DNA of 64,000 bases, taken from Xenophilus sp. E41. Its GTDB lineage: Bacteria > Pseudomonadota > Gammaproteobacteria > Burkholderiales > Burkholderiaceae_C. The stretch spans positions 1 to 64,000 of the forward strand of contig NZ_QPIB01000003.1 of assembly GCF_003671765.1 (NCBI RefSeq), written 5' to 3'. Below are positions 1-64,000 of this stretch, piece by piece. Numbering within the stretch: position 1 is the stretch's first letter; each line of letters opens with the position of its first letter. Under the pieces are notes generated by a model. It was given only the letters and a program-made list of their open reading frames with translations. It was not told the origin of the DNA and searched no databases. Made by a program: the position numbers and the translations under genes.

Positions 1-352
1 GCGGGCCTGCGTTCTCCGGCTCAGGCTCGCGCTGACCGACTTGTTGCGCTGCCTGTGTGCTCGCTGTCCATCGACGTGCTTGAGAGACTGCACGGCGCCG
101 CGAATGGCGCCTGCGCCCGCAGGCCCACGACCACCGCCCTGAACCGCTGCGCCTGGGTGAAGAGGGCAAACCGGACGCGCCCGCGCCATGCCGGCCGATC
201 ACTGCCACCGTCCAGGCCGGTGGTGCCGGTGTGCGGGCGCAGGCGCCATTCGCGGCGCCGTGCAGTGCCCCAAGCGCGTCGATTCCAGGCGAGCACCTCC
301 GTCGTGCCGCACGACAGTCAGCGCGAGCCTGAGCCGGAGAACGCACACCGGC
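1..352. repeat. Large imperfect inverted repeat
   Basis: Two arms of about 145 bp face each other across a spacer of about 60 bp. Two blocks are perfect: 8-36 matches the reverse complement of 317-345 (29 nt), and 88-121 matches the reverse complement of 232-265 (34 nt). The sequence between and around these blocks is also clearly related, for example near 69-80 and 131-145. The left arm reaches the window edge, so its full length is unknown. Short open frames cross it on both strands, but they look arginine/alanine-rich and noncoding. No recognisable gene lies in 1-480. Confidence 0.8.
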
Positions 353-481
353 GCCGCCGGCCGGGTTCAGGCCCACAGCGCCTGAACGCCCAAGAACAAA
401 GCAGCCAAAAAGCCGAAAGTGCAATCGCCCCCCAGCCCAGGCCAGCCCGCCGCCCCAGCCAACTCGTCACAAACGTGACGA

Positions 482-1711
482 TCAGCCGAAGAACCAGTAG
501 CTCACCCCGATCGCCGCCACCACGCCCACCAGGTCGGCGAACAGCGCACACCCCACCGCGTGCCGCGCCCGCTGGATGCCCACCGCGCCGAAGTACACGG
601 CGAGCACGTAGAAAGTGGTTTCGGTGCTGCCCTGGATCACCGCCGCCGTGAGGGCCGGGAAGCTGTCCACCCCGTGGCTCTTCATCGTCTCGATCAGCAT
701 CGCGCGCGCCGCGCTGCCCGAGAAGGGTTTGACCAGCCCCGTCGGCAATGCATCGACGAAGCGCGTGTCCCAGCCCGTCAGCCCAACCAGCCAGCGGATG
801 CCGTCCAGCGCGGCATCGAGCGCACCCGAGGCGCGCAGCACGCCGATCGCGCACAGCATTGCCACCAGGTAGGGCAGCAGGTTTTTCGCGACGTCGAAGC
901 CCTCCTTCGCGCCCTCGACGAAGGCCTCGTACACCGGCACGCGCCGAACGGCGCCCGCGACGAGAAAGATGACGACGATGCCGAACAGCACCAGGTTGCC
1001 GAGCAGCGAAGACAAAGCGGCCAGCGCCGCCGCCGACAGCGTGCCCAGCAGCAGCATGAAGCCGCCCAGCGCTGCCGCCATCGGCAGCAGCCAGGCCAGC
1101 ACCACCGGGTCCCAGATCCTGAGGCGCTGAACCACCGCCACCGTGAGCAGCGCCACCAGTGCCGACACCGCCGTGGCGATCAGGATCGGCAGGAAGACCA
1201 GCGTCGGGTCGGCCGCGCCCTGCTGCGCGCGGTACATGAAGATGCTCACCGGCAGCAGCGTCAGCGAGCCGGTGTTGAGCACCAGAAAAAGGATCTGCGC
1301 GTTCGTCGCCTCCTCGGGGCGCGGATTCAGCGTCTGCAGCTCGCGCATCGCCTTCAGCCCGATCGGCGTCGCGGCGTTGTCCAGCCCCAGCGCGTTGGCG
1401 GCGAAGTTCATGGTGATCAGGCCCAGCGCCGGATGCCCGCGCGGCACCTCGGGCATCAGTCGCGCGAACAGCGGCCCCAGCCACCGCGCCAGCGCGGCCA
1501 CCAGCCCGGCGCGCTCGGCAATGCGCAGAAAACCCAGCCACAGCGTGAGCGTGCCGAAGAGCAGCACCATCACCTCGACCGAGAGCTTGGCCATGGCGAA
1601 CAGCGCCTCGACCATGGCGGCGAAGGCCGACGCGTCGCCGCCGACCAGCCAGCGGCCGAAGCCGGCGACGGCGGCGACGAGGAAGAAGGCGAGCCAGAGG
1701 CCGTTGAGCAT
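482..1711 (-). CDS. SpmA/SpmB-type nucleoside-recognition membrane protein
   Basis: A 409-residue polytopic inner-membrane protein with about eight or nine hydrophobic segments. It has the two-module layout of a fused SpmA-SpmB (nucleoside recognition, Gate domain) protein. The first half carries the conserved NFAANALGLDNAATPIGL stretch near residues 104-121; the second half carries a GSTETTFYVLAVYFG stretch near the C terminus. In endospore formers SpmA and SpmB affect spore core dehydration. In Gram-negative bacteria the fused protein has no settled function, and transport of a small solute is an inference. It is transcribed away from the PLD gene at 1807. Confidence 0.8.
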   Translation of the reverse strand: MLNGLWLAFFLVAAVAGFGRWLVGGDASAFAAMVEALFAMAKLSVEVMVLLFGTLTLWLGFLRIAERAGLVAALARWLGPLFARLMPEVPRGHPALGLITMNFAANALGLDNAATPIGLKAMRELQTLNPRPEEATNAQILFLVLNTGSLTLLPVSIFMYRAQQGAADPTLVFLPILIATAVSALVALLTVAVVQRLRIWDPVVLAWLLPMAAALGGFMLLLGTLSAAALAALSSLLGNLVLFGIVVIFLVAGAVRRVPVYEAFVEGAKEGFDVAKNLLPYLVAMLCAIGVLRASGALDAALDGIRWLVGLTGWDTRFVDALPTGLVKPFSGSAARAMLIETMKSHGVDSFPALTAAVIQGSTETTFYVLAVYFGAVGIQRARHAVGCALFADLVGVVAAIGVSYWFFG

Positions 1712-1806
1712 GGAAGGGGGCGAAGCAGCGGGCGGCCGATCATAGAAGCCGCGTGCGCGCCGTCGCGGCGGCGAAAAGCGCGCAATCCCACTACATTTCG
1801 GAGCGC

Positions 1807-3402
1807 ATGCCGTTCCTCACTGCCCATTTCCCGCGCGTCTGGCGCCTGCTCGTGCTGTTCGCCGCCGTGCTGTTCACCGGCTGCGCGTCGCTCCCGCCTC
1901 CGCAGCCGCGCCACGAGACGCGGGCGGTCGCCGATGTCGGCCAGACCACGCTGGGCAAGCTCGCGCGCGCCGACGCGCCGCAGACGCCCGTGGGCCGCGA
2001 CGGGCCGCTCTCGGCCTTCCGGCTGCTGCCCGACGCCGCCTTCGCCTTCGATGCGCGCATCTCGCTGGCGCGCAACGCGGAGAACACGCTGGACGTGCAG
2101 TACTACCACATCGCCAACGACGACGTGGGCCTGCTGCTGCTGCGCGAGCTGCGCGACGCGGCCGAGCGCGGCGTGCGCGTGCGCCTTCTGGTGGACGACC
2201 TCTACACCGCCGGCGAGGACGAGCTGTTCTCGGCGCTCGACGCCTTTCCCAACGTGGAGGTCCGGCTGTTCAACCCGCTGCCCTCGCGGGCGGGCTCGCT
2301 GGCCACGCGGCTGATCTTCTCGGCGCACGAGTTCCGGCGCATCAACCACCGCATGCACAACAAGATGCTGCTGGCCGACAACAGCTTCGCGGTGACCGGC
2401 GGGCGCAACATCGCCAACGAATACTTCATGCGCAGCACCTCGGCCAACTTCATCGACATGGACGTGGTGAGCAACGGCCCGGTCGTCAAGGAAATGTCGG
2501 CCGCCTTCGACCGCTACTGGAACAGCGAGCACAGCTGGCCGATCCGCCACGTGGTGCCGCAGCGCCTGCTTCCGGCCGAGGCGCAGGCGCGCTTCGACGA
2601 GCTGGCGCGCCAGGCGCGGCCCGACGTGCCGATCCAACCGCGCGATTCGCTGGGCCAGCCGCCCGTCGGGCAGGAGCTCGTGATGGGGCAGATGAAGCGC
2701 TACTGGGCGCCGGCCCGCTTCTATGCCGACGACCCCGAGAAGATCGGCCGCAACCCCGAGGCCGCCTTCGCCGACAGCGTGTCGCAGTACGCGTTGTGGG
2801 CCATTGCCGGGGCGCGGCACAACGTGCGCATCATCTCGCCCTATTTCATTCCGGGGCCCATGGGCCTGGAGATGATCCGGCAGGGGCGGTCGCAGGGCGT
2901 CGAGACGGTCGTCGTGACCAATTCGCTGGGCGCCACCGACGAGCCGCTGGCCTATGCCGGCTACGAGCGCTACCGGGTCGACATGCTGCGCGCGGGCGTC
3001 ATCCTGTACGAGATCGCGCCCGAGTTCACGGCCCGGTCGGGGCGCTTCGGCAACTTCGGCAAGTCGATCAGCCGGCTGCACGCGAAATTCGCGCTCATCG
3101 ACGAGCAGCGCATCTTCGTCGGCTCGATGAACCTGGACCACCGCTCGGCCGCCGTGAACACCGAGACAGGCATGCTGATCGACAGCCCGGCCATGGTGGG
3201 CGACTACTACAGCGTCATCTCCAAGCGGCGCGACCAGCTCGGCTACCGGCTGCGGCTGTCGCCCGACGGTCGGCGCGCCCAGTGGCTGGAACTGGACGAG
3301 CAGGGCGGCGACATCGTCCACGAGGACATCCCGGGCGAGTTTCTCTGGCTGCGCTTCAAGAATTGGCTGCTGCTGCCGATCGTGGGCGAGGACCTGCTGT
3401 AG
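1807..3402 (+). CDS. Phospholipase D-like lipoprotein (cardiolipin synthase-related)
   Basis: A 531-residue protein starting at the ATG at 1807; an upstream in-frame ATG at 1753 would spoil the signal peptide. The N terminus has a hydrophobic stretch ending in a lipobox (LFTGCAS), so it is probably a lipoprotein. Two HKD-type motifs are visible: HNKMLLAD followed by GGRN near residues 183-201, and HAKFALIDEQ with GSMNLDHRS near residues 425-447. Paired HKD motifs define the phospholipase D superfamily, which includes cardiolipin synthases and periplasmic phosphodiesterases. The substrate cannot be read from sequence. It is monocistronic, with a type C repeat downstream. Confidence 0.85.
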   Translation: MPFLTAHFPRVWRLLVLFAAVLFTGCASLPPPQPRHETRAVADVGQTTLGKLARADAPQTPVGRDGPLSAFRLLPDAAFAFDARISLARNAENTLDVQYYHIANDDVGLLLLRELRDAAERGVRVRLLVDDLYTAGEDELFSALDAFPNVEVRLFNPLPSRAGSLATRLIFSAHEFRRINHRMHNKMLLADNSFAVTGGRNIANEYFMRSTSANFIDMDVVSNGPVVKEMSAAFDRYWNSEHSWPIRHVVPQRLLPAEAQARFDELARQARPDVPIQPRDSLGQPPVGQELVMGQMKRYWAPARFYADDPEKIGRNPEAAFADSVSQYALWAIAGARHNVRIISPYFIPGPMGLEMIRQGRSQGVETVVVTNSLGATDEPLAYAGYERYRVDMLRAGVILYEIAPEFTARSGRFGNFGKSISRLHAKFALIDEQRIFVGSMNLDHRSAAVNTETGMLIDSPAMVGDYYSVISKRRDQLGYRLRLSPDGRRAQWLELDEQGGDIVHEDIPGEFLWLRFKNWLLLPIVGEDLL

Positions 3403-3430
3403 GCCAAGGGTTGTGTAGCCGAATCGGTCC

Positions 3431-3475
3431 GCAGCGCCCGCCAGCCGGGCGCCGGTAGCTATTGAAAAGATAGCA
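3431..3475 (-). repeat. Type C intergenic repeat, copy 1
   Basis: It contains a GCGCCCG...CGGGCGC hairpin next to TAGCTATTGAAAAGATAGCA. The same two-part unit (an AT-rich TGCTATnnnnnnnTAGCT stem plus a GCGCCCG/CGGGCGC stem) recurs at 13096, 15045, 23021 and 57624. It lies just after the PLD gene stop and could serve as a transcription terminator. Confidence 0.75.
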
Positions 3476-3572
3476 GGCTGTGCTCGATGTACGGCGGAGT
3501 TTCGGTTGTGACCGTGCCGTCTTCCTACAGCCGATCCGTCCATTCTGCGACGCGCGCGCCTAGAATGGCCGC

Positions 3573-4193
3573 ATGTCCGCCATCGCCCCGCCTGCCAAGC
3601 CCTCCTTCAAGGCCCAGATGCTGCAGGCGCGCGAGGACGCGATCGTCCAGACCGTCAACCGCCTGCTGGCCGAAAAGGGCTTCGACGCGATGACGGTGGA
3701 CGAGGTGGCCGCCGCGGTCGGCATCGCCAAGGCCAGCCTCTACAAGCACTTTCCCAGCAAGGAAGACCTCGCCGCCGCGGCGATGGTGCGGATCATGCAG
3801 CGCACGCAGGACATGCTCGCCGCGCTGCCGGCCGACGCCCGGCCCATCGACCAGCTGCGTTCCGTGGTGCGCTGGGCCCTGCAGGTGCAGCTGGCGGGCG
3901 AGATGCCTTCGCTGCCGAGCCAGAACTCCACCCTGCGCGCGGCCCTGGTGGCCAACCGCGGCTACATCGACCGGCTGATCGCCGTGAGCGACCGGCTGGG
4001 CGGCTGGATCCAGGCGGCCCAGGCCGACGGCTCGATCAATCCTGCGCTGCCGGCCATCGCCGTGCTCTACACCCTGTACGCCCGCGCCTGCGACCCGGTG
4101 CTCGAGTTCCTCAAGGCCGGCGGCCAGCACAGCGACGAGCAGATCGTCGAACTGGTGCTCAGCACCTGCTTCGACGGTCTGGCTGCACGCTAG
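3573..4193 (+). CDS. TetR/AcrR family transcriptional regulator
   Basis: A 206-residue one-domain regulator. Residues about 35-60 form the TetR helix-turn-helix (MTVDEVAAAVGIAKASLYKH, then FPSKEDL). The rest is a helical ligand-binding domain, ending in a segment typical of TetR_C domains. The start ATG follows a short leader after the type C repeat. No target gene is obvious: the next gene (phosphoesterase) is convergent. Ligand and regulon are unknown. Confidence 0.85.
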   Translation: MSAIAPPAKPSFKAQMLQAREDAIVQTVNRLLAEKGFDAMTVDEVAAAVGIAKASLYKHFPSKEDLAAAAMVRIMQRTQDMLAALPADARPIDQLRSVVRWALQVQLAGEMPSLPSQNSTLRAALVANRGYIDRLIAVSDRLGGWIQAAQADGSINPALPAIAVLYTLYARACDPVLEFLKAGGQHSDEQIVELVLSTCFDGLAAR

Positions 4194-4203
4194 GCGCGCT
4201 CTC

Positions 4204-5013
4204 TCAGGCCGCGACCTCGATCAGCAGGCCGGGCCGGAACCCCTCCTGCTCGCCCTTGCTGGCGTAGCCCAGCGGGTTCGCCACCACGCGGCAGCCGTCC
4301 TTCACGTAGTCGAAGGCGCAGTGCAGGTGGCCGTGCAGCCATACGTCGGCCAGGGGCAGCAGCGCATCGAGCGCGTTGCAGAAGCCGGCGGTGCCCGGGG
4401 TCAGGCCGTAGCGCGGGTCGGCGCTCGCAAGCGTGGGCGCAAAGTGAGTGACCGCCACCGTGGGCCCCTCGAAAGGACGGGCCAGCGCCTCGCGAAGCCA
4501 GGCCTGGCTGGAGAGCGACTCCTCGCGCAGTTCCTCGGCCATGAAGGGCCGTCCGTGGCGCGTGGTGGCCGCATGCGCCAGGTAGTGGTTGGCGGCGCGC
4601 ATGGCCTTGCCGCGCTTGCGTTCGCGCTCGGCGGGCGCGTCGCGGGCTTCGATGAGCGCGTCGAAATCGGCCCACAGCGTGGTGCCGACGAAGCGCACGC
4701 CCTCGATCACGCGCACTTCGCGCTCCAGCCAGTCGATGTCCAGTGCCTCGCACTGCGCCTGCAGCCGCGCATGCACGGCGTCGAAGTCGTCGTTGTCGTA
4801 CTCGTGGTTGCCCGGCACGTAGAGCACCGGCGTCGGCCAGCCGTGGCGCGGCGAGAAGCGGGCCAGTCCGAAGTCGGCACCTTCCAGGCGGGAGCCGTCC
4901 TGGTAGGAGCCGATGTCGCCCGCGAGCACCAGCAGGTCGGCGCCCGGAACCGGCGCAGGCAGGAAATCGGGATGGTTCTCGAGGTGCAGGTCCGACAACA
5001 ACTGGATCTTCAT
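4204..5013 (-). CDS. Metallophosphoesterase (calcineurin-like)
   Basis: A 269-residue protein when started at the ATG complementary to 5011-5013, where the fold begins at once (MKIQLLSDLHLE); a longer frame upstream adds a non-conserved leader. The calcineurin-like metal-binding motifs are all present: SDLHLE at the N terminus, GNHEYD near residue 73, and HGHLHCAFDY near the C terminus. Such enzymes hydrolyse phosphomonoesters or diesters using two metals. The substrate is unknown. It is convergent with the TetR gene, with a 10 bp gap between stops. Confidence 0.85.
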   Translation of the reverse strand: MKIQLLSDLHLENHPDFLPAPVPGADLLVLAGDIGSYQDGSRLEGADFGLARFSPRHGWPTPVLYVPGNHEYDNDDFDAVHARLQAQCEALDIDWLEREVRVIEGVRFVGTTLWADFDALIEARDAPAERERKRGKAMRAANHYLAHAATTRHGRPFMAEELREESLSSQAWLREALARPFEGPTVAVTHFAPTLASADPRYGLTPGTAGFCNALDALLPLADVWLHGHLHCAFDYVKDGCRVVANPLGYASKGEQEGFRPGLLIEVAA

Positions 5014-5129
5014 GGCCTGCCGAGTGTAGGAAGCGCCGAAACGAGGCGTCGGGCTGCCAACCTTCGCACGGCCCATGTCGGCATACCGGGCACGATATGC
5101 ACGTCATGCATCAAGAGGGGCTGTAAAAA

Positions 5130-5146
5130 CTAGGGGAAACCCTTAT
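5130..5146 (+). promoter_or_regulatory. CTAGGGnAAACCCTnAT element, copy 1
   Basis: The 17-nt site ctaggggaaacccttat matches the site at 6443-6459 at 15 of 17 positions. It has an inverted AGGG/CCCT core. It ends 48 nt before the ATG of the small gene at 5195, almost the same distance as copy 2 from its gene. Shared position and sequence suggest a promoter element or operator. Confidence 0.6.
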
Positions 5147-5194
5147 TCTTCTTTCATCGTTACAACGGCGTGGCCTCCGGTGCCGCGCACCATC

Positions 5195-5368
5195 ATGTTC
5201 AACATGCTCTCGCTCCTGGTCCGTTCCATTCGGACTCAGCAGGCCGAGGCCCCGGTCAGCCCGGCCGCCGCCCTGCTGGAAAGCGCCGAAGCCCGCGTCG
5301 GTTTCGACCCCCATCACGCGCAGGAACTGCGCGAAGCCGCCTCGGCCTGGCTGCGCGTCGTCCGCTGA
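5195..5368 (+). CDS. Small hypothetical protein (57 aa)
   Basis: Starts MFNMLSLLVRSIR and ends SAWLRVVR. It is a short, probably helical protein with no signal peptide or membrane segment. An upstream in-frame ATG at 5075 is possible but would place the conserved promoter-like element inside the gene. I chose 5195 because the element at 5130-5146 then sits 48 nt upstream, mirroring the gene at 6507. It is convergent with the LysR gene. I do not recognise a family; it resembles the short stress-type proteins common in Burkholderiales. Confidence 0.5.
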   Translation: MFNMLSLLVRSIRTQQAEAPVSPAAALLESAEARVGFDPHHAQELREAASAWLRVVR

Positions 5369-5413
5369 GCGGGCGACTGACTTCTCAGGTAAAGCTGCTC
5401 AGGCTGGCAGGGT

Positions 5414-6415
5414 TCAGCCGTAAGGTAGCGCATACTCACGCAGCGATCGCGCGAACGCGTCGCTGGCCGCACGCACCAGCGTGTCCCGCAGCCAGGCATG
5501 GGCCGGCGAGCCATGGGTGCGCCGATGCCAGAGGGCATCGACATGCACCAGCGGCAGGTTCAGCGGCAACTCCCGCACCGCCAGCGATTCGGCCATGCCC
5601 GTCGTGTTCACGAAATGCCGCGGCAGGACCGTGAGCAGGTCGGAATTCGCGACCACCCGCCCCGCGGTGAAGAACTGGTTGACCGTCAGCACGATGCGGC
5701 GTTCGCGCCCGAGCGCGCCCAGCGCCTCGTCGACGAAACCCCAGGGCCGCCCCGAAAAGCTCACCAGCAGGTGCCGCGCCTGGCAGAAGGCATCGAGCGT
5801 CAGCACGCCCTGCGCCAGCGGATGCCCGGTGCGCATCACGCACACGTACTGGCCGACATAGAGCCGATGCGATTCGAAGGCCACCGCCTCGCCGGCCTGG
5901 GCGCGGCCGGTCAGGTCGGTCATCACGGCGGGGAAGTAGCCCAGGGCGACGTCGGCGGCCTCGTCCTCCAGCAGCCGGCGCGGGTCGCGCGTGGTCAGCG
6001 GCACCACGCGCAGCGAAATGCCGGGCGCCTCGTCTTCCAGGATGCGCACGGCGCCGGGAATCACCTCGGACGCGGTCGCATCGGCCATCGCCAGCACGAA
6101 GCTGTTGTCCGCGTGCAACGGCTCGAAGCTGGCCGGCACCAGCGAATGTTCGAGCTGGCGCAACGCATCGCGCACTACCGGCCACAGGCTCAGCGCCCGC
6201 GGGGTTGGCTCGACGCCGGCGCCGGCCCGGCGCACGAGCTCGTCGCCCAGGGCACCGCGCAGGCGGCGCAACGCATTGCTCACCGCCGGCTGGGTGATCG
6301 CGAGGTTGCGGGACGCTCGCGTGAGGCTGCGTTCGGCCATCACCTCGTCGAACACGCGCAGGAGGTTGAGATCGAGTGTGCGGAAATTGACGTCTATCAC
6401 GGTGGCGAATGACAA
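5414..6415 (-). CDS. LysR family transcriptional regulator
   Basis: A 333-residue LysR regulator. The N-terminal winged helix is plain (LNLLRVFDEVMAERSLTRA, then ITQPAVSNALRRLR), followed by a substrate-binding domain. The open frame starts at a TTG (complement of 6413-6415); GTG codons a few residues in are alternatives, and the DNA-binding domain is complete from any of them. It is divergent from the 183-residue membrane protein gene at 6507, and the shared 28 nt after its start leads into the CTAGGG element. The HTH style resembles NodD/SyrM-type LysR proteins. Effector unknown. Confidence 0.85.
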   Translation of the reverse strand: MSFATVIDVNFRTLDLNLLRVFDEVMAERSLTRASRNLAITQPAVSNALRRLRGALGDELVRRAGAGVEPTPRALSLWPVVRDALRQLEHSLVPASFEPLHADNSFVLAMADATASEVIPGAVRILEDEAPGISLRVVPLTTRDPRRLLEDEAADVALGYFPAVMTDLTGRAQAGEAVAFESHRLYVGQYVCVMRTGHPLAQGVLTLDAFCQARHLLVSFSGRPWGFVDEALGALGRERRIVLTVNQFFTAGRVVANSDLLTVLPRHFVNTTGMAESLAVRELPLNLPLVHVDALWHRRTHGSPAHAWLRDTLVRAASDAFARSLREYALPYG

Positions 6416-6442
6416 GCATCAGCAATATAAATTTGAAAGTTA

Positions 6443-6459
6443 CTAGGGCAAACCCTAAT
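6443..6459 (+). promoter_or_regulatory. CTAGGGnAAACCCTnAT element, copy 2
   Basis: The site ctagggcaaaccctaat lies between the divergent LysR gene and the membrane protein gene at 6507, ending 47 nt before that ATG. See the copy at 5130-5146. Its location next to a LysR gene is compatible with a regulator binding site, but it lacks a clear T-N11-A LysR box. Confidence 0.6.
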
Positions 6460-6506
6460 ATCTCGTCATCGGCTTCGGCCAACTCATCCCACTGGAGGGA
6501 TACACC

Positions 6507-7058
6507 ATGACCACCTTTGTCCACGTCGACCAACCTGCTTCCCACCCCGGCGTGCGCCGCGCCGAGGCACTGATGGACTATGTGCGCGAAAGCCGTCAGT
6601 CCAACGACGGCACCCGCGGCCTCGCGGCCGTGCTGCTCGCTGCCGTGCTGGCCGCCCTGCTGGCCGTTGCCGACAAGTTCGTCTCGGAATGGACCGACGG
6701 CAGCCTGCTGGCCGCCTGGATGGTCCTGTGGGCCGTCGCGTTCTTCGCGCTGGCGATGTTCTCCGGCGCCGCCCGCTCGCTGGCCGCACGTGCACTCGCC
6801 GGCTGGAAGGCGCTGGACCGCCGCATGGCCGCAGCCCGCGCCGACGCGCAGTTCCTGGCCACCGCCCAAAGCGATCCGCGCGTCATGAACGACCTGCGCG
6901 CCGCCATGACCCGCCAGCAAGGCCAGGACGAGCTCGTCGTGCATGTCGCGCCGACCCGTTCGGTCGCGGTCGATGCAGCAGCCCGCCGTTCGCAGGAGGT
7001 GCGCATGCCCACGGTGTACGAAGCGATGCGCCGCATGAACAGCGCGCGTTACTACTGA
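6507..7058 (+). CDS. Two-helix membrane protein of unknown function
   Basis: A 183-residue protein with a good ribosome site (ggaggga, ending about 7 nt before ATG). Residues about 38-58 and 66-86 are two hydrophobic segments separated by a short loop (KFVSEWTDGSL). The rest is a soluble, alanine/arginine-rich C-terminal tail ending MRRMNSARYY. I recognise no named domain. It is followed by a strong hairpin terminator at 7097. The upstream CTAGGG element suggests regulation in common with the gene at 5195. Confidence 0.75.
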   Translation: MTTFVHVDQPASHPGVRRAEALMDYVRESRQSNDGTRGLAAVLLAAVLAALLAVADKFVSEWTDGSLLAAWMVLWAVAFFALAMFSGAARSLAARALAGWKALDRRMAAARADAQFLATAQSDPRVMNDLRAAMTRQQGQDELVVHVAPTRSVAVDAAARRSQEVRMPTVYEAMRRMNSARYY

Positions 7059-7096
7059 TCCGCCGCCGCCCGCTCGCGCGGGCGGCACGGCACGTG

Positions 7097-7123
7097 AAAA
7101 AGCCGCCCTCGGGCGGCTTTTTC
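7097..7123. terminator. Bidirectional intrinsic terminator
   Basis: An A-run, the perfect stem AGCCGCCC-TC-GGGCGGCT and a T-run lie between the convergent genes at 6507 and pckG at 7144. The A-run and T-run make it usable in both directions. Confidence 0.9.
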
Positions 7124-7143
7124 GTTGGGCGCGATGCGCGCGA

Positions 7144-9012
7144 TCAGGCCGCGAGGCGCTCCTCGATGGCCGCCTTGGTGGCCGGCAGCTCCTGGGGCAG
7201 ATGGTGCGCCAGCTGCTCGAACAGCTCGGCATGCAGCTTGAGCTCGGCCTGCCACGCGGCCTTGTCGATGCTGGTCACGGTGGCGAACTGCGCGGGGGTG
7301 AAGTCCAGGCCGGTCCAGTTCAGGTCTTCGTAGCGCGGGCTCACGCCGAAGACATGCTCGGTGCCCTGGCCGCGGCCTTCGACGCGGTCGATCATCCACT
7401 TGAGCACGCGCATGTTCTCGCCATAGCCGGGCCACACGAACTTGCCGTCCTCGCCCTTGCGGAACCAGTTGGTGGTGTAGATCTTCGGGAGCTGGGCGCC
7501 GGAGGCCTGCAGCTTCTTGCCCAGCGTGAGCCAGTGCTGGAAGTAGTCGCTCATGTTGTAGCCCATGAAGGGCAGCATGGCGAAGGGGTCGCGGCGCACG
7601 ATGCCCTGCTGGCCGGCGGCTGCGGCGGTGGTCTCGCTGCCCATCGTCGCGGCCATGTACACGCCCTCGACCCAGTTGCGCGCCTCGGTCACCAGCGGCA
7701 CGGTGGTGGAGCGGCGGCCACCGAAGATGAAGGCATCGATCTTCACGCCCTTGGGGTCGTCCCAGGCCTCGTCCAGCGCCGGGTTGTTGGTGGCGGCCAC
7801 GGTGAAGCGGGCATTCGGGTGCGCGGCCTTGGCGCCGGTCTCGCGCGCGATCTGCGGCGTCCAGTCCTTGCCCTGCCAGTCGATCAGGTGGTCGGGCAAT
7901 GCCTTGTTGGGCGCATCGGCCTCCATGCCTTCCCACCACACGTCGCCATCGTCGGTCAGCGCGACGTTGGTGAAGATCACGCCCCTGTCGAGGCTGGCCA
8001 TGCAGTTGGGGTTGGTCTTGTAGTTGGTGCCCGGCGCCACGCCGAAGTAACCCGCCTCGGGGTTGATGGCGCGCAGCGAGCCGTCGGCCTGCGGCTTGAT
8101 CCAGGCGATGTCGTCGCCGATGGTCGTGACCTTCCAGCCCTCGAAGCCGGCCGGGGGCACCAGCATGGAGAAATTGGTCTTGCCGCAGGCGCTGGGGAAG
8201 GCGGCGGCCACGTGGTGCTTCTTGCCCTCGGGGCTGGTCACGCCCAGGATGAGCATGTGCTCGGCCAGCCAGCCCTCGTCACGGCCCATGTTGGACGCGA
8301 TGCGCAGCGCGAAGCACTTCTTGCCCAGCAGCGCGTTGCCGCCGTAGCCCGAGCCGTAGCTCCAGATCTCGCGCGTCTCCGGGTAGTGGACGATGTACTT
8401 GGTCTTGTTGCAGGGCCAGGCGACGTCCTTCTGTCCGGCCTCCAGCGGCGCGCCCACGGTGTGCACGCAGGGCACGAACTCGCCGTCCGCGCCGAGCACG
8501 TCGTACACGGCCTTGCCCATGCGGGTCATGATCTTCATGTTGACCGCGACGTAGGGGCTGTCGGAGAGTTCGACGCCGATGTGAGCGATGGGCGAGCCTA
8601 GCGGGCCCATGCTGAAGGGCACCACGTACATGGTGCGGCCCTTCATGCAGCCGTCGAACAGGGGCTGCAGCGTGGCGCGCATCTCGGCCGGAGCCATCCA
8701 GTTGTTGGTCGGGCCGGCGTCTTCCTTCTTCGCGGAGCAGATGAAGGTGCGGTCCTCGACGCGGGCGACGTCGCTCGGGTCGGACCACGCGAGGAAGGAG
8801 TCGGGCCGCTTGGCCGGGTTGAGCTTCCTGAAGGTGCCGGCGTCGACCAGTTGCTGGCACAGGCGCTCGTACTCTTCCTGGCTGCCGTCGCACCATTCGA
8901 TGCGTTCGGGCTTGCACAGGGCGGCCATCTCGGCGACCCAGGCGATCAGCTTCTGGTTCTTGACGTAGGCGGGGGCCTGGATGGCCAGCCCTTTCACCAC
9001 GGGTGCGTTCAT
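7144..9012 (-). CDS. pckG: Phosphoenolpyruvate carboxykinase (GTP)
   Basis: A 622-residue GTP-dependent PEPCK, full length for the family. It converts oxaloacetate and GTP to PEP, CO2 and GDP in gluconeogenesis. Visible motifs are the kinase P-loop region [13 protein letters not shown] near residues 270-282, GDDIAWIKP soon after it, and [12 protein letters not shown] near residue 430. The ATG is preceded by a ggagtttcc-like site. It would be needed for growth on the amino-acid carbon from the hut and nicotinate genes in this window, which is an inference about physiology rather than linkage. It ends at the shared terminator. Confidence 0.97.
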
Positions 9013-9138
9013 CGGAAACTCCTGGATAGAAAAATCGTCTTTTCGAACGGGACTCGGCCCCGTGGGGCGGCGAGAGCCGTTGGAGAAAACGTCTTCCAGC
9101 GCGGGAGTGGGCGGGGCTGAACGGGCCCCGCGGGGCGA

Positions 9139-9291
9139 TCAAGCCATGTAGATGGCGATCGAGGCCAGCAGCAGCATCAGCACGCCGCCGGCCAGGGGCA
9201 GCACGATGGGCATCAGGGGGACGATGCTTTCGACGGCATCCTGTTCGACGCTGGCGGCGTGGCCAGGCTCGACGGGGGTGGGGTTGGACAT
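9139..9291 (-). CDS. Small single-pass membrane protein (50 aa)
   Basis: Starts MSNPTPVEPG at the ATG complementary to 9289-9291. Residues about 26-49 form one hydrophobic helix ending at the C terminus (LLLASIAIYMA), so it is probably a tail-anchored small inner-membrane protein. A longer in-frame start exists but would overlap threonine deaminase. It lies between threonine deaminase and pckG on the same strand. Function unknown. Confidence 0.6.
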   Translation of the reverse strand: MSNPTPVEPGHAASVEQDAVESIVPLMPIVLPLAGGVLMLLLASIAIYMA

Positions 9292-9349
9292 CCGGAACCT
9301 CAGGTACTCAAACTTCGCGGATTTTACAAGTCCGGCTTCCGCGGCCTTG

Positions 9350-10591
9350 TCAGCGTTTTTCCTCGGCCTGGAATCCCGCATGGTGCAATGCGTCGATGAC
9401 CGCGGCGAGGTGCTCGCGTCCGCGCGTCTGCAGCACCAGCTCGATGTCGACGTTCTGCGCCGCCAGCATCGTGAAGGCGCGCTGGTGGTGCACCTCGTCG
9501 ATGTTGGCGCCCGCTTCGGCCACGGTCGTCGTGATCCGGGCCAGCACGCCCGGGACGTCGCGCGCGCCCACCTGCAGCCGCGCGAGCCGGCCGGCGCGCA
9601 CCATGCCGCGTTCGATGATGGCGGCCAGCAGCAACGGGTCGATGTTGCCGCCCGAGAGCACCAGACCCACGCGCTTGCCGCGGAAGCGCTCCGGGTGGCG
9701 GATCAGCGCCGCGAGGCCGGCCGCGCCCGCGCCCTCGACCAGCGTCTTCTCGATCTCCAGCAGCATCAGCACGGCCTGCTCGATGTCGCCCTCGTCGACC
9801 AGCAGCAGGTCGTCGACCAGCCGCGAGACGATCTCGCGGTTGCGCTCGCCCGGCGTGCCCACGGCGATGCCCTCGGCGATCGTGCTCGTCCCGCCCGGAT
9901 GCTGCGTGCCCTGGATCGCATTCACCATGGCCGGGAAGCGCGCTGTCTGCACGCCCACGATCTCGATGTCGGGCCGGCGCGCGCGCGCGGCGATGGCCAT
10001 GCCTGCGATCAGGCCGCCGCCGCCGACCGAGACCACGAGCGTGTCGAGGTCGGGCACCGCCTCCAGCATCTCCAGCGCCACGGTGCCTTGCCCGGCGATC
10101 ACCGCGTCGTCGTCGTACGGGTGCACGAAGCTCAGGCCGTCGCGATCGGCCAGTTCATAGGCGTGGCCGCGCGCCGCCTCGAGCGAATCGCCGAACAGCA
10201 CCACGTTCGCGCCGAAGCCGCGCGTGCGCTCGATCTTCACGCCCGGCGTGAAGCGCGGCATGACGATGGTTGCCGGAATGCCCAGCCGCTGCGCGTGGTA
10301 GGCCACGCCCTGCGCGTGGTTGCCGGCCGACATGGCAACGACGCCGCGCAGCGGCGCCTCTGCATGGCCGGCGCCGGTCGTCAGCCCCGCCTCAGCCAGC
10401 TCGGTCATCTTGTTGCATGCGCCGCGCTCCTTGAAGGAGGCGGTGAACTGCAGGTTCTCGAATTTGAGGAAGACCTGGGCGCCGACGATCTGCGAGAGCG
10501 TGCGCGATTCCACGCAGGGCGTGTCGAGCACCTGCCCGCGCAGGCGCCCGGCGGCGAGTTCGATGTCGTCGATGGCAACCATGGGCGCCAT
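9350..10591 (-). CDS. ilvA: Threonine ammonia-lyase with C-terminal ACT domain
   Basis: A 413-residue PLP enzyme that deaminates threonine to 2-oxobutanoate. The PLP lysine is in FTASFKERGACNKM (K54 from the chosen start), and the phosphate-binding loop is SVGGGGLIAG near residue 188. Residues about 330-413 form a single ACT domain (DVPGVLARITTTVAEAGANI), so this is the medium single-ACT form rather than the long two-ACT E. coli IlvA. It could serve isoleucine synthesis or threonine breakdown. The start could also be three codons later. No operon partner except the small gene downstream. Confidence 0.9.
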   Translation of the reverse strand: MAPMVAIDDIELAAGRLRGQVLDTPCVESRTLSQIVGAQVFLKFENLQFTASFKERGACNKMTELAEAGLTTGAGHAEAPLRGVVAMSAGNHAQGVAYHAQRLGIPATIVMPRFTPGVKIERTRGFGANVVLFGDSLEAARGHAYELADRDGLSFVHPYDDDAVIAGQGTVALEMLEAVPDLDTLVVSVGGGGLIAGMAIAARARRPDIEIVGVQTARFPAMVNAIQGTQHPGGTSTIAEGIAVGTPGERNREIVSRLVDDLLLVDEGDIEQAVLMLLEIEKTLVEGAGAAGLAALIRHPERFRGKRVGLVLSGGNIDPLLLAAIIERGMVRAGRLARLQVGARDVPGVLARITTTVAEAGANIDEVHHQRAFTMLAAQNVDIELVLQTRGREHLAAVIDALHHAGFQAEEKR

Positions 10592-10767
10592 TGTGGATCG
10601 CTTCCCACGCTCAGGGTTTTTCCTCTGGTCCCGTCTTCCACAACCCAAAACTCTGCGTTATGGTCGTGTCGCAAATGCCCGCCGCAGCCGCCCGGAGTAC
10701 TTCTTCGCAGCTGCATTCGTCGGCGGCATCGCGTTCTCTTCCCGCCTGAGCTTCTGGAGGTTGCCCC

Positions 10768-13092
10768 ATGGCAAAACGTTCCGGTGTCGATGTGCTGACC
10801 GCCTTGCCGCGTGGCCAGGCGCTGCCGTCGCCCGGCCTGAAGGACGCCCCGGTGCTCGAGCTCATGTGCTCGCACTTCGTGCTCACGCTCGCGGCCAAGC
10901 AGGGGCCCAGGTTCAATGTGCGTCGCGACCTCAACGGCCTGCTCTCGCTCACCGGGCGCCACCTGGTGTGGCCGGCATCCACGCTGCAGCGTCTGCGCGA
11001 GTTTCTGGGCCGGCGCTGCGCGGGCAACGAGGTGTGGAAGGATGTGGAGCACCTGGACAACCGCGCGCTGCTCGAGCGGCACGGCGTCTGGCGCGGCCCG
11101 TACGAAGAGGGCACGCTCTTCTTCTACCTCGACGAGTACGCCAAGGACCAGCCCAAGGACCTGCTGGCCGTGCTCTCGCTCACGCGCGACTGGCTGTCGA
11201 ACACGCTGCGCAAGCAGTCCACGCTGGTCGAGAAGAACATCGACGCCCTGGCCGGCCTGCTGCAGCTGAACAAGGCCGAGCGCGCGTTGCTGCTGTACGG
11301 CACCCTCGCGCGCTACCAGCGCGACCTGCGCTCGCTGCTGGTGGAGTTCAAGGTCAACAACGCGCCCGAGGCTTACGCCGCCATCGCCGAAGTCGCCGGC
11401 GTGAACGCGAGCGAGGTCGGCGAGGCGCTGCGCGCCGGCTCGCGGCTGGAGCGCATCGGCCTGGTCGAGAACCTCATCTCCGAACACAACATCACCGACC
11501 TGGCCGACCTCATGAAGGTCAGCGAGAAGCTGCCTCCGGTGCTGATGCGCGAGTACCGCGACCACAACGAGCTGATGGCCGTGTTCACGCGGCCCTCGGC
11601 CAAGAGCGGCCTGACGCTGCAGGACTTCGACTTCGTCGCCGAGGACGCGCAGATGCTCGTCACCCTGCTGCGCGCCGCCATCGCGCGCAAGGAGCCGGGC
11701 GTGAACGTGCTGCTCTACGGCCCGCCCGGCACCGGCAAGACCGAGCTGGCCAAGGTGGTCGCGCAGGCGGCGGGGCTGGAGCTCTTCGAGGTCGAGTACG
11801 CCGACCGTGACGGCAATTCGTTGTCGGGCCGCGACCGTTATCGATCGCTGCAGATCGCGCAGGTCTTCCTCAAGGGCAGCGCGCAGGCGGCGCTGCTCTT
11901 CGACGAGGTGGAAGACGTCTTCCCGCCCATCAGCACCGAGGCCGCGCAGTTCATGGCGCGCGCCGAGCAGATTCCCGCGCCGCCCAGCGGCAGCGTGAGC
12001 GGCAAGGCCTGGGTCAACCAGATCCTCGAGACCAACCCGGTGCCCACGCTGTGGATCACCAACCGCATCGAGCAGATCGACCCGGCCTTCCGCCGCCGTT
12101 TCGCCTACCACCTCGAGCTCAAGTCGCCGCCGCCCGGCGCGCGCGAGCAGATCGTGCGCAAGGCGCTGGCCGGCGTGCCGGTGTCCGAGGCCTTCACGGC
12201 CCAGCTCGCCGAGCGCAAGGGCCTCACGCCGGCGCAGATCCGCACGGCGGTGCGCTTCGCGGGCCTCGCGGCCAGCGACGCGCTGTCGACCGAGGCGCTG
12301 ATCGAACGCCAGCTGCGCAACGCCGACCAGGCTCTGGGCACCGGCCAGCCGGCGCGCCACGAGCGCCTGCAGGTCACCACCTGGGACCTCGACATGCTGA
12401 ACGTCGAAACCCGCTTCGAGGTCCCGCGCATCGTGGAAGCGCTCAAGGCGCGTGGCCACGGCACGCTGTGCTTCTACGGCGCGCCCGGCACCGGCAAGAC
12501 CGCGCTGGCCGAACACATCGCCAGGAGCATCGGGCGGCCGCTCATCATCAAGCAGGCCAGCGACCTGATGAGCAAGTACGTCGGCGAGACCGAGCAGAAC
12601 ATGGCCGCCATGTTCCGCGAAGCCGAGGCCGAGAAGGCCGTGCTGCTGCTCGACGAGGCCGACTCCTTCCTGCAGGACCGCCGCGGCGCGCAGCGCACCT
12701 ACGAGGTCACCGAGGTCAACGAGATGCTGCAGGGCATGGAGCGCTTCAAGGGCGTGTTCGTCTGCACCACCAACCTGCTCGACCGCCTCGACCAGGCGGC
12801 GCTGCGGCGCTTCACCTTCAAGATCAGGTTCATGCCGCTCACGGCCGAGCAGCGCGAGCGCATGTTCGTCACCGAGGCGCTGGCCGGCGACGCCGCGGCG
12901 CTCACGCCCGAACTGCGCACGCGCCTGGCGCGCCTGGACCAGCTGTGCCCGGGCGACTTCGCCGCCGTGAAGCGCCAGACCGACATCCTGGCCGCCACCT
13001 TCTCGCCCGAGGAATTCCTCGACCAGCTCGAGGCCGAGCACCGCATCAAGCCCGAGGTGCGCGAGGCGCGCTCGATGGGCTTCGTCCACTGA
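10768..13092 (+). CDS. Tandem AAA+ ATPase, cytosolic
   Basis: A 774-residue protein with two AAA+ modules. Module 1 has Walker A GPPGTGKTEL at residue 318 and Walker B LLFDEVEDVF. Module 2 has Walker A GAPGTGKTAL at residue 571, Walker B VLLLDEADSF and a downstream arginine pair. The first 300 residues are helical with no domain I recognise. The architecture recalls CDC48/FtsH-like ATPases but without their N domain or protease. It has a good ribosome site (ggaggttgcccc ATG). It stands alone between threonine deaminase and recQ. Its substrate is unknown. Confidence 0.8.
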   Translation: MAKRSGVDVLTALPRGQALPSPGLKDAPVLELMCSHFVLTLAAKQGPRFNVRRDLNGLLSLTGRHLVWPASTLQRLREFLGRRCAGNEVWKDVEHLDNRALLERHGVWRGPYEEGTLFFYLDEYAKDQPKDLLAVLSLTRDWLSNTLRKQSTLVEKNIDALAGLLQLNKAERALLLYGTLARYQRDLRSLLVEFKVNNAPEAYAAIAEVAGVNASEVGEALRAGSRLERIGLVENLISEHNITDLADLMKVSEKLPPVLMREYRDHNELMAVFTRPSAKSGLTLQDFDFVAEDAQMLVTLLRAAIARKEPGVNVLLYGPPGTGKTELAKVVAQAAGLELFEVEYADRDGNSLSGRDRYRSLQIAQVFLKGSAQAALLFDEVEDVFPPISTEAAQFMARAEQIPAPPSGSVSGKAWVNQILETNPVPTLWITNRIEQIDPAFRRRFAYHLELKSPPPGAREQIVRKALAGVPVSEAFTAQLAERKGLTPAQIRTAVRFAGLAASDALSTEALIERQLRNADQALGTGQPARHERLQVTTWDLDMLNVETRFEVPRIVEALKARGHGTLCFYGAPGTGKTALAEHIARSIGRPLIIKQASDLMSKYVGETEQNMAAMFREAEAEKAVLLLDEADSFLQDRRGAQRTYEVTEVNEMLQGMERFKGVFVCTTNLLDRLDQAALRRFTFKIRFMPLTAEQRERMFVTEALAGDAAALTPELRTRLARLDQLCPGDFAAVKRQTDILAATFSPEEFLDQLEAEHRIKPEVREARSMGFVH

Positions 13093-13095
13093 GCG

Positions 13096-13152
13096 TTGCT
13101 ATCGAAGTGGTAGCTGCACGCGCCCGTCGCACGGGCGCTGCCGGCACCTTTC
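13096..13152 (+). repeat. Type C intergenic repeat, copy 2
   Basis: It reads TGCTATCGAAGTGGTAGCTGC, followed by the hairpin CGCGCCCGTCGCACGGGCGC. It lies 3 nt after the stop of the AAA+ gene and next to the stop of convergent recQ, a position that suits a terminator. Confidence 0.8.
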
Positions 13153-13154
13153 GC

Positions 13155-15041
<1,887 letters not shown>

Positions 15042-15044
15042 GGA

Positions 15045-15102
15045 TTGCTATGAAATGGATAGCTGCAGACGCAGATGGGACGGGCGCTGAGGGCCGTTTT
15101 GG
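15045..15102 (+). repeat. Type C intergenic repeat, copy 3
   Basis: TTGCTATGAAATGGATAGCTGC is followed by a degenerate GC hairpin and CGGGCGCTGAGGGCCGTTTTGG. It sits 3 nt upstream of the recQ start, in the opposite orientation to recQ. The stretch 15042-15437 otherwise holds only the two HutC operator candidates and no gene. Confidence 0.75.
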
Positions 15103-15220
15103 CACCCAGGCCGCCGCAGCGGGTACGGCGGCCGTGCCGATTGTCGCCGCAGGCCTGGCGGTGGGCCGGGCGGTTGCTGGCACGGGGCTTGCAGCCCAAG
15201 CCGCCATTCGCCCGTCGACC

Positions 15221-15232
15221 CTGTATAGACAG
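15221..15232. promoter_or_regulatory. HutC operator candidate 1
   Basis: The palindrome CTGTATAGACAG lies 206 nt before the ABC transporter gene. HutC of the GntR/HutC family is known to bind TGTATANACA-type sites before hut operons. Near-identical sites occur at 15314 and 19047, and hutC itself is at 18049. Confidence 0.75.
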
Positions 15233-15313
15233 CATTCTGGTGCATTCCTCACCGGGCGTGCACCAAGGAAGACCGGCCCATGGCGCCTTGCGGGGCAGCC
15301 ATCGGCGGGTTAA

Positions 15314-15327
15314 CCTGTATATACAGG
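15314..15327. promoter_or_regulatory. HutC operator candidate 2
   Basis: The perfect 14-nt palindrome CCTGTATATACAGG lies 111 nt before the ABC binding-protein gene. It shares the TGTATANACA core with the sites at 15221 and 19047. Repression of the transporter genes by HutC, relieved by urocanate, is the inferred role. Confidence 0.8.
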
Positions 15328-15437
15328 GCTGGGCAGGCGGACCACACTGCGCCGTCGCGTGTCAGGCTGCCGACCGGCGGCCGCGCGCGGCGGGCGCATC
15401 CAACCACGTTCTTCGTCCTTTGATTCAGGAGGGCCGC

Positions 15438-16403
15438 ATGGCCAAGACAGTCTTCAAGATCGCATCGCTGGTGGCCGCTGCCGCCTGCCTGGCCGGCGCT
15501 GCCGGTTCCGCCGCCGCGCAGGAGACCAAGATCGCGCTGGGCATGTCCGGCTGGACCGGCTTCGCCCCGCTCACGCTGGCCGACAAGGCGGGCATCTTCA
15601 AGAAGAACGGCCTGGACGTGGAGATCAAGATGATCCCGCAGAAGGACCGCCACCTGGCGCTGGCCTCCGGCGCCATCCAGTGCGCCGCCACGACCGTCGA
15701 GACGCACGTGGCCTGGAACGCCAACGGCGTGCCGATCGTGCAGATCTTCCAGATGGACAAGTCCTATGGCGCCGACGGCATCGCCGTGCGCAACGACATC
15801 AAGTCCTTCGCCGACCTCAAGGGCAAGACCATCGGCGTCGACGCGCCCGGCACCGCCCCCTTCTTCGGCCTGGCCTGGATGCTGAGCAAGAACGGCATGA
15901 GCCTGAAGGACGTGAAGACCGTCACCCTCGCGCCGCAGGCCTCGGCCCAGGCCTTCGTGGCCGGCCAGAACGACGCCGCCATGACCTACGAGCCGTATCT
16001 CTCGACGGTGCGCAACGCGCCCCAGTCGGGCAAGATCCTCGCGACCACCCTCGACTACCCGATGGTGATGGACACCGTGGGCTGCGCGCCCACCTGGCTC
16101 AAGGCCAACGCCAAGGCAGCGCAGGTGCTGACCAATTCGTACTTCGAGGCGCTGGAGATGATCAAGGCCGATCCGGCCAAGTCCAACGAACTCATGGGCT
16201 CGGCCGTCAAGCAGACCGGCGAAGCGTTTGCCAACTCGTCGAAGTACCTGCGCTGGCAGGACAAGGCCGCCAACCAGAAGTTCTTCGCGGGCGAGCTGGA
16301 GCAGTTCATGAAGGACTCCGTGCCGATCCTGCTGGAGGCCGGCGTGATCCGCAAGGCGCCTGAGGACCTCAAGGCCACCTACGACGCGTCCTTCATCAAG
16401 TAA
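15438..16403 (+). CDS. NitT/TauT-type ABC transporter substrate-binding protein
   Basis: A 321-residue periplasmic binding protein with a cleavable signal peptide (ends AAGSAAAQE). The body has the SsuA/ThiY-like fold signature GFAPLTLADKAGIFKKNGLDVEI and QKDRHLALASGAIQ. A ribosome site (aggaggg) precedes the ATG at 15438. It is the first gene of a binding protein-permease-ATPase set that runs straight into hutC, and two HutC operator candidates lie upstream. The ligand is probably a hut pathway compound (histidine, urocanate or a related imidazole), which is inferred from context only. Confidence 0.85.
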   Translation: MAKTVFKIASLVAAAACLAGAAGSAAAQETKIALGMSGWTGFAPLTLADKAGIFKKNGLDVEIKMIPQKDRHLALASGAIQCAATTVETHVAWNANGVPIVQIFQMDKSYGADGIAVRNDIKSFADLKGKTIGVDAPGTAPFFGLAWMLSKNGMSLKDVKTVTLAPQASAQAFVAGQNDAAMTYEPYLSTVRNAPQSGKILATTLDYPMVMDTVGCAPTWLKANAKAAQVLTNSYFEALEMIKADPAKSNELMGSAVKQTGEAFANSSKYLRWQDKAANQKFFAGELEQFMKDSVPILLEAGVIRKAPEDLKATYDASFIK

Positions 16404-16416
16404 GCACGGACGGACG

Positions 16417-17264
16417 ATGGAAGCGACTTCCGCGGCGGTCCAGGCACCGCCTTCTTCGATCGCCGCGCCGCGCCCCGCGCGCCGCGCGCGCGGCATGGCG
16501 CCGCTGGAGCCGGTGAGCCCGCGGGCGCGCTGGATGCTGGGGGCCGGCTTCTTCGTCCTCTTCGTCGCCGTGTGGGCGGCGGCCACGCTGGGCGGCTTCG
16601 TGTCGCCCACCTTCCTGGCCAGCCCGGTCACGATGGTGAAGGAAGCCTGGCTGCTCTTCACCGAGTACGGCTTCATCAAGGACATCGGCATGACCGTCTG
16701 GCGCGTGCTGGGCGGCTTCATCCTGGCGGCCGTGATCGCCGTGCCGCTGGGGATCGCGATGGGCGCGTACAAGCCGGTCGAGGCTTTTCTCGAGCCCTTC
16801 GTGTCCTTCTGCCGCTACCTGCCGGCCTCGGCCTTCATCCCGCTGCTCATCCTGTGGGCGGGCATCGGCGAGACGCAGAAGTTACTGGTGATCTTCATCG
16901 GCTCGGTGTTCCAGATCATCCTCATGGTCGCCGTGACCGTGGGCGGCGCCCGCAAGGACCTGGTCGAGGCCGCCTACACCCTGGGCGCGGACAGCCGCGG
17001 CATCGTGCGGCGCGTGCTCATTCCGGGCGCCGCGCCGGGCATCGCCGAGACGCTGCGCCTGGTGCTCGGCTGGGCCTGGACCTACGTCATCGTGGCCGAG
17101 CTCATCGGGTCCTCGTCAGGCATCGGCCACATGATCACCGACAGCCAGGCGCTGCTGAACACCGGGCAGATCATCTTCGGGATCATCGTCATCGGCGTGA
17201 TCGGCCTGGTGTCGGATTTTGTGTTCAAGGCGATCAACAAGCGCCTCTACGGGTGGGCTTCGCT

Positions 17265-17268
<4 letters not shown>
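16417..17268 (+). CDS. ABC transporter permease (SsuC/TauC-like)
   Basis: A 283-residue inner-membrane protein with about six hydrophobic segments and the BPD_transp_1 EAA loop (DLVEAAYTLGADSRGIVRRV) near residues 184-203. It begins 13 nt after the binding-protein stop and overlaps the ATPase start by ATGA. The N-terminal 30 residues are arginine/proline-rich and cytoplasmic. It would form the channel of the hut-linked importer. Confidence 0.9.
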
Positions 17269-18047
<779 letters not shown>

Positions 18048-18048
18048 G

Positions 18049-18918
18049 ATGAAAGCGGGAGCGGACAGCCGTACGCGAAGTACGCAAACGCGCGCGAAGG
18101 TCGCGAAAGAAAGCAGCAACAAGAATTCGGCTGTTCCTTTCGCGTCCTTTGCGAAACCTTCGCGTCCTTCGCGTACGGAGGTCCGCATCCAGGAACCGGC
18201 CCTCGCCCTCTACGAGCAGGTCAAGGAACACATCACCCGCCGCATCCAGGACGGCACCTGGCCGGCCGGCCACCGGCTGCCGTCGGAGCACGAGCTGGTC
18301 GCGCAGTTCGGCATCTCGCGCATGACCATCAACCGCGCGCTGCGCGAACTGGTGGAGCAGGGCCGCATCGTGCGCGTGGCCGGCGTCGGCAGCTTCGTGG
18401 CCGAGAACAAGCCGCAGTCCACGCTGCTGCAGATCGCCAACATCGCCAGCGAGATACGCGCGCGCGGCCACGACTACGGCTACCAGCTGCTGTCGGCCGA
18501 GCGCGTGGCGGCCTCGCCCGACGTGGCCGCCTGGCTCGACCTGCGCGCCGGCGAATCGGTCTTCCACTCGACCTGCCTGCACCTCGAGGATGGCGTGCCG
18601 GTCCAGCTCGAGGACCGTTACGTCAGCCCGCGCGTGGTGCCCGACTACCTGGAGCAGGACCTCGCGGCCACGCCGCCCAGCGAGTACCTGGTGCGCCACG
18701 TGCCCTTCGACCAGATCGAGCACCTGGTCGACGCCGTGCTGCCCAGCGCCGAACAGGCCGACCGCCTCGACATGGCCGCGGCCGACCCCTGCCTGCTGCT
18801 CACGCGGCGCACCTGGACGCGCGCCGTGCCGGTCACGGTGGTGCGCTGTCTGCACCCCGCCTCGCGGTATCGCCTGGGCAGCCGCTTTCGCGCAGACGGC
18901 AACCCGGTATTCGGATGA
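18049..18918 (+). CDS. hutC: Histidine utilization repressor HutC, with repeat-derived N terminus
   Basis: A 289-residue GntR-family regulator. Residues about 52-115 are the winged helix (ALYEQVKEHITRR, then HRLPSEHELVAQFGISRMTI), and residues 130-289 are a UTRA ligand domain. HutC represses hut genes and is released by urocanate. The first 45 or so codons lie inside a type A dispersed repeat, and no ATG, GTG or TTG follows in frame before the DNA-binding domain, so translation must pass through the repeat unless an unusual start is used. It is located one base after the ABC ATPase stop. A type B repeat and a HutC site follow it. Confidence 0.92.
   Translation: MKAGADSRTRSTQTRAKVAKESSNKNSAVPFASFAKPSRPSRTEVRIQEPALALYEQVKEHITRRIQDGTWPAGHRLPSEHELVAQFGISRMTINRALRELVEQGRIVRVAGVGSFVAENKPQSTLLQIANIASEIRARGHDYGYQLLSAERVAASPDVAAWLDLRAGESVFHSTCLHLEDGVPVQLEDRYVSPRVVPDYLEQDLAATPPSEYLVRHVPFDQIEHLVDAVLPSAEQADRLDMAAADPCLLLTRRTWTRAVPVTVVRCLHPASRYRLGSRFRADGNPVFG
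18064..18186. repeat. Type A dispersed repeat, full copy, inside hutC
   Basis: An imperfect palindromic element of about 120 bp. Perfect 12-nt ends (18069-18080, ccgtacgcgaag, and its reverse complement 18167-18178) enclose many CGCGAAGG/CCTTCGCG subrepeats around a central TTCGGCTGTTCCTTTCGCG. Related copies lie at 41029, 45398 and 50264. Confidence 0.85.
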
Positions 18919-18921
18919 CAT

Positions 18922-19033
18922 CCCCCAAGCGACTTCGTCGCTCCCCCTTCTGCTGCGCGAAGGGGGCGCACCCAGCGGCCTGGCGGAGCCAGTTCCGCGG
19001 GTGCCCTGGCGTGGGGCGCGCGCACCGATCTTT
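18922..19033. repeat. Type B intergenic repeat, copy 1
   Basis: CCCCCAAGCGACTTCGTCGC is followed by CCCCCTTCTGCTGCGCGAAGGGGGCGCACCC and a CCAGCGGCCTGGCGGAGCCAG block ending CCGCGGGTGCCCTGGC. The copy at 47339 is nearly identical and that at 51134 is more diverged. It fills most of the gap between hutC and hutH, upstream of the hutH operator. Confidence 0.8.
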
Positions 19034-19046
19034 TCTTACGCACCTA

Positions 19047-19059
19047 CTTGTATAGACAG
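19047..19059. promoter_or_regulatory. HutC operator candidate 3, before hutH
   Basis: CTTGTATAGACAG shares its TGTATAGACA core with the site at 15221. It ends 6 nt before the hutH ATG, so HutC bound here could block transcription or translation start of the hutH-hutG genes. Confidence 0.8.
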
Positions 19060-19065
19060 GCTGCC

Positions 19066-20607
19066 ATGACCGTCACCCTCACCCTCGACCCCGGCCACGT
19101 CTCGCTGGCGCAGCTGCGCGCCATCCATGCTGGCGGCCTGCGCCTTGTGCTCGACGCGGCCACGGCCGCACCGATGCAGGCCGCGCAGGCGGCGGTGCAG
19201 CGCATCGTGGACCACGACGAGGTCGTCTACGGAATCAACACCGGCTTCGGCAAGCTGGCCAGCACGAAGATCGGCCATGACCACCTGGCCGAGCTGCAGC
19301 GCAACCTGGTCCTCTCGCACAGCGTGGGTACCGGCGAGCCGCTCGCGCCCGCGGTGGTGCGCCTGGTGCTCGCCACCAAGGCCGTGAGCCTGGCGCGCGG
19401 CCACTCCGGCGTGCGGCCCGCGCTCGCCGAGGCGCTGCTCGCGCTCTTCAATGCCGGCGTGACGCCGGTCATTCCGGCCAAGGGCTCGGTGGGCGCGTCG
19501 GGCGACCTGGCGCCGCTGGCGCACCTGGCCTGCGTGCTCATCGGCGAGGGCGCGGCGCAACTCGCGGATGGTCGTACCGTGCCGGGCTCCGAGGCGATGC
19601 GCGCCGTCGGCCTCGAGCCCTTCGTGCTCGGCCCCAAGGAAGGGCTCGCGCTGCTCAACGGCACGCAGGTGTCGACCGCGCTCGCGCTGTCGGGCCTGTT
19701 CGGTGCCGAGAACGTGTTCGCCTCGGCCCTCATGTCGGGCGCGCTCTCGCTCGAGGCCATCCAGGGCTCGATCAAGCCCTTCGATGCGCGCATCCACGCC
19801 GCGCGCGGCCAGCCGGGGCAGATCGCCGTGGCGGGCGCGGTGCGCGCGCTGCTCGAGGGCAGCGAGATCGTGCCCTCGCACGCCGACTGCGGCCGCGTGC
19901 AGGACCCGTATTCGATCCGCTGCATCCCGCAGGTGATGGGCGCCTGCCTCGACAACCTCGCGCACGCCGCGCGCGTGCTGGTCATCGAAGCCAATGCCGC
20001 GTCGGACAACCCGCTGGTCTTCACCGACACGGGCGAAGTGATCTCGGGCGGCAACTTCCACGCCGAGCCGGTCGCCTTCGCCGCCGACATCGTGGCGCTG
20101 GCCGTCAGCGAGATCGGCGCCATCGCCGAGCGGCGCATCGCCCTGCTGCTGGACACGGGCCTGTCGGGCCTCCCGCCCTTCCTGGTGCGCGACGGCGGCC
20201 TGAATTCCGGCTTCATGATCGCCCAGGTCACGGCCGCGGCGCTGGCGTCGGAGAACAAGTCGCTGGCCCATCCCGCCAGCGTGGACAGCCTGCCCACCTC
20301 CGCCAACCAGGAGGACCACGTGTCGATGGCCACCTTCGCCGCGCGCCGCCTCGCCGACATGGTGAACAACACCGCGGTGGTGGTCGGCATCGAGGCCATG
20401 GCCGCCGCGCAAGGCATCGAGCTCAAGCGCGACAACGGCCTCAAGTCTTCGCCCCTGGTCGAAGCCGAGTTCGCCCGCATCCGCCAACAGGTGGCCTTCG
20501 TCGAGCGCGACCGCTACCTCGCCCCCGACCTGGAGGCCATGCGCCTCTGGGCGCTGAAGGCCGACCTGCCCGACGCGCTTGTGAACATCCTGCCCAGCCA
20601 CGCCTGA
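19066..20607 (+). CDS. hutH: Histidine ammonia-lyase
   Basis: A 513-residue enzyme that converts histidine to urocanate and ammonia, the first hut step. The MIO cofactor-forming Ala-Ser-Gly is at residues 144-146 in [27 protein letters not shown] near residues 54-65 and the C-terminal [16 protein letters not shown] are also family hallmarks. I chose the ATG at 19066; a start six codons upstream would lie within the HutC site. hutU begins 21 nt later. Confidence 0.98.
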
Positions 20608-20628
20608 ACCTCATCGAAGGAGCCCGCC

Positions 20629-22341
<1,713 letters not shown>

Positions 22342-22445
22342 GCCGGCGGCTTTCCGCCCGACACGCTGGCCCCGCGGCCGCGGCGCTGCGATAGTGGCAT
22401 GTGCCCGTGCCGCATCGGCCGGGCTTGCCGATAGGAGGACATCGC

Positions 22446-23021
22446 ATGCCCTACGAACGCTTCAAGCTGCACGAACTGCCCGTGAGCCCGTGGAAGAACG
22501 GCGGCGGCAGCACGCGCGAGATCCTGTGCTGGCCACCCGGCGCCGACATGCACGGCTTCGACTGGCGGGTGAGCGTCGCCAGCATCGCCGCGCCGGGCCC
22601 CTTCTCCCCCTTCCCGGGCGTGGACCGCACCATCGTGCTGCTCGAGGGCGACGGCGTATGGCTCGAGGGCGAGGGCGTGCGCCATCGCCTCGACGTCCTG
22701 CACGACCCCTTCGCCTTCAGCGGCGACCTCGCCCTGCGCTGCCAGCTGCTCGGCGGTCCGTCGACCGACTTCAACGTGATGACGCGGCGCGAAGGCGGCA
22801 GTTCCACCGTCTCGGTCTACAGCCAGGCCCATGTGATGCCGCGTTGCACCTACGGCCTGCTGCTCTGCGTGCAGGGCCACTACCACCTGCGCGGCGGCGG
22901 CCTGCTCAAGACCTGGGACGGCCTCTGGTGGGCCGAGCAGCCGCAGGAATGGATGCTCACGCCCGCCAGCCGCGACGCCCGCCTGATCGCGGTGCGGTGG
23001 GAGCCGCGGATTCCTGAATGA
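22446..23021 (+). CDS. hutD: HutD family protein
   Basis: A 191-residue cupin-like protein typical of hut operons (ELPVSPWKNGGGSTREI near residues 11-27 is the family signature). The start at 22446 is supported by taggaggacatcgc just before it; an upstream in-frame ATG at 22401 lacks this. HutD is thought to modulate hut induction, possibly by binding a pathway intermediate such as formyl-glutamate. Its gene lies between hutU and hutI, and a type C repeat follows. Confidence 0.92.
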   Translation: MPYERFKLHELPVSPWKNGGGSTREILCWPPGADMHGFDWRVSVASIAAPGPFSPFPGVDRTIVLLEGDGVWLEGEGVRHRLDVLHDPFAFSGDLALRCQLLGGPSTDFNVMTRREGGSSTVSVYSQAHVMPRCTYGLLLCVQGHYHLRGGGLLKTWDGLWWAEQPQEWMLTPASRDARLIAVRWEPRIPE

Positions 23022-23075
23022 AAACGGGCTGCGGCGCCCACCAGCATTGCGCCTGCAGCTATCGAAAAGAGAGCA
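23021..23075 (-). repeat. Type C intergenic repeat, copy 4
   Basis: AAAACGGGCTGCGGCGCCCACC is followed by GCAGCTATCGAAAAGAGAGCA; it is in the same orientation as copies 1 and 5. It separates hutD from hutI inside the operon, so it cannot be a complete transcription stop there unless hutI has its own promoter. Confidence 0.7.
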
Positions 23076-23084
23076 GATCGCTTC

Positions 23085-24305
23085 ATGACACCTTTCGCCT
23101 CGCGACCTTCGGCCGACGGCCTGTGGACGGACCTGCGCGACATCGACGGCGCGCCGCTGGCCTTGGCCGTGGCGGACGGCGTGCTGCGCTGGGCCGGCCC
23201 GCCCGGCGCCGTGCCCGCCGGCTGGGCCGATGCGCGCGTGCACGACGGCGGCGGCGCGCTGGTCACGCCGGGCCTGGTCGACTGCCACACCCACCTCGTC
23301 TACGGCGGCCGGCGCGCCAACGAATTCGCCATGCGCCTGGCAGGCGCCAGCTATGAAGAAGTGGCCAAGGCCGGGGGTGGCATCGTCGCCAGCGTGCGCG
23401 CCACGCGCGAAGCCAGCGAGGACGAGCTCTTCGCCAGCGCATCGGCGCGCCTCGCGAACCTGCTGGCCGAGGGCGTCTGCGCGATCGAGATCAAATCCGG
23501 CTATGGCCTGTCGCTTGAGCACGAACGCAAGCAGCTGCGCGTGGCGCGCCGGCTCGCCGAGGCGCACGGCGTGACGGTGCGCGCCACCTTCCTCGGCGCA
23601 CATGCCCTGCCGCCCGAATATGCCGGCCGCAGCGGGGACTACATCGACCTCGTCTGCCGCGAGATGCTGCCGGCGCTGGCGGCCGAGGGGCTGGTCGATG
23701 CCGTCGATGTCTTCTGCGAGCGCATCGCGTTCTCCCTGGAAGAGACCGAGCACGTGTTCCTGTCCGCGCAAGCGCTGGGCCTGCCCGTCAAGCTCCATGC
23801 CGAGCAGCTGTCGGACATGGGCGGCGCGGCGCTGGCAGCGCGCTACGGGGCGCTCTCGTGCGACCACATCGAGCACCTCTCGCAGGCCGGCGTCGACGCG
23901 ATGAAGGCCGCCGGCACCGTCGCCGTGCTGCTGCCCGGCGCCTACTACACGTTGCGCGACACGCAGCTGCCGCCCATCGCCGCGCTGCGCGAGGCGGGCG
24001 TGCCCATGGCCGTCTCCACCGACCACAACCCCGGCACCTCGCCGGCGCTGTCGCTGCTGCTGATGCTCAACATGGCCTGCACCTTGTTCCGCCTCACCGT
24101 GCCCGAGGCGCTGGACGGCGTCACCCGCCACGCGGCGCGGGCACTGGGCTTGCAGGGCACGCACGGCGCGTTGATCGTCGGCCAGAGCGCCAACTTCGTG
24201 CTGTGGGACGTGCGCGAAGCCGCCGAACTGGCCTACTGGTTCGGCCAGCGGCCGGTGCGCGCGGTGGTGCGCCAGGGCCGGATCGCCGAAGGGGAGGGCG
24301 CATGA
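23085..24305 (+). CDS. hutI: Imidazolonepropionase
   Basis: A 406-residue amidohydrolase that opens imidazolone propionate to N-formimino-L-glutamate. Zinc-binding residues sit in [19 protein letters not shown] near residues 63-81, and other ligands in [13 protein letters not shown] and [11 protein letters not shown]. It begins 64 nt after hutD and overlaps hutF by ATGA, so hutI, hutF and hutG are translationally coupled. Confidence 0.97.
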
Positions 24306-25687
24306 CGCGTTCGCTGCATGCCGCCGACGTGCTGCTGCCGGGCGGCTGGGCGCGCGACGTGCGACTGGACTGGGATGCCGCCGGCCGCCTCACGGCCGTC
24401 ACTCCCGGCGCTGCGGCCGACGCGTCCGCAGCGCGCGCCGCCGGGCCGGTGATTCCCGGCATGCCCAACCTGCATTCGCACGCCTTCCAGCGCGGCATCG
24501 CGGGCCTCACCGAATACCGCGGGCAGGCGCAGGACTCCTTCTGGAGCTGGCGCACCCTGATGTACCGCTTCGCGCTGCGGCTCGATCCCGCGCAGCTGGA
24601 AGCCATCGCGCTGTGGCTCTACGTCGAGATGCTGGAGGCGGGCTACACCTCGGTGTGCGAGTTCCACTATGTGCACCACGATGCCGACGGCAGGCCCTAC
24701 GCCGACGACGCGACGCTCGCGCTCGCGCTGCTGCGCGCTGCCGAGCAGGCCGGCATCGGCCTCACCCTGCTGCCGGTGCTCTACCAGTCCGGCGGCTTCG
24801 GTGGCCTGCCGCCCGGCGACGGGCAGCGTCGCTTCATCCGCAGCACCGCATCGATGCTGCGTCTGTTGGAGCGCCTGAAGCCACTGTGCGAGGCGCAGGG
24901 CGCGCGCCTCGGCCTCGCGCCGCACTCGCTGCGTGCGGTGCCGCCCGAGGGCCTGCGCGAGGCGCTGGCGGGCCTGGAGGCCCTCGACGCCACCGCGCCC
25001 GTGCACATCCACATCGCCGAGCAGACGAAGGAGGTCGACGACTGCCTGGCCTGGAGCGGGCAGCGGCCGGTCGCCTGGCTGCTCGACCACGTGCCGGTCG
25101 ACGCACGCTGGTGCCTGGTCCACGCCACCCACATGGACGCCGACGAGTACCGCCGAGCGGCCGCCAGCGGTGCCGTCGCCGGCCTGTGCCCGACCACCGA
25201 GGCCAACCTGGGCGACGGCATCTTCGACCTGCCCGCCTGGCGTTCTGCCGGGGGTATGTGGGGCGTGGGTTCCGACAGCCACATCTGCGTCAACGCGGCC
25301 GAGGAGCTGCTGATGCTCGAGTACAGCCAGCGCCTGGCCAGGCGAGAGCGCAACGTCGCCGCGGATACGTCGCAGCCGCAGGTCGCCACGGCCATGACCC
25401 TCGCCGCCGTGCGGGGCGGCGCGCAGGCCGCGGGGCGCGCGGTCGCCGGGCTGGCCGTGGGGCAGCAGGCGGACTTCGTCGTGCTCGACGCGGCACACAC
25501 CGTGCTGGCCGGCCTGCCAGCGCCCGAGATGCTGGCCTCGCACGTCTTCGCCAGCCAGCGCACGAGCGCGATCGATGCCGTGTGGGTCGCGGGCCGGCCG
25601 CGGGCCCAGGGCGGTCGCCACCCGCTCCACCAGAACGCCGCGGCCGCCTTCGTCGCCGCGCGCCGCCAACTGCTCAACACACCATGA
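24302..25687 (+). CDS. hutF: Formimidoylglutamate deiminase
   Basis: A 461-residue amidohydrolase-superfamily enzyme that converts N-formimino-L-glutamate to N-formyl-L-glutamate and ammonia. The metal site is visible in [18 protein letters not shown] near residues 52-69, [13 protein letters not shown] and [14 protein letters not shown]. Its presence, with HutG, shows the five-step pathway releasing formate rather than the four-step formiminoglutamase route. The ATG overlaps the hutI stop and the TGA overlaps the hutG start. Confidence 0.96.
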
Positions 25688-26496
25688 GTCTTTTCACCAC
25701 CACCGAACCGCCTTTCCGATTCCGCGCCGGCACGAAGCCGCTGCTGATCTCCATGCCGCACGTGGGCACGCATGTGCCGCCCGCGCTGGCCGCACGCCTC
25801 ACCGACGAAGCGCGCCAGGTGCCCGACACCGACTGGCACCTCGAGCGGCTCTACGACTTCGCCGACGAACTCGGCGCCTCGGTGCTCGTCGCCACGCACT
25901 CGCGCTACGTCATCGACCTGAACCGACCGCCTGACGGCGCGAGCCTCTATCCGGGCCAGAGCGTCACCGGCCTGTGCCCGGTCGACACCTTCGACGACAC
26001 GCCGCTCTACGTCGAGGGCGACGTGCCGGGCGAGGCCGAGATCGCTGCCCGCCGCGAGGCCCTTTGGCAGCCCTACCACGACCAGCTCGCCGCCGAGCTC
26101 GCGCGCCTGAAGGCGGCGCACGGCGTCGTCGCGCTGTGGGACGCGCACTCCATCCGCTCGGTGCTGCCGCGCTTCTTCGACGGCAAGCTGCCCGACCTCA
26201 ACCTCGGCACCGCCGACGGTGCGAGCTGCGACCCGGCGCTGGCGGCGCAACTGCTGGACATCGCGCAGTCGAACCCCGCGTACAGCGGCGTGCTCAACGG
26301 GCGCTTCAAGGGCGGCCACATCACCCGCCGCTACGGCGATCCGTCCGGTGGCGTCCACGCGGTGCAGCTCGAGATGACGCAGTGCAGCTACATGCAGGAG
26401 GCGCTGCCCTTCGACTACCTGCCTGCGGTGGCGGCCGGCGTGCAGCCGCAGGTGCGGCGCATGCTGGAGGCGGTGCTGGCCTTCGTCGAGGGTTGA
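25684..26496 (+). CDS. hutG: N-formylglutamate deformylase
   Basis: A 270-residue N-formylglutamate amidohydrolase-family enzyme that ends the pathway by giving glutamate and formate. Features include LLISMPHVGTHVPP near residue 21, RYVIDLNRPP near residue 76, ALWDAHSIRS, and KGGHITRRYGDP. The start overlaps the hutF stop. It is the last gene of the hut operon; the next gene has its own leader of 55 nt. Confidence 0.96.
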   Translation: MSLFTTTEPPFRFRAGTKPLLISMPHVGTHVPPALAARLTDEARQVPDTDWHLERLYDFADELGASVLVATHSRYVIDLNRPPDGASLYPGQSVTGLCPVDTFDDTPLYVEGDVPGEAEIAARREALWQPYHDQLAAELARLKAAHGVVALWDAHSIRSVLPRFFDGKLPDLNLGTADGASCDPALAAQLLDIAQSNPAYSGVLNGRFKGGHITRRYGDPSGGVHAVQLEMTQCSYMQEALPFDYLPAVAAGVQPQVRRMLEAVLAFVEG

Positions 26497-26551
26497 GCGC
26501 GGGACCCCGCGCTTACCATCGCGGGCTCGAACCTCCACGAGGCATCACCAC

Positions 26552-27052
26552 ATGCGCCACCCGAGCCGAATCCTCCTCGTATCCGCTTTTGTCGCGGCGG
26601 CGTTGGTGCCGCCGGCCGCCATCGCCCAGCAGCCGCCGCAGCCCGTCGACGCCGACCTGCGCGCCGGCAGCGTGCTGCGGGCCGGGCCGTCCTCCCGCGA
26701 TGCGGTCACGCAGCGCGTGCCGCGCACGGTACCCGCCTGGGTGTACGGCTGCACCGAGCAGCGCGGCTGGTGCGAGGTCGAACTCGAGAGCGGCGCGCGC
26801 GGCTGGGTGGCCGAAAGCCGCCTGCAGGCGGTGCAGGAAGAGGACAGCCTGGACCACCGCACCAGCACCCCGCTGCCGCAGCGCGGCGTGATCGCCAACG
26901 GCGCCGTCACCGGCGTCTACTTGGTGCAGCCCTGGGGCTACGGCTACCACGGCGGCGCCACGGTCATCGAGCTCGCGCCGCGCGGCGGCCCGGGCGAGCC
27001 GATGTTCCCCATGCGCCCCGGCTGGGCGCGCGGGCAGCCGATGCCGCGCTGA
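26552..27052 (+). CDS. Secreted SH3-like domain protein
   Basis: A 166-residue protein with a signal peptide (cleavage after AAIAQ). Residues about 35-92 form a bacterial SH3-like domain (VLRAGPSSRDAVTQRVP through CEVELESGARGWVAESRL). The C-terminal third is glycine/proline-rich (WGYGYHGG...RPGWARG). It is a paralogue in style of the protein at 29603: both have the order signal, SH3 with a GCxxxxGWCxV pattern, then a low-complexity tail. The location is probably periplasmic; the role is unknown. Confidence 0.8.
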   Translation: MRHPSRILLVSAFVAAALVPPAAIAQQPPQPVDADLRAGSVLRAGPSSRDAVTQRVPRTVPAWVYGCTEQRGWCEVELESGARGWVAESRLQAVQEEDSLDHRTSTPLPQRGVIANGAVTGVYLVQPWGYGYHGGATVIELAPRGGPGEPMFPMRPGWARGQPMPR

Positions 27053-27063
27053 GCGGCCCTCGC

Positions 27064-28170
27064 TCAGGCCGCCGCGAGCGGCAGCGGCGCCGGCTCGCTG
27101 GTCGCGCGGCCCTGGAAGTCCGTCCAGCAGCGGCGCGTGAAGTCGTACAGCTTGCAGCGGCGCGCCGTGCCGAAGTACCAGCGCCATGAAAAGCGCTGGA
27201 TCACGATGCGCCCGGGCAGCAGTTCCTCGATGCGCGCCTGCGCGGCCTTGAGCTTGTACAGCGGGATGCTCATGTCCACGTGGTGCGCGGTGTGCTCCAT
27301 GATGTGGTGCATCAGGCTGCCGATGCGCCACGGGAAGGTCAGGTGCACGGTGGTCGACACGAAGGGCTGCGCGCGCTGCCAGGCGGCGCGGTCGTCGTGC
27401 CACGACACCTTCACGTGCGTGTGGTGCACGTACACCACGAAGCCGATCATCGCGAACCAGAACAGCACCGGCAGCACGAAGGCAAAGCCCAGCATCGGCA
27501 GCAGCGCGCGCCCGGTGGCGAAGGACACCGCCGCCAGCACCGCCAGCCACAGCGTGGCGAAGCCCAGCACCAAAGCGCAGTCGCGCGAGAACACCGGCCG
27601 CTCGGCGTTGGCCGTGCGGTCGCGCGCGATCATGCGGCGCCACCAGATCTCGACCATGTAGTACACGCCCGGCGCCCAGCCGCTGCGGTACAGCCGCTCC
27701 ATCAGCCGGCGGCCGGGCGGCAGCGCCTCGTACTCGGCCTGCGTGAGCGGTGCCCAGACGAAGTCCACGCCCTTGAGGTTGGTGAAGCCGTGGTGCACCG
27801 TGTTGTGCCCCATGTCCCACAGGCTGTAGGGCGTGAGCGAGGGCAGGAAGGCGATGCGGCCCAGCCAGCGGTTGAGCCGCCGGTGCGGCGTCAGGCTCTG
27901 GTGGCAGGCGTCGTGGCCGATGATGAACAGCCGCCCGATCACGAAGCCGCAGGCCAGCCCGGCCAGGGCGCGCGCCCATCCGGCCTGGAGCAGCACGGCA
28001 GCGGCCGCCAGCGCGAAGAAAAACACGTAGTCCAGCACCAGCAGCAGGACGGGGCGCAGCGTCGTGCGCTGGACGAGCGGCAGCAGCCAGCCGCGGATGG
28101 TCTTGCGGTGCGGCAGCGGCACCTCGGGGGACAGCGGGCGGGGCGCCGGCTGGAGAGTCGATTCGGACAT
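27064..28170 (-). CDS. Membrane fatty acid desaturase
   Basis: A 368-residue integral membrane di-iron enzyme. The three histidine boxes are HDACH, HNTVHHG and HTAHHVD (near residues 98, 134 and 267), with four hydrophobic segments. It likely introduces a cis double bond into membrane acyl chains; position specificity cannot be told. I chose the ATG complementary to 28168-28170 (MSESTLQ); a 47-residue upstream extension is arginine-rich and unlike the family. It is convergent with the SH3 gene. Confidence 0.88.
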   Translation of the reverse strand: MSESTLQPAPRPLSPEVPLPHRKTIRGWLLPLVQRTTLRPVLLLVLDYVFFFALAAAAVLLQAGWARALAGLACGFVIGRLFIIGHDACHQSLTPHRRLNRWLGRIAFLPSLTPYSLWDMGHNTVHHGFTNLKGVDFVWAPLTQAEYEALPPGRRLMERLYRSGWAPGVYYMVEIWWRRMIARDRTANAERPVFSRDCALVLGFATLWLAVLAAVSFATGRALLPMLGFAFVLPVLFWFAMIGFVVYVHHTHVKVSWHDDRAAWQRAQPFVSTTVHLTFPWRIGSLMHHIMEHTAHHVDMSIPLYKLKAAQARIEELLPGRIVIQRFSWRWYFGTARRCKLYDFTRRCWTDFQGRATSEPAPLPLAAA

Positions 28171-28390
28171 GAAGCTGAGAAGGCGCGACCTGCGCGCACG
28201 GTGGACGAAGAGGACGAGGGAGAAGAAAGGCGATCCGGCCGCGGCCCGGCAGGGATCGTCATGCAACCCTAACCGAGGCCTCTCGACAGTGTCATGACAG
28301 CGGTCAAACACCGGCGGGGCGCCCTGGAAGTTGGCAGGGCCAGCCGGCTGCGCGGGGCGGCGCCGAGGCGGCGATTCCTACAATCGCCGC

Positions 28391-29431
28391 ATGACGCTGC
28401 CCGCCTACACCCGTGCCCGTGAGCTGCCCGGCATTCTCGCCCAACGCATCGCCATCCTCGATGGCGCCATGGGCACGATGATCCAGCGCTTCAAGCTCAC
28501 CGAGGCGCAGTACCGCGGCGAGCGCTTCAAGGATTTCCACAAGGACGTGAAGGGCAACAACGAATTGCTGTCGCTCACGCGCCCCGACGTCATCCGCGAC
28601 ATCCACGAGGGCTACCTGGCCGCGGGTGCCGACCTGGTCGAGACCAACACCTTCGGCGCCACCACCGTGGCGCAGGAGGATTACGACATGGCGCACCTGG
28701 CGCGCGAGATGAACCTCGAATCCGCGAAGCTCGCCCGTGCAGCCTGCGACAAGTTCAGCACGCCGGACAAGCCGCGCTTCGTGGCCGGCGCCCTCGGCCC
28801 CACGCCCAAGACCGCCAGCATCAGCCCCGACGTGAACGATCCCGGCGCGCGCAACGTCGATTTCGAGACCCTGCGCGCCGCCTACTACGAGCAGACCGAG
28901 GCGCTGGTGCAGGGCGGGGCCGACGTGATCCTGGTCGAGACCATCTTCGACACCCTCAACGCCAAGGCCGCGCTCTTCGCCGTCGACGAGTACTTCGAGG
29001 CCAGCGGCGAGCGCCTGCCGATCATCATCAGCGGCACCGTGACCGACGCCTCGGGCCGCATCCTGTCGGGCCAGACCGTCACCGCCTTCTGGCACAGCGT
29101 GCGGCATGCCCAGCCGCTGGCCGTGGGCCTGAACTGCGCGCTCGGTGCCGCGCTGATGCGCCCCTACGTGCAGGAACTCAACCGGGTGGCGGGCGACACC
29201 TTCATCAGCTGCTACCCCAACGCCGGGCTGCCCAACCCAATGAGCGACACCGGCTTCGACGAGACGCCCGAGGTCACCTCGCGCCTCATCCACGAGTTCG
29301 CGGCCGACGGGCTGGTCAACATCGTCGGCGGCTGCTGCGGCACCACGCCGGATCACATCGCCGCCATCGGCCGTGCCGTGGCGCCGTTGCGCGGGCGCGC
29401 GTTGCCGCAGGCGTACCGCGAGGCGGCCTGA
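28391..29431 (+). CDS. metH: Methionine synthase, homocysteine-binding half
   Basis: A 346-residue homocysteine S-methyltransferase domain ([12 protein letters not shown] near residues 22-33). The zinc-binding cysteines are in GLNCALG and in [10 protein letters not shown] near residues 322-331. It equals the N-terminal module of cobalamin-dependent methionine synthase; the remaining modules are encoded by the gene at 32076. The start is the ATG at 28391. Splitting MetH into two genes is a usual arrangement in this bacterial group. Three unrelated genes separate the halves. Confidence 0.93.
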
Positions 29432-29602
29432 GTGCCTCCCGTTTCCGGCGCCCCCGCCATGTGAAGCCGGCATGAAGCCGGTAACCAAAGGGTGCGGCGG
29501 TGCACGCACCGCCTGCAGGCGGCGTTGGCAGGGGTGTGGGGCCGGTGGCTGATTGACAACGTGTCGATGCGGCCTACCCTGAAACACCAAGGAGCGCCCA
29601 TC

Positions 29603-30508
29603 ATGACAACGACAAGCAAGAAGAACACGGCCCGATGGCTCGGCGCCGGCCTGCTGGCGCTCGCGCTGCCCCTGGCGGCCGCAGCGCAGGAGGCCTACAC
29701 CCGGGGCTCGCCGACCCTGTTCGCCGGCCCCTCGCCCGAGTACCCGGCCGTGGCCCGGCTGGCGCCTGGCCAGCCGCTGAACGTGGTGGGCTGCACCGAC
29801 GGCTACGGCTGGTGCGACGTGGTGCTGCCCGACGGCCTGCGCGGCTGGGTGGCCGCCAACCGGCTCGAGTACGACTACGACGGCGACACCGTGCCGCTGG
29901 CCAGCTACGGGGCGGCCATCGGGGTGCCGATCATCGGCTTCACGCTGGGCAACTACTGGAACAACTACTACCGCGACCGGCCCTGGTACCGCGAGCCGCG
30001 CTGGTGGGGCAACCGCCCCCCGCCGCCTCCCATGCCCGGTTGGCGCCCGCCACCCCCGCCCGCGCTGGGCTGGGCGCCGCGCCCGCCGGGCCCGGGCTGG
30101 AACGCGCCCCCGCCGCCCCGTCCGGGCTGGTCCGGCCCGCCGCCGCGTCCGGAGTGGAACGGTCCGCCGCCCCAGGCCCGGCCCGAATGGAATGGCCCAC
30201 CACCCCAGGCCCGGCCCGAATGGAACGGCCCGCCGCCGCGTCAGGGCTGGAACGCCCCGCCGCCGCGCCCCGAGTGGAACGGCCGCCCGCCAGCGGCCCC
30301 CGTGCAGCCGCCGCCGGTCGCCATGCCGCGGCCTCAGCCTCAGCCCCAGTTCCCGATGCAGGGGCCGCAGCGTCCGCCGATGGCGTCACCGCAGCCGCAG
30401 CCGCCGATGCCGGTGCAGGCGGCACCGCAGCCGCGCTTCCCGATGGGGCCGATGCCGCGGCCGCGCGGCGGCGCACCCATCGACGGCAGCAACGCCGACC
30501 GGCCCTGA
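29603..30508 (+). CDS. Secreted SH3-like protein with proline-rich repeat tail
   Basis: A 301-residue protein with a good ribosome site (aaggagcg) and a signal peptide ending AAAAQ. Residues about 35-90 are an SH3-like domain (GCTDGYGWCDVVLPDGLRGWV). After one hydrophobic patch (GAAIGVPIIGFTLG) comes a proline/tryptophan repeat built on PPPxPxWNGPPPQARPEW, then a Pro/Gln/Met-rich end. It may span or bind the cell wall. The repeats are visible in DNA at about 30105-30290. Paralogue in style of the protein at 26552. Confidence 0.8.
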   Translation: MTTTSKKNTARWLGAGLLALALPLAAAAQEAYTRGSPTLFAGPSPEYPAVARLAPGQPLNVVGCTDGYGWCDVVLPDGLRGWVAANRLEYDYDGDTVPLASYGAAIGVPIIGFTLGNYWNNYYRDRPWYREPRWWGNRPPPPPMPGWRPPPPPALGWAPRPPGPGWNAPPPPRPGWSGPPPRPEWNGPPPQARPEWNGPPPQARPEWNGPPPRQGWNAPPPRPEWNGRPPAAPVQPPPVAMPRPQPQPQFPMQGPQRPPMASPQPQPPMPVQAAPQPRFPMGPMPRPRGGAPIDGSNADRP

Positions 30509-30529
30509 GGGCCGCTGCGCCGCCCGCCT

Positions 30530-31417
30530 TCAGCCGGGCGTGCGCCCCATCAGCGCCACGAAGCGGCGCGCGCCCAGCCCCAATGGGCGCTCCTTGGACC
30601 ACACGACGTCGACCCACAGGTTGAGCCCGTTGCTGAGGTTCTCGAAGGGGATCTCCACCAGCGTGCCGGCCGCGACGTGCGGCCGCACCACGTTGCGCGG
30701 CAGCCAGCCCCAGCCCAGGCCGGCGCTCACCATGTTCAGGGCCGCCAGCGCGTTGTCGGTGCGCCAGACCTGCCGCGCGAAGACGAAGCGCGGGTCTGCG
30801 GTGGGCACGTCGCGGCCGGCGACGACGATCTGCCGGGTGGCCGCGAGGTGCTGCTCCCGCAGCCTTCCGCCTGCGGCGGCGAGCACCGGGTGCTCGGGCG
30901 CGATCACCAGTACCAGCGTCTCGCGCGCCACCTCCTGAAAGCCTTCGCGCCCGTCCATGCCGGGCCGCTCGAACACCAGCGCCAACTGCGCGCGCCCGCT
31001 GTGCAGCATGGCCAGCGCGTCGGCCTGCGGCGCGGCCAGCACCTCCATCTCCAGGGCCGGGTATTCGGCGGCGAGGGTCGCAAGAGCGGGCCCCCAGGCC
31101 GCGCCCAGCAGTTCGGGGGCGATGGCCAGCGTGAGCCGGTCTTCCAGCCCCTGTGTCAGCGCCAGGGCCTGCACCTGCAGCTGCGTGAGCTGGTCCGCCA
31201 TGAGCCGCGCCTGCGGCTCGAGCGAGCGCGCGGCCGGCGTGGGGCGCGGCTCGCGGCCGCTGCGGTCGAACAGCGGCAGGTCGAGCTCGGCCTCCAGCTG
31301 GGCGATCGCCATGCTCACGGCCGACGGCACCTTGCCCAGGGCGCGGGCAGCCGCCGAGAAGGAGCCATGGTCGAGCACCGCCAGGAAAACCGCCACGCTG
31401 TCGCTGTCGAAGGCCAT
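30530..31417 (-). CDS. LysR family regulator divergent from a PACE efflux gene
   Basis: A 295-residue LysR regulator. The winged helix is at residues 4-62 (VAVFLAVLDHGSFSAAARALG, then PSAVSMAIAQLE). The start is taken at MAFDSDSV; five extra upstream residues are possible. It is divergent from the small efflux gene at 31489, with 71 nt between starts containing an inverted repeat. This pairing of LysR and PACE genes is common and suggests that it controls the transporter. Confidence 0.88.
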   Translation of the reverse strand: MAFDSDSVAVFLAVLDHGSFSAAARALGKVPSAVSMAIAQLEAELDLPLFDRSGREPRPTPAARSLEPQARLMADQLTQLQVQALALTQGLEDRLTLAIAPELLGAAWGPALATLAAEYPALEMEVLAAPQADALAMLHSGRAQLALVFERPGMDGREGFQEVARETLVLVIAPEHPVLAAAGGRLREQHLAATRQIVVAGRDVPTADPRFVFARQVWRTDNALAALNMVSAGLGWGWLPRNVVRPHVAAGTLVEIPFENLSNGLNLWVDVVWSKERPLGLGARRFVALMGRTPG

Positions 31418-31447
31418 GGCCCGATCTATCAAGTAATTTGAAAGAAG

Positions 31448-31464
31448 TTGACTTTTTATGTCAA
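31448..31464. promoter_or_regulatory. TTGAC-N7-GTCAA palindrome between LysR and PACE genes
   Basis: The site ttgactttttatgtcaa is a perfect 5+7+5 inverted repeat in the 71-nt divergent gap. Its first half could also be a -35 box for the efflux gene. It is an operator candidate for the LysR protein. Confidence 0.5.
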
Positions 31465-31488
31465 TCCAGAAGACATAAATTCTGCCGC

Positions 31489-31914
31489 ATGCAAGGAATC
31501 CAGAGAAAGATTGTTTACATCAGCCTCTACGAGGGGCTGGCCATCGTGTGCGCCACCTTCGGGCTGGCCGTCCTGTCCGACAACGGCATTGGCCATTCGG
31601 GCGTCGCCGCCGTCATGGCGTCGGCGATCGCCATCGTGTGGAACCTGGGCTACAACAGCGCCTTCGAGTGGTGGGAGGCGCGCCAGGCGGTGCGTGGCCG
31701 CAGCGTGGCGCGGCGGGTGGCGCACGCCATCGGCTTCGAGCTCGGCCTGGCGGTGGTGCTGATCCCGGTGTTCGCCTGGTGGCTGGGCGTGAGCCTGTGG
31801 CATGCGCTGGTGATGGATGCCGGCCTGATGGTGTTCTTCCTCGTCTACACCTTCTGCTTCAACTGGGGCTTCGACCGCGTCTTCGGCCTGCCGGCCTCGG
31901 CCCAGCCCGCATGA
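31489..31914 (+). CDS. PACE-family multidrug/biocide efflux protein
   Basis: A 141-residue protein with four transmembrane helices, made of two bacterial transmembrane pair (BTP) domains. Family hallmarks are RKIVYISLYEGLAI with its acidic residue in helix 1, WNLGYNSAFEWWE between helices 2 and 3, and the matching second repeat RRVAHAIGFELGLAV and FNWGFDRVF. PACE proteins (AceI type) export biocides or polyamines by proton exchange. The start is the ATG at 31489. Probably under the divergent LysR gene. Confidence 0.9.
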   Translation: MQGIQRKIVYISLYEGLAIVCATFGLAVLSDNGIGHSGVAAVMASAIAIVWNLGYNSAFEWWEARQAVRGRSVARRVAHAIGFELGLAVVLIPVFAWWLGVSLWHALVMDAGLMVFFLVYTFCFNWGFDRVFGLPASAQPA

Positions 31915-31959
31915 CCCCGGCGCGAGGCCGCCCGGCCCGCGCTCATTAAAATCCGCGCT

Positions 31960-32042
31960 CGCCCAAGGAGCGTTGCAGCGCCGGGGCCGCGCCCCGTGGC
32001 GCCGGCCGCCGCGTCAGGCTTGGGACCCGCAACGACGCTCGC
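31960..32042 (+). ncRNA. S-adenosylhomocysteine (SAH) riboswitch
   Basis: The leader matches the SAH riboswitch consensus: CGCCCAAGGAGCGTTGCAGC at the 5' side, CAGGCTTGGG near 32015-32024, and AACGACGCTC at 32031-32040. CCCAAG (31962-31967) can pair with CTTGGG (32019-32024), and GAGCG (31968-31972) with CGCTC (32036-32040), giving the expected stem plus pseudoknot. In known cases SAH binding turns on genes for SAH recycling. Here it is 34 nt upstream of the metH C-terminal half. Confidence 0.92.
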
Positions 32043-32075
32043 CTGTTTCTCCCGTGTTCCCTGCAGGTGAGCCCC

Positions 32076-34826
<2,751 letters not shown>

Positions 34827-34845
34827 CCCCGACGCGACCGGCACC

Positions 34846-36663
34846 GTGACCCTGGCCTTGCAGAAGCTGATCTTCGCGGCGCAGCACCTCGCGGCGCTGG
34901 CGCTGTTCCTCTGGGGCGCCTGGGGCGTGGGCGACCTCGTCGGCGCCCGCCTGCGTGCCGGGCCGCCTCCACGCCACGGTACCGCGCGGGCCGATGCGTG
35001 GCTGAGCCTGGCCCTGTCGTCCGCGCTGGGCATCGGCGTCTTCGTGCTGCTGCTGCAGGGCCTGGGCATTGCGGGCTGGCTGCGGCCCCCGGCCACGATG
35101 GCGCTGCTGCTCGCGGCGCTGGCCGTCGCCGCGCTGCGCACGCCGGCTGCATGGCGGCGGCTGCGCGCCGGCCCGCCGGGTCCGGCGCCGACGCTGGCCG
35201 AGCGCACCATGCGCTGGGTCGTGGTCGGCGCGGCGCTGGTGTGCCTCATCGAGCCGCTGGCGCCGCCCTTCGCCTTCGACGAGATGATGTACCACCTGCC
35301 CTGGGCGCGCGAGACCGCGCTCAGTGGCGCCATCGGCGTGCACGACTGGCTGCGCTACCCCTGGTTCCCCTACAACTACAACCTGCTCTATGCGGCCGCG
35401 CTGCCCTGGATGGGCGACGTGTTTCCGCATCTGCTGCACGCGCTGGCGGGCTGGCTGTCGGCGGCCATCGTCTACCGGCTGGCCGTGCTGTACACCGACC
35501 GCATCGTGGGCGGCATGGCGGTGGTCATCCTGCTGGCGGTGGGCGAGTACGCCAACGCGCTGATCGACATGGCGGTGGCGCTGTTCGTCGTCGCGTCCTG
35601 CGCCGCCCTGTGGATCTGGCAGGAAGATCGAAGCGACGGCGCTGCGCGGCCCACGGGCTGGCTGGTGCTGGCCGCCTTCCTGCTCGGCGTGGCGGTCGGC
35701 AGCAAGTACCAGGCGCTCACCTTCCTGCCGCTGCTGGGGCTGTGGGTGCTGTGGGTGGTGTGGCGCGAACGCCGGCCGGGTCCGCTCGCGCTGGGGCTCG
35801 CGGCCTTGCTGCTGCCCTGCATCTACTGGTACGCGCGCAACTGGCTGCAGACCGGCGACCCCTTCAACCCGATCGGGGCGCGCGTCTTCGGCTTCACCAA
35901 CTGGAACGAGGCCGACTTCCGCAACCAGGTGGGCGACGTGCGCGACCACGCCAGCCTGCCGAACGTGATGTTCTGGTCGCTGGTGCTGGTGCCCTTCAGC
36001 GTGTTCTGGCGCTGTCCGGGACGCGCAGCGGTGCGCGCGGCCTTCGTGTTCGGCGCGTGGTCGCTGCTGGTGTGGGTGCTGACCTCCCGATACCCACGCT
36101 ACATGATGGCTGCCTTCCCGCTGCTGGCCTGGCTCGGTGCGATCGGCTGGCGGCAGCTCTACCTCTGGAGCGCCGCCGGGGTGCGGCGCGTGGCACCGGC
36201 ACTGGCCCGGCCGCCGGTCCCGCGCGTGGCCGCAGGCCTTTTCGTTGCCGTCCTGGCGGTGGCCGGCGGCCAGCGTTTCGCGGGGCATGCGCGCATGATC
36301 TCGCCCACGCCCGAGACGCGCGAGGCCTTCCTGCAGTCCCATGTGCCCGGTTATGCGGTGCTGAGCGAGCTGCGACGCCATCCGGTCGGCAAGCTCTACC
36401 AGGTGGGCCTGAGCGACGCGATCTACTTCGCCGGCGGCCCGGTGTGGGGCGACGTCTTCGGCCCCTACCGCTATGCCGACTATCTGCTGCTGCCTGCAGA
36501 GCCGATGGCACGGAAACTCGCCGAGCACGGCTTCGGTACCATCGTCGTCCGCACCGCGCTGGGTCCCTACGTGGACGGCAAGCCCGATTTCGAGCGCTAC
36601 TTCCAGCTGGTGGCCGAGCAGGACGGCGTGAAGGCGTACCGCGTGCTGCCCTATCGACCATGA
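34846..36663 (+). CDS. Polytopic GT-C-type glycosyltransferase or hypothetical membrane protein
   Basis: A 605-residue inner-membrane protein with about ten to twelve hydrophobic segments and a GTG start 20 nt after metH. A first extracytoplasmic loop with an acidic pair (FAFDEMMYHLPWARE near residues 145-159) and a C-terminal soluble domain resemble GT-C (PMT/ArnT-like) glycosyltransferases that use polyprenyl-linked sugars. It overlaps the GT2 gene by ATGA, and GtrA follows, which supports a role in lipid-linked glycan modification. The specific family is not certain. Confidence 0.65.
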   Translation: MTLALQKLIFAAQHLAALALFLWGAWGVGDLVGARLRAGPPPRHGTARADAWLSLALSSALGIGVFVLLLQGLGIAGWLRPPATMALLLAALAVAALRTPAAWRRLRAGPPGPAPTLAERTMRWVVVGAALVCLIEPLAPPFAFDEMMYHLPWARETALSGAIGVHDWLRYPWFPYNYNLLYAAALPWMGDVFPHLLHALAGWLSAAIVYRLAVLYTDRIVGGMAVVILLAVGEYANALIDMAVALFVVASCAALWIWQEDRSDGAARPTGWLVLAAFLLGVAVGSKYQALTFLPLLGLWVLWVVWRERRPGPLALGLAALLLPCIYWYARNWLQTGDPFNPIGARVFGFTNWNEADFRNQVGDVRDHASLPNVMFWSLVLVPFSVFWRCPGRAAVRAAFVFGAWSLLVWVLTSRYPRYMMAAFPLLAWLGAIGWRQLYLWSAAGVRRVAPALARPPVPRVAAGLFVAVLAVAGGQRFAGHARMISPTPETREAFLQSHVPGYAVLSELRRHPVGKLYQVGLSDAIYFAGGPVWGDVFGPYRYADYLLLPAEPMARKLAEHGFGTIVVRTALGPYVDGKPDFERYFQLVAEQDGVKAYRVLPYRP

Positions 36664-37628
36664 CGCCACCATCCTCCTTCGTGGACGGCCTGCGCATCGC
36701 AGCCGTGATCCCCTGCTACAACGAGGCGCTGGCCATCCCGCAGGTGATCGCCGAATTCCGCGCCGCGCTGCCACGGGCCGAGATCCACGTCTTCGACAAC
36801 GCGTCCACCGACGACACCGCCGCCGTGGCGCGGGCGCATGGCGCGCAGGTCACGCACGTGGCGCTGCGCGGCAAGGGCAACGTGGTGCGGCGCATGTTCG
36901 CCGATGTCGAGGCTGACGTGTACGTCATGGTCGACGGCGATGCCACCTACGACCTGTCGACCGTGCGCGAGCTCATCGCCGAACTGGTCGACGGCAACCT
37001 CGACATGGTGGTGGGTGCGCGCGTCGACGACCAGCAGGACGCGCAGACCTACCGGCGGGGCCACCGCTTCGGCAACCGTCTGCTCACCGGCGCGGTGGCG
37101 CACCTCTTCGGCGGCCACTTCACCGACATGCTGTCGGGCCTTCGCGTGTTCTCGCGCCGCTACGTGAAGTCCTTTCCGGCGCTGGCCAAGGGCTTCGAAA
37201 TCGAGACCGAGCTCACCGTGCACGCGCTGGAGCTGCGCATGCCCCACGCCGAGCGGCCCACGCTGTACCGCGCGCGGCCCGAGGGCTCGCATTCCAAGCT
37301 GTCCACGTATCGCGACGGCTGGCGCATCCTCGTCATGATCCTGCGGCTGTTCGTCAACGAGCGGCCGCTGAGCTTCTTCAGCGCCATCGGCGGCCTGCTC
37401 GCGCTGGGCGCGATCGTGCTGGCCATTCCGCTCTTCATCACCTTCGTCGAGACCGGCCTGGTGCCGCGCCTGCCCACGGCCGTGCTGGCCACCGGCATGA
37501 TGCTGGCCGCCATGCTCTCGGCCGCCTGCGGCGCGGTGCTGCGCACGGTGACGCTGGGCCGGCGCGAGGTCAAGCGCCTGCGCTACCTGGCCACGCCGGG
37601 CGTGCGGAACGCGCTGCGCCGGCCATGA
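36660..37628 (+). CDS. GtrB-like glycosyltransferase family 2
   Basis: A 322-residue protein. The N-terminal 230 residues are a GT-A fold (AVIPCYNEALAIPQVI; nucleotide-binding MVDGDATYD near residue 93). Two C-terminal hydrophobic segments anchor it in the membrane, as in GtrB/DPM1-type enzymes that load a sugar onto undecaprenyl phosphate. It overlaps the genes on both sides by 4 nt, so the three genes are one coupled operon. Confidence 0.85.
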   Translation: MTPPSSFVDGLRIAAVIPCYNEALAIPQVIAEFRAALPRAEIHVFDNASTDDTAAVARAHGAQVTHVALRGKGNVVRRMFADVEADVYVMVDGDATYDLSTVRELIAELVDGNLDMVVGARVDDQQDAQTYRRGHRFGNRLLTGAVAHLFGGHFTDMLSGLRVFSRRYVKSFPALAKGFEIETELTVHALELRMPHAERPTLYRARPEGSHSKLSTYRDGWRILVMILRLFVNERPLSFFSAIGGLLALGAIVLAIPLFITFVETGLVPRLPTAVLATGMMLAAMLSAACGAVLRTVTLGRREVKRLRYLATPGVRNALRRP

Positions 37629-38053
37629 AAGCCCCCGGCCCGCAGGGCGGCGAGGCGCACGGCACCGCGCGCCGGCTGGTCCTGTTCGCGGTGGCCGGCC
37701 TGCTCGGCCTGATCGTCGACGTGGGTGTGCTCTACCTGCTGGCGCCCTGGCTGGGCTGGTATGCCGCGCGCGTGCTGTCCTTCCTGGCCGCGGCGACGGC
37801 GACCTGGGCCTTCAACCGCCGCTTCACCTTCGCGGTCGGTCGTCCAGACTCGCTGTGGCGCGAGTACGTCTCGTACGTGGTCGCCATGCTCGGCGGGGCG
37901 GCGGTGAACTACGTGATCTACGTGCTCACGCTGCATTCGGTCGAAGGCCCCTGGGCCGCGGCGCTGGGCGTGGCGCTGGGCAGCCTGGGCGGCATGGCCG
38001 TCAACTACCTCTCGGCCCGGCACCTGGTGTTCCGCTCGCGCGGCCCGCGCTGA
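37625..38053 (+). CDS. GtrA-like flippase
   Basis: A 142-residue GtrA family protein with four transmembrane helices and the conserved WAFNRRFTF motif near residues 59-67. GtrA proteins are thought to flip undecaprenyl-phosphate-sugar across the inner membrane. The start overlaps the GT2 stop. Together with the GT2 and GT-C-like genes it forms a gtr-like set that could decorate O antigen or another surface glycan. Confidence 0.88.
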   Translation: MKAPGPQGGEAHGTARRLVLFAVAGLLGLIVDVGVLYLLAPWLGWYAARVLSFLAAATATWAFNRRFTFAVGRPDSLWREYVSYVVAMLGGAAVNYVIYVLTLHSVEGPWAAALGVALGSLGGMAVNYLSARHLVFRSRGPR

Positions 38054-38088
38054 TCGACAGCGCCGCCGAAGGCCGCTAGCGTCGGAGC

Positions 38089-39015
38089 ATGTCCGCCGTG
38101 TCCTCCACCTCGCTTCCGCCCTTCGTCCAGAAACTGCTGGTGCCGCTGCGGCCGCTCACGCCGCTGTGGCGGGCCGCCATGTTGTGGAAGGAGGCCGACG
38201 GCCTGCGCATGAGCGCCGCCATGTCCTTCTACGGCATCCTGAGCCTGGCGCCGCTGCTGGTGCTCATCGTCGCCATCCTGGGCTGGTGGCTCGACCCCGC
38301 CTTCGTGCAGACGCGGCTGGTGGGCGAGATCTCCGCCGTGGTCGGCCAGCGCGGTGCCGAGGCAGTGCGGCAGGCACTCACCAGTGCCCAGCAGCCCAAG
38401 GAAGGGATCATCGCGTCGGTGCTGGCCTTCGTGCTGCTGATCTCGGGCGCGACGGGTGTGTTCGCCGAGCTGCAATCGGCTTTCGAGCGGCTGTGGCGCC
38501 AGGGCGGCGAACCGGCACCCGAGACGCCCTGGTGGTACACGGCGTCGCTGCGGCTGCGCGGCCTGGGCTACATCCTGGTCTTCGGCGTGCTGCTGCTGAT
38601 GTCGCTGGCGGCCAGCACGGCGATCAACTTCATCGCCGACTGGGCCGGCCAGTGGCTGTCGCTCAAGCCGCTGCTGCGCGTCATCAACGAGCTGATCTCC
38701 TTCGCCTTCTGCACCGGGCTGTTCGCGGGCCTGATGCGACTGAGCACCGGCCCCAAGCCGCGCATGCGCTACATGCTGGTGGGCGGCGCGGTGGGCGCGG
38801 TGCTGTTCACGCTGGGCAAGCAGGCGCTGGCGCTCTACCTGTCGACGGCGGCCGTGGTCTCGGCCTACGGCGCGGCCGGCTCGCTGGTCGTGATCCTGAT
38901 GTGGATCTACTTCACCTCGGCCATCCTGCTGCTGTCGGCGGGTTGCGCGCGGGCGCTGGCCGAGGACGCGCAGGCGCGCGCCGACGCGGCGGCACGCACG
39001 CCGCGGACGGACTGA
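38089..39015 (+). CDS. YihY/BrkB family inner-membrane protein
   Basis: A 308-residue protein with six predicted transmembrane helices and family motifs (RMSAAMSFYGILSLAPLLVL near residues 43-62, and YGAAGSLVVILMWIYFTSAILL near residues 261-282). The family was once called ribonuclease BN by mistake and has no proven activity. It begins 35 nt after gtrA on the same strand and may be cotranscribed. Confidence 0.88.
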   Translation: MSAVSSTSLPPFVQKLLVPLRPLTPLWRAAMLWKEADGLRMSAAMSFYGILSLAPLLVLIVAILGWWLDPAFVQTRLVGEISAVVGQRGAEAVRQALTSAQQPKEGIIASVLAFVLLISGATGVFAELQSAFERLWRQGGEPAPETPWWYTASLRLRGLGYILVFGVLLLMSLAASTAINFIADWAGQWLSLKPLLRVINELISFAFCTGLFAGLMRLSTGPKPRMRYMLVGGAVGAVLFTLGKQALALYLSTAAVVSAYGAAGSLVVILMWIYFTSAILLLSAGCARALAEDAQARADAAARTPRTD

Positions 39016-39025
39016 CGGGGGAAAG

Positions 39026-39058
39026 TGCAATCGGGCTGCAGCGCCCGCCGGGCGGGCG
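39026..39058 (-). repeat. Partial type C repeat
   Basis: GCAATCGGGCTGCAGCGCCCGCCGGGCGGGCGTTG has the GC hairpin of the type C family but no TAGCTAT stem. It lies between convergent yihY and enamidase genes and can form a terminator-like stem without a T-run. Confidence 0.5.
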
Positions 39059-39102
39059 TTGCGGGCGAATTCGTCACGATCGTTACGATCGCGTGAAGCG
39101 CC

Positions 39103-40302
39103 TCAGTGCGCGGCGGGCACCACCACCGGCACCTCGGTGGCCGGCGGCGTGTTGCGGCTGCGGCCGGCACGCACGATGCCGTCGATCATCACCATGCCGA
39201 CGCCGGGAATGTCGCCTAGCTGCACGCTCTCGAGCAGCGTCTTGCCGGCCGTGTGCTGCGCGCGGTCCATGAAGACGAAGTCCGCGGCGCGGCCGACCTC
39301 GACCAGGCCGCAGTTGAGATTGCGCAGGCGCGCCGTGTTGCCGGTCGCAAAGCAGAACACGACCTCGGCCGGGATGTCGGCCATCGACGAGATCAGCGAC
39401 ACCATGCGCAGGATGCCCAGCGGCTGCACGCCCGAGCCGGCCGGCCCGTCGGTGCCCAGGATCACGCGGTGCGGGCACTTGAGCTCGATGGCCGCGCGCG
39501 CCGCGCCGATGGCCACGCGCTCGTTGCCGTTGTGCACGATCTCGATCCCGCGCGTGCTCTGCTCGCACAGGTCGCACACGTGCTTGAGCGGCAGCGAGGT
39601 GTGGCCGCCGTTGATGTGGCCGATGATGTCGGCGTCGGCCTCCAGCACCGTGTCCTTGTCGATGTAGCCCGAGCCGGGCACCGACGGCCCGCCCGTGTGG
39701 ATGGTGCTCTGGATGCCGTACTTGCGTGCCCAGGCCACCATCTCCTTGGCCTCGTAGCCCGCCTTCACCGTGCCCAGGCCCACTTCGCCGAGCAGGCCCA
39801 CGCCGGCCTCGGCCAGCTCCTTGAAGTCGCTCTCGACCATGCCCTTCTCGATCACCGGCGCGCCGGCCAGCACCTTCACGCCGCCCGGGCGGAAGGCGTC
39901 GAAGGCCCGCTGCGCGGTGATCGCCAGCGCCTTGAGGCCCACGATGTCGCGCGGCCGGCCGGGGTAGTGGACCTCGCCGGCCGAGATCATGGTCGTCACG
40001 CCGCCGTTCATGCTCGACTCGATCCAGTTGAGCTGGCTCTGCCGCGGCGTCCAGTCGCCGGCCACTGGGTGCACGTGGCTGTCGATCAGGCCGGGCGCGA
40101 CGCACACGCCCTTGGCGTCGATGACGGTCCTGGCGCCCTCGGTGTCGCAGTCCTTGAACCTGCCGACGGCCGTGATCAGCCCGTCGTTCACGACGATGGT
40201 GTCGGCGTCGAGGATGGGCCGATCGATGTCGCCCGAGAGCAGCAGCCCTATGTTCTGGATGACGACCTTGCCCGACTTGCCGCCGGTTGCGATTTCTGCC
40301 AT
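39103..40302 (-). CDS. ena: Enamidase (1,4,5,6-tetrahydro-6-oxonicotinate hydrolase) homologue
   Basis: A 399-residue amidohydrolase. From memory it closely follows Eubacterium barkeri enamidase: it opens NIGLLLSGDIDRPILDADTI, has PGLIDSHVHPVAGDWTPRQ with metal ligands H76 and H78, GGVTTMISAGEVHYPGRP, the bridging GEVGLGT, IHTGGPSVPGS, GHINGG, and ends near IPGVGMVMIDG...SRNTPPA. Enamidase hydrolyses tetrahydro-6-oxonicotinate to 2-formylglutarate and ammonia using two metals. It overlaps the upstream TetR gene by 55 nt on the same strand and is divergent from the 6-hydroxynicotinate reductase gene. A less specific amidohydrolase is the alternative. Confidence 0.87.
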   Translation of the reverse strand: MAEIATGGKSGKVVIQNIGLLLSGDIDRPILDADTIVVNDGLITAVGRFKDCDTEGARTVIDAKGVCVAPGLIDSHVHPVAGDWTPRQSQLNWIESSMNGGVTTMISAGEVHYPGRPRDIVGLKALAITAQRAFDAFRPGGVKVLAGAPVIEKGMVESDFKELAEAGVGLLGEVGLGTVKAGYEAKEMVAWARKYGIQSTIHTGGPSVPGSGYIDKDTVLEADADIIGHINGGHTSLPLKHVCDLCEQSTRGIEIVHNGNERVAIGAARAAIELKCPHRVILGTDGPAGSGVQPLGILRMVSLISSMADIPAEVVFCFATGNTARLRNLNCGLVEVGRAADFVFMDRAQHTAGKTLLESVQLGDIPGVGMVMIDGIVRAGRSRNTPPATEVPVVVPAAH

Positions 40303-41009
40303 GGCTTGTTCTCTTCGTGAGGGGGGGTGTCGTTGTCGGCCGCGTCCTCGAGCCGCACGGTGCGCAGCACCGCCTCGATGACGAAGTCCTCCCAGTGCGC
40401 CACCTTGTCCGGCGCGTCCAGGGCTTCGTCCAGGAAGGTCGTGAGGGTGTAGCGGTTGGAGGTATAGAAGTAGCCCGAGGCCGCGATCAAGAGGTACACG
40501 TCTCGCGCCACCAGGTCGGCGCGGAACAGGCCCTGTGCCGCGCCGGCCGCCAGGATGTCCGCGATGATCGCCACCGCGCGCGAGGAGTACTCGCGCGCGC
40601 GCACCGACTTCGCGATGTGCCGGCCCTTGTGCAGGTTCTCGGTGTTGAGCAGCGTGACGAAGTCGGGGTTGCGCCGGTAGTAGCCGTGCACGAAGCGGAT
40701 GACCTCGGTGAGCGCCTCCACCGGCCGCGAGGCGTCGAGCGCGATCGCCGCCTCGGCCTCGTCCATGCGCTGGTAGATGCCCTCGAGCACGGCGACGAAC
40801 AGGCCTTCCTTGCTGCCGAAGTAGTAGTAGATCATCCGGTCATACGACTTGGCCGCCTTGGAGATCTTCTCCACGCTGCCGCCTTCGTATCCGTACTTCG
40901 CGAAGACCTTGGTGGCCGCCTTCAGGATCGCGTCGCGCGTCGCCTGCGCCGCCGCCTCCCGCACGCCGGTCTTGCGCTGGGGCTTGGCGACGGTCTTGCG
41001 GGTGGTCAT
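40248..41009 (-). CDS. TetR family regulator of the nicotinate cluster
   Basis: A 253-residue TetR protein starting MTTRKTVAKPQRKTG (ATG complementary to 41007-41009). The helix-turn-helix is at residues about 22-70 (ATKVFAKYGYEGGSVEKISKAA, then YDRMIYYYFGSKEGL), with a TetR_C-type ligand domain similar to RutR/NicS-style regulators. It overlaps ena by 55 nt, so its last 18 codons are read in a second frame as ena. It is the best local candidate for sensing a pathway compound. Confidence 0.9.
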   Translation of the reverse strand: MTTRKTVAKPQRKTGVREAAAQATRDAILKAATKVFAKYGYEGGSVEKISKAAKSYDRMIYYYFGSKEGLFVAVLEGIYQRMDEAEAAIALDASRPVEALTEVIRFVHGYYRRNPDFVTLLNTENLHKGRHIAKSVRAREYSSRAVAIIADILAAGAAQGLFRADLVARDVYLLIAASGYFYTSNRYTLTTFLDEALDAPDKVAHWEDFVIEAVLRTVRLEDAADNDTPPHEENKPWQKSQPAASRARSSSRT

Positions 41010-41028
41010 GCGGTGTGGGGACGGGAGC

Positions 41029-41098
41029 GGGTACCGAACGCGAATCCTTTTGCGTCCTTCGCGAAACTTTCGCGCCCTTCGCGTACGGCAGTCCGCAT
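41029..41098. repeat. Type A dispersed repeat, right-half copy
   Basis: GGGTACCGAACGCGAATCC is followed by TTGCGTCCTTCGCGAAACTTTCGCG and CTTCGCGTACGGCAGTCCG. It lacks the left CGCGAAGG half seen at 18064 and 50264. It fills the whole gap between fpr and the TetR gene, abutting the fpr stop. Confidence 0.8.
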
Positions 41099-41872
41099 TT
41101 ATTTCTCGGCGAAGGCCCGTTCGACCACGTAGTCGCCGGGCGTGCTGGTGTTGCCTTCCTTGAAGCCGCGGCCTTCGAGGATTTCCTTCATGTCGACCAA
41201 GAGGCCAGGGCTGCCGCAGATCATGACGCGGTCTTCGGCGGGGTTCAGCGGCGGCAGGCCCAGGTCGTCGGTCAGCTTGTTGGCGGTGACCAGGTCGGTG
41301 ATGCGGCCCTGGTTGCGGAATTCCTCGCGCGTCACCGTCGGGTAGTACAGCAGCTGCTTCTCGATCATCTCGCCCAGGAACTCGTGCTTGGGCAGGTGGT
41401 CGACGACCAGGTCGTGGTAGGCCAGCTCGTCGACCTGGCGCACGCCGTGCACCAGGATCACCTGCTCGAACTTCTCGTAGGTCTCGGGGTCGCGGATGAT
41501 GCTCATGAAGGGCGCCAGGCCCGTGCCCGTCCCGAACATGTACAGGCGCTTGCCGGGCAGCGTGTAGTCGATGAGCAGCGTGCCCGTGGGCTTGCGGCCG
41601 ACGATGATGGTGTCGCCGACCTGGATGTGCTGCAGGCGCGAGGTGAGGGGGCCTTCCTCGACCTTGATGCTGAGGAACTCCAGGTGCTCCTCGTAGTTGG
41701 GGCTGACGATGCTGTAGGCGCGCAGCAGCGGCTTGTTGTTGACCTTCAGGCCGATCATCGTGAAGTGGCCGTTGGAGAAGCGCAGCGCCGGGTCGCGCGT
41801 GGTGGTGAAGGTGAACAGGCGGTCCGTCCAGTGGTGGACCGAGAGGACGCGTTCTTCGCTGAAGGCACTCAT
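41099..41872 (-). CDS. fpr: Ferredoxin-NADP reductase
   Basis: A 257-residue bacterial subclass I FNR. FAD-binding RAYSI is near residue 51 and the NADP-binding GTGTGLAPFMS near residue 113; the C terminus is VVERAFAEK as in the bacterial enzymes. It exchanges electrons between NADPH and ferredoxin or flavodoxin. It is the first gene of the fpr-TetR-ena group, divergent from the reductase at 42163, which in E. barkeri takes electrons from ferredoxin. It may also be the ordinary oxidative-stress FNR that happens to lie here. Confidence 0.93.
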   Translation of the reverse strand: MSAFSEERVLSVHHWTDRLFTFTTTRDPALRFSNGHFTMIGLKVNNKPLLRAYSIVSPNYEEHLEFLSIKVEEGPLTSRLQHIQVGDTIIVGRKPTGTLLIDYTLPGKRLYMFGTGTGLAPFMSIIRDPETYEKFEQVILVHGVRQVDELAYHDLVVDHLPKHEFLGEMIEKQLLYYPTVTREEFRNQGRITDLVTANKLTDDLGLPPLNPAEDRVMICGSPGLLVDMKEILEGRGFKEGNTSTPGDYVVERAFAEK

Positions 41873-42039
41873 GGCAAGTCGAAAGGCTGGTGAATGAGGG
41901 TGAGGATGCGGGCGACGGAATGCTTGCGAACGGGGGCTGGCGCGTCAACCGGCTGTGGCCGCCCAATTGTCGTTCACGGTGCACCGAGTCGGGGAATGCG
42001 CGCCTCAGGAAAACACCCATGCAAGCTTCGCGCCGGACC

Positions 42040-42094
42040 GCTACATTGCGTTTGGTGTAGCGAATACAACATGAAAGTGGAGCAAATGCTACAC
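42040..42094. promoter_or_regulatory. Three GCTACA/TGTAGC half-sites upstream of the hnr operon
   Basis: GCTACA (42040-42045) and TGTAGC (42056-42061) form an inverted pair 10 nt apart. A third GCTACA (42088-42093) pairs with the second across 26 nt, with flanks extending it to an 11-nt near match (tttggtgtagc against gctacacaaaa). They sit 69-123 nt before the start at 42163 in the 290-nt fpr-hnr gap, which holds no gene. Operator for the cluster's TetR or another regulator is the inference. Confidence 0.5.
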
Positions 42095-42162
42095 AAAACG
42101 ATGTGGCGGCTCAAGCATCGCGCAGGCACGCTTGTTGCAGGTTGGGTCGCCTCATCTCACGG

Positions 42163-43803
42163 ATGACCACGATGACTGAACACACCAAGACCGACGGCCT
42201 CCCGAGCATGGACCTGCCCGTCGTGCCCGACGCGGCCGGCCTGGGCTACGGCAAGTCGCCGGTGCGCAACGAGCGCATGAGCGCGGCCAAGGTCGAATGC
42301 AACGCCTGCCCGGTGCTCTGCCAGATTTCCGAGGGCCGCACCGGCGCGTGCGACCGCTACGCCAACCGCGCCGGCGTGCTGGTGCGCGTCGACCCGGTGG
42401 TGCTGCTGCGCCGCGAGCTGGCCGCCGAGGCGCCGGCGCTGGTGCCTTTCGCGCGCCCCGGCGCCGAAGGCGAGGAAAAGGCCGCCGACGCCAGCGCGCC
42501 CGCCGACTGGAACGGCGACCTGTTGCATGCCAACGAGGTCTTCGTCACCGGCATCGGCGCCTCCACCACCTACCCCGACTACAAGCCCGCGCCCTTCATC
42601 GTCGGCTCGCAGGCCGAGGGCGTCGACATGGTCACCGTGGTGACCGAAGGCATCTTCAGCTACTGCAGCGTGAAGGTGAAGATCGACACCGACCGCTTCC
42701 TGGGCGCCGAGCAGGCCAACGTCCGCTACAAGGGCGAAGTGGTGGGGCACGTGACCACCGCCGAATACGGCTCGCAGATGCTCTCGCTCGGTGGCGTGCA
42801 CCACCTCACCGGCGGCAGCAAGAAGGAAGGCCGCATGACGCTGGAGCTCATGCAGAACCTGTGCAACAAGCAGGCGGCCGAATGCACCATCGACGGCGGC
42901 GCCAGCCTCGTCATCCAGGCGGGCCGGGCGCCCATCGTCAACGGCATCGAGGAGCAGCGCATGCGCGTGGGCTGCGGCTCGGCCACCGTGGGCATCTTCG
43001 CCAAGCAGCTGCTCGACCTGGCCGACGAGGTGGTGGTGGTCGACGACCACATCACCGGCGTGCTCACCGAGCACCAGGCCGGCCGCTGCCTGTCGATGGC
43101 GCCCTCGGGCATCCAGATGCGCGGGCGCAAGTCCACGCCCGGGCGCTACTTCCAGGTCGCCAACCCGGGCAGCGGCTGGGGCGGCACCGACATCGCCGAC
43201 CCGCTGTCCATCATCGAGGGCTGGGAGCCCGGTGTCGCCAGGCCTGGGCTGCGGCTGCTCATGACCTCCACCACCGGCGAGCAGGCGCAGTGGTACGTGC
43301 TCGACGACCAGCTGCAGCCCGTGGAGCAGCCGATGCCGCCTGCGGTGCAGCGCGTGGTCGACCGCATCGGCGAGAACTGCGAGCCGTCCCTGTGCACCGT
43401 GCTCTTCCTCGGCGGCGCGGGCGGCAGCCTGCGCGCCGGCGTGACCGAGAACCCCATCCTGCTCACGCGCGCGATCAAGCAGGCGCTGGTCAACGTGACC
43501 TGCGGCGGTGCGCCGGCCTACGTGTGGCCCGGCGGCGGCATCACCGTCATGGTCGACGTGATGCGCATGCCCGACAACAGCTTCGGCACCGTGCCCACGC
43601 CGGCCATCATCGCGCCCATCGAGTTCAGCATGCGCCTGGACGACTACGCCGCGCTGGGCGGCCACGTCGACCACGTCATGCCGCTCGACAAGGCGCTGGC
43701 GCGCGGCGCCTGGCAGGACGACGGCGCCCCCACGGCGCGCGAATGGCGCCGGGCCGACGGCGTCAATCCCTGGCCGCTGGGCCACGGCCCCATGCTGGGC
43801 TGA
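42163..43803 (+). CDS. hnr: 6-Hydroxynicotinate reductase homologue
   Basis: A 546-residue iron-sulfur flavoprotein-type enzyme. The N-terminal cluster motif is C46-x2-C49-x3-C53-x9-C63 (VECNACPVLCQISEGRTGAC), with further cysteines in FSYCSVKV, MQNLCNKQAAEC, VGCGSA and CEPSLC. In Eubacterium barkeri the enzyme reduces 6-hydroxynicotinate to 1,4,5,6-tetrahydro-6-oxonicotinate and carries Fe-S clusters and a covalently bound flavin. The next step, enamidase, is encoded divergently. A second ATG three codons in (42172) is an alternative start. The assignment rests on remembered family features plus neighbours. Confidence 0.82.
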   Translation: MTTMTEHTKTDGLPSMDLPVVPDAAGLGYGKSPVRNERMSAAKVECNACPVLCQISEGRTGACDRYANRAGVLVRVDPVVLLRRELAAEAPALVPFARPGAEGEEKAADASAPADWNGDLLHANEVFVTGIGASTTYPDYKPAPFIVGSQAEGVDMVTVVTEGIFSYCSVKVKIDTDRFLGAEQANVRYKGEVVGHVTTAEYGSQMLSLGGVHHLTGGSKKEGRMTLELMQNLCNKQAAECTIDGGASLVIQAGRAPIVNGIEEQRMRVGCGSATVGIFAKQLLDLADEVVVVDDHITGVLTEHQAGRCLSMAPSGIQMRGRKSTPGRYFQVANPGSGWGGTDIADPLSIIEGWEPGVARPGLRLLMTSTTGEQAQWYVLDDQLQPVEQPMPPAVQRVVDRIGENCEPSLCTVLFLGGAGGSLRAGVTENPILLTRAIKQALVNVTCGGAPAYVWPGGGITVMVDVMRMPDNSFGTVPTPAIIAPIEFSMRLDDYAALGGHVDHVMPLDKALARGAWQDDGAPTAREWRRADGVNPWPLGHGPMLG

Positions 43804-43814
43804 GGGGCGAGCGG

Positions 43815-44714
43815 ATGAGCGCAACGCGGCAGCCCATCGACGGCGGGCGCTGGCATTTCCAGCACGGCCCGATGGACCTGATCCTGCGCGCCGAGGGAGA
43901 GGGCCTGGCCGTCGCCGCGGCGCACGAGGCCGCCTGGCAGCGCTTCGTGCCGCTGCTGGACGAACTCGTGGCGGAGCTGCCCGCGCTGCGCCAACCGGTC
44001 ACCGCCCTCGCGCGTCCGGCCGGCGTCGTCGCGCGGCGCATGTGGGACGCGAGCGCCGCCTTCGCGCCACGCTTCATCACGCCCATGGCCGCCGTTGCGG
44101 GTGCTGTCGCCCAGGAGCTCGCGGCCTGCTACCAGCGCCCCGGCATCCGGCGGGCCTGGGTCAACAACGGCGGCGACATCGCCTGCCACCTGGCGCCGGG
44201 CACCTCGGCGCGCGTGGGGCTCTATTCGGACCTGTCCCGCTTCGACCCGGCCGACGCCGGTGCCCTGCGCACCGATGGCCAGTTCGATGTCCATGCCGAG
44301 CAGCCCGTGCGCGGCGTGGCCACCAGCGGCTGGCGCGGACGCAGCTTCTCGCTGGGCATCGCCGACAGCGTGACCGTGCTTGCCGCGACCGCGGCGGGCG
44401 CCGACGCCGCGGCCACCGTGATCGCGAACGCCGTGGACGTGGCGCACCCCGGCATCCATCGCCTGCCGGCCAGCCAATGCAAGGACGGCAGCGATCTGGG
44501 CGACACGCCGGTCACCGTCGATGTGCCCGCACTGCCCCCGCAGGCCGTCGCGCGTGCACTCGATGCGGGCGAGCGCTGCGCACGTGCGGTGCAGGGCGCC
44601 GGCCACGCCTGGGCCGCGATACTCGTTTGCCAGGGGCAATGGCGACTTGTTCAACCTTTAAGCTCGGCCCCCGGCGACGCCACGCAGCCCGCACTTGGTT
44701 CAGTATTTGCTTAA
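43815..44714 (+). CDS. UPF0280 family, ApbE-like protein
   Basis: A 299-residue protein of the UPF0280 family, which shares the fold of ApbE flavin transferases. Two ApbE-like motifs are visible: RRAWVNNGGDIACHL near residues 114-128 (compare VNxGGDI in ApbE) and DSVTVLAATAAGADAAATVI near residue 186 (compare the metal/FAD-binding SVTV...ADALAT end of ApbE). It begins 11 nt after hnr. Because the E. barkeri reductase carries a covalent flavin, this protein is a candidate for attaching it. No signal peptide, so cytoplasmic. Confidence 0.75.
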   Translation: MSATRQPIDGGRWHFQHGPMDLILRAEGEGLAVAAAHEAAWQRFVPLLDELVAELPALRQPVTALARPAGVVARRMWDASAAFAPRFITPMAAVAGAVAQELAACYQRPGIRRAWVNNGGDIACHLAPGTSARVGLYSDLSRFDPADAGALRTDGQFDVHAEQPVRGVATSGWRGRSFSLGIADSVTVLAATAAGADAAATVIANAVDVAHPGIHRLPASQCKDGSDLGDTPVTVDVPALPPQAVARALDAGERCARAVQGAGHAWAAILVCQGQWRLVQPLSSAPGDATQPALGSVFA

Positions 44715-44736
44715 CGAAAAGCAAGGCATCCTTCCC

Positions 44737-45381
44737 ATGATCGACATCCGACGCGTCTTCACCCAGGTCGAGACCATCCACCACGAGTTCGGCCCGCGCG
44801 CCGCAACGCCGCTGGTGCGTGGTGCGATCGCCGCGGTGCTGACCAATCCCTTCGCGGGCCGCTACGAGCCCGACATCCTGCCGATGATGGACCTGCTCGA
44901 ACCCGTGGGCGTCGACATGGCGCACCGGCTGCACGCCGCCATGGACGTGCCGCTCGAGCAGCTCGCCACCTACGGCAAGGGCGCCATCGTCGGCGCCGCC
45001 GGCGAGATCGAGCACGGCGCCCTGTGGCACGTGCCCGGCGGCTACGCCATGCGCGAACTGCTCGGCTGGAAGGGCGACCGCGCCGCCTACAAGGCCGGCA
45101 CCGTCGCCGAGAAGAAGACCGGCCAGCCCGGCAACGCGCTGTCGATCGTGCCATCGACCAAGAAGGTCGGCCCACCCGGTGCCGCGCTCGACGTGCCGCT
45201 GACCAACATCAACGCGAGCTATGTTCGCGGGCAGTTCGACGCCATCGAAGTGCGCGTGCCGGGCGCGCCCGAATCGGACGAGATCGTCTTCATCCTCGCC
45301 ATGAGCACCGGCTATCGCGTGCACGACCGCGTCGGCGGCCTGCGCGCGGAGAACATCGCTCAGTGGGACGGGCTGCGGTGA
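44737..45381 (+). CDS. PF06684 (amino-acid synthesis family) protein 1
   Basis: A 214-residue cytoplasmic protein of PF06684 (formerly DUF1185), best started at ATG 44737 (MIDIRRVFTQVET); a TTG start at 44695 would overlap the previous gene. Conserved parts include AVLTNPFAGRY near residues 45-55, YGKGAIVGAAGEIEHGA near residues 84-100, and VPLTNINASYVRGQFDAIEVRV. A family structure is reported to resemble a chorismate-mutase-type trimer; no enzyme activity is established. It lies 22 nt after the ApbE-like gene and is paralogous to the gene at 45468. Confidence 0.8.
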   Translation: MIDIRRVFTQVETIHHEFGPRAATPLVRGAIAAVLTNPFAGRYEPDILPMMDLLEPVGVDMAHRLHAAMDVPLEQLATYGKGAIVGAAGEIEHGALWHVPGGYAMRELLGWKGDRAAYKAGTVAEKKTGQPGNALSIVPSTKKVGPPGAALDVPLTNINASYVRGQFDAIEVRVPGAPESDEIVFILAMSTGYRVHDRVGGLRAENIAQWDGLR

Positions 45382-45397
45382 ATCGGCAGGTCGTCGA

Positions 45398-45457
45398 AGA
45401 CGGGCAGCCGAACGCAGAGGACGCGAAGGTTTCGCAGAGCTCGCAAAAAAGGACAAA
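45398..45457. repeat. Type A dispersed repeat, left-half copy
   Basis: AGACGGGCAGCCGAACGCAGAGG is followed by ACGCGAAGGTTTCGCAGAGC. It matches the left half of the copy at 50264. It is the only material between the two PF06684 genes. Confidence 0.7.
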
Positions 45458-45467
45458 TGAAGGATCA

Positions 45468-46055
45468 ATGATGTCAGTCGATATTCGCAAGCTGGTGGTG
45501 CAGGTGGACGAAACGCGCAAGGAGATGGGAAAGACCATCGACCCGCCGACGCGCCGCGCCGTCGCCATCGCCGTCATCGCCAACCCCTATGCGGGCCGCT
45601 ACAGCGAGAACCTCGACGAGCTGATCGCCATCGGCGAGGAGCTCGGCGCGCTGCTGGGCCAGAAGGCCGTGAAGGCGCTGGGCATCGAGCCCGGCCAGGC
45701 CCAGAGCTACGGCAAGGCCGCGATCGTGGGCGAAGGCGGCGAGCTGGAGCACGCGGCCGCCATCCTGCATCCCAAGCTGGGCGCGCCGCTGCGCGTGGCC
45801 GTCGAGAAGGGCGCCGCGCTGGTGCCCTCGGCCAAGAAGCGCGGCACGCTGGGCACCGCCATCGACGTGCCGCTGGGCCACAAGGACGCCGCCTTCGTGC
45901 GCAGCCACTTCGACGCCGTCGAGGCCCGCGTGAGCGATGCCCCGCGCGCCGGCGAGATCGTTGTCGCCGTCGCCGTGACCGACAGCGGCCGGCCCCTGCC
46001 GCGCATCGGCGGGCTGCAGGTGTCCGAGATCAAGGGCGAGGACGGTCTTCGCTGA
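45468..46055 (+). CDS. PF06684 (amino-acid synthesis family) protein 2
   Basis: A 195-residue paralogue of the protein at 44737, sharing VIANPYAGRYSENLDEL near residues 37-53, SYGKAAIVGEGGELEHAA near residues 79-96, IDVPLGHKDAAFVRSHFDAVEARV and the C-terminal IGGLQ...DGLR. The ATG pair at 45468 and 45471 gives one residue of ambiguity. Two adjacent copies suggest a hetero-oligomer or two related steps, for instance handling of the ring-opened product. Function unknown. Confidence 0.8.
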   Translation: MMSVDIRKLVVQVDETRKEMGKTIDPPTRRAVAIAVIANPYAGRYSENLDELIAIGEELGALLGQKAVKALGIEPGQAQSYGKAAIVGEGGELEHAAAILHPKLGAPLRVAVEKGAALVPSAKKRGTLGTAIDVPLGHKDAAFVRSHFDAVEARVSDAPRAGEIVVAVAVTDSGRPLPRIGGLQVSEIKGEDGLR

Positions 46056-46116
46056 CCGCCCGTCCCGCGTTGTGTCTTTTCTTTCCACCCGTTCTTCGAC
46101 CCCCAGGAGTCAGTCC

Positions 46117-47331
46117 ATGAAAGCTCTGCGTCACGTGTTCACCGCCGCTTCGGTGGCCACCCTTGCTGCCACCGCGCTCGTGCCGGCCCATGCGCAAGGC
46201 GTGATCAAGATCGGCGAGATCAACAGCTACAAGGCGCAGCCCGCCTTCCTCGAGCCCTACAAGAAGGGCATGGAACTGGCCGTGGACGAGATCAACGCCG
46301 GCGGCGGCGTGAACGGCAGGAAGATCGAGCTCATCACGCGCGACGACAATGCCAACCCCGGCGACGCGGTGCGCATGGCCGAGGAGCTGGTCTCGCGCGA
46401 GAAGGTCGACATCCTCGCCGGTGCCTTCCTCTCCAACACCGGCCTGGCGCTGGCCGACTTCGCCAAGCAGAAGAAGTTCTTCTACCTGGCCGGCGAGCCG
46501 CTCACCGACAAGATGACCTGGCAGGGCGGCAACCAGTACACCTTCCGCCTGCGCCCCGGCACCTACATGCAGGCCGCCATGCTCGTGCCCGACGCGGCCA
46601 AGCTCAAGAAGAAGCGCTGGGCCATCGTGTACCCCAACTACGAGTACGGCCAGTCGGCGGTGGCAGCCTTCAAGCAACTGCTCAAGGCCGCGCAGCCGGA
46701 TGTCGAGTTCGTCACCGAACAGGCCACGCCGCTGGGCAAGGTCGATGCCGGCAGCGTGGTGCAGGCCCTGGCCGACGCCAAGCCCGACGCGATCTTCAAC
46801 GTGCTCTTCGGCGCCGACCTCTCGAAGTTCGTGCGCGAAGGCAACACGCGCGGCCTCTTCAAGGACCGTGAAGTGGTGAGCGTGCTCACCGGCGAGCCCG
46901 AATACCTCGACCCGCTGAAGGACGAGGCCCCCAACGGCTGGCTGGTCACGGGCTACCCGTGGTATGGCATCACCACGCCCGAGCACAAGAAGTTCGAGCA
47001 GGCCTACCAGGCCAAGTTCAAGGACTACCCGCGCCTGGGTTCGGTGGTGGGCTACAGCATGATCAAGTCGGCCGCGGCCGGCGTGGCCAAGGCCGGCAGC
47101 ACCGAATCCGACAAGCTCGTCGCGGCCTTCAAGGGCCTGCAGGTCGACACGCCCTTCGGCAAGATCAGCTACCGCCCCGAAGACCACCAGTCGACCATGG
47201 GCGCCTTCGTCGGCCGCACCAAGAACGAGGGCGGCAAGGGCGTGATGGTGAACTACACCTACTTCGACGGTGCCGACGCGCGATTCCAGCCCGCCGCCGC
47301 CGACGTCAAGAAATCGCGCGCAGCGGATTGA
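46117..47331 (+). CDS. Branched-chain-amino-acid-type ABC substrate-binding protein 1
   Basis: A 404-residue periplasmic binding protein of the LivK/Peripla_BP_6 type with a signal peptide ending PAHAQ. The body begins VIKIGEINSYKAQPAFLEPYKKGMELAVDEINAGG. Its ribosome site is ccaggagt. The permease and ATPases follow, split from it by a type B repeat. Given the surrounding enzymes the ligand may be nicotinate, 6-hydroxynicotinate or a related pyridine acid, which is inference. Confidence 0.88.
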   Translation: MKALRHVFTAASVATLAATALVPAHAQGVIKIGEINSYKAQPAFLEPYKKGMELAVDEINAGGGVNGRKIELITRDDNANPGDAVRMAEELVSREKVDILAGAFLSNTGLALADFAKQKKFFYLAGEPLTDKMTWQGGNQYTFRLRPGTYMQAAMLVPDAAKLKKKRWAIVYPNYEYGQSAVAAFKQLLKAAQPDVEFVTEQATPLGKVDAGSVVQALADAKPDAIFNVLFGADLSKFVREGNTRGLFKDREVVSVLTGEPEYLDPLKDEAPNGWLVTGYPWYGITTPEHKKFEQAYQAKFKDYPRLGSVVGYSMIKSAAAGVAKAGSTESDKLVAAFKGLQVDTPFGKISYRPEDHQSTMGAFVGRTKNEGGKGVMVNYTYFDGADARFQPAAADVKKSRAAD

Positions 47332-47338
47332 AATGAAG

Positions 47339-47442
47339 CAACCCCCATGCGGCTTCGCCGCTCCCCCTTCTGCTTCGCGAAGGGGGCGCACCCAGCGGCC
47401 TGGCAAAGCCAGTTCCGCGGGTGCCCTGGCATCTGCGGGCGC
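47339..47442. repeat. Type B intergenic repeat, copy 2
   Basis: CCCCCATGCGGCTTCGCCGC, then CCCCCTTCTGCTTCGCGAAGGGGGCGCACCC and CCAGCGGCCTGGCAAAGCCAG ending CCGCGGGTGCCCTGGC. It is almost identical to the copy at 18922 and separates the binding-protein gene from the permease gene. Confidence 0.85.
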
Positions 47443-47501
47443 CAGTCGCAGGGGGCGTTTGCATTGCAAGACCTGCGGGTCACTGAATTGAAGAACGGGT
47501 T

Positions 47502-49469
47502 ATGAGCTTTTCCGGCCTGATCGTCCAGCTCCTCAACGGGCTGGCGTCCGCGTCCTCGCTGTTCCTGGTGGCGGCGGGCCTGTCGCTGATCTTCGGCGTC
47601 ACGCGCATCGTCAATTTCGCCCATGGCTCCTTCTTCATGGTGGGGATCTATCTGGCCTACACCCTGGCCGACAAGCTCGGCGGCGCGCTGGGCAGCGGCG
47701 GCTTCTGGCTGGCGCTGCCGCTGGCGGCCATCGCGGTGGGCGTGCTCGGCGCGCTGATCGAGGTCGTGCTGCTGCGCCGCATCTACAAGGCGCCGGAGCT
47801 GTTCCAGTTGCTGGCCACCTTCGCGCTCGTGCTCGTCATCAAGGACGCGGTGCTCTGGCTGTGGGGCCCCGACGAACTGCTGGGCCCGCGCGCACCGGGC
47901 CTCAAGGGCTCGGTCGAGATCCTGGGGCGGCAGTTCCCGTCCTATGACCTGTTCCTGATCGTCGTCGGCCCCGTGGTCCTGGGCCTCGTGTGGCTGCTGC
48001 TCACGCGCACGCGCTTCGGCACGCTGGTGCGCGCCGCCACACAGGACCGCGAGATGGTCAGCGCCCTGGGCGTGAACCAAGCCTGGCTCTTCACCGCGGT
48101 GTTCGCGCTGGGCGCGATGCTGGCGGGCCTGGGCGGCGCGCTGCAGCTGCCGCGCGAGCCGGCCACGCTGGAAATGGACCTCAACACCATCGGTGCCGCC
48201 TTCGTGGTGGTGGTGGTGGGTGGCATGGGCTCGCTGCCCGGCGCCTACGTGGCGGCACTGCTCATCGCCGAGATCAAGGCCCTCTGCATCTGGCTGGGCG
48301 TGGTCGACGTGTTCGGCCTGTCCGTCTCGTTCTCCAAGCTGACGCTGGTGGTCGACTTCCTGGTCATGGCGGTGGTGCTCGTGTGGCGCCCCTGGGGCCT
48401 GATGGGGCGTGCCCAGGCGCCGAGCCGCTACGTCGGCATGCAGGAAGAGCCGCTGCGCCGCGCCAGCCGCGGCTACGTGCTGGCGGCTGCGGCGCTCGCG
48501 GCGCTGCTGGCGGTGGTGCCCTTCCTCACGGCCAACTCGCCCTACACCACGGTGCTGATGATCGACCTGCTGGTGGCCGCGCTCTTTGCCGCCAGCCTGC
48601 ACTTCATCATGGGCCCGGCCGGCATGCACTCCTTCGGCCACGCGGCCTACTTCGGCCTCGGGGCCTACGGCGCGGCGCTGCTGGTGCGCGCGCTGGGCCT
48701 GCCGATGGAACTCGCGTTGCTGGTGGCCCCGCTGGTCGCGGCCATCGGCGCCTTCGTCTACGGCTGGTTCGCGGTGCGGCTCTCGGGCGTGTACCTGGCG
48801 ATGCTCACGCTCGCCTTCGCGCAGATCACCTGGGCCGTCACCTACCAGTGGGACAGCTTCACCGGCGGCAGCAACGGCCTGACGGGCGTGTGGCCCTCGG
48901 CCTGGCTGTCCGACAAGCGCAACTACTACTGGCTCACGCTGCTGCTGGTGGGCGCCGGCGTGTGGTGGCTGCGGCGCGTGCTGTTCTCGCCCTTCGGCTA
49001 CGCCATGCGCGCGGGCCGCGACTCGGTGCTGCGCGCCGACGCCATCGGCATCGACGTCAAGCGCATGCAATGGGCCGCTTTCGTGGTGGCGGGCCTGGTG
49101 GCAGGCCTCGCCGGTGCGCTCTTCGCCTTCTCCAAGGGCAGCATCTCGCCCGAGTCGCTGTCGGTCGGCAAGTCGGTCGACGGCCTGGTGATGGTGCTGC
49201 TGGGCGGCATCCAGACCCTGGCCGGCCCGGTGGTGGGCGCCGTCACCTTCACCTGGCTGCACGACGCGGTGGCGCGCAACACCGACTACTGGCGCGCCAC
49301 GCTGGGCGCCATCATCCTGCTCCTGGTGCTGCTCTTCCCGCAGGGCATCGCCGGCTCGCTCAAGCTGCTGGCCGACCGCTGGCGCGGGCGCGCCGACGAT
49401 GCGGCCGCCGACGCCGCGGGCCAACAACCCTTGAGGGCCAACGCCGCTACCGGGGAGGCCGCACGATGA
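47502..49469 (+). CDS. Fused LivH-LivM ABC permease
   Basis: A 655-residue membrane protein that joins two permease modules. Residues about 1-300 are LivH-like (GLSLIFGVTRIVNFAHGSFFMVG near residues 25-47). After a linker near residue 305-320, the rest is LivM-like (GPAGMHSFGHAAYFGLGAYGAAL near residue 369), ending with a cytoplasmic tail. Separate livH and livM genes are the usual form; fusions are known. The stop overlaps the livG-type ATPase start by ATGA. Confidence 0.93.
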   Translation: MSFSGLIVQLLNGLASASSLFLVAAGLSLIFGVTRIVNFAHGSFFMVGIYLAYTLADKLGGALGSGGFWLALPLAAIAVGVLGALIEVVLLRRIYKAPELFQLLATFALVLVIKDAVLWLWGPDELLGPRAPGLKGSVEILGRQFPSYDLFLIVVGPVVLGLVWLLLTRTRFGTLVRAATQDREMVSALGVNQAWLFTAVFALGAMLAGLGGALQLPREPATLEMDLNTIGAAFVVVVVGGMGSLPGAYVAALLIAEIKALCIWLGVVDVFGLSVSFSKLTLVVDFLVMAVVLVWRPWGLMGRAQAPSRYVGMQEEPLRRASRGYVLAAAALAALLAVVPFLTANSPYTTVLMIDLLVAALFAASLHFIMGPAGMHSFGHAAYFGLGAYGAALLVRALGLPMELALLVAPLVAAIGAFVYGWFAVRLSGVYLAMLTLAFAQITWAVTYQWDSFTGGSNGLTGVWPSAWLSDKRNYYWLTLLLVGAGVWWLRRVLFSPFGYAMRAGRDSVLRADAIGIDVKRMQWAAFVVAGLVAGLAGALFAFSKGSISPESLSVGKSVDGLVMVLLGGIQTLAGPVVGAVTFTWLHDAVARNTDYWRATLGAIILLLVLLFPQGIAGSLKLLADRWRGRADDAAADAAGQQPLRANAATGEAAR

Positions 49470-50257
49470 GCATCGCCACACCGCTGCTGCAGGTCAGCAA
49501 CCTCGGCAAGTCCTTCGGCGGCGTGAAGGCCGTCGACGGCATCAGCTTCGATCTGGCCGCCGGCGAGCTGCTGGCGCTGATCGGCCCGAACGGCGCCGGC
49601 AAGTCGACCACCTTCAACATGGTCAACGGCCAGCTCAAGGCCGACCAGGGCTCGATCCGGCTCGATGGCACGGAGCTCGTGGGCAAGCGCCCGCGCGACA
49701 TCTGGCGCCTGGGCGTGGGTCGCACCTTCCAGATCGCCGAAACGTTCTCCTCGCTCACCGTCGTCGAGAACGTGCAGATGGCGCTGATCTCGCACGACCG
49801 TCAGCTGTTCTCGATGTGGAAGCGCGCGGCCGATCACAAGCGCGACGAGGCACTCGCGCTGCTCGACCAGGTCGGCATGAAGGCGCAGGCCGACCGGCCA
49901 TGCAGCGTGCTCGCGTACGGCGACGTCAAGCGCGTCGAGCTCGCCATCGCCATGGCGAATTCGCCCAAGCTGCTGCTGATGGACGAGCCCACCGCCGGCA
50001 TGGCGCCCAAGGAGCGCAACTCGCTCATGGCCCTGACCAAGCAGCTCGTCATCGACCGTGGCATGGCCGTGCTCTTCACCGAGCACAGCATGGACGTCGT
50101 CTTCGCGTACGCCGACCGCATGATCGTCCTGGCCCGCGGCCGCCTCATCGCGCAGGGCAAGCCGCTGGAGATCCGCGACCACCCGAAGGTGCAGGAGGTC
50201 TACTTCGGCACCGGCAAGACCTTCGAGAAGAAGATGACCCCTGCGGAGGCTGCATGA
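49466..50257 (+). CDS. LivG-type ABC ATP-binding protein
   Basis: A 263-residue ATPase: Walker A GPNGAGKSTTFN near residue 40, Walker B LLLMDEPTAGM near residue 169, and a switch histidine in FTEHSMDVVFA. The signature is LAYGDVKRVELA rather than LSYGQQR, a mild departure from the usual LivG signature. The start overlaps the permease stop. A type A repeat separates it from livF. Confidence 0.94.
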   Translation: MSIATPLLQVSNLGKSFGGVKAVDGISFDLAAGELLALIGPNGAGKSTTFNMVNGQLKADQGSIRLDGTELVGKRPRDIWRLGVGRTFQIAETFSSLTVVENVQMALISHDRQLFSMWKRAADHKRDEALALLDQVGMKAQADRPCSVLAYGDVKRVELAIAMANSPKLLLMDEPTAGMAPKERNSLMALTKQLVIDRGMAVLFTEHSMDVVFAYADRMIVLARGRLIAQGKPLEIRDHPKVQEVYFGTGKTFEKKMTPAEAA

Positions 50258-50263
50258 AGACGG

Positions 50264-50388
50264 GTACCGAACGCGAAGGACGCGAAGGTCGCGCGAAAGG
50301 CGCGAAGAAGTCCAGAAGTAGAAATTTCGGCTGTTCCTTTCGCGACCTTCGCGTCACTTTCGCGGCCTTCGCGTACGGAAGTCCGGAC
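50264..50388. repeat. Type A dispersed repeat, full copy
   Basis: It runs from GTACCGAACGCGAAGGACGCG through a central TTTCGGCTGTTCCTTTCGCG to CTTCGCGTACGGAAGTCCGG. It shares the central block and right end with the hutC copy at 18064. It occupies the gap between the livG and livF type genes. Confidence 0.85.
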
Positions 50389-50402
50389 TCCAAGGCGATT
50401 GC

Positions 50403-51131
50403 ATGAACGACGTCCTCCTCGAAGCCAAATCCCTGTGCGCCTGGTACGGCGCCGCGCAGATCCTCTACGACGTCGACCTGGAGGTGCGGCGCGGCGAGGT
50501 GGTGGCGCTCATGGGCCGCAACGGCGCCGGCAAGTCGACCACGCTCAAGGCGCTGATGGGCATGCTGGCCAAGCGGCGCGGCGCGATCCGCTTCCTGGGC
50601 AACGACATCTCGAAGACCGAGCCGCACCATGCGGCGCGCCTGGGCCTGGGCTTCGTGCCCGAGGACCGGCGCGTGTTCACCGACCTCACCGTCATGGAGA
50701 ACCTCGAGGTGGGCCGCCAGGCCGGCCGCCAATGGGCCGACGGCGGCGCCGCGCCGCTGTGGACGCCCGAGAAGCTGTTCAAGCTCTTCCCCAACCTCGG
50801 CGAGATGCCCCACCGCCCGGGCGGCCGCATGAGCGGTGGCGAGCAGCAGATGCTCACCGTGGCCCGAACGCTGATGGGCAACCCGTACCTGGTGCTGCTC
50901 GACGAACCCTCCGAGGGCGTGGCGCCCGTCATCGTCGAGCAGATGGCGAACATGATCCTGGAACTGAAGGCGCAAGGTGTGTCGATCCTGCTGTCGGAGC
51001 AGAACATGCACTTCGCCGAACTGGTCTCCGACCGCGCCTACGTGCTCGAGAAGGGCCAGATCCGATATGCCGCCAGCATGGCCGAGCTGGCAGCCAACGA
51101 GGACGTGCGACGCGCCTACCTGAGCGTGTAG
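50403..51131 (+). CDS. LivF-type ABC ATP-binding protein
   Basis: A 242-residue ATPase: Walker A GRNGAGKSTTLKALMG near residue 37, signature MSGGEQQMLTVARTL near residue 142, Walker B VLLDEPSEGVAP and H-loop LLSEQNMHFAEL. It completes the importer encoded from 46117. A type B repeat follows the stop. Confidence 0.95.
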   Translation: MNDVLLEAKSLCAWYGAAQILYDVDLEVRRGEVVALMGRNGAGKSTTLKALMGMLAKRRGAIRFLGNDISKTEPHHAARLGLGFVPEDRRVFTDLTVMENLEVGRQAGRQWADGGAAPLWTPEKLFKLFPNLGEMPHRPGGRMSGGEQQMLTVARTLMGNPYLVLLDEPSEGVAPVIVEQMANMILELKAQGVSILLSEQNMHFAELVSDRAYVLEKGQIRYAASMAELAANEDVRRAYLSV

Positions 51132-51133
51132 AC

Positions 51134-51256
51134 ATGGCCCACCCCCGACTCTCGCGCACTTCGTGTCGCTCGCATCCCCCCTCAAGGGGGCAACACCAGC
51201 GGCCCGGCAAAGCCGGTTCAGCGGTGTTCCTGGGCCCGGCGCGCTGCGCGCACCAT
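51134..51256. repeat. Type B intergenic repeat, diverged copy
   Basis: CCCCCCTCAAGGGGGCAACACCAGCGGCC and CGGCAAAGCCGGTTCAGCGGTG followed by CCTGGGCCCGGCGCGCTGCG. It has the same order of blocks as 18922 and 47339, with the second hairpin CCGGCAAAGCCGG. It lies after the livF stop; the 80 nt that follow before 51337 show only a weak ribosome site (gaaggacc). Confidence 0.75.
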
Positions 51257-51336
51257 CCTGAATGTTTGACGAGTCGGCCTTCGCGCATCGCGCGGCGGCA
51301 TGTGCACCCAGCTTCCCACCTCGAAGGACCTTTGCC

Positions 51337-52062
51337 ATGACGAACGGATTTCCTCGCCGCAGCTTTCTTCAGGCCGCCGCCGCATTCGGCGCGGCCGGCC
51401 TCGCGCCCACCCTGTGGGCGGCCGGCAAGATCAAGCCCGGCCCCAAGGCCGCGCTCATCGTGGTCGATGTCCAGAACTGCTTCGTCGATGGCGGCACGCT
51501 GCCGGTCAAGGGCGGGGCGGAGGTGGTGCCCCTCATCAACAAGCTGGCCGAGAGCTTCGACAACGTGGTCGTGACGCAGGACTGGCACACGCCCGGGCAT
51601 GCCTCCTTCGCCAGCGCGCATGCGGGCCAGAAGCCCTTCTCCAGCATCAAGCTGGGCTACGGCAACCAGGTGCTGTGGCCCGACCACTGCGTGCAGGGCA
51701 CCGACGACGCGGCGCTGCACAAGGACCTGAAGCTGCCCACCGCGCAGCTCATCATCCGCAAGGGCTTCAACAAGGGCGTGGACAGTTACTCCGCCTTCGA
51801 GGAGGCCGACCGCAAGACCGTCACCGGCCTGGCCGGCTACCTCAAGGCGCGCGGCATCAAGACCGTGTACGTCACCGGGCTGGCCACCGACTTCTGCGTC
51901 GCCTGGACCGCGCTCGATGCACGCAAGGCCGGTTTCGAGGCCTACGTGATCGAGGACGCCACGCGTGCCATCGACCTCAACGGCTCGCTGGCCAAGGCCT
52001 GGAAGGACATGCAGGCCAAGGGCGTCAAGCGCATCCAGTCCAGCGACATCGCCACCGCCTGA
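51337..52062 (+). CDS. Tat-exported nicotinamidase-type isochorismatase
   Basis: A 241-residue cysteine hydrolase. The N terminus is a twin-arginine signal (PRRSFLQAAAAFGAAGLAP). The catalytic triad is visible as D44 in VVDVQNCFVDGG, a lysine in IRKGFNKGVDSYSAF, and the cysteine in GLATDFCVAWTALDA. Metal ligands fit in QDWHTPGHASF. These match PncA-type nicotinamidases, which give nicotinate and ammonia. Export to the periplasm is unusual for this family and fits a feeding role ahead of the nicotinate dehydrogenase. Confidence 0.85.
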   Translation: MTNGFPRRSFLQAAAAFGAAGLAPTLWAAGKIKPGPKAALIVVDVQNCFVDGGTLPVKGGAEVVPLINKLAESFDNVVVTQDWHTPGHASFASAHAGQKPFSSIKLGYGNQVLWPDHCVQGTDDAALHKDLKLPTAQLIIRKGFNKGVDSYSAFEEADRKTVTGLAGYLKARGIKTVYVTGLATDFCVAWTALDARKAGFEAYVIEDATRAIDLNGSLAKAWKDMQAKGVKRIQSSDIATA

Positions 52063-52078
52063 AAGAAGCCGACATTCC

Positions 52079-53239
52079 ATGACCCATTTCTCCAGGCGGC
52101 GCACGCTCGCCGCGGGCGCCGCCGCGCTCGCCTTCGGCCCGGCGCTGCTGCGCCGCGCCCGCGCCGAGAACGGTGTCGCCGACGGCGTCGTCCGGCTCGG
52201 GCAATCGGCCGTGTTCAGCGGCCCCGCGCAGGACTTCGGCATCGACTACCGCGCCGGCATCCAGCTGTATTTCGACCGGCTCAACAAGGCGGGCGGCGTG
52301 CATGGCCGGCGTGTCGAACTGGTCTCGTACGACGACGTCTACGAGCCCGCGAAGACGGCGGCCAACACCACGCGCCTCATCGAGCAGGACAAGGTCTTCG
52401 CGCTCACGGGCTATGTCGCCACCGGCAACCTGGTGGCGGCGATGCCGCTGTGCGAGAAGGCCGGCGTGCCCATGTTCGCGCCGCTGGTGGGCACCACGTC
52501 CTTCCGCACCAGCGTCAACCGGCTGCTGTTCCACGTGCGGGCGGGCTACGACCTGGAACTGCGCAAGATCATCAGCCACCTCTCGACCATCGGCATCCAG
52601 TCGATCGCCGTGGTGTTCCAGGACAGCGCCTTCGGCAAGTCCAACCTCGCGACCTGCGAGCAGCTCGCGGCCGACTACAAGGTCAAGGTGGTGCAGAAGC
52701 TGCCGATGGCCATTGCCGCGGCCGATGCCAAGGACGTGGTGGCGGGCCTCAAGGCGGCATCGCCCGGGGCGGTGGTGATGATCATGGCCGGCCGCATGGT
52801 CGACGTCTTCATCCGCGACTACCGCGCGAGCGGCTCCGGCGCCCAGCTCTACACGCTGTCGGTGGGCATCACCGACGCCAAGGGTTCGGCCCAGCGGCTC
52901 GAAGGCAAGCTCGCCGGCCTGGTCACGGCCAGCATCGTGCCGCCGCCGCAGGCGCTGCGCGTCCCGATCGTGGCCGACTACCAGCGCGACCGCGCGGCCT
53001 TCGGCCAGAAGATCGACAGCTACACGGCGCTCGAAGGCTACATCGTCGGCCGCGTGATGGCCGAGGGCCTGCGGCGCGGCGGCCCGGCGCTCACCCGCGA
53101 CAGCTTCATCGCCGGGCTGGAGAGCATCGGGCGCACCAGCTTCGGCGAGTTCCCGGTCGAATACAGCGCGCGCAACCACAACGGCTCGACCTTCGTCGAC
53201 CTGGAGATGTACACCGGCGATGGGCAGCTGCGACGCTAG
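52079..53239 (+). CDS. Branched-chain-amino-acid-type ABC substrate-binding protein 2
   Basis: A 386-residue Peripla_BP_6 protein with a twin-arginine-like signal (SRRRTLAAGAAALAFGPALLRRARA). The body starts VVRLGQSAVFSGPAQDFGIDYRAG. It lies 16 nt after the nicotinamidase and overlaps nicA by 20 nt, so it belongs to the same operon. It may share the importer at 47502-51131 or act as a sensor. No permease is encoded beside it. Confidence 0.87.
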   Translation: MTHFSRRRTLAAGAAALAFGPALLRRARAENGVADGVVRLGQSAVFSGPAQDFGIDYRAGIQLYFDRLNKAGGVHGRRVELVSYDDVYEPAKTAANTTRLIEQDKVFALTGYVATGNLVAAMPLCEKAGVPMFAPLVGTTSFRTSVNRLLFHVRAGYDLELRKIISHLSTIGIQSIAVVFQDSAFGKSNLATCEQLAADYKVKVVQKLPMAIAAADAKDVVAGLKAASPGAVVMIMAGRMVDVFIRDYRASGSGAQLYTLSVGITDAKGSAQRLEGKLAGLVTASIVPPPQALRVPIVADYQRDRAAFGQKIDSYTALEGYIVGRVMAEGLRRGGPALTRDSFIAGLESIGRTSFGEFPVEYSARNHNGSTFVDLEMYTGDGQLRR

Positions 53240-53750
53240 CCGGGTGCAGGCGCCGCCGCTGGCGTCCGCCGACAAGCTCGGGCCCCTGCTGGCGCTCGAG
53301 GTGAACGGCCGTGCGGTGTCGATACCCGCGCCTCGCGAAGCCACGCTGCTGCACGTGCTGCGCAACGACCTGGGCCTCAACGGCCCCAAGTACGGCTGCG
53401 GCCTGGGCCAGTGCGGCGCCTGCACGGTGCACGTGGACGGCGTCGCCGCCCGGGCCTGCGTGATTCCGGCGCACGGCGTCGCCGGCCGCCGCATCACCAC
53501 GCTCGAAGGGCTGGGATCGCGCCACGATTTCCATCCCGTGCAACAGGCCTTCGAACGGGCCCAGGCGGCGCAGTGCGGCTATTGCCTGAACGGCATGGTG
53601 ATGCAGGCCGCAGCGCTGCTGGCCCGTGAAGCGCGGGCTACACCGGCGCGCATCCGCGCCGAGCTGTCGGGCAACCTGTGCCGTTGCGGCACCCACATCG
53701 AGATCCTGCGCGCCGTGGAAGACGCCGCCGCGCGCCTCGCGTCGGCATGA
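53220..53750 (+). CDS. nicA: Nicotinate dehydrogenase small (2Fe-2S) subunit
   Basis: A 176-residue xanthine-dehydrogenase-family small subunit. The plant-type [2Fe-2S] cysteines are C60, C65, C68 and C80 (YGCGLGQCGACTVHV); the second cluster uses QCGYCLNGM and NLCRCGTH. Electrons pass from the molybdenum centre of NicB through these clusters to the haems. Start ATG 53220 lies inside the upstream gene; the stop overlaps nicB by ATGA. An isoquinoline or aldehyde dehydrogenase subunit is the alternative; the neighbours favour nicotinate. Confidence 0.85.
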   Translation: MGSCDASRVQAPPLASADKLGPLLALEVNGRAVSIPAPREATLLHVLRNDLGLNGPKYGCGLGQCGACTVHVDGVAARACVIPAHGVAGRRITTLEGLGSRHDFHPVQQAFERAQAAQCGYCLNGMVMQAAALLAREARATPARIRAELSGNLCRCGTHIEILRAVEDAAARLASA

Positions 53751-56700
53751 GTCCACCCCTGCGTGCCAGCCAGCCGCGCAGCCGGGCCGACTTCCTGGCC
53801 GCCGAGGGCGTGCTGGTCGTCGTGCGGCCCACCCCGCCCGCACCGCCGCCCGTCAAGGGCCAGCCGGCCGCGGTGCCGGGCAACCCGCTCGAGGGCGACG
53901 AGGTGCTGCTCGCGCTGTGGGACGACGGCAGCATCACGGCCTTGAACGGCCACGTCGACCTGGGCACCGGCATCGGCACCGCGCTGGCGCAGATCGTGGC
54001 CGAGGAGCTCGACGCGCCGCTCGATGCCGTCTGCATGGTGCTGGGCGACACGGCACGAGCGCCCAACCAGGGCGCGACCATCGCCAGCGCCTCGATCCAG
54101 ATCCACGCGCAGCCGCTGCGGCTGGCGGCCGCGCAGGCGCGCGCCTGGCTGCTCGCGCGCGCGGCCGAGCGCCTGGGCGTCGCGGCGGCCGCGCTGCGCA
54201 TCGAGGGCGGCATCGTCCACCATGGCGAGGCGCGGCTGCCGACGAGCGCGCTGGTGGCCGGCCAGCGCACGGTGCTGACGCTCGACACCGCGGCGCAGGT
54301 CAAGCGCGCCGAGGACTACCGCCTCGTCGGCACGCCGCAGCCGCGCGTCGACATCCCGGCCAAGCTGGCCGGCGAGCTGGTGTTCGTGCACGACATGCGC
54401 CTGCCCGGCATGCTGCACGGGCGCGTGGTGCGGCCGCCCTACGCGGGCGCCGACCATGGCGACTTCGTCGGCAACACGCTCGAGTCGGTGGACGAGTCGT
54501 CCATCGCGCACGTGCCCGGCATCCGCGCGGTGGTCGTGATCCGCGACTTCGTCGGCATCGTCGCCGAGCGCGAGGAGCATGCCGAACAGGCCATGCGCGA
54601 ACTGCGCGTGCGCTGGAAGTCCTGGCCCGGCATGCCCGACCTGGACCACCCCGACAAGGTGGCGCAGGCCATCCGCGACAACCCCGCCACGCAGCGGCTG
54701 CTGGTGGACGAGGGCAACGTCGATGCGGCCCTGGCCGGTGCGGGCGACGCGATGCGCCGCACCTACCTGTGGCCGTACCAGCTGCATGCCTCCATCGGCC
54801 CCTCCTGCGCCGTCGCGCAGTGGCTGGAGGAGCCAACTGCGCCGAGCCCCCGATCCGCAGGATCGGCCGCCCCGGCTGTGCCGGGGCCAGGGGCGAGCGC
54901 CCCCTCGGGGGGCAGCGGACCGCGCGAAGCGGGGGAGCGTGGGGGCGCGCGCTTGCGCGTTTGGGCGGGATCTCAGAACCCGCATGTCCTGCGGGCCGAC
55001 CTCGCGAAGCTCATGGGCGTGCAGGACATCGACGTCGACGTCGTGCGCATGGAGGCCGCCGGCTGCTACGGCCGCAACGGTGCCGACGACGTGGCGGCCG
55101 ATGCGGCGCTGCTGGCCCGTGCCGTGGGCGCGCCCGTGCGCGTGCAGCTCACGCGCGAGCAGGAGCACGCCTGGGAGCCCAAGGGCACGGCGCAGCTCAT
55201 GACGGTGGCGGGCGCCCTGTCGCCCGAGGGTGGCATCGGCGCCTACGACTTCGAGACCTCCTACCCCAGCAACGGCGCGCCCACGCTGGCGCTGCTGCTC
55301 ACCGGCACCGTCGATGCGCAGCCGCATGCCTACGAGATGGGCGACCGCACCGCGCGCCCGCCCTACGCCTACGCGCACCTGCGGGTGAAGGTCAACGACA
55401 TGGCGCCGATCGTGCGCGCCTCCTGGCTGCGCGGCGTCTCGGCCTTGCCCAACTCCTTCGCGCACGAGTCCTTCATCGACGAACTGGCCACCGCCGCGGG
55501 CGTGGACCCGGTGCAGTTCCGCCTGCGGCACCTCGACGACCCGCGCGCCATCGAGCTCGTGCAAGCCACCGCGCAGAAGGCGGGCTGGCGCATGCGCACC
55601 GGGCCGCAGGAGAACGCCGATGGCGGGTTGGGGTCGGGCGGCGACATCCTTTTCGGACAGGGATTCGCGTATGCGCGCTACATCCACAGCAAGTGGCCCG
55701 GCTTCGGCGCCGCCTGGGCTGCGTGGGTGGCCGACGTGGAGGTCAATCGCAGGACGGGCGAGGTGCACGTGCGCCGCGTGGTGGTGGGCCACGATGCCGG
55801 CCTGACCATCAACCCGGCGGGCGTCGAGCACCAGGTGCACGGCAACGTGCTGCAGACCACCAGCCGAGCCCTGAAGGAGCAGGTGCAGTTCGCGCCCGCG
55901 TCGCCCGCGGGCGCCGCTGCGAAGGAGCAACTGCCCGGCGTGCTGCCGCAGGGCGTGGTCGCGAATCGCGAATGGGGCAGCTACCCGATTCTCAGCTTCC
56001 GCGAGGTGCCGGTCGTCGAGGTGCTGCAGATGCCACGCCCCGGCGAACCGCCGCTGGGCGCCGGCGAGTCCGCCTCGGTGCCTGGCACGGCCGCGATCGC
56101 CAATGCGATCTTCGACGCGACGGGCGTGCGCTTTCGCGCGCCGCCGTTCACACCGGAGGTGGTGCGCGCCGCGCTGAATCCGCTGCCACCCACAGGCGGC
56201 GACGCGACGCGCGACGAGGCGCCGCATCCGCAGCCGGTGCCGGCGCGCGTTCTGCCGGCCGGTGTGCCCTTGCCGCGCCGCAAGGGCCTGTGGGCCACGG
56301 GCGCCGCGCTGGTCCTCGGCGGCCTCGGCGCCATCGCCGGCCTGCTCGGCTGGCGGCCGGCCATCGCGCCCGTCTCGTTCAGTGCACCGGCCTACAGCGC
56401 CGAGACGATCGAGCGCGGCCGCCAGCTCGCCGCGCTGGGCGATTGCGCCGTGTGCCACACCGCGCCCGGCGGCACGCCCAATGCCGGCGGCCGGGCGATG
56501 GAAACGCCCTTCGGCACCCTGTACACCACCAACCTCACGCCCGACCCCGAGACGGGCCTGGGCCGCTGGTCCTTCACGGCCTTCCAGCGTGCGATGCGCG
56601 AAGGCATCTCGCGCGACGGCCGGCACCTCTACCCGGCCTTCCCGTACACCGCCTTCGCCAAGACCAGCGACGACGACCTGCAGGCGCTGTACGCCTACCT

Positions 56701-57613
56701 GCAGTCGCTGCCCGCGGTGAAGGCGGGGGCGAGAGAGGACGGCTCGCCCGCCATCCTGCCGGCCAACGACCTGCGCTTCCCCTTCAACCTGCGGCCCCTG
56801 ATGGCGGGCTGGAACGCCTTGTTCCACGACGCGGCGCCGTATGCGCCCGTTGCAACGCAGAGCGCCGAGTGGAATCGGGGCGCCTACCTCGTCAACGGCC
56901 TGGGCCACTGCGGCGCCTGCCACACGCCGCGCAACGCGCTGGGCGCGGAACAGGTGGGCAGCGCCTTCCTGGCCGGCGCCACCATCGACGGCTGGGAAGC
57001 GCCCGCGCTCACGTCGCTGTCGAAGTCGCCCGTGGCCTGGGATGCGGATGCGCTGTACGCCTATCTGCGCCACGGCCACTCGCCGCGGCACGGCGTCGCG
57101 GGCGGGCCGATGGCGGAGGTGGTGCGCGAACTGCAGCAGGTGTCCGATGCCGACATCCGCGCCATGGCCACCTACCTCGCGTCCTTCAACCCCGCGCCGG
57201 CGCCCGATCCGCAGCAGCAGGCGCAGGCCGTGGTGCAGGCCGCCGCGGCGCGGCAGGACCAACTGCTCGGCGCGCCGCAGCGCATGTTCGAGATGGCCTG
57301 CGCCGCCTGCCACCACGATGGCGATGGCCCGACGCTGCTGGGCGTGAACACGCCGCTGGCCCTCAACAGCCAGTTGGTGAGCGACCGGCCCGACAACCTC
57401 ATCCGCACCATCCTCGACGGCGTGCGCGAACCGGCAGCGAAGGACCTCGGCTTCATGCCCGCCTTCCGCGAGGCGCTGAGCGACGCGCAGATCGCCGAAC
57501 TGGCCGGCTACATGCGCGCGCGCTTCGCGCCGCAGGCCTCGCCCTGGACCGATCTGCCGGCGCAGGTCGCCCGCCTGCGTGCGGCGCCGGGGCACGGCGC
57601 ACCCGCACGCTGA
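53747..57613 (+). CDS. nicB: Nicotinate dehydrogenase large subunit with three c-type haem motifs
   Basis: A 1288-residue protein. Residues about 1-830 form the molybdopterin-binding part (DLGTGIGTALAQIVAEEL near residue 68; GPSCAVAQW; AAGCYGRNGADDVAADA; a final PGTAAIANAIFDATG). A membrane segment near residues 846-875 is followed by cytochrome c domains with CAVCH at 900, CGACH at 1055 and CAACH at 1185. This is the layout of Pseudomonas putida NicB, which hydroxylates nicotinate to 6-hydroxynicotinate and feeds electrons to the respiratory chain. A type B-like repeat is inserted in frame at residues about 364-401. Confidence 0.87.
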   Translation: MSPPLRASQPRSRADFLAAEGVLVVVRPTPPAPPPVKGQPAAVPGNPLEGDEVLLALWDDGSITALNGHVDLGTGIGTALAQIVAEELDAPLDAVCMVLGDTARAPNQGATIASASIQIHAQPLRLAAAQARAWLLARAAERLGVAAAALRIEGGIVHHGEARLPTSALVAGQRTVLTLDTAAQVKRAEDYRLVGTPQPRVDIPAKLAGELVFVHDMRLPGMLHGRVVRPPYAGADHGDFVGNTLESVDESSIAHVPGIRAVVVIRDFVGIVAEREEHAEQAMRELRVRWKSWPGMPDLDHPDKVAQAIRDNPATQRLLVDEGNVDAALAGAGDAMRRTYLWPYQLHASIGPSCAVAQWLEEPTAPSPRSAGSAAPAVPGPGASAPSGGSGPREAGERGGARLRVWAGSQNPHVLRADLAKLMGVQDIDVDVVRMEAAGCYGRNGADDVAADAALLARAVGAPVRVQLTREQEHAWEPKGTAQLMTVAGALSPEGGIGAYDFETSYPSNGAPTLALLLTGTVDAQPHAYEMGDRTARPPYAYAHLRVKVNDMAPIVRASWLRGVSALPNSFAHESFIDELATAAGVDPVQFRLRHLDDPRAIELVQATAQKAGWRMRTGPQENADGGLGSGGDILFGQGFAYARYIHSKWPGFGAAWAAWVADVEVNRRTGEVHVRRVVVGHDAGLTINPAGVEHQVHGNVLQTTSRALKEQVQFAPASPAGAAAKEQLPGVLPQGVVANREWGSYPILSFREVPVVEVLQMPRPGEPPLGAGESASVPGTAAIANAIFDATGVRFRAPPFTPEVVRAALNPLPPTGGDATRDEAPHPQPVPARVLPAGVPLPRRKGLWATGAALVLGGLGAIAGLLGWRPAIAPVSFSAPAYSAETIERGRQLAALGDCAVCHTAPGGTPNAGGRAMETPFGTLYTTNLTPDPETGLGRWSFTAFQRAMREGISRDGRHLYPAFPYTAFAKTSDDDLQALYAYLQSLPAVKAGAREDGSPAILPANDLRFPFNLRPLMAGWNALFHDAAPYAPVATQSAEWNRGAYLVNGLGHCGACHTPRNALGAEQVGSAFLAGATIDGWEAPALTSLSKSPVAWDADALYAYLRHGHSPRHGVAGGPMAEVVRELQQVSDADIRAMATYLASFNPAPAPDPQQQAQAVVQAAAARQDQLLGAPQRMFEMACAACHHDGDGPTLLGVNTPLALNSQLVSDRPDNLIRTILDGVREPAAKDLGFMPAFREALSDAQIAELAGYMRARFAPQASPWTDLPAQVARLRAAPGHGAPAR
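54836..54948 (-). repeat. GC-rich repeat inserted in frame in nicB
   Basis: CGATCCGCAGGATCG, CCCCGGCTGTGCCGGGG and CGCCCCCTCGGGGGGC hairpins in a row, followed by CGCGCGAAGCGGGGGAGCG. On the minus strand this reads like an intergenic repeat related to the type B elements. It encodes a Pro/Ser/Gly-rich stretch between AVAQWLEE and LRVWAGSQNPH. Confidence 0.65.
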
Positions 57614-57623
57614 CGAAGCTCCG

Positions 57624-57681
57624 AACCAGATCGGCCTGCAGCGCCCGGCCCATCTGCGCAAGCAGCTATCAATTCGATAGT
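57624..57681 (-). repeat. Type C intergenic repeat, copy 5
   Basis: AACCAGATCGGCCTGCAGCGCCC is followed by GCAGCTATCAATTCGATAGT. It follows the nicB stop by about 10 nt and would suit the end of the nicotinate operon. Confidence 0.75.
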
Positions 57682-57739
57682 GATTCGGGGCGGGGAAGCT
57701 GCGGCGACACTCTGGCCCTCATCCGCCACGGAGACCCCG

Positions 57740-58933
57740 ATGACCTCGCCCATGCCCCTCGACCCCATCCACAGCCTGCCGCAGGACGCCGAGCGCGCAT
57801 TGCTCGTGGGGCGGCTCTGGCAACCCGGCGTCGGCCCGGTGCTGGTGGCGGTGCGCGGCGATGCGTTGCACGAGCTGTCGGCCCTGGCGCCCACCGCCAG
57901 CGAGCTGTTCGAGCAGGACGATGCAGCCGCCGCGGTGCGGCGCCTGCTGGACGCCGGCGAGGCGCCGCGCATCGCGTCGCTGGCCGAGGTGCTGCGCAAC
58001 AGCGACGCCACGGCGCGCGACGACGCGCAGCCCTGGCTGCTCGCGCCCTGCGACCTGCAGGCCGTCAAGGCGAGCGGCGTCACCTTTGTCGCGAGCCTGC
58101 TCGAACGCGTGATCGAGGAACAGGCACGCGGCGATGCGAGCAAGGCGGAGGCGATCCGCACCGGCCTCTCGCAGGTGCTGGGCGACAACCTCGCGGGCAT
58201 CGTGCCCGGCTCGGCGCAGGCGGCCAAGGTCAAGGAGCTGCTGATCGCGCAGAACGCCTGGTCGCAGTACCTCGAGGTCGGCATCGGGCCCGACGCGGAG
58301 ATCTTCACCAAGGCGCCGGTGCTCGCGGCGGTGGGCACCGGCGCCGACGTCGGCATCCTGGCCAAGTCGGTGTGGAACAACCCCGAGCCCGAGGTCGTGC
58401 TCGCCATCGACAGCCGCGGCCGCGTGGTCGGTGCCGCGCTGGGCAACGACGTCAACCTGCGCGACATCGAGGGCCGCAGCGCGCTGCTGCTGGGCAAGGC
58501 CAAGGACAACAACGCCTCCTGCGCCATCGGCCCCTTCGTGCGGCTGTTCGACGCGCACTTCGGCATCGACGACGTGCGCCGCATCACCGTGGCCCTGAAG
58601 GTCGAGGGCCCCGAAGGCTTCGTGATGGAGGGCAGCAGCTCGCTCGCGAAGATCAGCCGCGACCCGCTGGACCTCGCGGCCCAGGCCATCGGCCCGCACC
58701 ATGCCTACCCCGACGGGCTGATGCTCTTCCTGGGCACCATGTTCGCGCCGACGCAGGACCGCCACGGCCCCGGCCAGGGCTTCACGCATGTGGTGGGCGA
58801 TCGCGTGACCATCGCCGCGCCCGAGCTGGGCGCGCTGGTCAACCGCGTCGTGCATGCGCACGAGGCGCCGCGCTGGGACTTCGGCATCGGCGCGCTGATG
58901 CGCAACCTGGCCGGGCGCGGCCTGCTGCGCTGA
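57740..58933 (+). CDS. Fumarylacetoacetate hydrolase family protein
   Basis: A 397-residue protein with a C-terminal FAH catalytic domain (LAIDSRGRVVGAALGNDVN, then RDIEGRSALLLGKAKDNN near residues 231-267, and acidic metal ligands further on). Such enzymes hydrolyse C-C bonds, or isomerise or dehydrate small keto acids. I chose ATG 57740 (MTSPMPLDP). It lies after a type C repeat, so it may be outside the nicotinate operon. Resembles the sugar-acid dehydratase-like FAH proteins of about 390 residues; the substrate is unknown. Confidence 0.78.
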   Translation: MTSPMPLDPIHSLPQDAERALLVGRLWQPGVGPVLVAVRGDALHELSALAPTASELFEQDDAAAAVRRLLDAGEAPRIASLAEVLRNSDATARDDAQPWLLAPCDLQAVKASGVTFVASLLERVIEEQARGDASKAEAIRTGLSQVLGDNLAGIVPGSAQAAKVKELLIAQNAWSQYLEVGIGPDAEIFTKAPVLAAVGTGADVGILAKSVWNNPEPEVVLAIDSRGRVVGAALGNDVNLRDIEGRSALLLGKAKDNNASCAIGPFVRLFDAHFGIDDVRRITVALKVEGPEGFVMEGSSSLAKISRDPLDLAAQAIGPHHAYPDGLMLFLGTMFAPTQDRHGPGQGFTHVVGDRVTIAAPELGALVNRVVHAHEAPRWDFGIGALMRNLAGRGLLR

Positions 58934-58958
58934 TCCCGTTCGCGGCCGGCGCCCGTCC

Positions 58959-59627
58959 CTACAACGGCAGGCAGCGCAGTTCCACGCTGGGCGACTGCAG
59001 CCGGTCGGCGTACCAGCCTTCGCGCGCCGGCGAGATCAGCGCGCCCAGCCCGTTCATCAGCGCCACGCGGTCGTCGGGCTTGGCCTCGCGGTAGCACTTG
59101 CCCAGGCTCTCGAGGCTGGCGCGCAGCGCCTGCGCCTGCTGCGGGTTGCTCTTCTCGAGCGTGGCGGCGTTGTTCTTGAGCCAGTCCTCGTAGGCCTGAA
59201 GTGTCTGCTCGGGCAGCTTGGCCGCTTCGTCCTTCGGCACCATGGTCGCGTAGAGCTTCTGCAGGCTCACCGCGCCGGGCTGGCCCATCTTCAGGCTCAC
59301 GTCGTACTGCGCCTCGAAGGCGCCCTGGCGCCAGATCACGCGGCGGATCTTGTAGTCGAGCTGGCCCTTCTCGCCGCCCAGCACCTGGATCAGTTCGCGC
59401 GCCTTGGCGTTGTTCGGGTCTTCGCCGAAGTTGGCCTGCAGCGCCTGCGTGATCTGCGCGTCGTCCGGAAAACGGATGCCGTTCGCACTGCCATTGCCGG
59501 TGCCGTCCTTGCAGGCCGAGAGCGCCACGGCACCGACCACGCAGGCCCCAAGCAGGGCGGCCGTGCGTGCGATTCGCAACGAGGAAACAGGGGCGGTGAA
59601 GCAGGTGTTGAAGCGCATGAAGTGCAT
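58959..59627 (-). CDS. Putative lipoprotein of unknown function
   Basis: A 222-residue protein. A hydrophobic N-terminal stretch ends in the lipobox VALSACKD near residue 39, so it is probably lipidated on that cysteine. The mature part is soluble and helical with no domain I know (DYKIRRVIWRQGAFEAQYDV near residues 91-110). The start may be three codons later. It is convergent with the FAH gene, with 25 nt between the stops. Confidence 0.75.
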   Translation of the reverse strand: MHFMRFNTCFTAPVSSLRIARTAALLGACVVGAVALSACKDGTGNGSANGIRFPDDAQITQALQANFGEDPNNAKARELIQVLGGEKGQLDYKIRRVIWRQGAFEAQYDVSLKMGQPGAVSLQKLYATMVPKDEAAKLPEQTLQAYEDWLKNNAATLEKSNPQQAQALRASLESLGKCYREAKPDDRVALMNGLGALISPAREGWYADRLQSPSVELRCLPL

Positions 59628-60120
59628 GGTCGTGGCTTGGAGGGCCCCGAGTGTCTGCGAGTGAGTGCGTGCACCTTGTCAGACCCGTCCGACAGGGAGC
59701 GCCAGTGAAGCGGCGTGTTTGTGAATCAATGTTTCGATACGCGCTGCGCGAAGCCTTGCGTCCGGTTGCATGTACGACGAATGGGCTTGACAGGGCCCGG
59801 CCGCCTCGGGTGTGAGCTTGCCGCCACACCGGGCCTCCCTCGCGGTACAAGTGCAGACCTTCCTATTAAAGATGAGGTCCGAAATCGCTCGCAAACCATG
59901 TGTGAGCGCTCGCTGAAAGTTCCGATGCATGCATGAAGAAGTGCGAGAAATTTCACGCATCGGCTCAGCGCACACGCGATTTCGTAAGCAGGCGTGACCT
60001 CAACAGCGACTTACAAATAAGACAAGGCATGTCACTTTGCATCGGTAGATTGCGCCCCGTGGTCCGCATCGGACCGCGCTTCAACACCTTCCATCTTTCG
60101 CATCTACCAGGAGTGAACAC
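59628..60120. other. AT-richer intergenic region before the repeat-protein genes
   Basis: About 490 nt with no convincing gene. The second half (59850-60050) is visibly richer in A and T than the rest of the window. It ends in a good ribosome site (taccaggagtgaacac) for the gene at 60121. I could not pick a reliable promoter. Local composition unlike the neighbours fits a regulated promoter region. Confidence 0.5.
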
Positions 60121-60489
60121 ATGAAGAAAATCGTTGCAGCCGGCGCCGTTGCGCTCGTCGCCGCCTTCTCGAGCGCCGCCTTCGCGCAAAGCGGTGCCAT
60201 CAGCATCCCCGGCGTGGGCAAGGCCAACGGCTCGCTGGGCTCCGAAGTCACCAACACCCGCATCACCGTGAGCAACAACAAGGCGCGCGACGTGCTGGCC
60301 GGAGGCGGCGAAGCGGGCGTGCTGAAGGTGGGCGCCAACGTCAGCATGACCGGCATGGCCAACGTCAACACCGTGAACATCACCGGCTCGAAGGTCAAGG
60401 ACAGCGACATCACCATCAGCGGCAACGAAGCCACCAACGTCAAGGCCATCGGCGGCACCGCCAACGTCAACAGCGTCAACATCAACTGA
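60121..60489 (+). CDS. Small secreted repeat protein
   Basis: A 122-residue protein with a signal peptide ending SAAFAQ. The mature part carries about two and a half copies of a motif like NTRITVSNNKARDVLAGGG and DSDITISGNEATNVKAIGG, with NVNTVNI / NVNSVNI links. The same motif builds the giant protein downstream (for example the ITLTDNRATDVNTAGG stretch there). Likely a beta-solenoid surface or periplasmic protein. No catalytic residues or named domain seen. The gap to the next gene is 128 nt. Confidence 0.8.
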   Translation: MKKIVAAGAVALVAAFSSAAFAQSGAISIPGVGKANGSLGSEVTNTRITVSNNKARDVLAGGGEAGVLKVGANVSMTGMANVNTVNITGSKVKDSDITISGNEATNVKAIGGTANVNSVNIN

Positions 60490-60617
60490 GCGCGACCGGC
60501 CCGCGGCGGCGCGCAGCCTGCGCGCCCGCCCGCATCGACCGGTGCCGGTGCCGCCTGCGCGCCGGCCGCTGTGGACGCGGTGAGCCCCATCACCCGTCCT
60601 GACCCACGGAGACCGCT

Positions 60618-63600
60618 GTGACCCAGTCCCTTCGACGAAAGAACACCGTTGCCCTCATCGCCGCACTGTGCGGTGGCACTTCGCTGCTCATGGCGCCGAT
60701 CGCAGGTGCGCAGGAGAGCGTGCTGCACGGCCTGGGCTGGGTCACGCAGCGGCCCGGCACCGAGCTCAAGGGCAACAGCGCCGCGCGCGCGACCGGCAAC
60801 AAGGCGAACGCCGAAGTGACGGCCGGCGGCGGCAAGGCCACGGTGGGTGCGGGGCTGGGCGCCTCGCTCGACCTCATCGCGACGGCGCAGGCCAACACCG
60901 TGGGCCTGTCCGCGCTCGACGTGAACAACTCGCAGCTCAACGTGCTGCAGAACCAGGTCACCGGCTTCGTCACTGCCATCGGCGGCGCGGCCACGGCCAA
61001 CACGGCGCTCATCTCCGGCGGCGCGGGCCGACGCCCGCTCACGGACAGCGTCGTCAACATCCAGAACAACCAGGCCGGGCGCATCGAGGCGCACGGGGCC
61101 AAGGCCTCCGTGCTGCTCGGCGCCGGCTCGCTGCAGCTGCCGGGCCGTGCCACGGCCAACGGGCTGCTGAGCGACGAGACCGACGTGCGCCGGGCGCGCA
61201 TCGACGTCATGAACAACACCGCCGAGGGCATTGCCTCGCTCGGCGGCGCGGCCATCGCCAACGCCACCACGCTCGCGCGAAGCAAGGTCGAGGACCTGCA
61301 GACGCAGCAGGTGCGCAACACGGCGCGCAACGTGCGCGCCGGCGGCGGATCCGGCGGCGCGGGCTGGGGCGCGGTGGCCCAGGCCGACCTCACCGGCGTC
61401 GCTGCGGCCAATGCGGTCACGGCGGCCGGCAGCCAGCTCCAGGGCGCGCGCATCACGCAGCAGGGCAACGAGGTCGACGGCATGAGTGCCCTGGGCGGCA
61501 GCGCCCTGGCCAACACTGTGAACCTCGCCGACTACCAGGGCGGCGACCTGCGCCAGTACCAGGCGCAGCTGTCGAACAACAAGGCCGGCCGCGTCGAAGC
61601 CAGCGGCGGCAGCGGTTCCATCCTCAAGGGCGCGCTGGCCGACGTGCAGATGTCCGCTGCGGCGCTGGCCAACAGCATCTCGGTGCAGGGCGGACAGCTG
61701 CAGGGCGCCACGCGCCACACGCTGTCGGGCAACCAGGCCGACCAGGTGCAGGCGGTGGGCGGCGCCGCCGCGGCCAACAGCATCTGGCTGCAGAACGCGA
61801 CCACCCGCAGCAGCAACATCACGCTGACCGACAACCGCGCCACCGACGTCAACACGGCCGGCGGCCGCGCCACCATCGGCGGCGGCTTCGTCGGCGAGTT
61901 CGAGCGCAACGGCCGCGCGCTGGCCAACAGCGTGGCGCTGGACAGCCAGGCCACGCTGGACAACACGCCGGTCACGCTCAGCAACAACACGGCCCGCGGC
62001 GTGCAGGGCTCGGGCGGTCTCGCGGCCGCCAACAGCGCGCTGCTGAGCGAAGGCACGGTGCGCAACGGGCGCCTCGACCTCGCCGGCAACACGGCCGAGA
62101 ACGTGCGTGCCAACGGCTTCTCGGGCAGTGCCGCGGGGGGCCTGCTCTTCTCGTCCAAGCAGAACGCGATGGCGCTGGCCAACAGCCTGGGCGTGTTCGG
62201 CTCCACCGTCGACGCGGGCAGCGTGAGCCTGCGCGACAACACCGCGCGCGAGCTGTCGGCGCAGGGCGGCAAGCTGGTCGCCAACAGCGTGAGCGTCGAG
62301 AAGGGCGAGGGCGCCGGCTCGCGCCTGTCGGCCACCACGCAGCTGTCGGGCAACACCGCCTCCCAGGTGTCCACCGGCGCCAGTTCCATGGCCGGCCCGG
62401 GCAACGCCTTCAGCGAACGCAGCGTGGCGCGCGCCGCCACCAACGCGGTCGTGCTGTACGAGAACACGCGGGTCGACAGCGGCTCGCCCCTCACGCTGCG
62501 CGACAACCGCGCCACGCAGGTGGCCGCGATCGGCGGCACGGCCCTGGTCAACGCGCTGGCGGGCTACCGCGACGCGAGCGTGTCGGGCAGCCCGGTGACG
62601 ATCACCGACAACACGGCCAGCGACGTGCGCACCGGCGGCAGCTACGGCCAGGTGGCCGGCATCGGCGATGCGAAGAACGGCATCCTGGTGGCCAACGGCG
62701 TCTACCTCGAGGGCGAGAACGGCGTGCGCCTGTCGGGCTCGCCGGTGACGGTGCGGGGCAACCGCGCGCAGGCGCTCAACGCCGACGGCGGCCGCATCAA
62801 CGCCAACGCGCTGGCGGTCAACGGCCAGGGCGAGGTGCAGGGCAGCCCCGTCACGCTGGCCGACAACCGCGCCAGCAACGTGAAGAGCGAAGGCAAGGAA
62901 GGCACGATCGCCGGCCACGCCGTGATGGGCAAGGGCGTGGGGGCCGCCAGCGCCAATGCGGTGCAGGTGCTCGGCGCCCTGCGCGCGAGCAGCATGCAAC
63001 TGCTGGGCAACACCGCCGACAACGTGCGCGCCGAGAAGGGCGTCGCGCTGGCCAACAGCGTGATGGTCGGCGAGGGCGCCACCACCGAAGGCACACCCAC
63101 CACCCTCAGCGGCAACACGGCGGCCGACGTGAGCACGCCTGACGGCAAGACGGCCGTGGCCAACAGCTTCTTCAACGAGGGCCGCACGAGCGGCTCGCAG
63201 GTGGCCATCACCGGCAACCAGCGCAGCGGCGCGCAGGCCGACGGCGAGGACGCCAGCGCCGCCAGCCTGCGCAACCGCAGCAACGGCCGCATCGCCGGCT
63301 CGCAGGTGGCGATCACCGGCAACCAGGGCAGCGCGCACAAGGGCAGCATCAACTCGGTGGACAACAGCGGCACCATCGGCAGCAGCCGCATCGCCATCAT
63401 GGGCAACCGCGGCAGCGTGCAGGGCGGCGGCGTGGCCAACAGTGTGGTCAACGGCGGCACCATCGCCGGCGGCCAGATCACGGTGCTGGGCAACCAGGGA
63501 ACGACGCAGGGCGGGGGCACCGTCAACAGCGTGATCAACCAGGGCCGCATCGGCGCCGGCAGCATCACCATCGCGGGCAACACCGGGTCGGCGCGCGGCG

Positions 63601-64000
63601 GCGGCACGGTCAACAGCGTGCACAACCGGGGCAGCGGCAACCTGATGAGCGCCAACATCGCGATCATCGGCAACCGGGGCGAGGCACGCGGGGGCGGCAC
63701 GGTGAACAGCGTCGACAACCGCGGCACGCTCACGGGCCGGGTGGCCATCCTGGGCAACCAAGGCTCCAGCCTACAGGGCGGCACGGTCAACTCCGTCGTC
63801 AACCATGGGCTCATGGCCGGCAACATCGTGATCAGCGGGAACCGCGGTTCGGCGATGGCAGGCGGCACGAGCAACTCCGTCATCAACCGCGGCGTCATCA
63901 CCGGCACGGTCGCCATCGTGGGCAACCAGTCCACGGCCGGCGTCGGCATGACCACGGGCAGCGTGCGCACCACGGGTGGCGCGCTCGCCGGGGCAGCCGG
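60618..64000 (+). CDS. Giant secreted repeat protein, incomplete at window end
   Basis: An open frame from a GTG at 60618 to the end of the window, at least 1127 codons with no stop. The N terminus is a signal peptide (LRRKNTVALIAALCGG...AGAQ). Residues about 45-840 contain irregular repeats of the type VxLxxNxAxxVxAxGGxAxANSV. From about 63166 onward there are shorter repeats of 28-31 residues, of the type ITIxGNxGxARGGGTVNSVxNxG. This predicts an elongated beta-solenoid, probably an adhesin or matrix protein. A good ribosome site is not obvious (ccacggagacc). The family is not recognised. Confidence 0.8.
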   Translation, partial: MTQSLRRKNTVALIAALCGGTSLLMAPIAGAQESVLHGLGWVTQRPGTELKGNSAARATGNKANAEVTAGGGKATVGAGLGASLDLIATAQANTVGLSALDVNNSQLNVLQNQVTGFVTAIGGAATANTALISGGAGRRPLTDSVVNIQNNQAGRIEAHGAKASVLLGAGSLQLPGRATANGLLSDETDVRRARIDVMNNTAEGIASLGGAAIANATTLARSKVEDLQTQQVRNTARNVRAGGGSGGAGWGAVAQADLTGVAAANAVTAAGSQLQGARITQQGNEVDGMSALGGSALANTVNLADYQGGDLRQYQAQLSNNKAGRVEASGGSGSILKGALADVQMSAAALANSISVQGGQLQGATRHTLSGNQADQVQAVGGAAAANSIWLQNATTRSSNITLTDNRATDVNTAGGRATIGGGFVGEFERNGRALANSVALDSQATLDNTPVTLSNNTARGVQGSGGLAAANSALLSEGTVRNGRLDLAGNTAENVRANGFSGSAAGGLLFSSKQNAMALANSLGVFGSTVDAGSVSLRDNTARELSAQGGKLVANSVSVEKGEGAGSRLSATTQLSGNTASQVSTGASSMAGPGNAFSERSVARAATNAVVLYENTRVDSGSPLTLRDNRATQVAAIGGTALVNALAGYRDASVSGSPVTITDNTASDVRTGGSYGQVAGIGDAKNGILVANGVYLEGENGVRLSGSPVTVRGNRAQALNADGGRINANALAVNGQGEVQGSPVTLADNRASNVKSEGKEGTIAGHAVMGKGVGAASANAVQVLGALRASSMQLLGNTADNVRAEKGVALANSVMVGEGATTEGTPTTLSGNTAADVSTPDGKTAVANSFFNEGRTSGSQVAITGNQRSGAQADGEDASAASLRNRSNGRIAGSQVAITGNQGSAHKGSINSVDNSGTIGSSRIAIMGNRGSVQGGGVANSVVNGGTIAGGQITVLGNQGTTQGGGTVNSVINQGRIGAGSITIAGNTGSARGGGTVNSVHNRGSGNLMSANIAIIGNRGEARGGGTVNSVDNRGTLTGRVAILGNQGSSLQGGTVNSVVNHGLMAGNIVISGNRGSAMAGGTSNSVINRGVITGTVAIVGNQSTAGVGMTTGSVRTTGGALAGAA

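Follow-up and report, generated by a model that had tools for sequence, protein, structure and literature searches.

Reductive degradation of nicotinate was first described in an anaerobe, Eubacterium barkeri, whose fermentation cluster combines a four-subunit selenium-dependent nicotinate dehydrogenase with 6-hydroxynicotinate reductase (Hnr) and enamidase (Ena). The Pseudomonas putida nic pathway (NicAB, NicC, NicX, NicD, NicE, NicF) instead oxidises the ring. Clusters for the reductive route in aerobes are already known from rhizobia: the THON route is reported for aerobic Azorhizobium caulinodans in a text that cites Kitts 1989/1992 and Alhapel 2006, and the nicotinate cluster of A. caulinodans, B. 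japonicum, R. palustris and Bradyrhizobiaceae SG-6C is the subject of Fig. 4 of that paper (Shettigar 2012; PMC3511419). Growing and resting cells of SG-6C degrade 6-hydroxynicotinate, and the Hnr homologue of its cluster is 42% identical to that of E. barkeri (PMC3511419).

The window (the whole stretch of DNA that was analysed, 64,000 nucleotides of a Xenophilus-like Comamonadaceae genome) contains at 39103-57613 a block of 15 genes which very probably forms a conserved catabolic cluster for nicotinamide and nicotinate:

39103-40302, minus strand: Ena, enamidase by homology to 2vun, predicted to convert tetrahydro-6-oxonicotinate to 2-formylglutarate and NH3
40248-41009, minus strand: TetR-family regulator, probably a local repressor (Pfam TetR_N 8e-13, TetR_C_29 4e-38)
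41099-41872, minus strand: ferredoxin--NADP(+) reductase-like protein (FPR), probable electron feed of Hnr (NCBIfam PRK10926, 2.4e-40)
42163-43803, plus strand: Hnr, 6-hydroxynicotinate reductase by family homologues; an alternative GTG start at 42103 is possible
43812-44714, plus strand: UPF0280/COG2122 protein, ApbE-like fold, proposed Hnr maturation factor (NCBIfam NF003322, 378.5 bits, cut-off 290)
44737-45381, plus strand: AAs1, first PF06684 protein (Pfam AA_synth 2.1e-62)
45471-46055, plus strand: AAs2, second PF06684 protein, candidate for the step after enamidase (PDB 2qtp, E=9.5e-85)
46117-47331, plus strand: periplasmic substrate-binding protein of a HAAT-type ABC importer (Peripla_BP_6 3e-73)
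47502-49469, plus strand: fused double permease of the importer (BPD_transp_2, two stretches, 7.2e-72)
49466-50257, plus strand: importer ATPase 1 (reading frame with Walker-type sequence)
50403-51131, plus strand: importer ATPase 2 (ABC_tran 6.9e-30)
51337-52062, plus strand: nicotinamidase with a Tat-type signal, RRSFLQ (by eye), probably periplasmic (PRK11609, 177.2 bits, cut-off 174)
52079-53239, plus strand: second periplasmic binding protein, twin-arginine start (Peripla_BP_6 4.3e-54)
53220-53750, plus strand: NicA, two-[2Fe-2S] subunit of nicotinate dehydrogenase (Pfam Fer2, Fer2_2)
53747-57613, plus strand: NicB, MoCo domain in permuted order, membrane segment and triheme cytochrome c (Pfam)

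Profile and homology searches found Ena, Hnr, the nicotinamidase and NicA/NicB where the first-pass annotation had named them; the TetR regulator, the FPR-like protein, UPF0280, the two PF06684 proteins, the HAAT-type importer and the second binding protein lie beyond its list. The genes would, with high probability, provide a complete upper pathway for nicotinamide and nicotinate by an aerobic reductive route. The Tat-signal nicotinamidase would deamidate nicotinamide, probably extracytoplasmically, and nicotinate would enter through the ABC importer to be hydroxylated to 6-hydroxynicotinate by NicAB, whose MoCo/Fe-S part would be cytoplasmic and whose triheme cytochrome c, across the membrane, would pass the electrons to respiration. 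Hnr, with UPF0280 as its proposed maturation factor, would reduce the ring to 1,4,5,6-tetrahydro-6-oxonicotinate with NADPH electrons delivered via the FPR-like protein and a ferredoxin, and Ena would open it hydrolytically to 2-formylglutarate and ammonium, with AAs2 acting at or just after this step; decarboxylation would then lead towards glutarate, as in Azorhizobium. Within the block, no gene was identified for the decarboxylation of 2-formylglutarate or for the oxidation of glutarate semialdehyde, which speaks against the pathway. The combination of a hydroxylase, Hnr, Ena, an ABC importer and conserved function-orphan genes in one cluster is that of the Azorhizobium/Bradyrhizobium type as far as the published figure legend and text describe it, with an aerobic host and THON (here as a proposed intermediate) in common, and so the first-pass suggestion of an aerobic, Azorhizobium-like reductive pathway is supported and has a homologous cluster already in print (PMC3511419). 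The present locus differs from the rhizobial cluster in its Comamonadaceae host and in having the nicotinamidase and both PF06684 paralogues in the operon. AAs2 only, and no nicotinamidase match, was found in four f48/g110 loci (L112, L125, L126, L129), which we take to be from Bradyrhizobium. The E. barkeri cluster shares homologues of Ena and Hnr but has its four-subunit selenium enzyme where a two-subunit cytochrome c hydroxylase is found here; assignment to this fermentative type was rejected since no such dehydrogenase is in the cluster, and none of the 15 genes is of the 2-formylglutarate reductase or methyleneglutarate mutase type known from E. barkeri.

Conservation was surveyed in 398 Pseudomonadota genomes, 32 of them with Hnr, and in 80 named-record Hnr loci for which the fetched stretches differ in reach. 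Of the 80 loci, 70 contain the full set of Ena, TetR, FPR and Hnr, and all 70 have it in the order seen here. To the published cluster this survey adds the co-occurrence of Hnr with UPF0280, the occurrence of Ena only with Hnr, a PF06684 clade that tracks Ena, and changes in the linkage of NicAB. It supports the reductive route as common in Burkholderiales and other Pseudomonadota.

Ena matches the enamidase 2vun with a phmmer E-value of 3.9e-109 over residues 11-390 (46.6% identity over 380 aligned residues to the solved E. barkeri enzyme), and the next PDB entry follows at 1.1e-6. Residues H67, H69, E164, H193, H220 and D276 of the 2vun chain, the residues of the binuclear metal site, are identical in Ena. 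Both the homology and the metal site are those of an enamidase, for which activity on tetrahydro-6-oxonicotinate is predicted. A best match outside the characterised clade would have spoken against the first-pass reading; no other solved relative comes close to the characterised enamidase. At 60% identity or more, Ena occurs in 74 of the 80 loci and, among the 398 genomes, is confined to those with Hnr (18 of 18).

Hnr gave no Pfam or NCBIfam match at default thresholds, and a PDB search up to E=10 was likewise empty. Its homologues on 26 plasmid records are 56-85% identical, and 17 of these 26 features are named 6-hydroxynicotinate reductase. In an alignment of 115 rows, the cysteines C46-x2-C49-x3-C53-x9-C63 are conserved in at least 97%, and residues 213-219 form an HxLTGGS(K) motif, with HLTGGSK near-invariant. 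A point against the pathway is that, in an aerobic host, Hnr has to be supplied with low-potential electrons; their probable source, the FPR-like protein, scores 138 bits to PRK10926 (below the cut-off of 390) and has a homologue of at least 60% identity in 74 of 80 loci. In L114, Ena has as neighbours a gene that by eye resembles a 7Fe-ferredoxin and, where the stretch ends, a match to FPR.

UPF0280 and Hnr share one set of 32 genomes among the 398, and UPF0280 follows Hnr in 80 of 80 loci. Foldseek with its AlphaFold model (pLDDT 87.7) returned 2o34 at 4.4e-9 and then ApbE-type flavin transferases from 2.1e-4, with prob about 1 and TM-scores of 0.3-0.5; those with E <= 0.001 are about 9-17% identical, and the Pfam ApbE match (0.003, 17.6 bits) is under the cut-off of 25.6. 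The model thus predicts an ApbE fold. ApbE flavin transferases have a conserved Ser-His-Asp triad (PMC12052999). In an hhalign comparison with E. coli Ftp, of which the probability is only 9.9% and in which residues were placed by motif, the Ser and Asp of the triad align, but UPF0280 lacks the catalytic His and the HxxDPxTG loop. In model, UPF0280 resembles both the COG2122 protein DVU1097 (2o34) and the ApbE/Ftp FMN transferases; with the latter it shares Ser and Asp, but not the His or the loop, and its identity to them is low. The ApbE substrate motif DxxSGA[ST] is likewise absent from Hnr, which has HxLTGGS; T-G-G-S resembles it, but 108 of 115 rows have His for the strict Asp, and Gly stands in the place of Ala. 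It is quite possible, if somewhat short of probable, that UPF0280 acts in sulfur or Fe-S maturation, the role proposed for COG2122 in homocysteine synthesis of methanogens and Desulfovibrio, and is no flavin transferase of Hnr. The conserved CxxCxxxC...C site of Hnr and the loss of the ApbE His are consistent with such a role, whereas the resemblance of the model to ApbE flavin transferases speaks against it, as does the covalent flavin that Hnr of E. barkeri reportedly carries alongside Fe-S. Moreover, DUF39 (PF01837) had no match in any of the 32 Hnr/UPF0280 genomes, which makes Hnr the likelier partner of UPF0280 here. That UPF0280 is a dedicated Hnr maturation enzyme acting as a cytoplasmic flavin transferase (no signal peptide was seen by eye), perhaps at Ser219, appears rather unlikely; it would require chemistry without the ApbE catalytic His, so that a flavin-installing role is best treated only as a testable hypothesis.

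Of the PF06684 proteins, AAs2 (at least 60% identity) is present in 18 of 18 genomes with Ena and in 1 of the 14 that have Hnr without Ena. We put it forward tentatively as the missing enzyme after ring opening, a 2-formylglutarate decarboxylase or one of a related step. It is a close homologue of 2qtp, which we take to be SPO0826. For the PF06684/DUF1185 structures BB2672 and SPO0826, a role in amino-acid metabolism was drawn partly from neighbouring transporters of branched-chain amino acid ABC type (PMC2954203), whereas a transporter of that kind is here part of an N-heterocycle cluster. In the Ena-linked clade, the publicly used name 'amino acid synthesis protein' may be a misnomer that goes back to gene context. 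Two orphan families, UPF0280 with Hnr and one PF06684 clade with enamidase, thereby gain partners, and these linkages make the roles of both testable.

The first enzyme of the route is a two-subunit, haem-bearing NicAB, as the first-pass annotation had proposed. NicA contains CX4CX2C and CX2C...CXC motifs; NicB has MoCoBD_1, MoCoBD_2, Cytochrom_C and Cytochrome_CBB3 domains, a single hydrophobic segment at 850, and three CXXCH motifs at 900, 1055 and 1185. It matches chains A and C of 8gy3 and, at 2e-22, 3hrd_B, which we take to be the medium subunit of E. barkeri nicotinate dehydrogenase. The absence of nicC/nicX-type genes also held: a NicX query that finds L165-L170 at 43-100% identity had no match in the genome, and the best four matches to NicC are only 30-35% identical, so that the P. 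putida type, which shares the NicAB module but oxidises a ring predicted to be reduced here, was rejected. NicA (at least 55%) was found in 66 of the 80 loci. Four of the other 14 (L073, L075, L076, L080) have only weaker hydroxylase matches: each has a NicB fragment, and three have NicA at 41-43%. The stretch stops 1.4-10 kb past Hnr in the remaining 10. Of the 398 genomes, 14 combine full-length NicB with Hnr and Ena, nine of them from one genus (g110). Full-length NicB is present in 22 genomes, and the five that lack Hnr all have NicC- and NicX-like genes (so named from Pfam make-up and recall, without a named reference) near NicB, in line with NicAB as a supplier of 6-hydroxynicotinate to either route. 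NicB is 47-62% identical, by stretch, to the NicB that adjoins NicC/NicX-like genes in L165-L170, clusters with no named P. putida sequence among them, and interleaves with it in the tree. It thus appears orthologous to the NicB of nicC/nicX clusters, and NicAB appears common to the reductive and oxidative lower pathways in Pseudomonadota, its linkage having changed at least three times on supported branches. NicAB is not an obligatory partner of Hnr, because a different MoCo hydroxylase adjoins Hnr in 16 of the 32 genomes; the first enzyme of the route would be interchangeable.

It is improbable that the cluster degrades a different N-heterocycle, be it some other pyridine carboxylate or a related lactam, and that the nicotinamidase is a bystander. 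Hnr also occurs in loci without Ena and NicAB (14 of the 32 genomes lack Ena), with other MoCo hydroxylases and hydantoinase-like genes (L132, L133 and L134, annotated; L116, by eye), so that its substrate range may be broad and its presence alone does not prove that nicotinate is the substrate. A NicB relative in L171 is not part of any nicotinate cluster and adjoins genes that by eye look like purine catabolism. Against this stand the 47% identity of Ena to the solved enamidase, a nicotinamidase (at least 55%) within 57 of the 80 loci, and NicAB homologues beside NicC/NicX-like genes elsewhere. Still less credible is that NicAB and Hnr/Ena are independent neighbours, the NicAB product being exported or serving another enzyme: the tree indicates exchange of NicAB among contexts, and G274 has NicAB by NicC/NicX-like genes with Hnr elsewhere beside another hydroxylase, but 15 of the 32 Hnr genomes, from seven genera, have NicAB in the neighbourhood of Hnr, and it comes after the ABC genes in most Burkholderiales loci whose stretch is long enough.

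For the nicotinamide pathway favoured here, the nicotinamidase matches the PDB nicotinamidase 2wt9 at E=3.4e-86, and 45 of the 57 loci with a homologue show RRx(hydrophobic) close to its N-terminus. The second binding protein is not in all loci (at least 50% identity in 30 of 80), and CP099606 has two ABC ATP-binding genes at the equivalent place.

The fifteen-gene block at 39103-57613 carries the enzymes of nicotinate degradation together, as the first-pass annotation had proposed, and this is confirmed by its gene content and by the family matches of its products. Its members are:

Minus strand: enamidase (Ena), a TetR regulator and a ferredoxin-NADP reductase-like protein (FPR).
Plus strand: 6-hydroxynicotinate reductase (Hnr), UPF0280 (43812-44714), two PF06684 proteins (AAs1, 44737-45381; AAs2, 45471-46055) and a HAAT-type ABC importer.
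Plus strand, within the importer: a binding protein, a fused permease and two ATPases.
Plus strand, after the importer: nicotinamidase, a second periplasmic binding protein (SBP2), and NicA and NicB of nicotinate dehydrogenase.

Ena, TetR, FPR and Hnr kept a constant order in 70 of the 70 named loci that have all four, and SBP2 was present in 30 of the 80 named loci (the set with Hnr). The host genome of 5.84 Mb is close to Xenophilus, and the window has a G+C content of 70%; its Hnr is 98% identical to that of a Pseudomonadota MAG (locus L001) and 97% identical to that of X. aerolatus (L002). The block is flanked by a BrkB-family gene on one side and by a weakly FAH-matching gene on the other, and the hut and methionine synthase genes to its left are ordinary. 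A lower-pathway role for the FAH-family gene (57737-58933) was weighed and rejected, its Pfam score being weak and under the cut-off; that it does not adjoin NicB in the plasmid locus L131 also counted against such a role. At 60618-63998 an open frame of at least 1127 residues, made up of degenerate repeats in which G, N, A, V and I are abundant, extends past the end of the window.

Ena is close to the solved E. barkeri enamidase 2vun (E=3.9e-109 in a PDB search, the next entry reaching 1.1e-6), with 46.6% identity across 380 residues and conservation of the metal-site His, Glu and Asp in what we take to be the ligand list. The nicotinamidase scores barely above the curated PRK11609 cut-off (177.2 vs 174 bits) and matches PDB 2wt9 at E=3.4e-86. 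By eye, its N-terminus, RRSFLQ, is a Tat-type signal, and a similar motif is found in 45 of 57 homologous loci; the second binding protein has a twin-arginine start too (the two genes span 51337-53239), and this pair of signals points to deamidation of nicotinamide that would take place outside the cytoplasm. NicB has permuted MoCo domains, one hydrophobic segment and three CXXCH motifs, and its best solved relative is the cytochrome subunit of an aldehyde dehydrogenase (8gy3_A, 3.3e-95, PDB search); its MoCo part matches the large subunit of that enzyme, 8gy3_C, at 1.3e-38, and NicB matches the nicotinate dehydrogenase medium subunit 3hrd_B at 2e-22. The positively charged RRKG preceding the hydrophobic segment suggests a topology in which the MoCo part would lie inside and the haems outside. 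Kitts reportedly described in 1992 that nicotinate donates electrons to respiration by way of a hydroxylase bound to the membrane and a c-type cytochrome.

The reading of the cluster as aerobic, reductive and Azorhizobium-like is supported by like clusters published for A. caulinodans, B. japonicum, R. palustris and the SG-6C strain (Shettigar et al. 2012, PMC3511419). In the same paper SG-6C is reported to degrade 6-hydroxynicotinate both as growing and as resting cells; the sources given there are Kitts 1989/1992 where the tetrahydro-6-oxonicotinate route of aerobic Azorhizobium is concerned, and Alhapel 2006 where E. barkeri is (PMC3511419). The pathway type is already described, and its occurrence in Comamonadaceae is the addition made here.

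The co-occurrence of Hnr and Ena with NicAB, a check put forward with the first-pass annotation, was followed in 398 evenly drawn Pseudomonadota genomes. Fisher p-values, which take no account of kinship between genomes, were set aside. Hnr was present in 32 genomes (9 of them from one genus, g110), full-length NicB in 22, enamidase (at least 60% identity) in 18, and all three together in 14; Hnr was present in 18 of 18 enamidase genomes. Full-length NicB is our own cut of at least 820 bits, and the count excludes weaker relatives such as those of G383 (674 bits, adjoining a NicX-like gene of 51% in locus L157) and G249 (515 bits, adjoining a NicC-like gene of 67% in L163). Enamidase relatives of 40-41% identity were also seen in two genomes lacking Hnr (G238 contig 15 and G289 contig 84). 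Seventeen of the NicB genomes have Hnr, and in two of these, G274 and G167, NicAB lies away from it, leaving 15 of the 32 Hnr genomes with linked NicAB. In G274 it adjoins NicC/NicX-like genes (L170). On contig 136 of G167 (L171), a full-length NicB relative lies near genes that by eye are urate oxidase-like and purine permease-like, and some NicB-like enzymes may act on other substrates. The other five NicB genomes (G038, G107, G307, G392, G280) lack Hnr, and all of them have nearby genes that we take, from Pfam make-up and recall, to be NicC- and NicX-like. The absence of this oxidative branch from the Xenophilus genome, also proposed at first pass, holds within the reach of a NicX query, which found no match there, and of a NicC query, which gave 30-35% identity among its best four matches.

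The first enzyme of the route is interchangeable. Tallied by hand, the 32 Hnr genomes comprise 15 with linked NicAB, 16 in which a different MoCo hydroxylase adjoins Hnr, and one, G167, with neither nearby. This second-type hydroxylase matches NicB in fragments only (about 14-21% of its length, at 28-36% identity); in 11 of the 16, where longer stretches were examined, the Fe-S part is 39-46% identical to NicA and no cytochrome part was matched. In Sagittula (L133) the annotation gives a MoCo protein of 908 residues next to a FAD-binding protein, and L117 and L118 have the hydroxylase as a fused Fe-S/MoCo frame of about 1000 residues. It occurs both with and without enamidase, and also in four Burkholderiales MAG loci (L073, L075, L076, L080). 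A NicB tree of 32 of 84 rows, some of them flagged for long branches and unusual composition, needs, on well-supported branches, at least three switches from Hnr- to NicC/NicX-linkage or back, and three may amount to one gain and two losses; by this tree, the NicAB module has repeatedly changed from one lower pathway to the other.

Ring opening is also variable, enamidase being absent from 14 of 32 Hnr genomes. Four Hnr-UPF0280-PF06684 loci, L132 (Neorhizobium NCHU2750), L133 (Sagittula), L134 (Pleomorphomonas) and L116, have hydantoinase A/B-like genes and no enamidase in the stretch; these are annotated as hyuA/hyuB, hydantoinase or acetophenone carboxylase subunits, or in L116 recognised by eye, which suggests that such loci may encode an ATP-dependent alternative ring opening or act on another heterocycle.

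As by-products, these comparisons gave two testable gene-function links, of UPF0280 with Hnr and of AAs2 (PF06684) with enamidase, for neither of which a published precedent was found in a limited literature search. PF06684 is present in 31 of 32 Hnr genomes (absent from G139) and in none of the 5 NicC/NicX-only genomes, and some Hnr genomes have further, more distant copies elsewhere. The AAs2 clade (at least 60% identity to the window protein) is present in every one of the 18 enamidase genomes and, of the 14 other Hnr genomes, in G386 alone; in G123 and G194, where enamidase is on a different contig from Hnr, an AAs1/AAs2 pair directly adjoins the enamidase. AAs2 is therefore associated with enamidase, with the count of 18 representing fewer independent events because half of these genomes belong to one genus. 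Enamidase-less Hnr loci retain a PF06684 copy closer to AAs1. It would be a natural guess that AAs2 acts in the step after ring opening. Its close relative 2qtp is presumably SPO0826. In the SPO0826 structure paper, a role in amino-acid metabolism is deduced partly from adjoining branched-chain amino acid-type ABC genes (PMC2954203), whereas here the same transporter type is part of an N-heterocycle cluster.

UPF0280 and Hnr occur in an identical 32 of 398 genomes, on the same contig and, by the listed coordinates, within about half a kilobase; in all 80 named loci UPF0280 is the first match 3' of Hnr, at a gap of -3 to 661 bases. Two comparisons of these loci took the window with 39 and with 40 of the 80. 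We take UPF0280 to be COG2122. Homocysteine synthesis in Desulfovibrio requires COG2122 and DUF39 (PMC5764234). A DUF39 match was found in 0 of 32 Hnr genomes and in 3 of 14 control genomes by the same search, and Hnr is therefore the likely partner of UPF0280 in these genomes. Kinship between Hnr and DUF39 was considered as a reason for the shared partner, and Hnr had no Pfam match to PF01837 (DUF39) at E <= 10.

As to function, the predicted model of UPF0280 (pLDDT 87.7) matches in Foldseek the COG2122 structure 2o34 and then many ApbE-type flavin transferases, the latter with probability near 1 but TM-scores of just 0.3-0.5; a sequence-profile search of the PDB reached 2o34 and no ApbE. Alhapel is said to have reported in 2006 that nine Proteobacteria have the first three genes and that Hnr carries a covalently bound flavin; such a flavin, together with the ApbE-like model, suggests flavin attachment. 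Against this, the ApbE catalytic His is unaligned with E. coli Ftp although the triad Ser and Asp do align, in a profile comparison weak in itself (9.9%), and the Hnr motif HxLTGGS differs from the ApbE target motif (PMC12052999) in having neither its strict Asp nor its Ala. A sulfur or Fe-S maturation role for UPF0280 is quite possible, if short of an even chance; that UPF0280 would attach flavin to Hnr, at any site, we regard as a tentative reading, and Ser219 as the candidate site as a slightly more doubtful one.

For Hnr, default thresholds gave no relative in Pfam or NCBIfam, the PDB gave none either, and hhalign found no match to E. coli Ftp. Its relatives match Pfam GCV_T_C (E 0.0045-0.11), and its N-terminal Cys motif the radical-SAM family TIGR04337 (E 0.0011-0.066), both weakly and under the cut-off. 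An AlphaFold model from 40 close homologues (mean pLDDT 53, no Foldseek matches at E <= 0.001) was not used. Homologues are found in 26 plasmid records, 17 of them annotated as 6-hydroxynicotinate reductase. For the alignment, matches of at least 430 aligned residues were kept (137 including the window) and 22 identical rows removed; in the resulting 115 rows, which still hold near-copies from the same genomes, HxLTGGS is near-invariant and Ser219 is found in 114. Below this length is G016, where Hnr is in two pieces (contig 1, 2969817-2971264; L121) adjoining UPF0280 and PF06684 genes. At 18863-19252 of L114 a gene that by eye is 7Fe-ferredoxin-like adjoins the enamidase, an FPR match truncated by the stretch end comes next, and the product of the ferredoxin-like gene is a possible electron carrier to Hnr.
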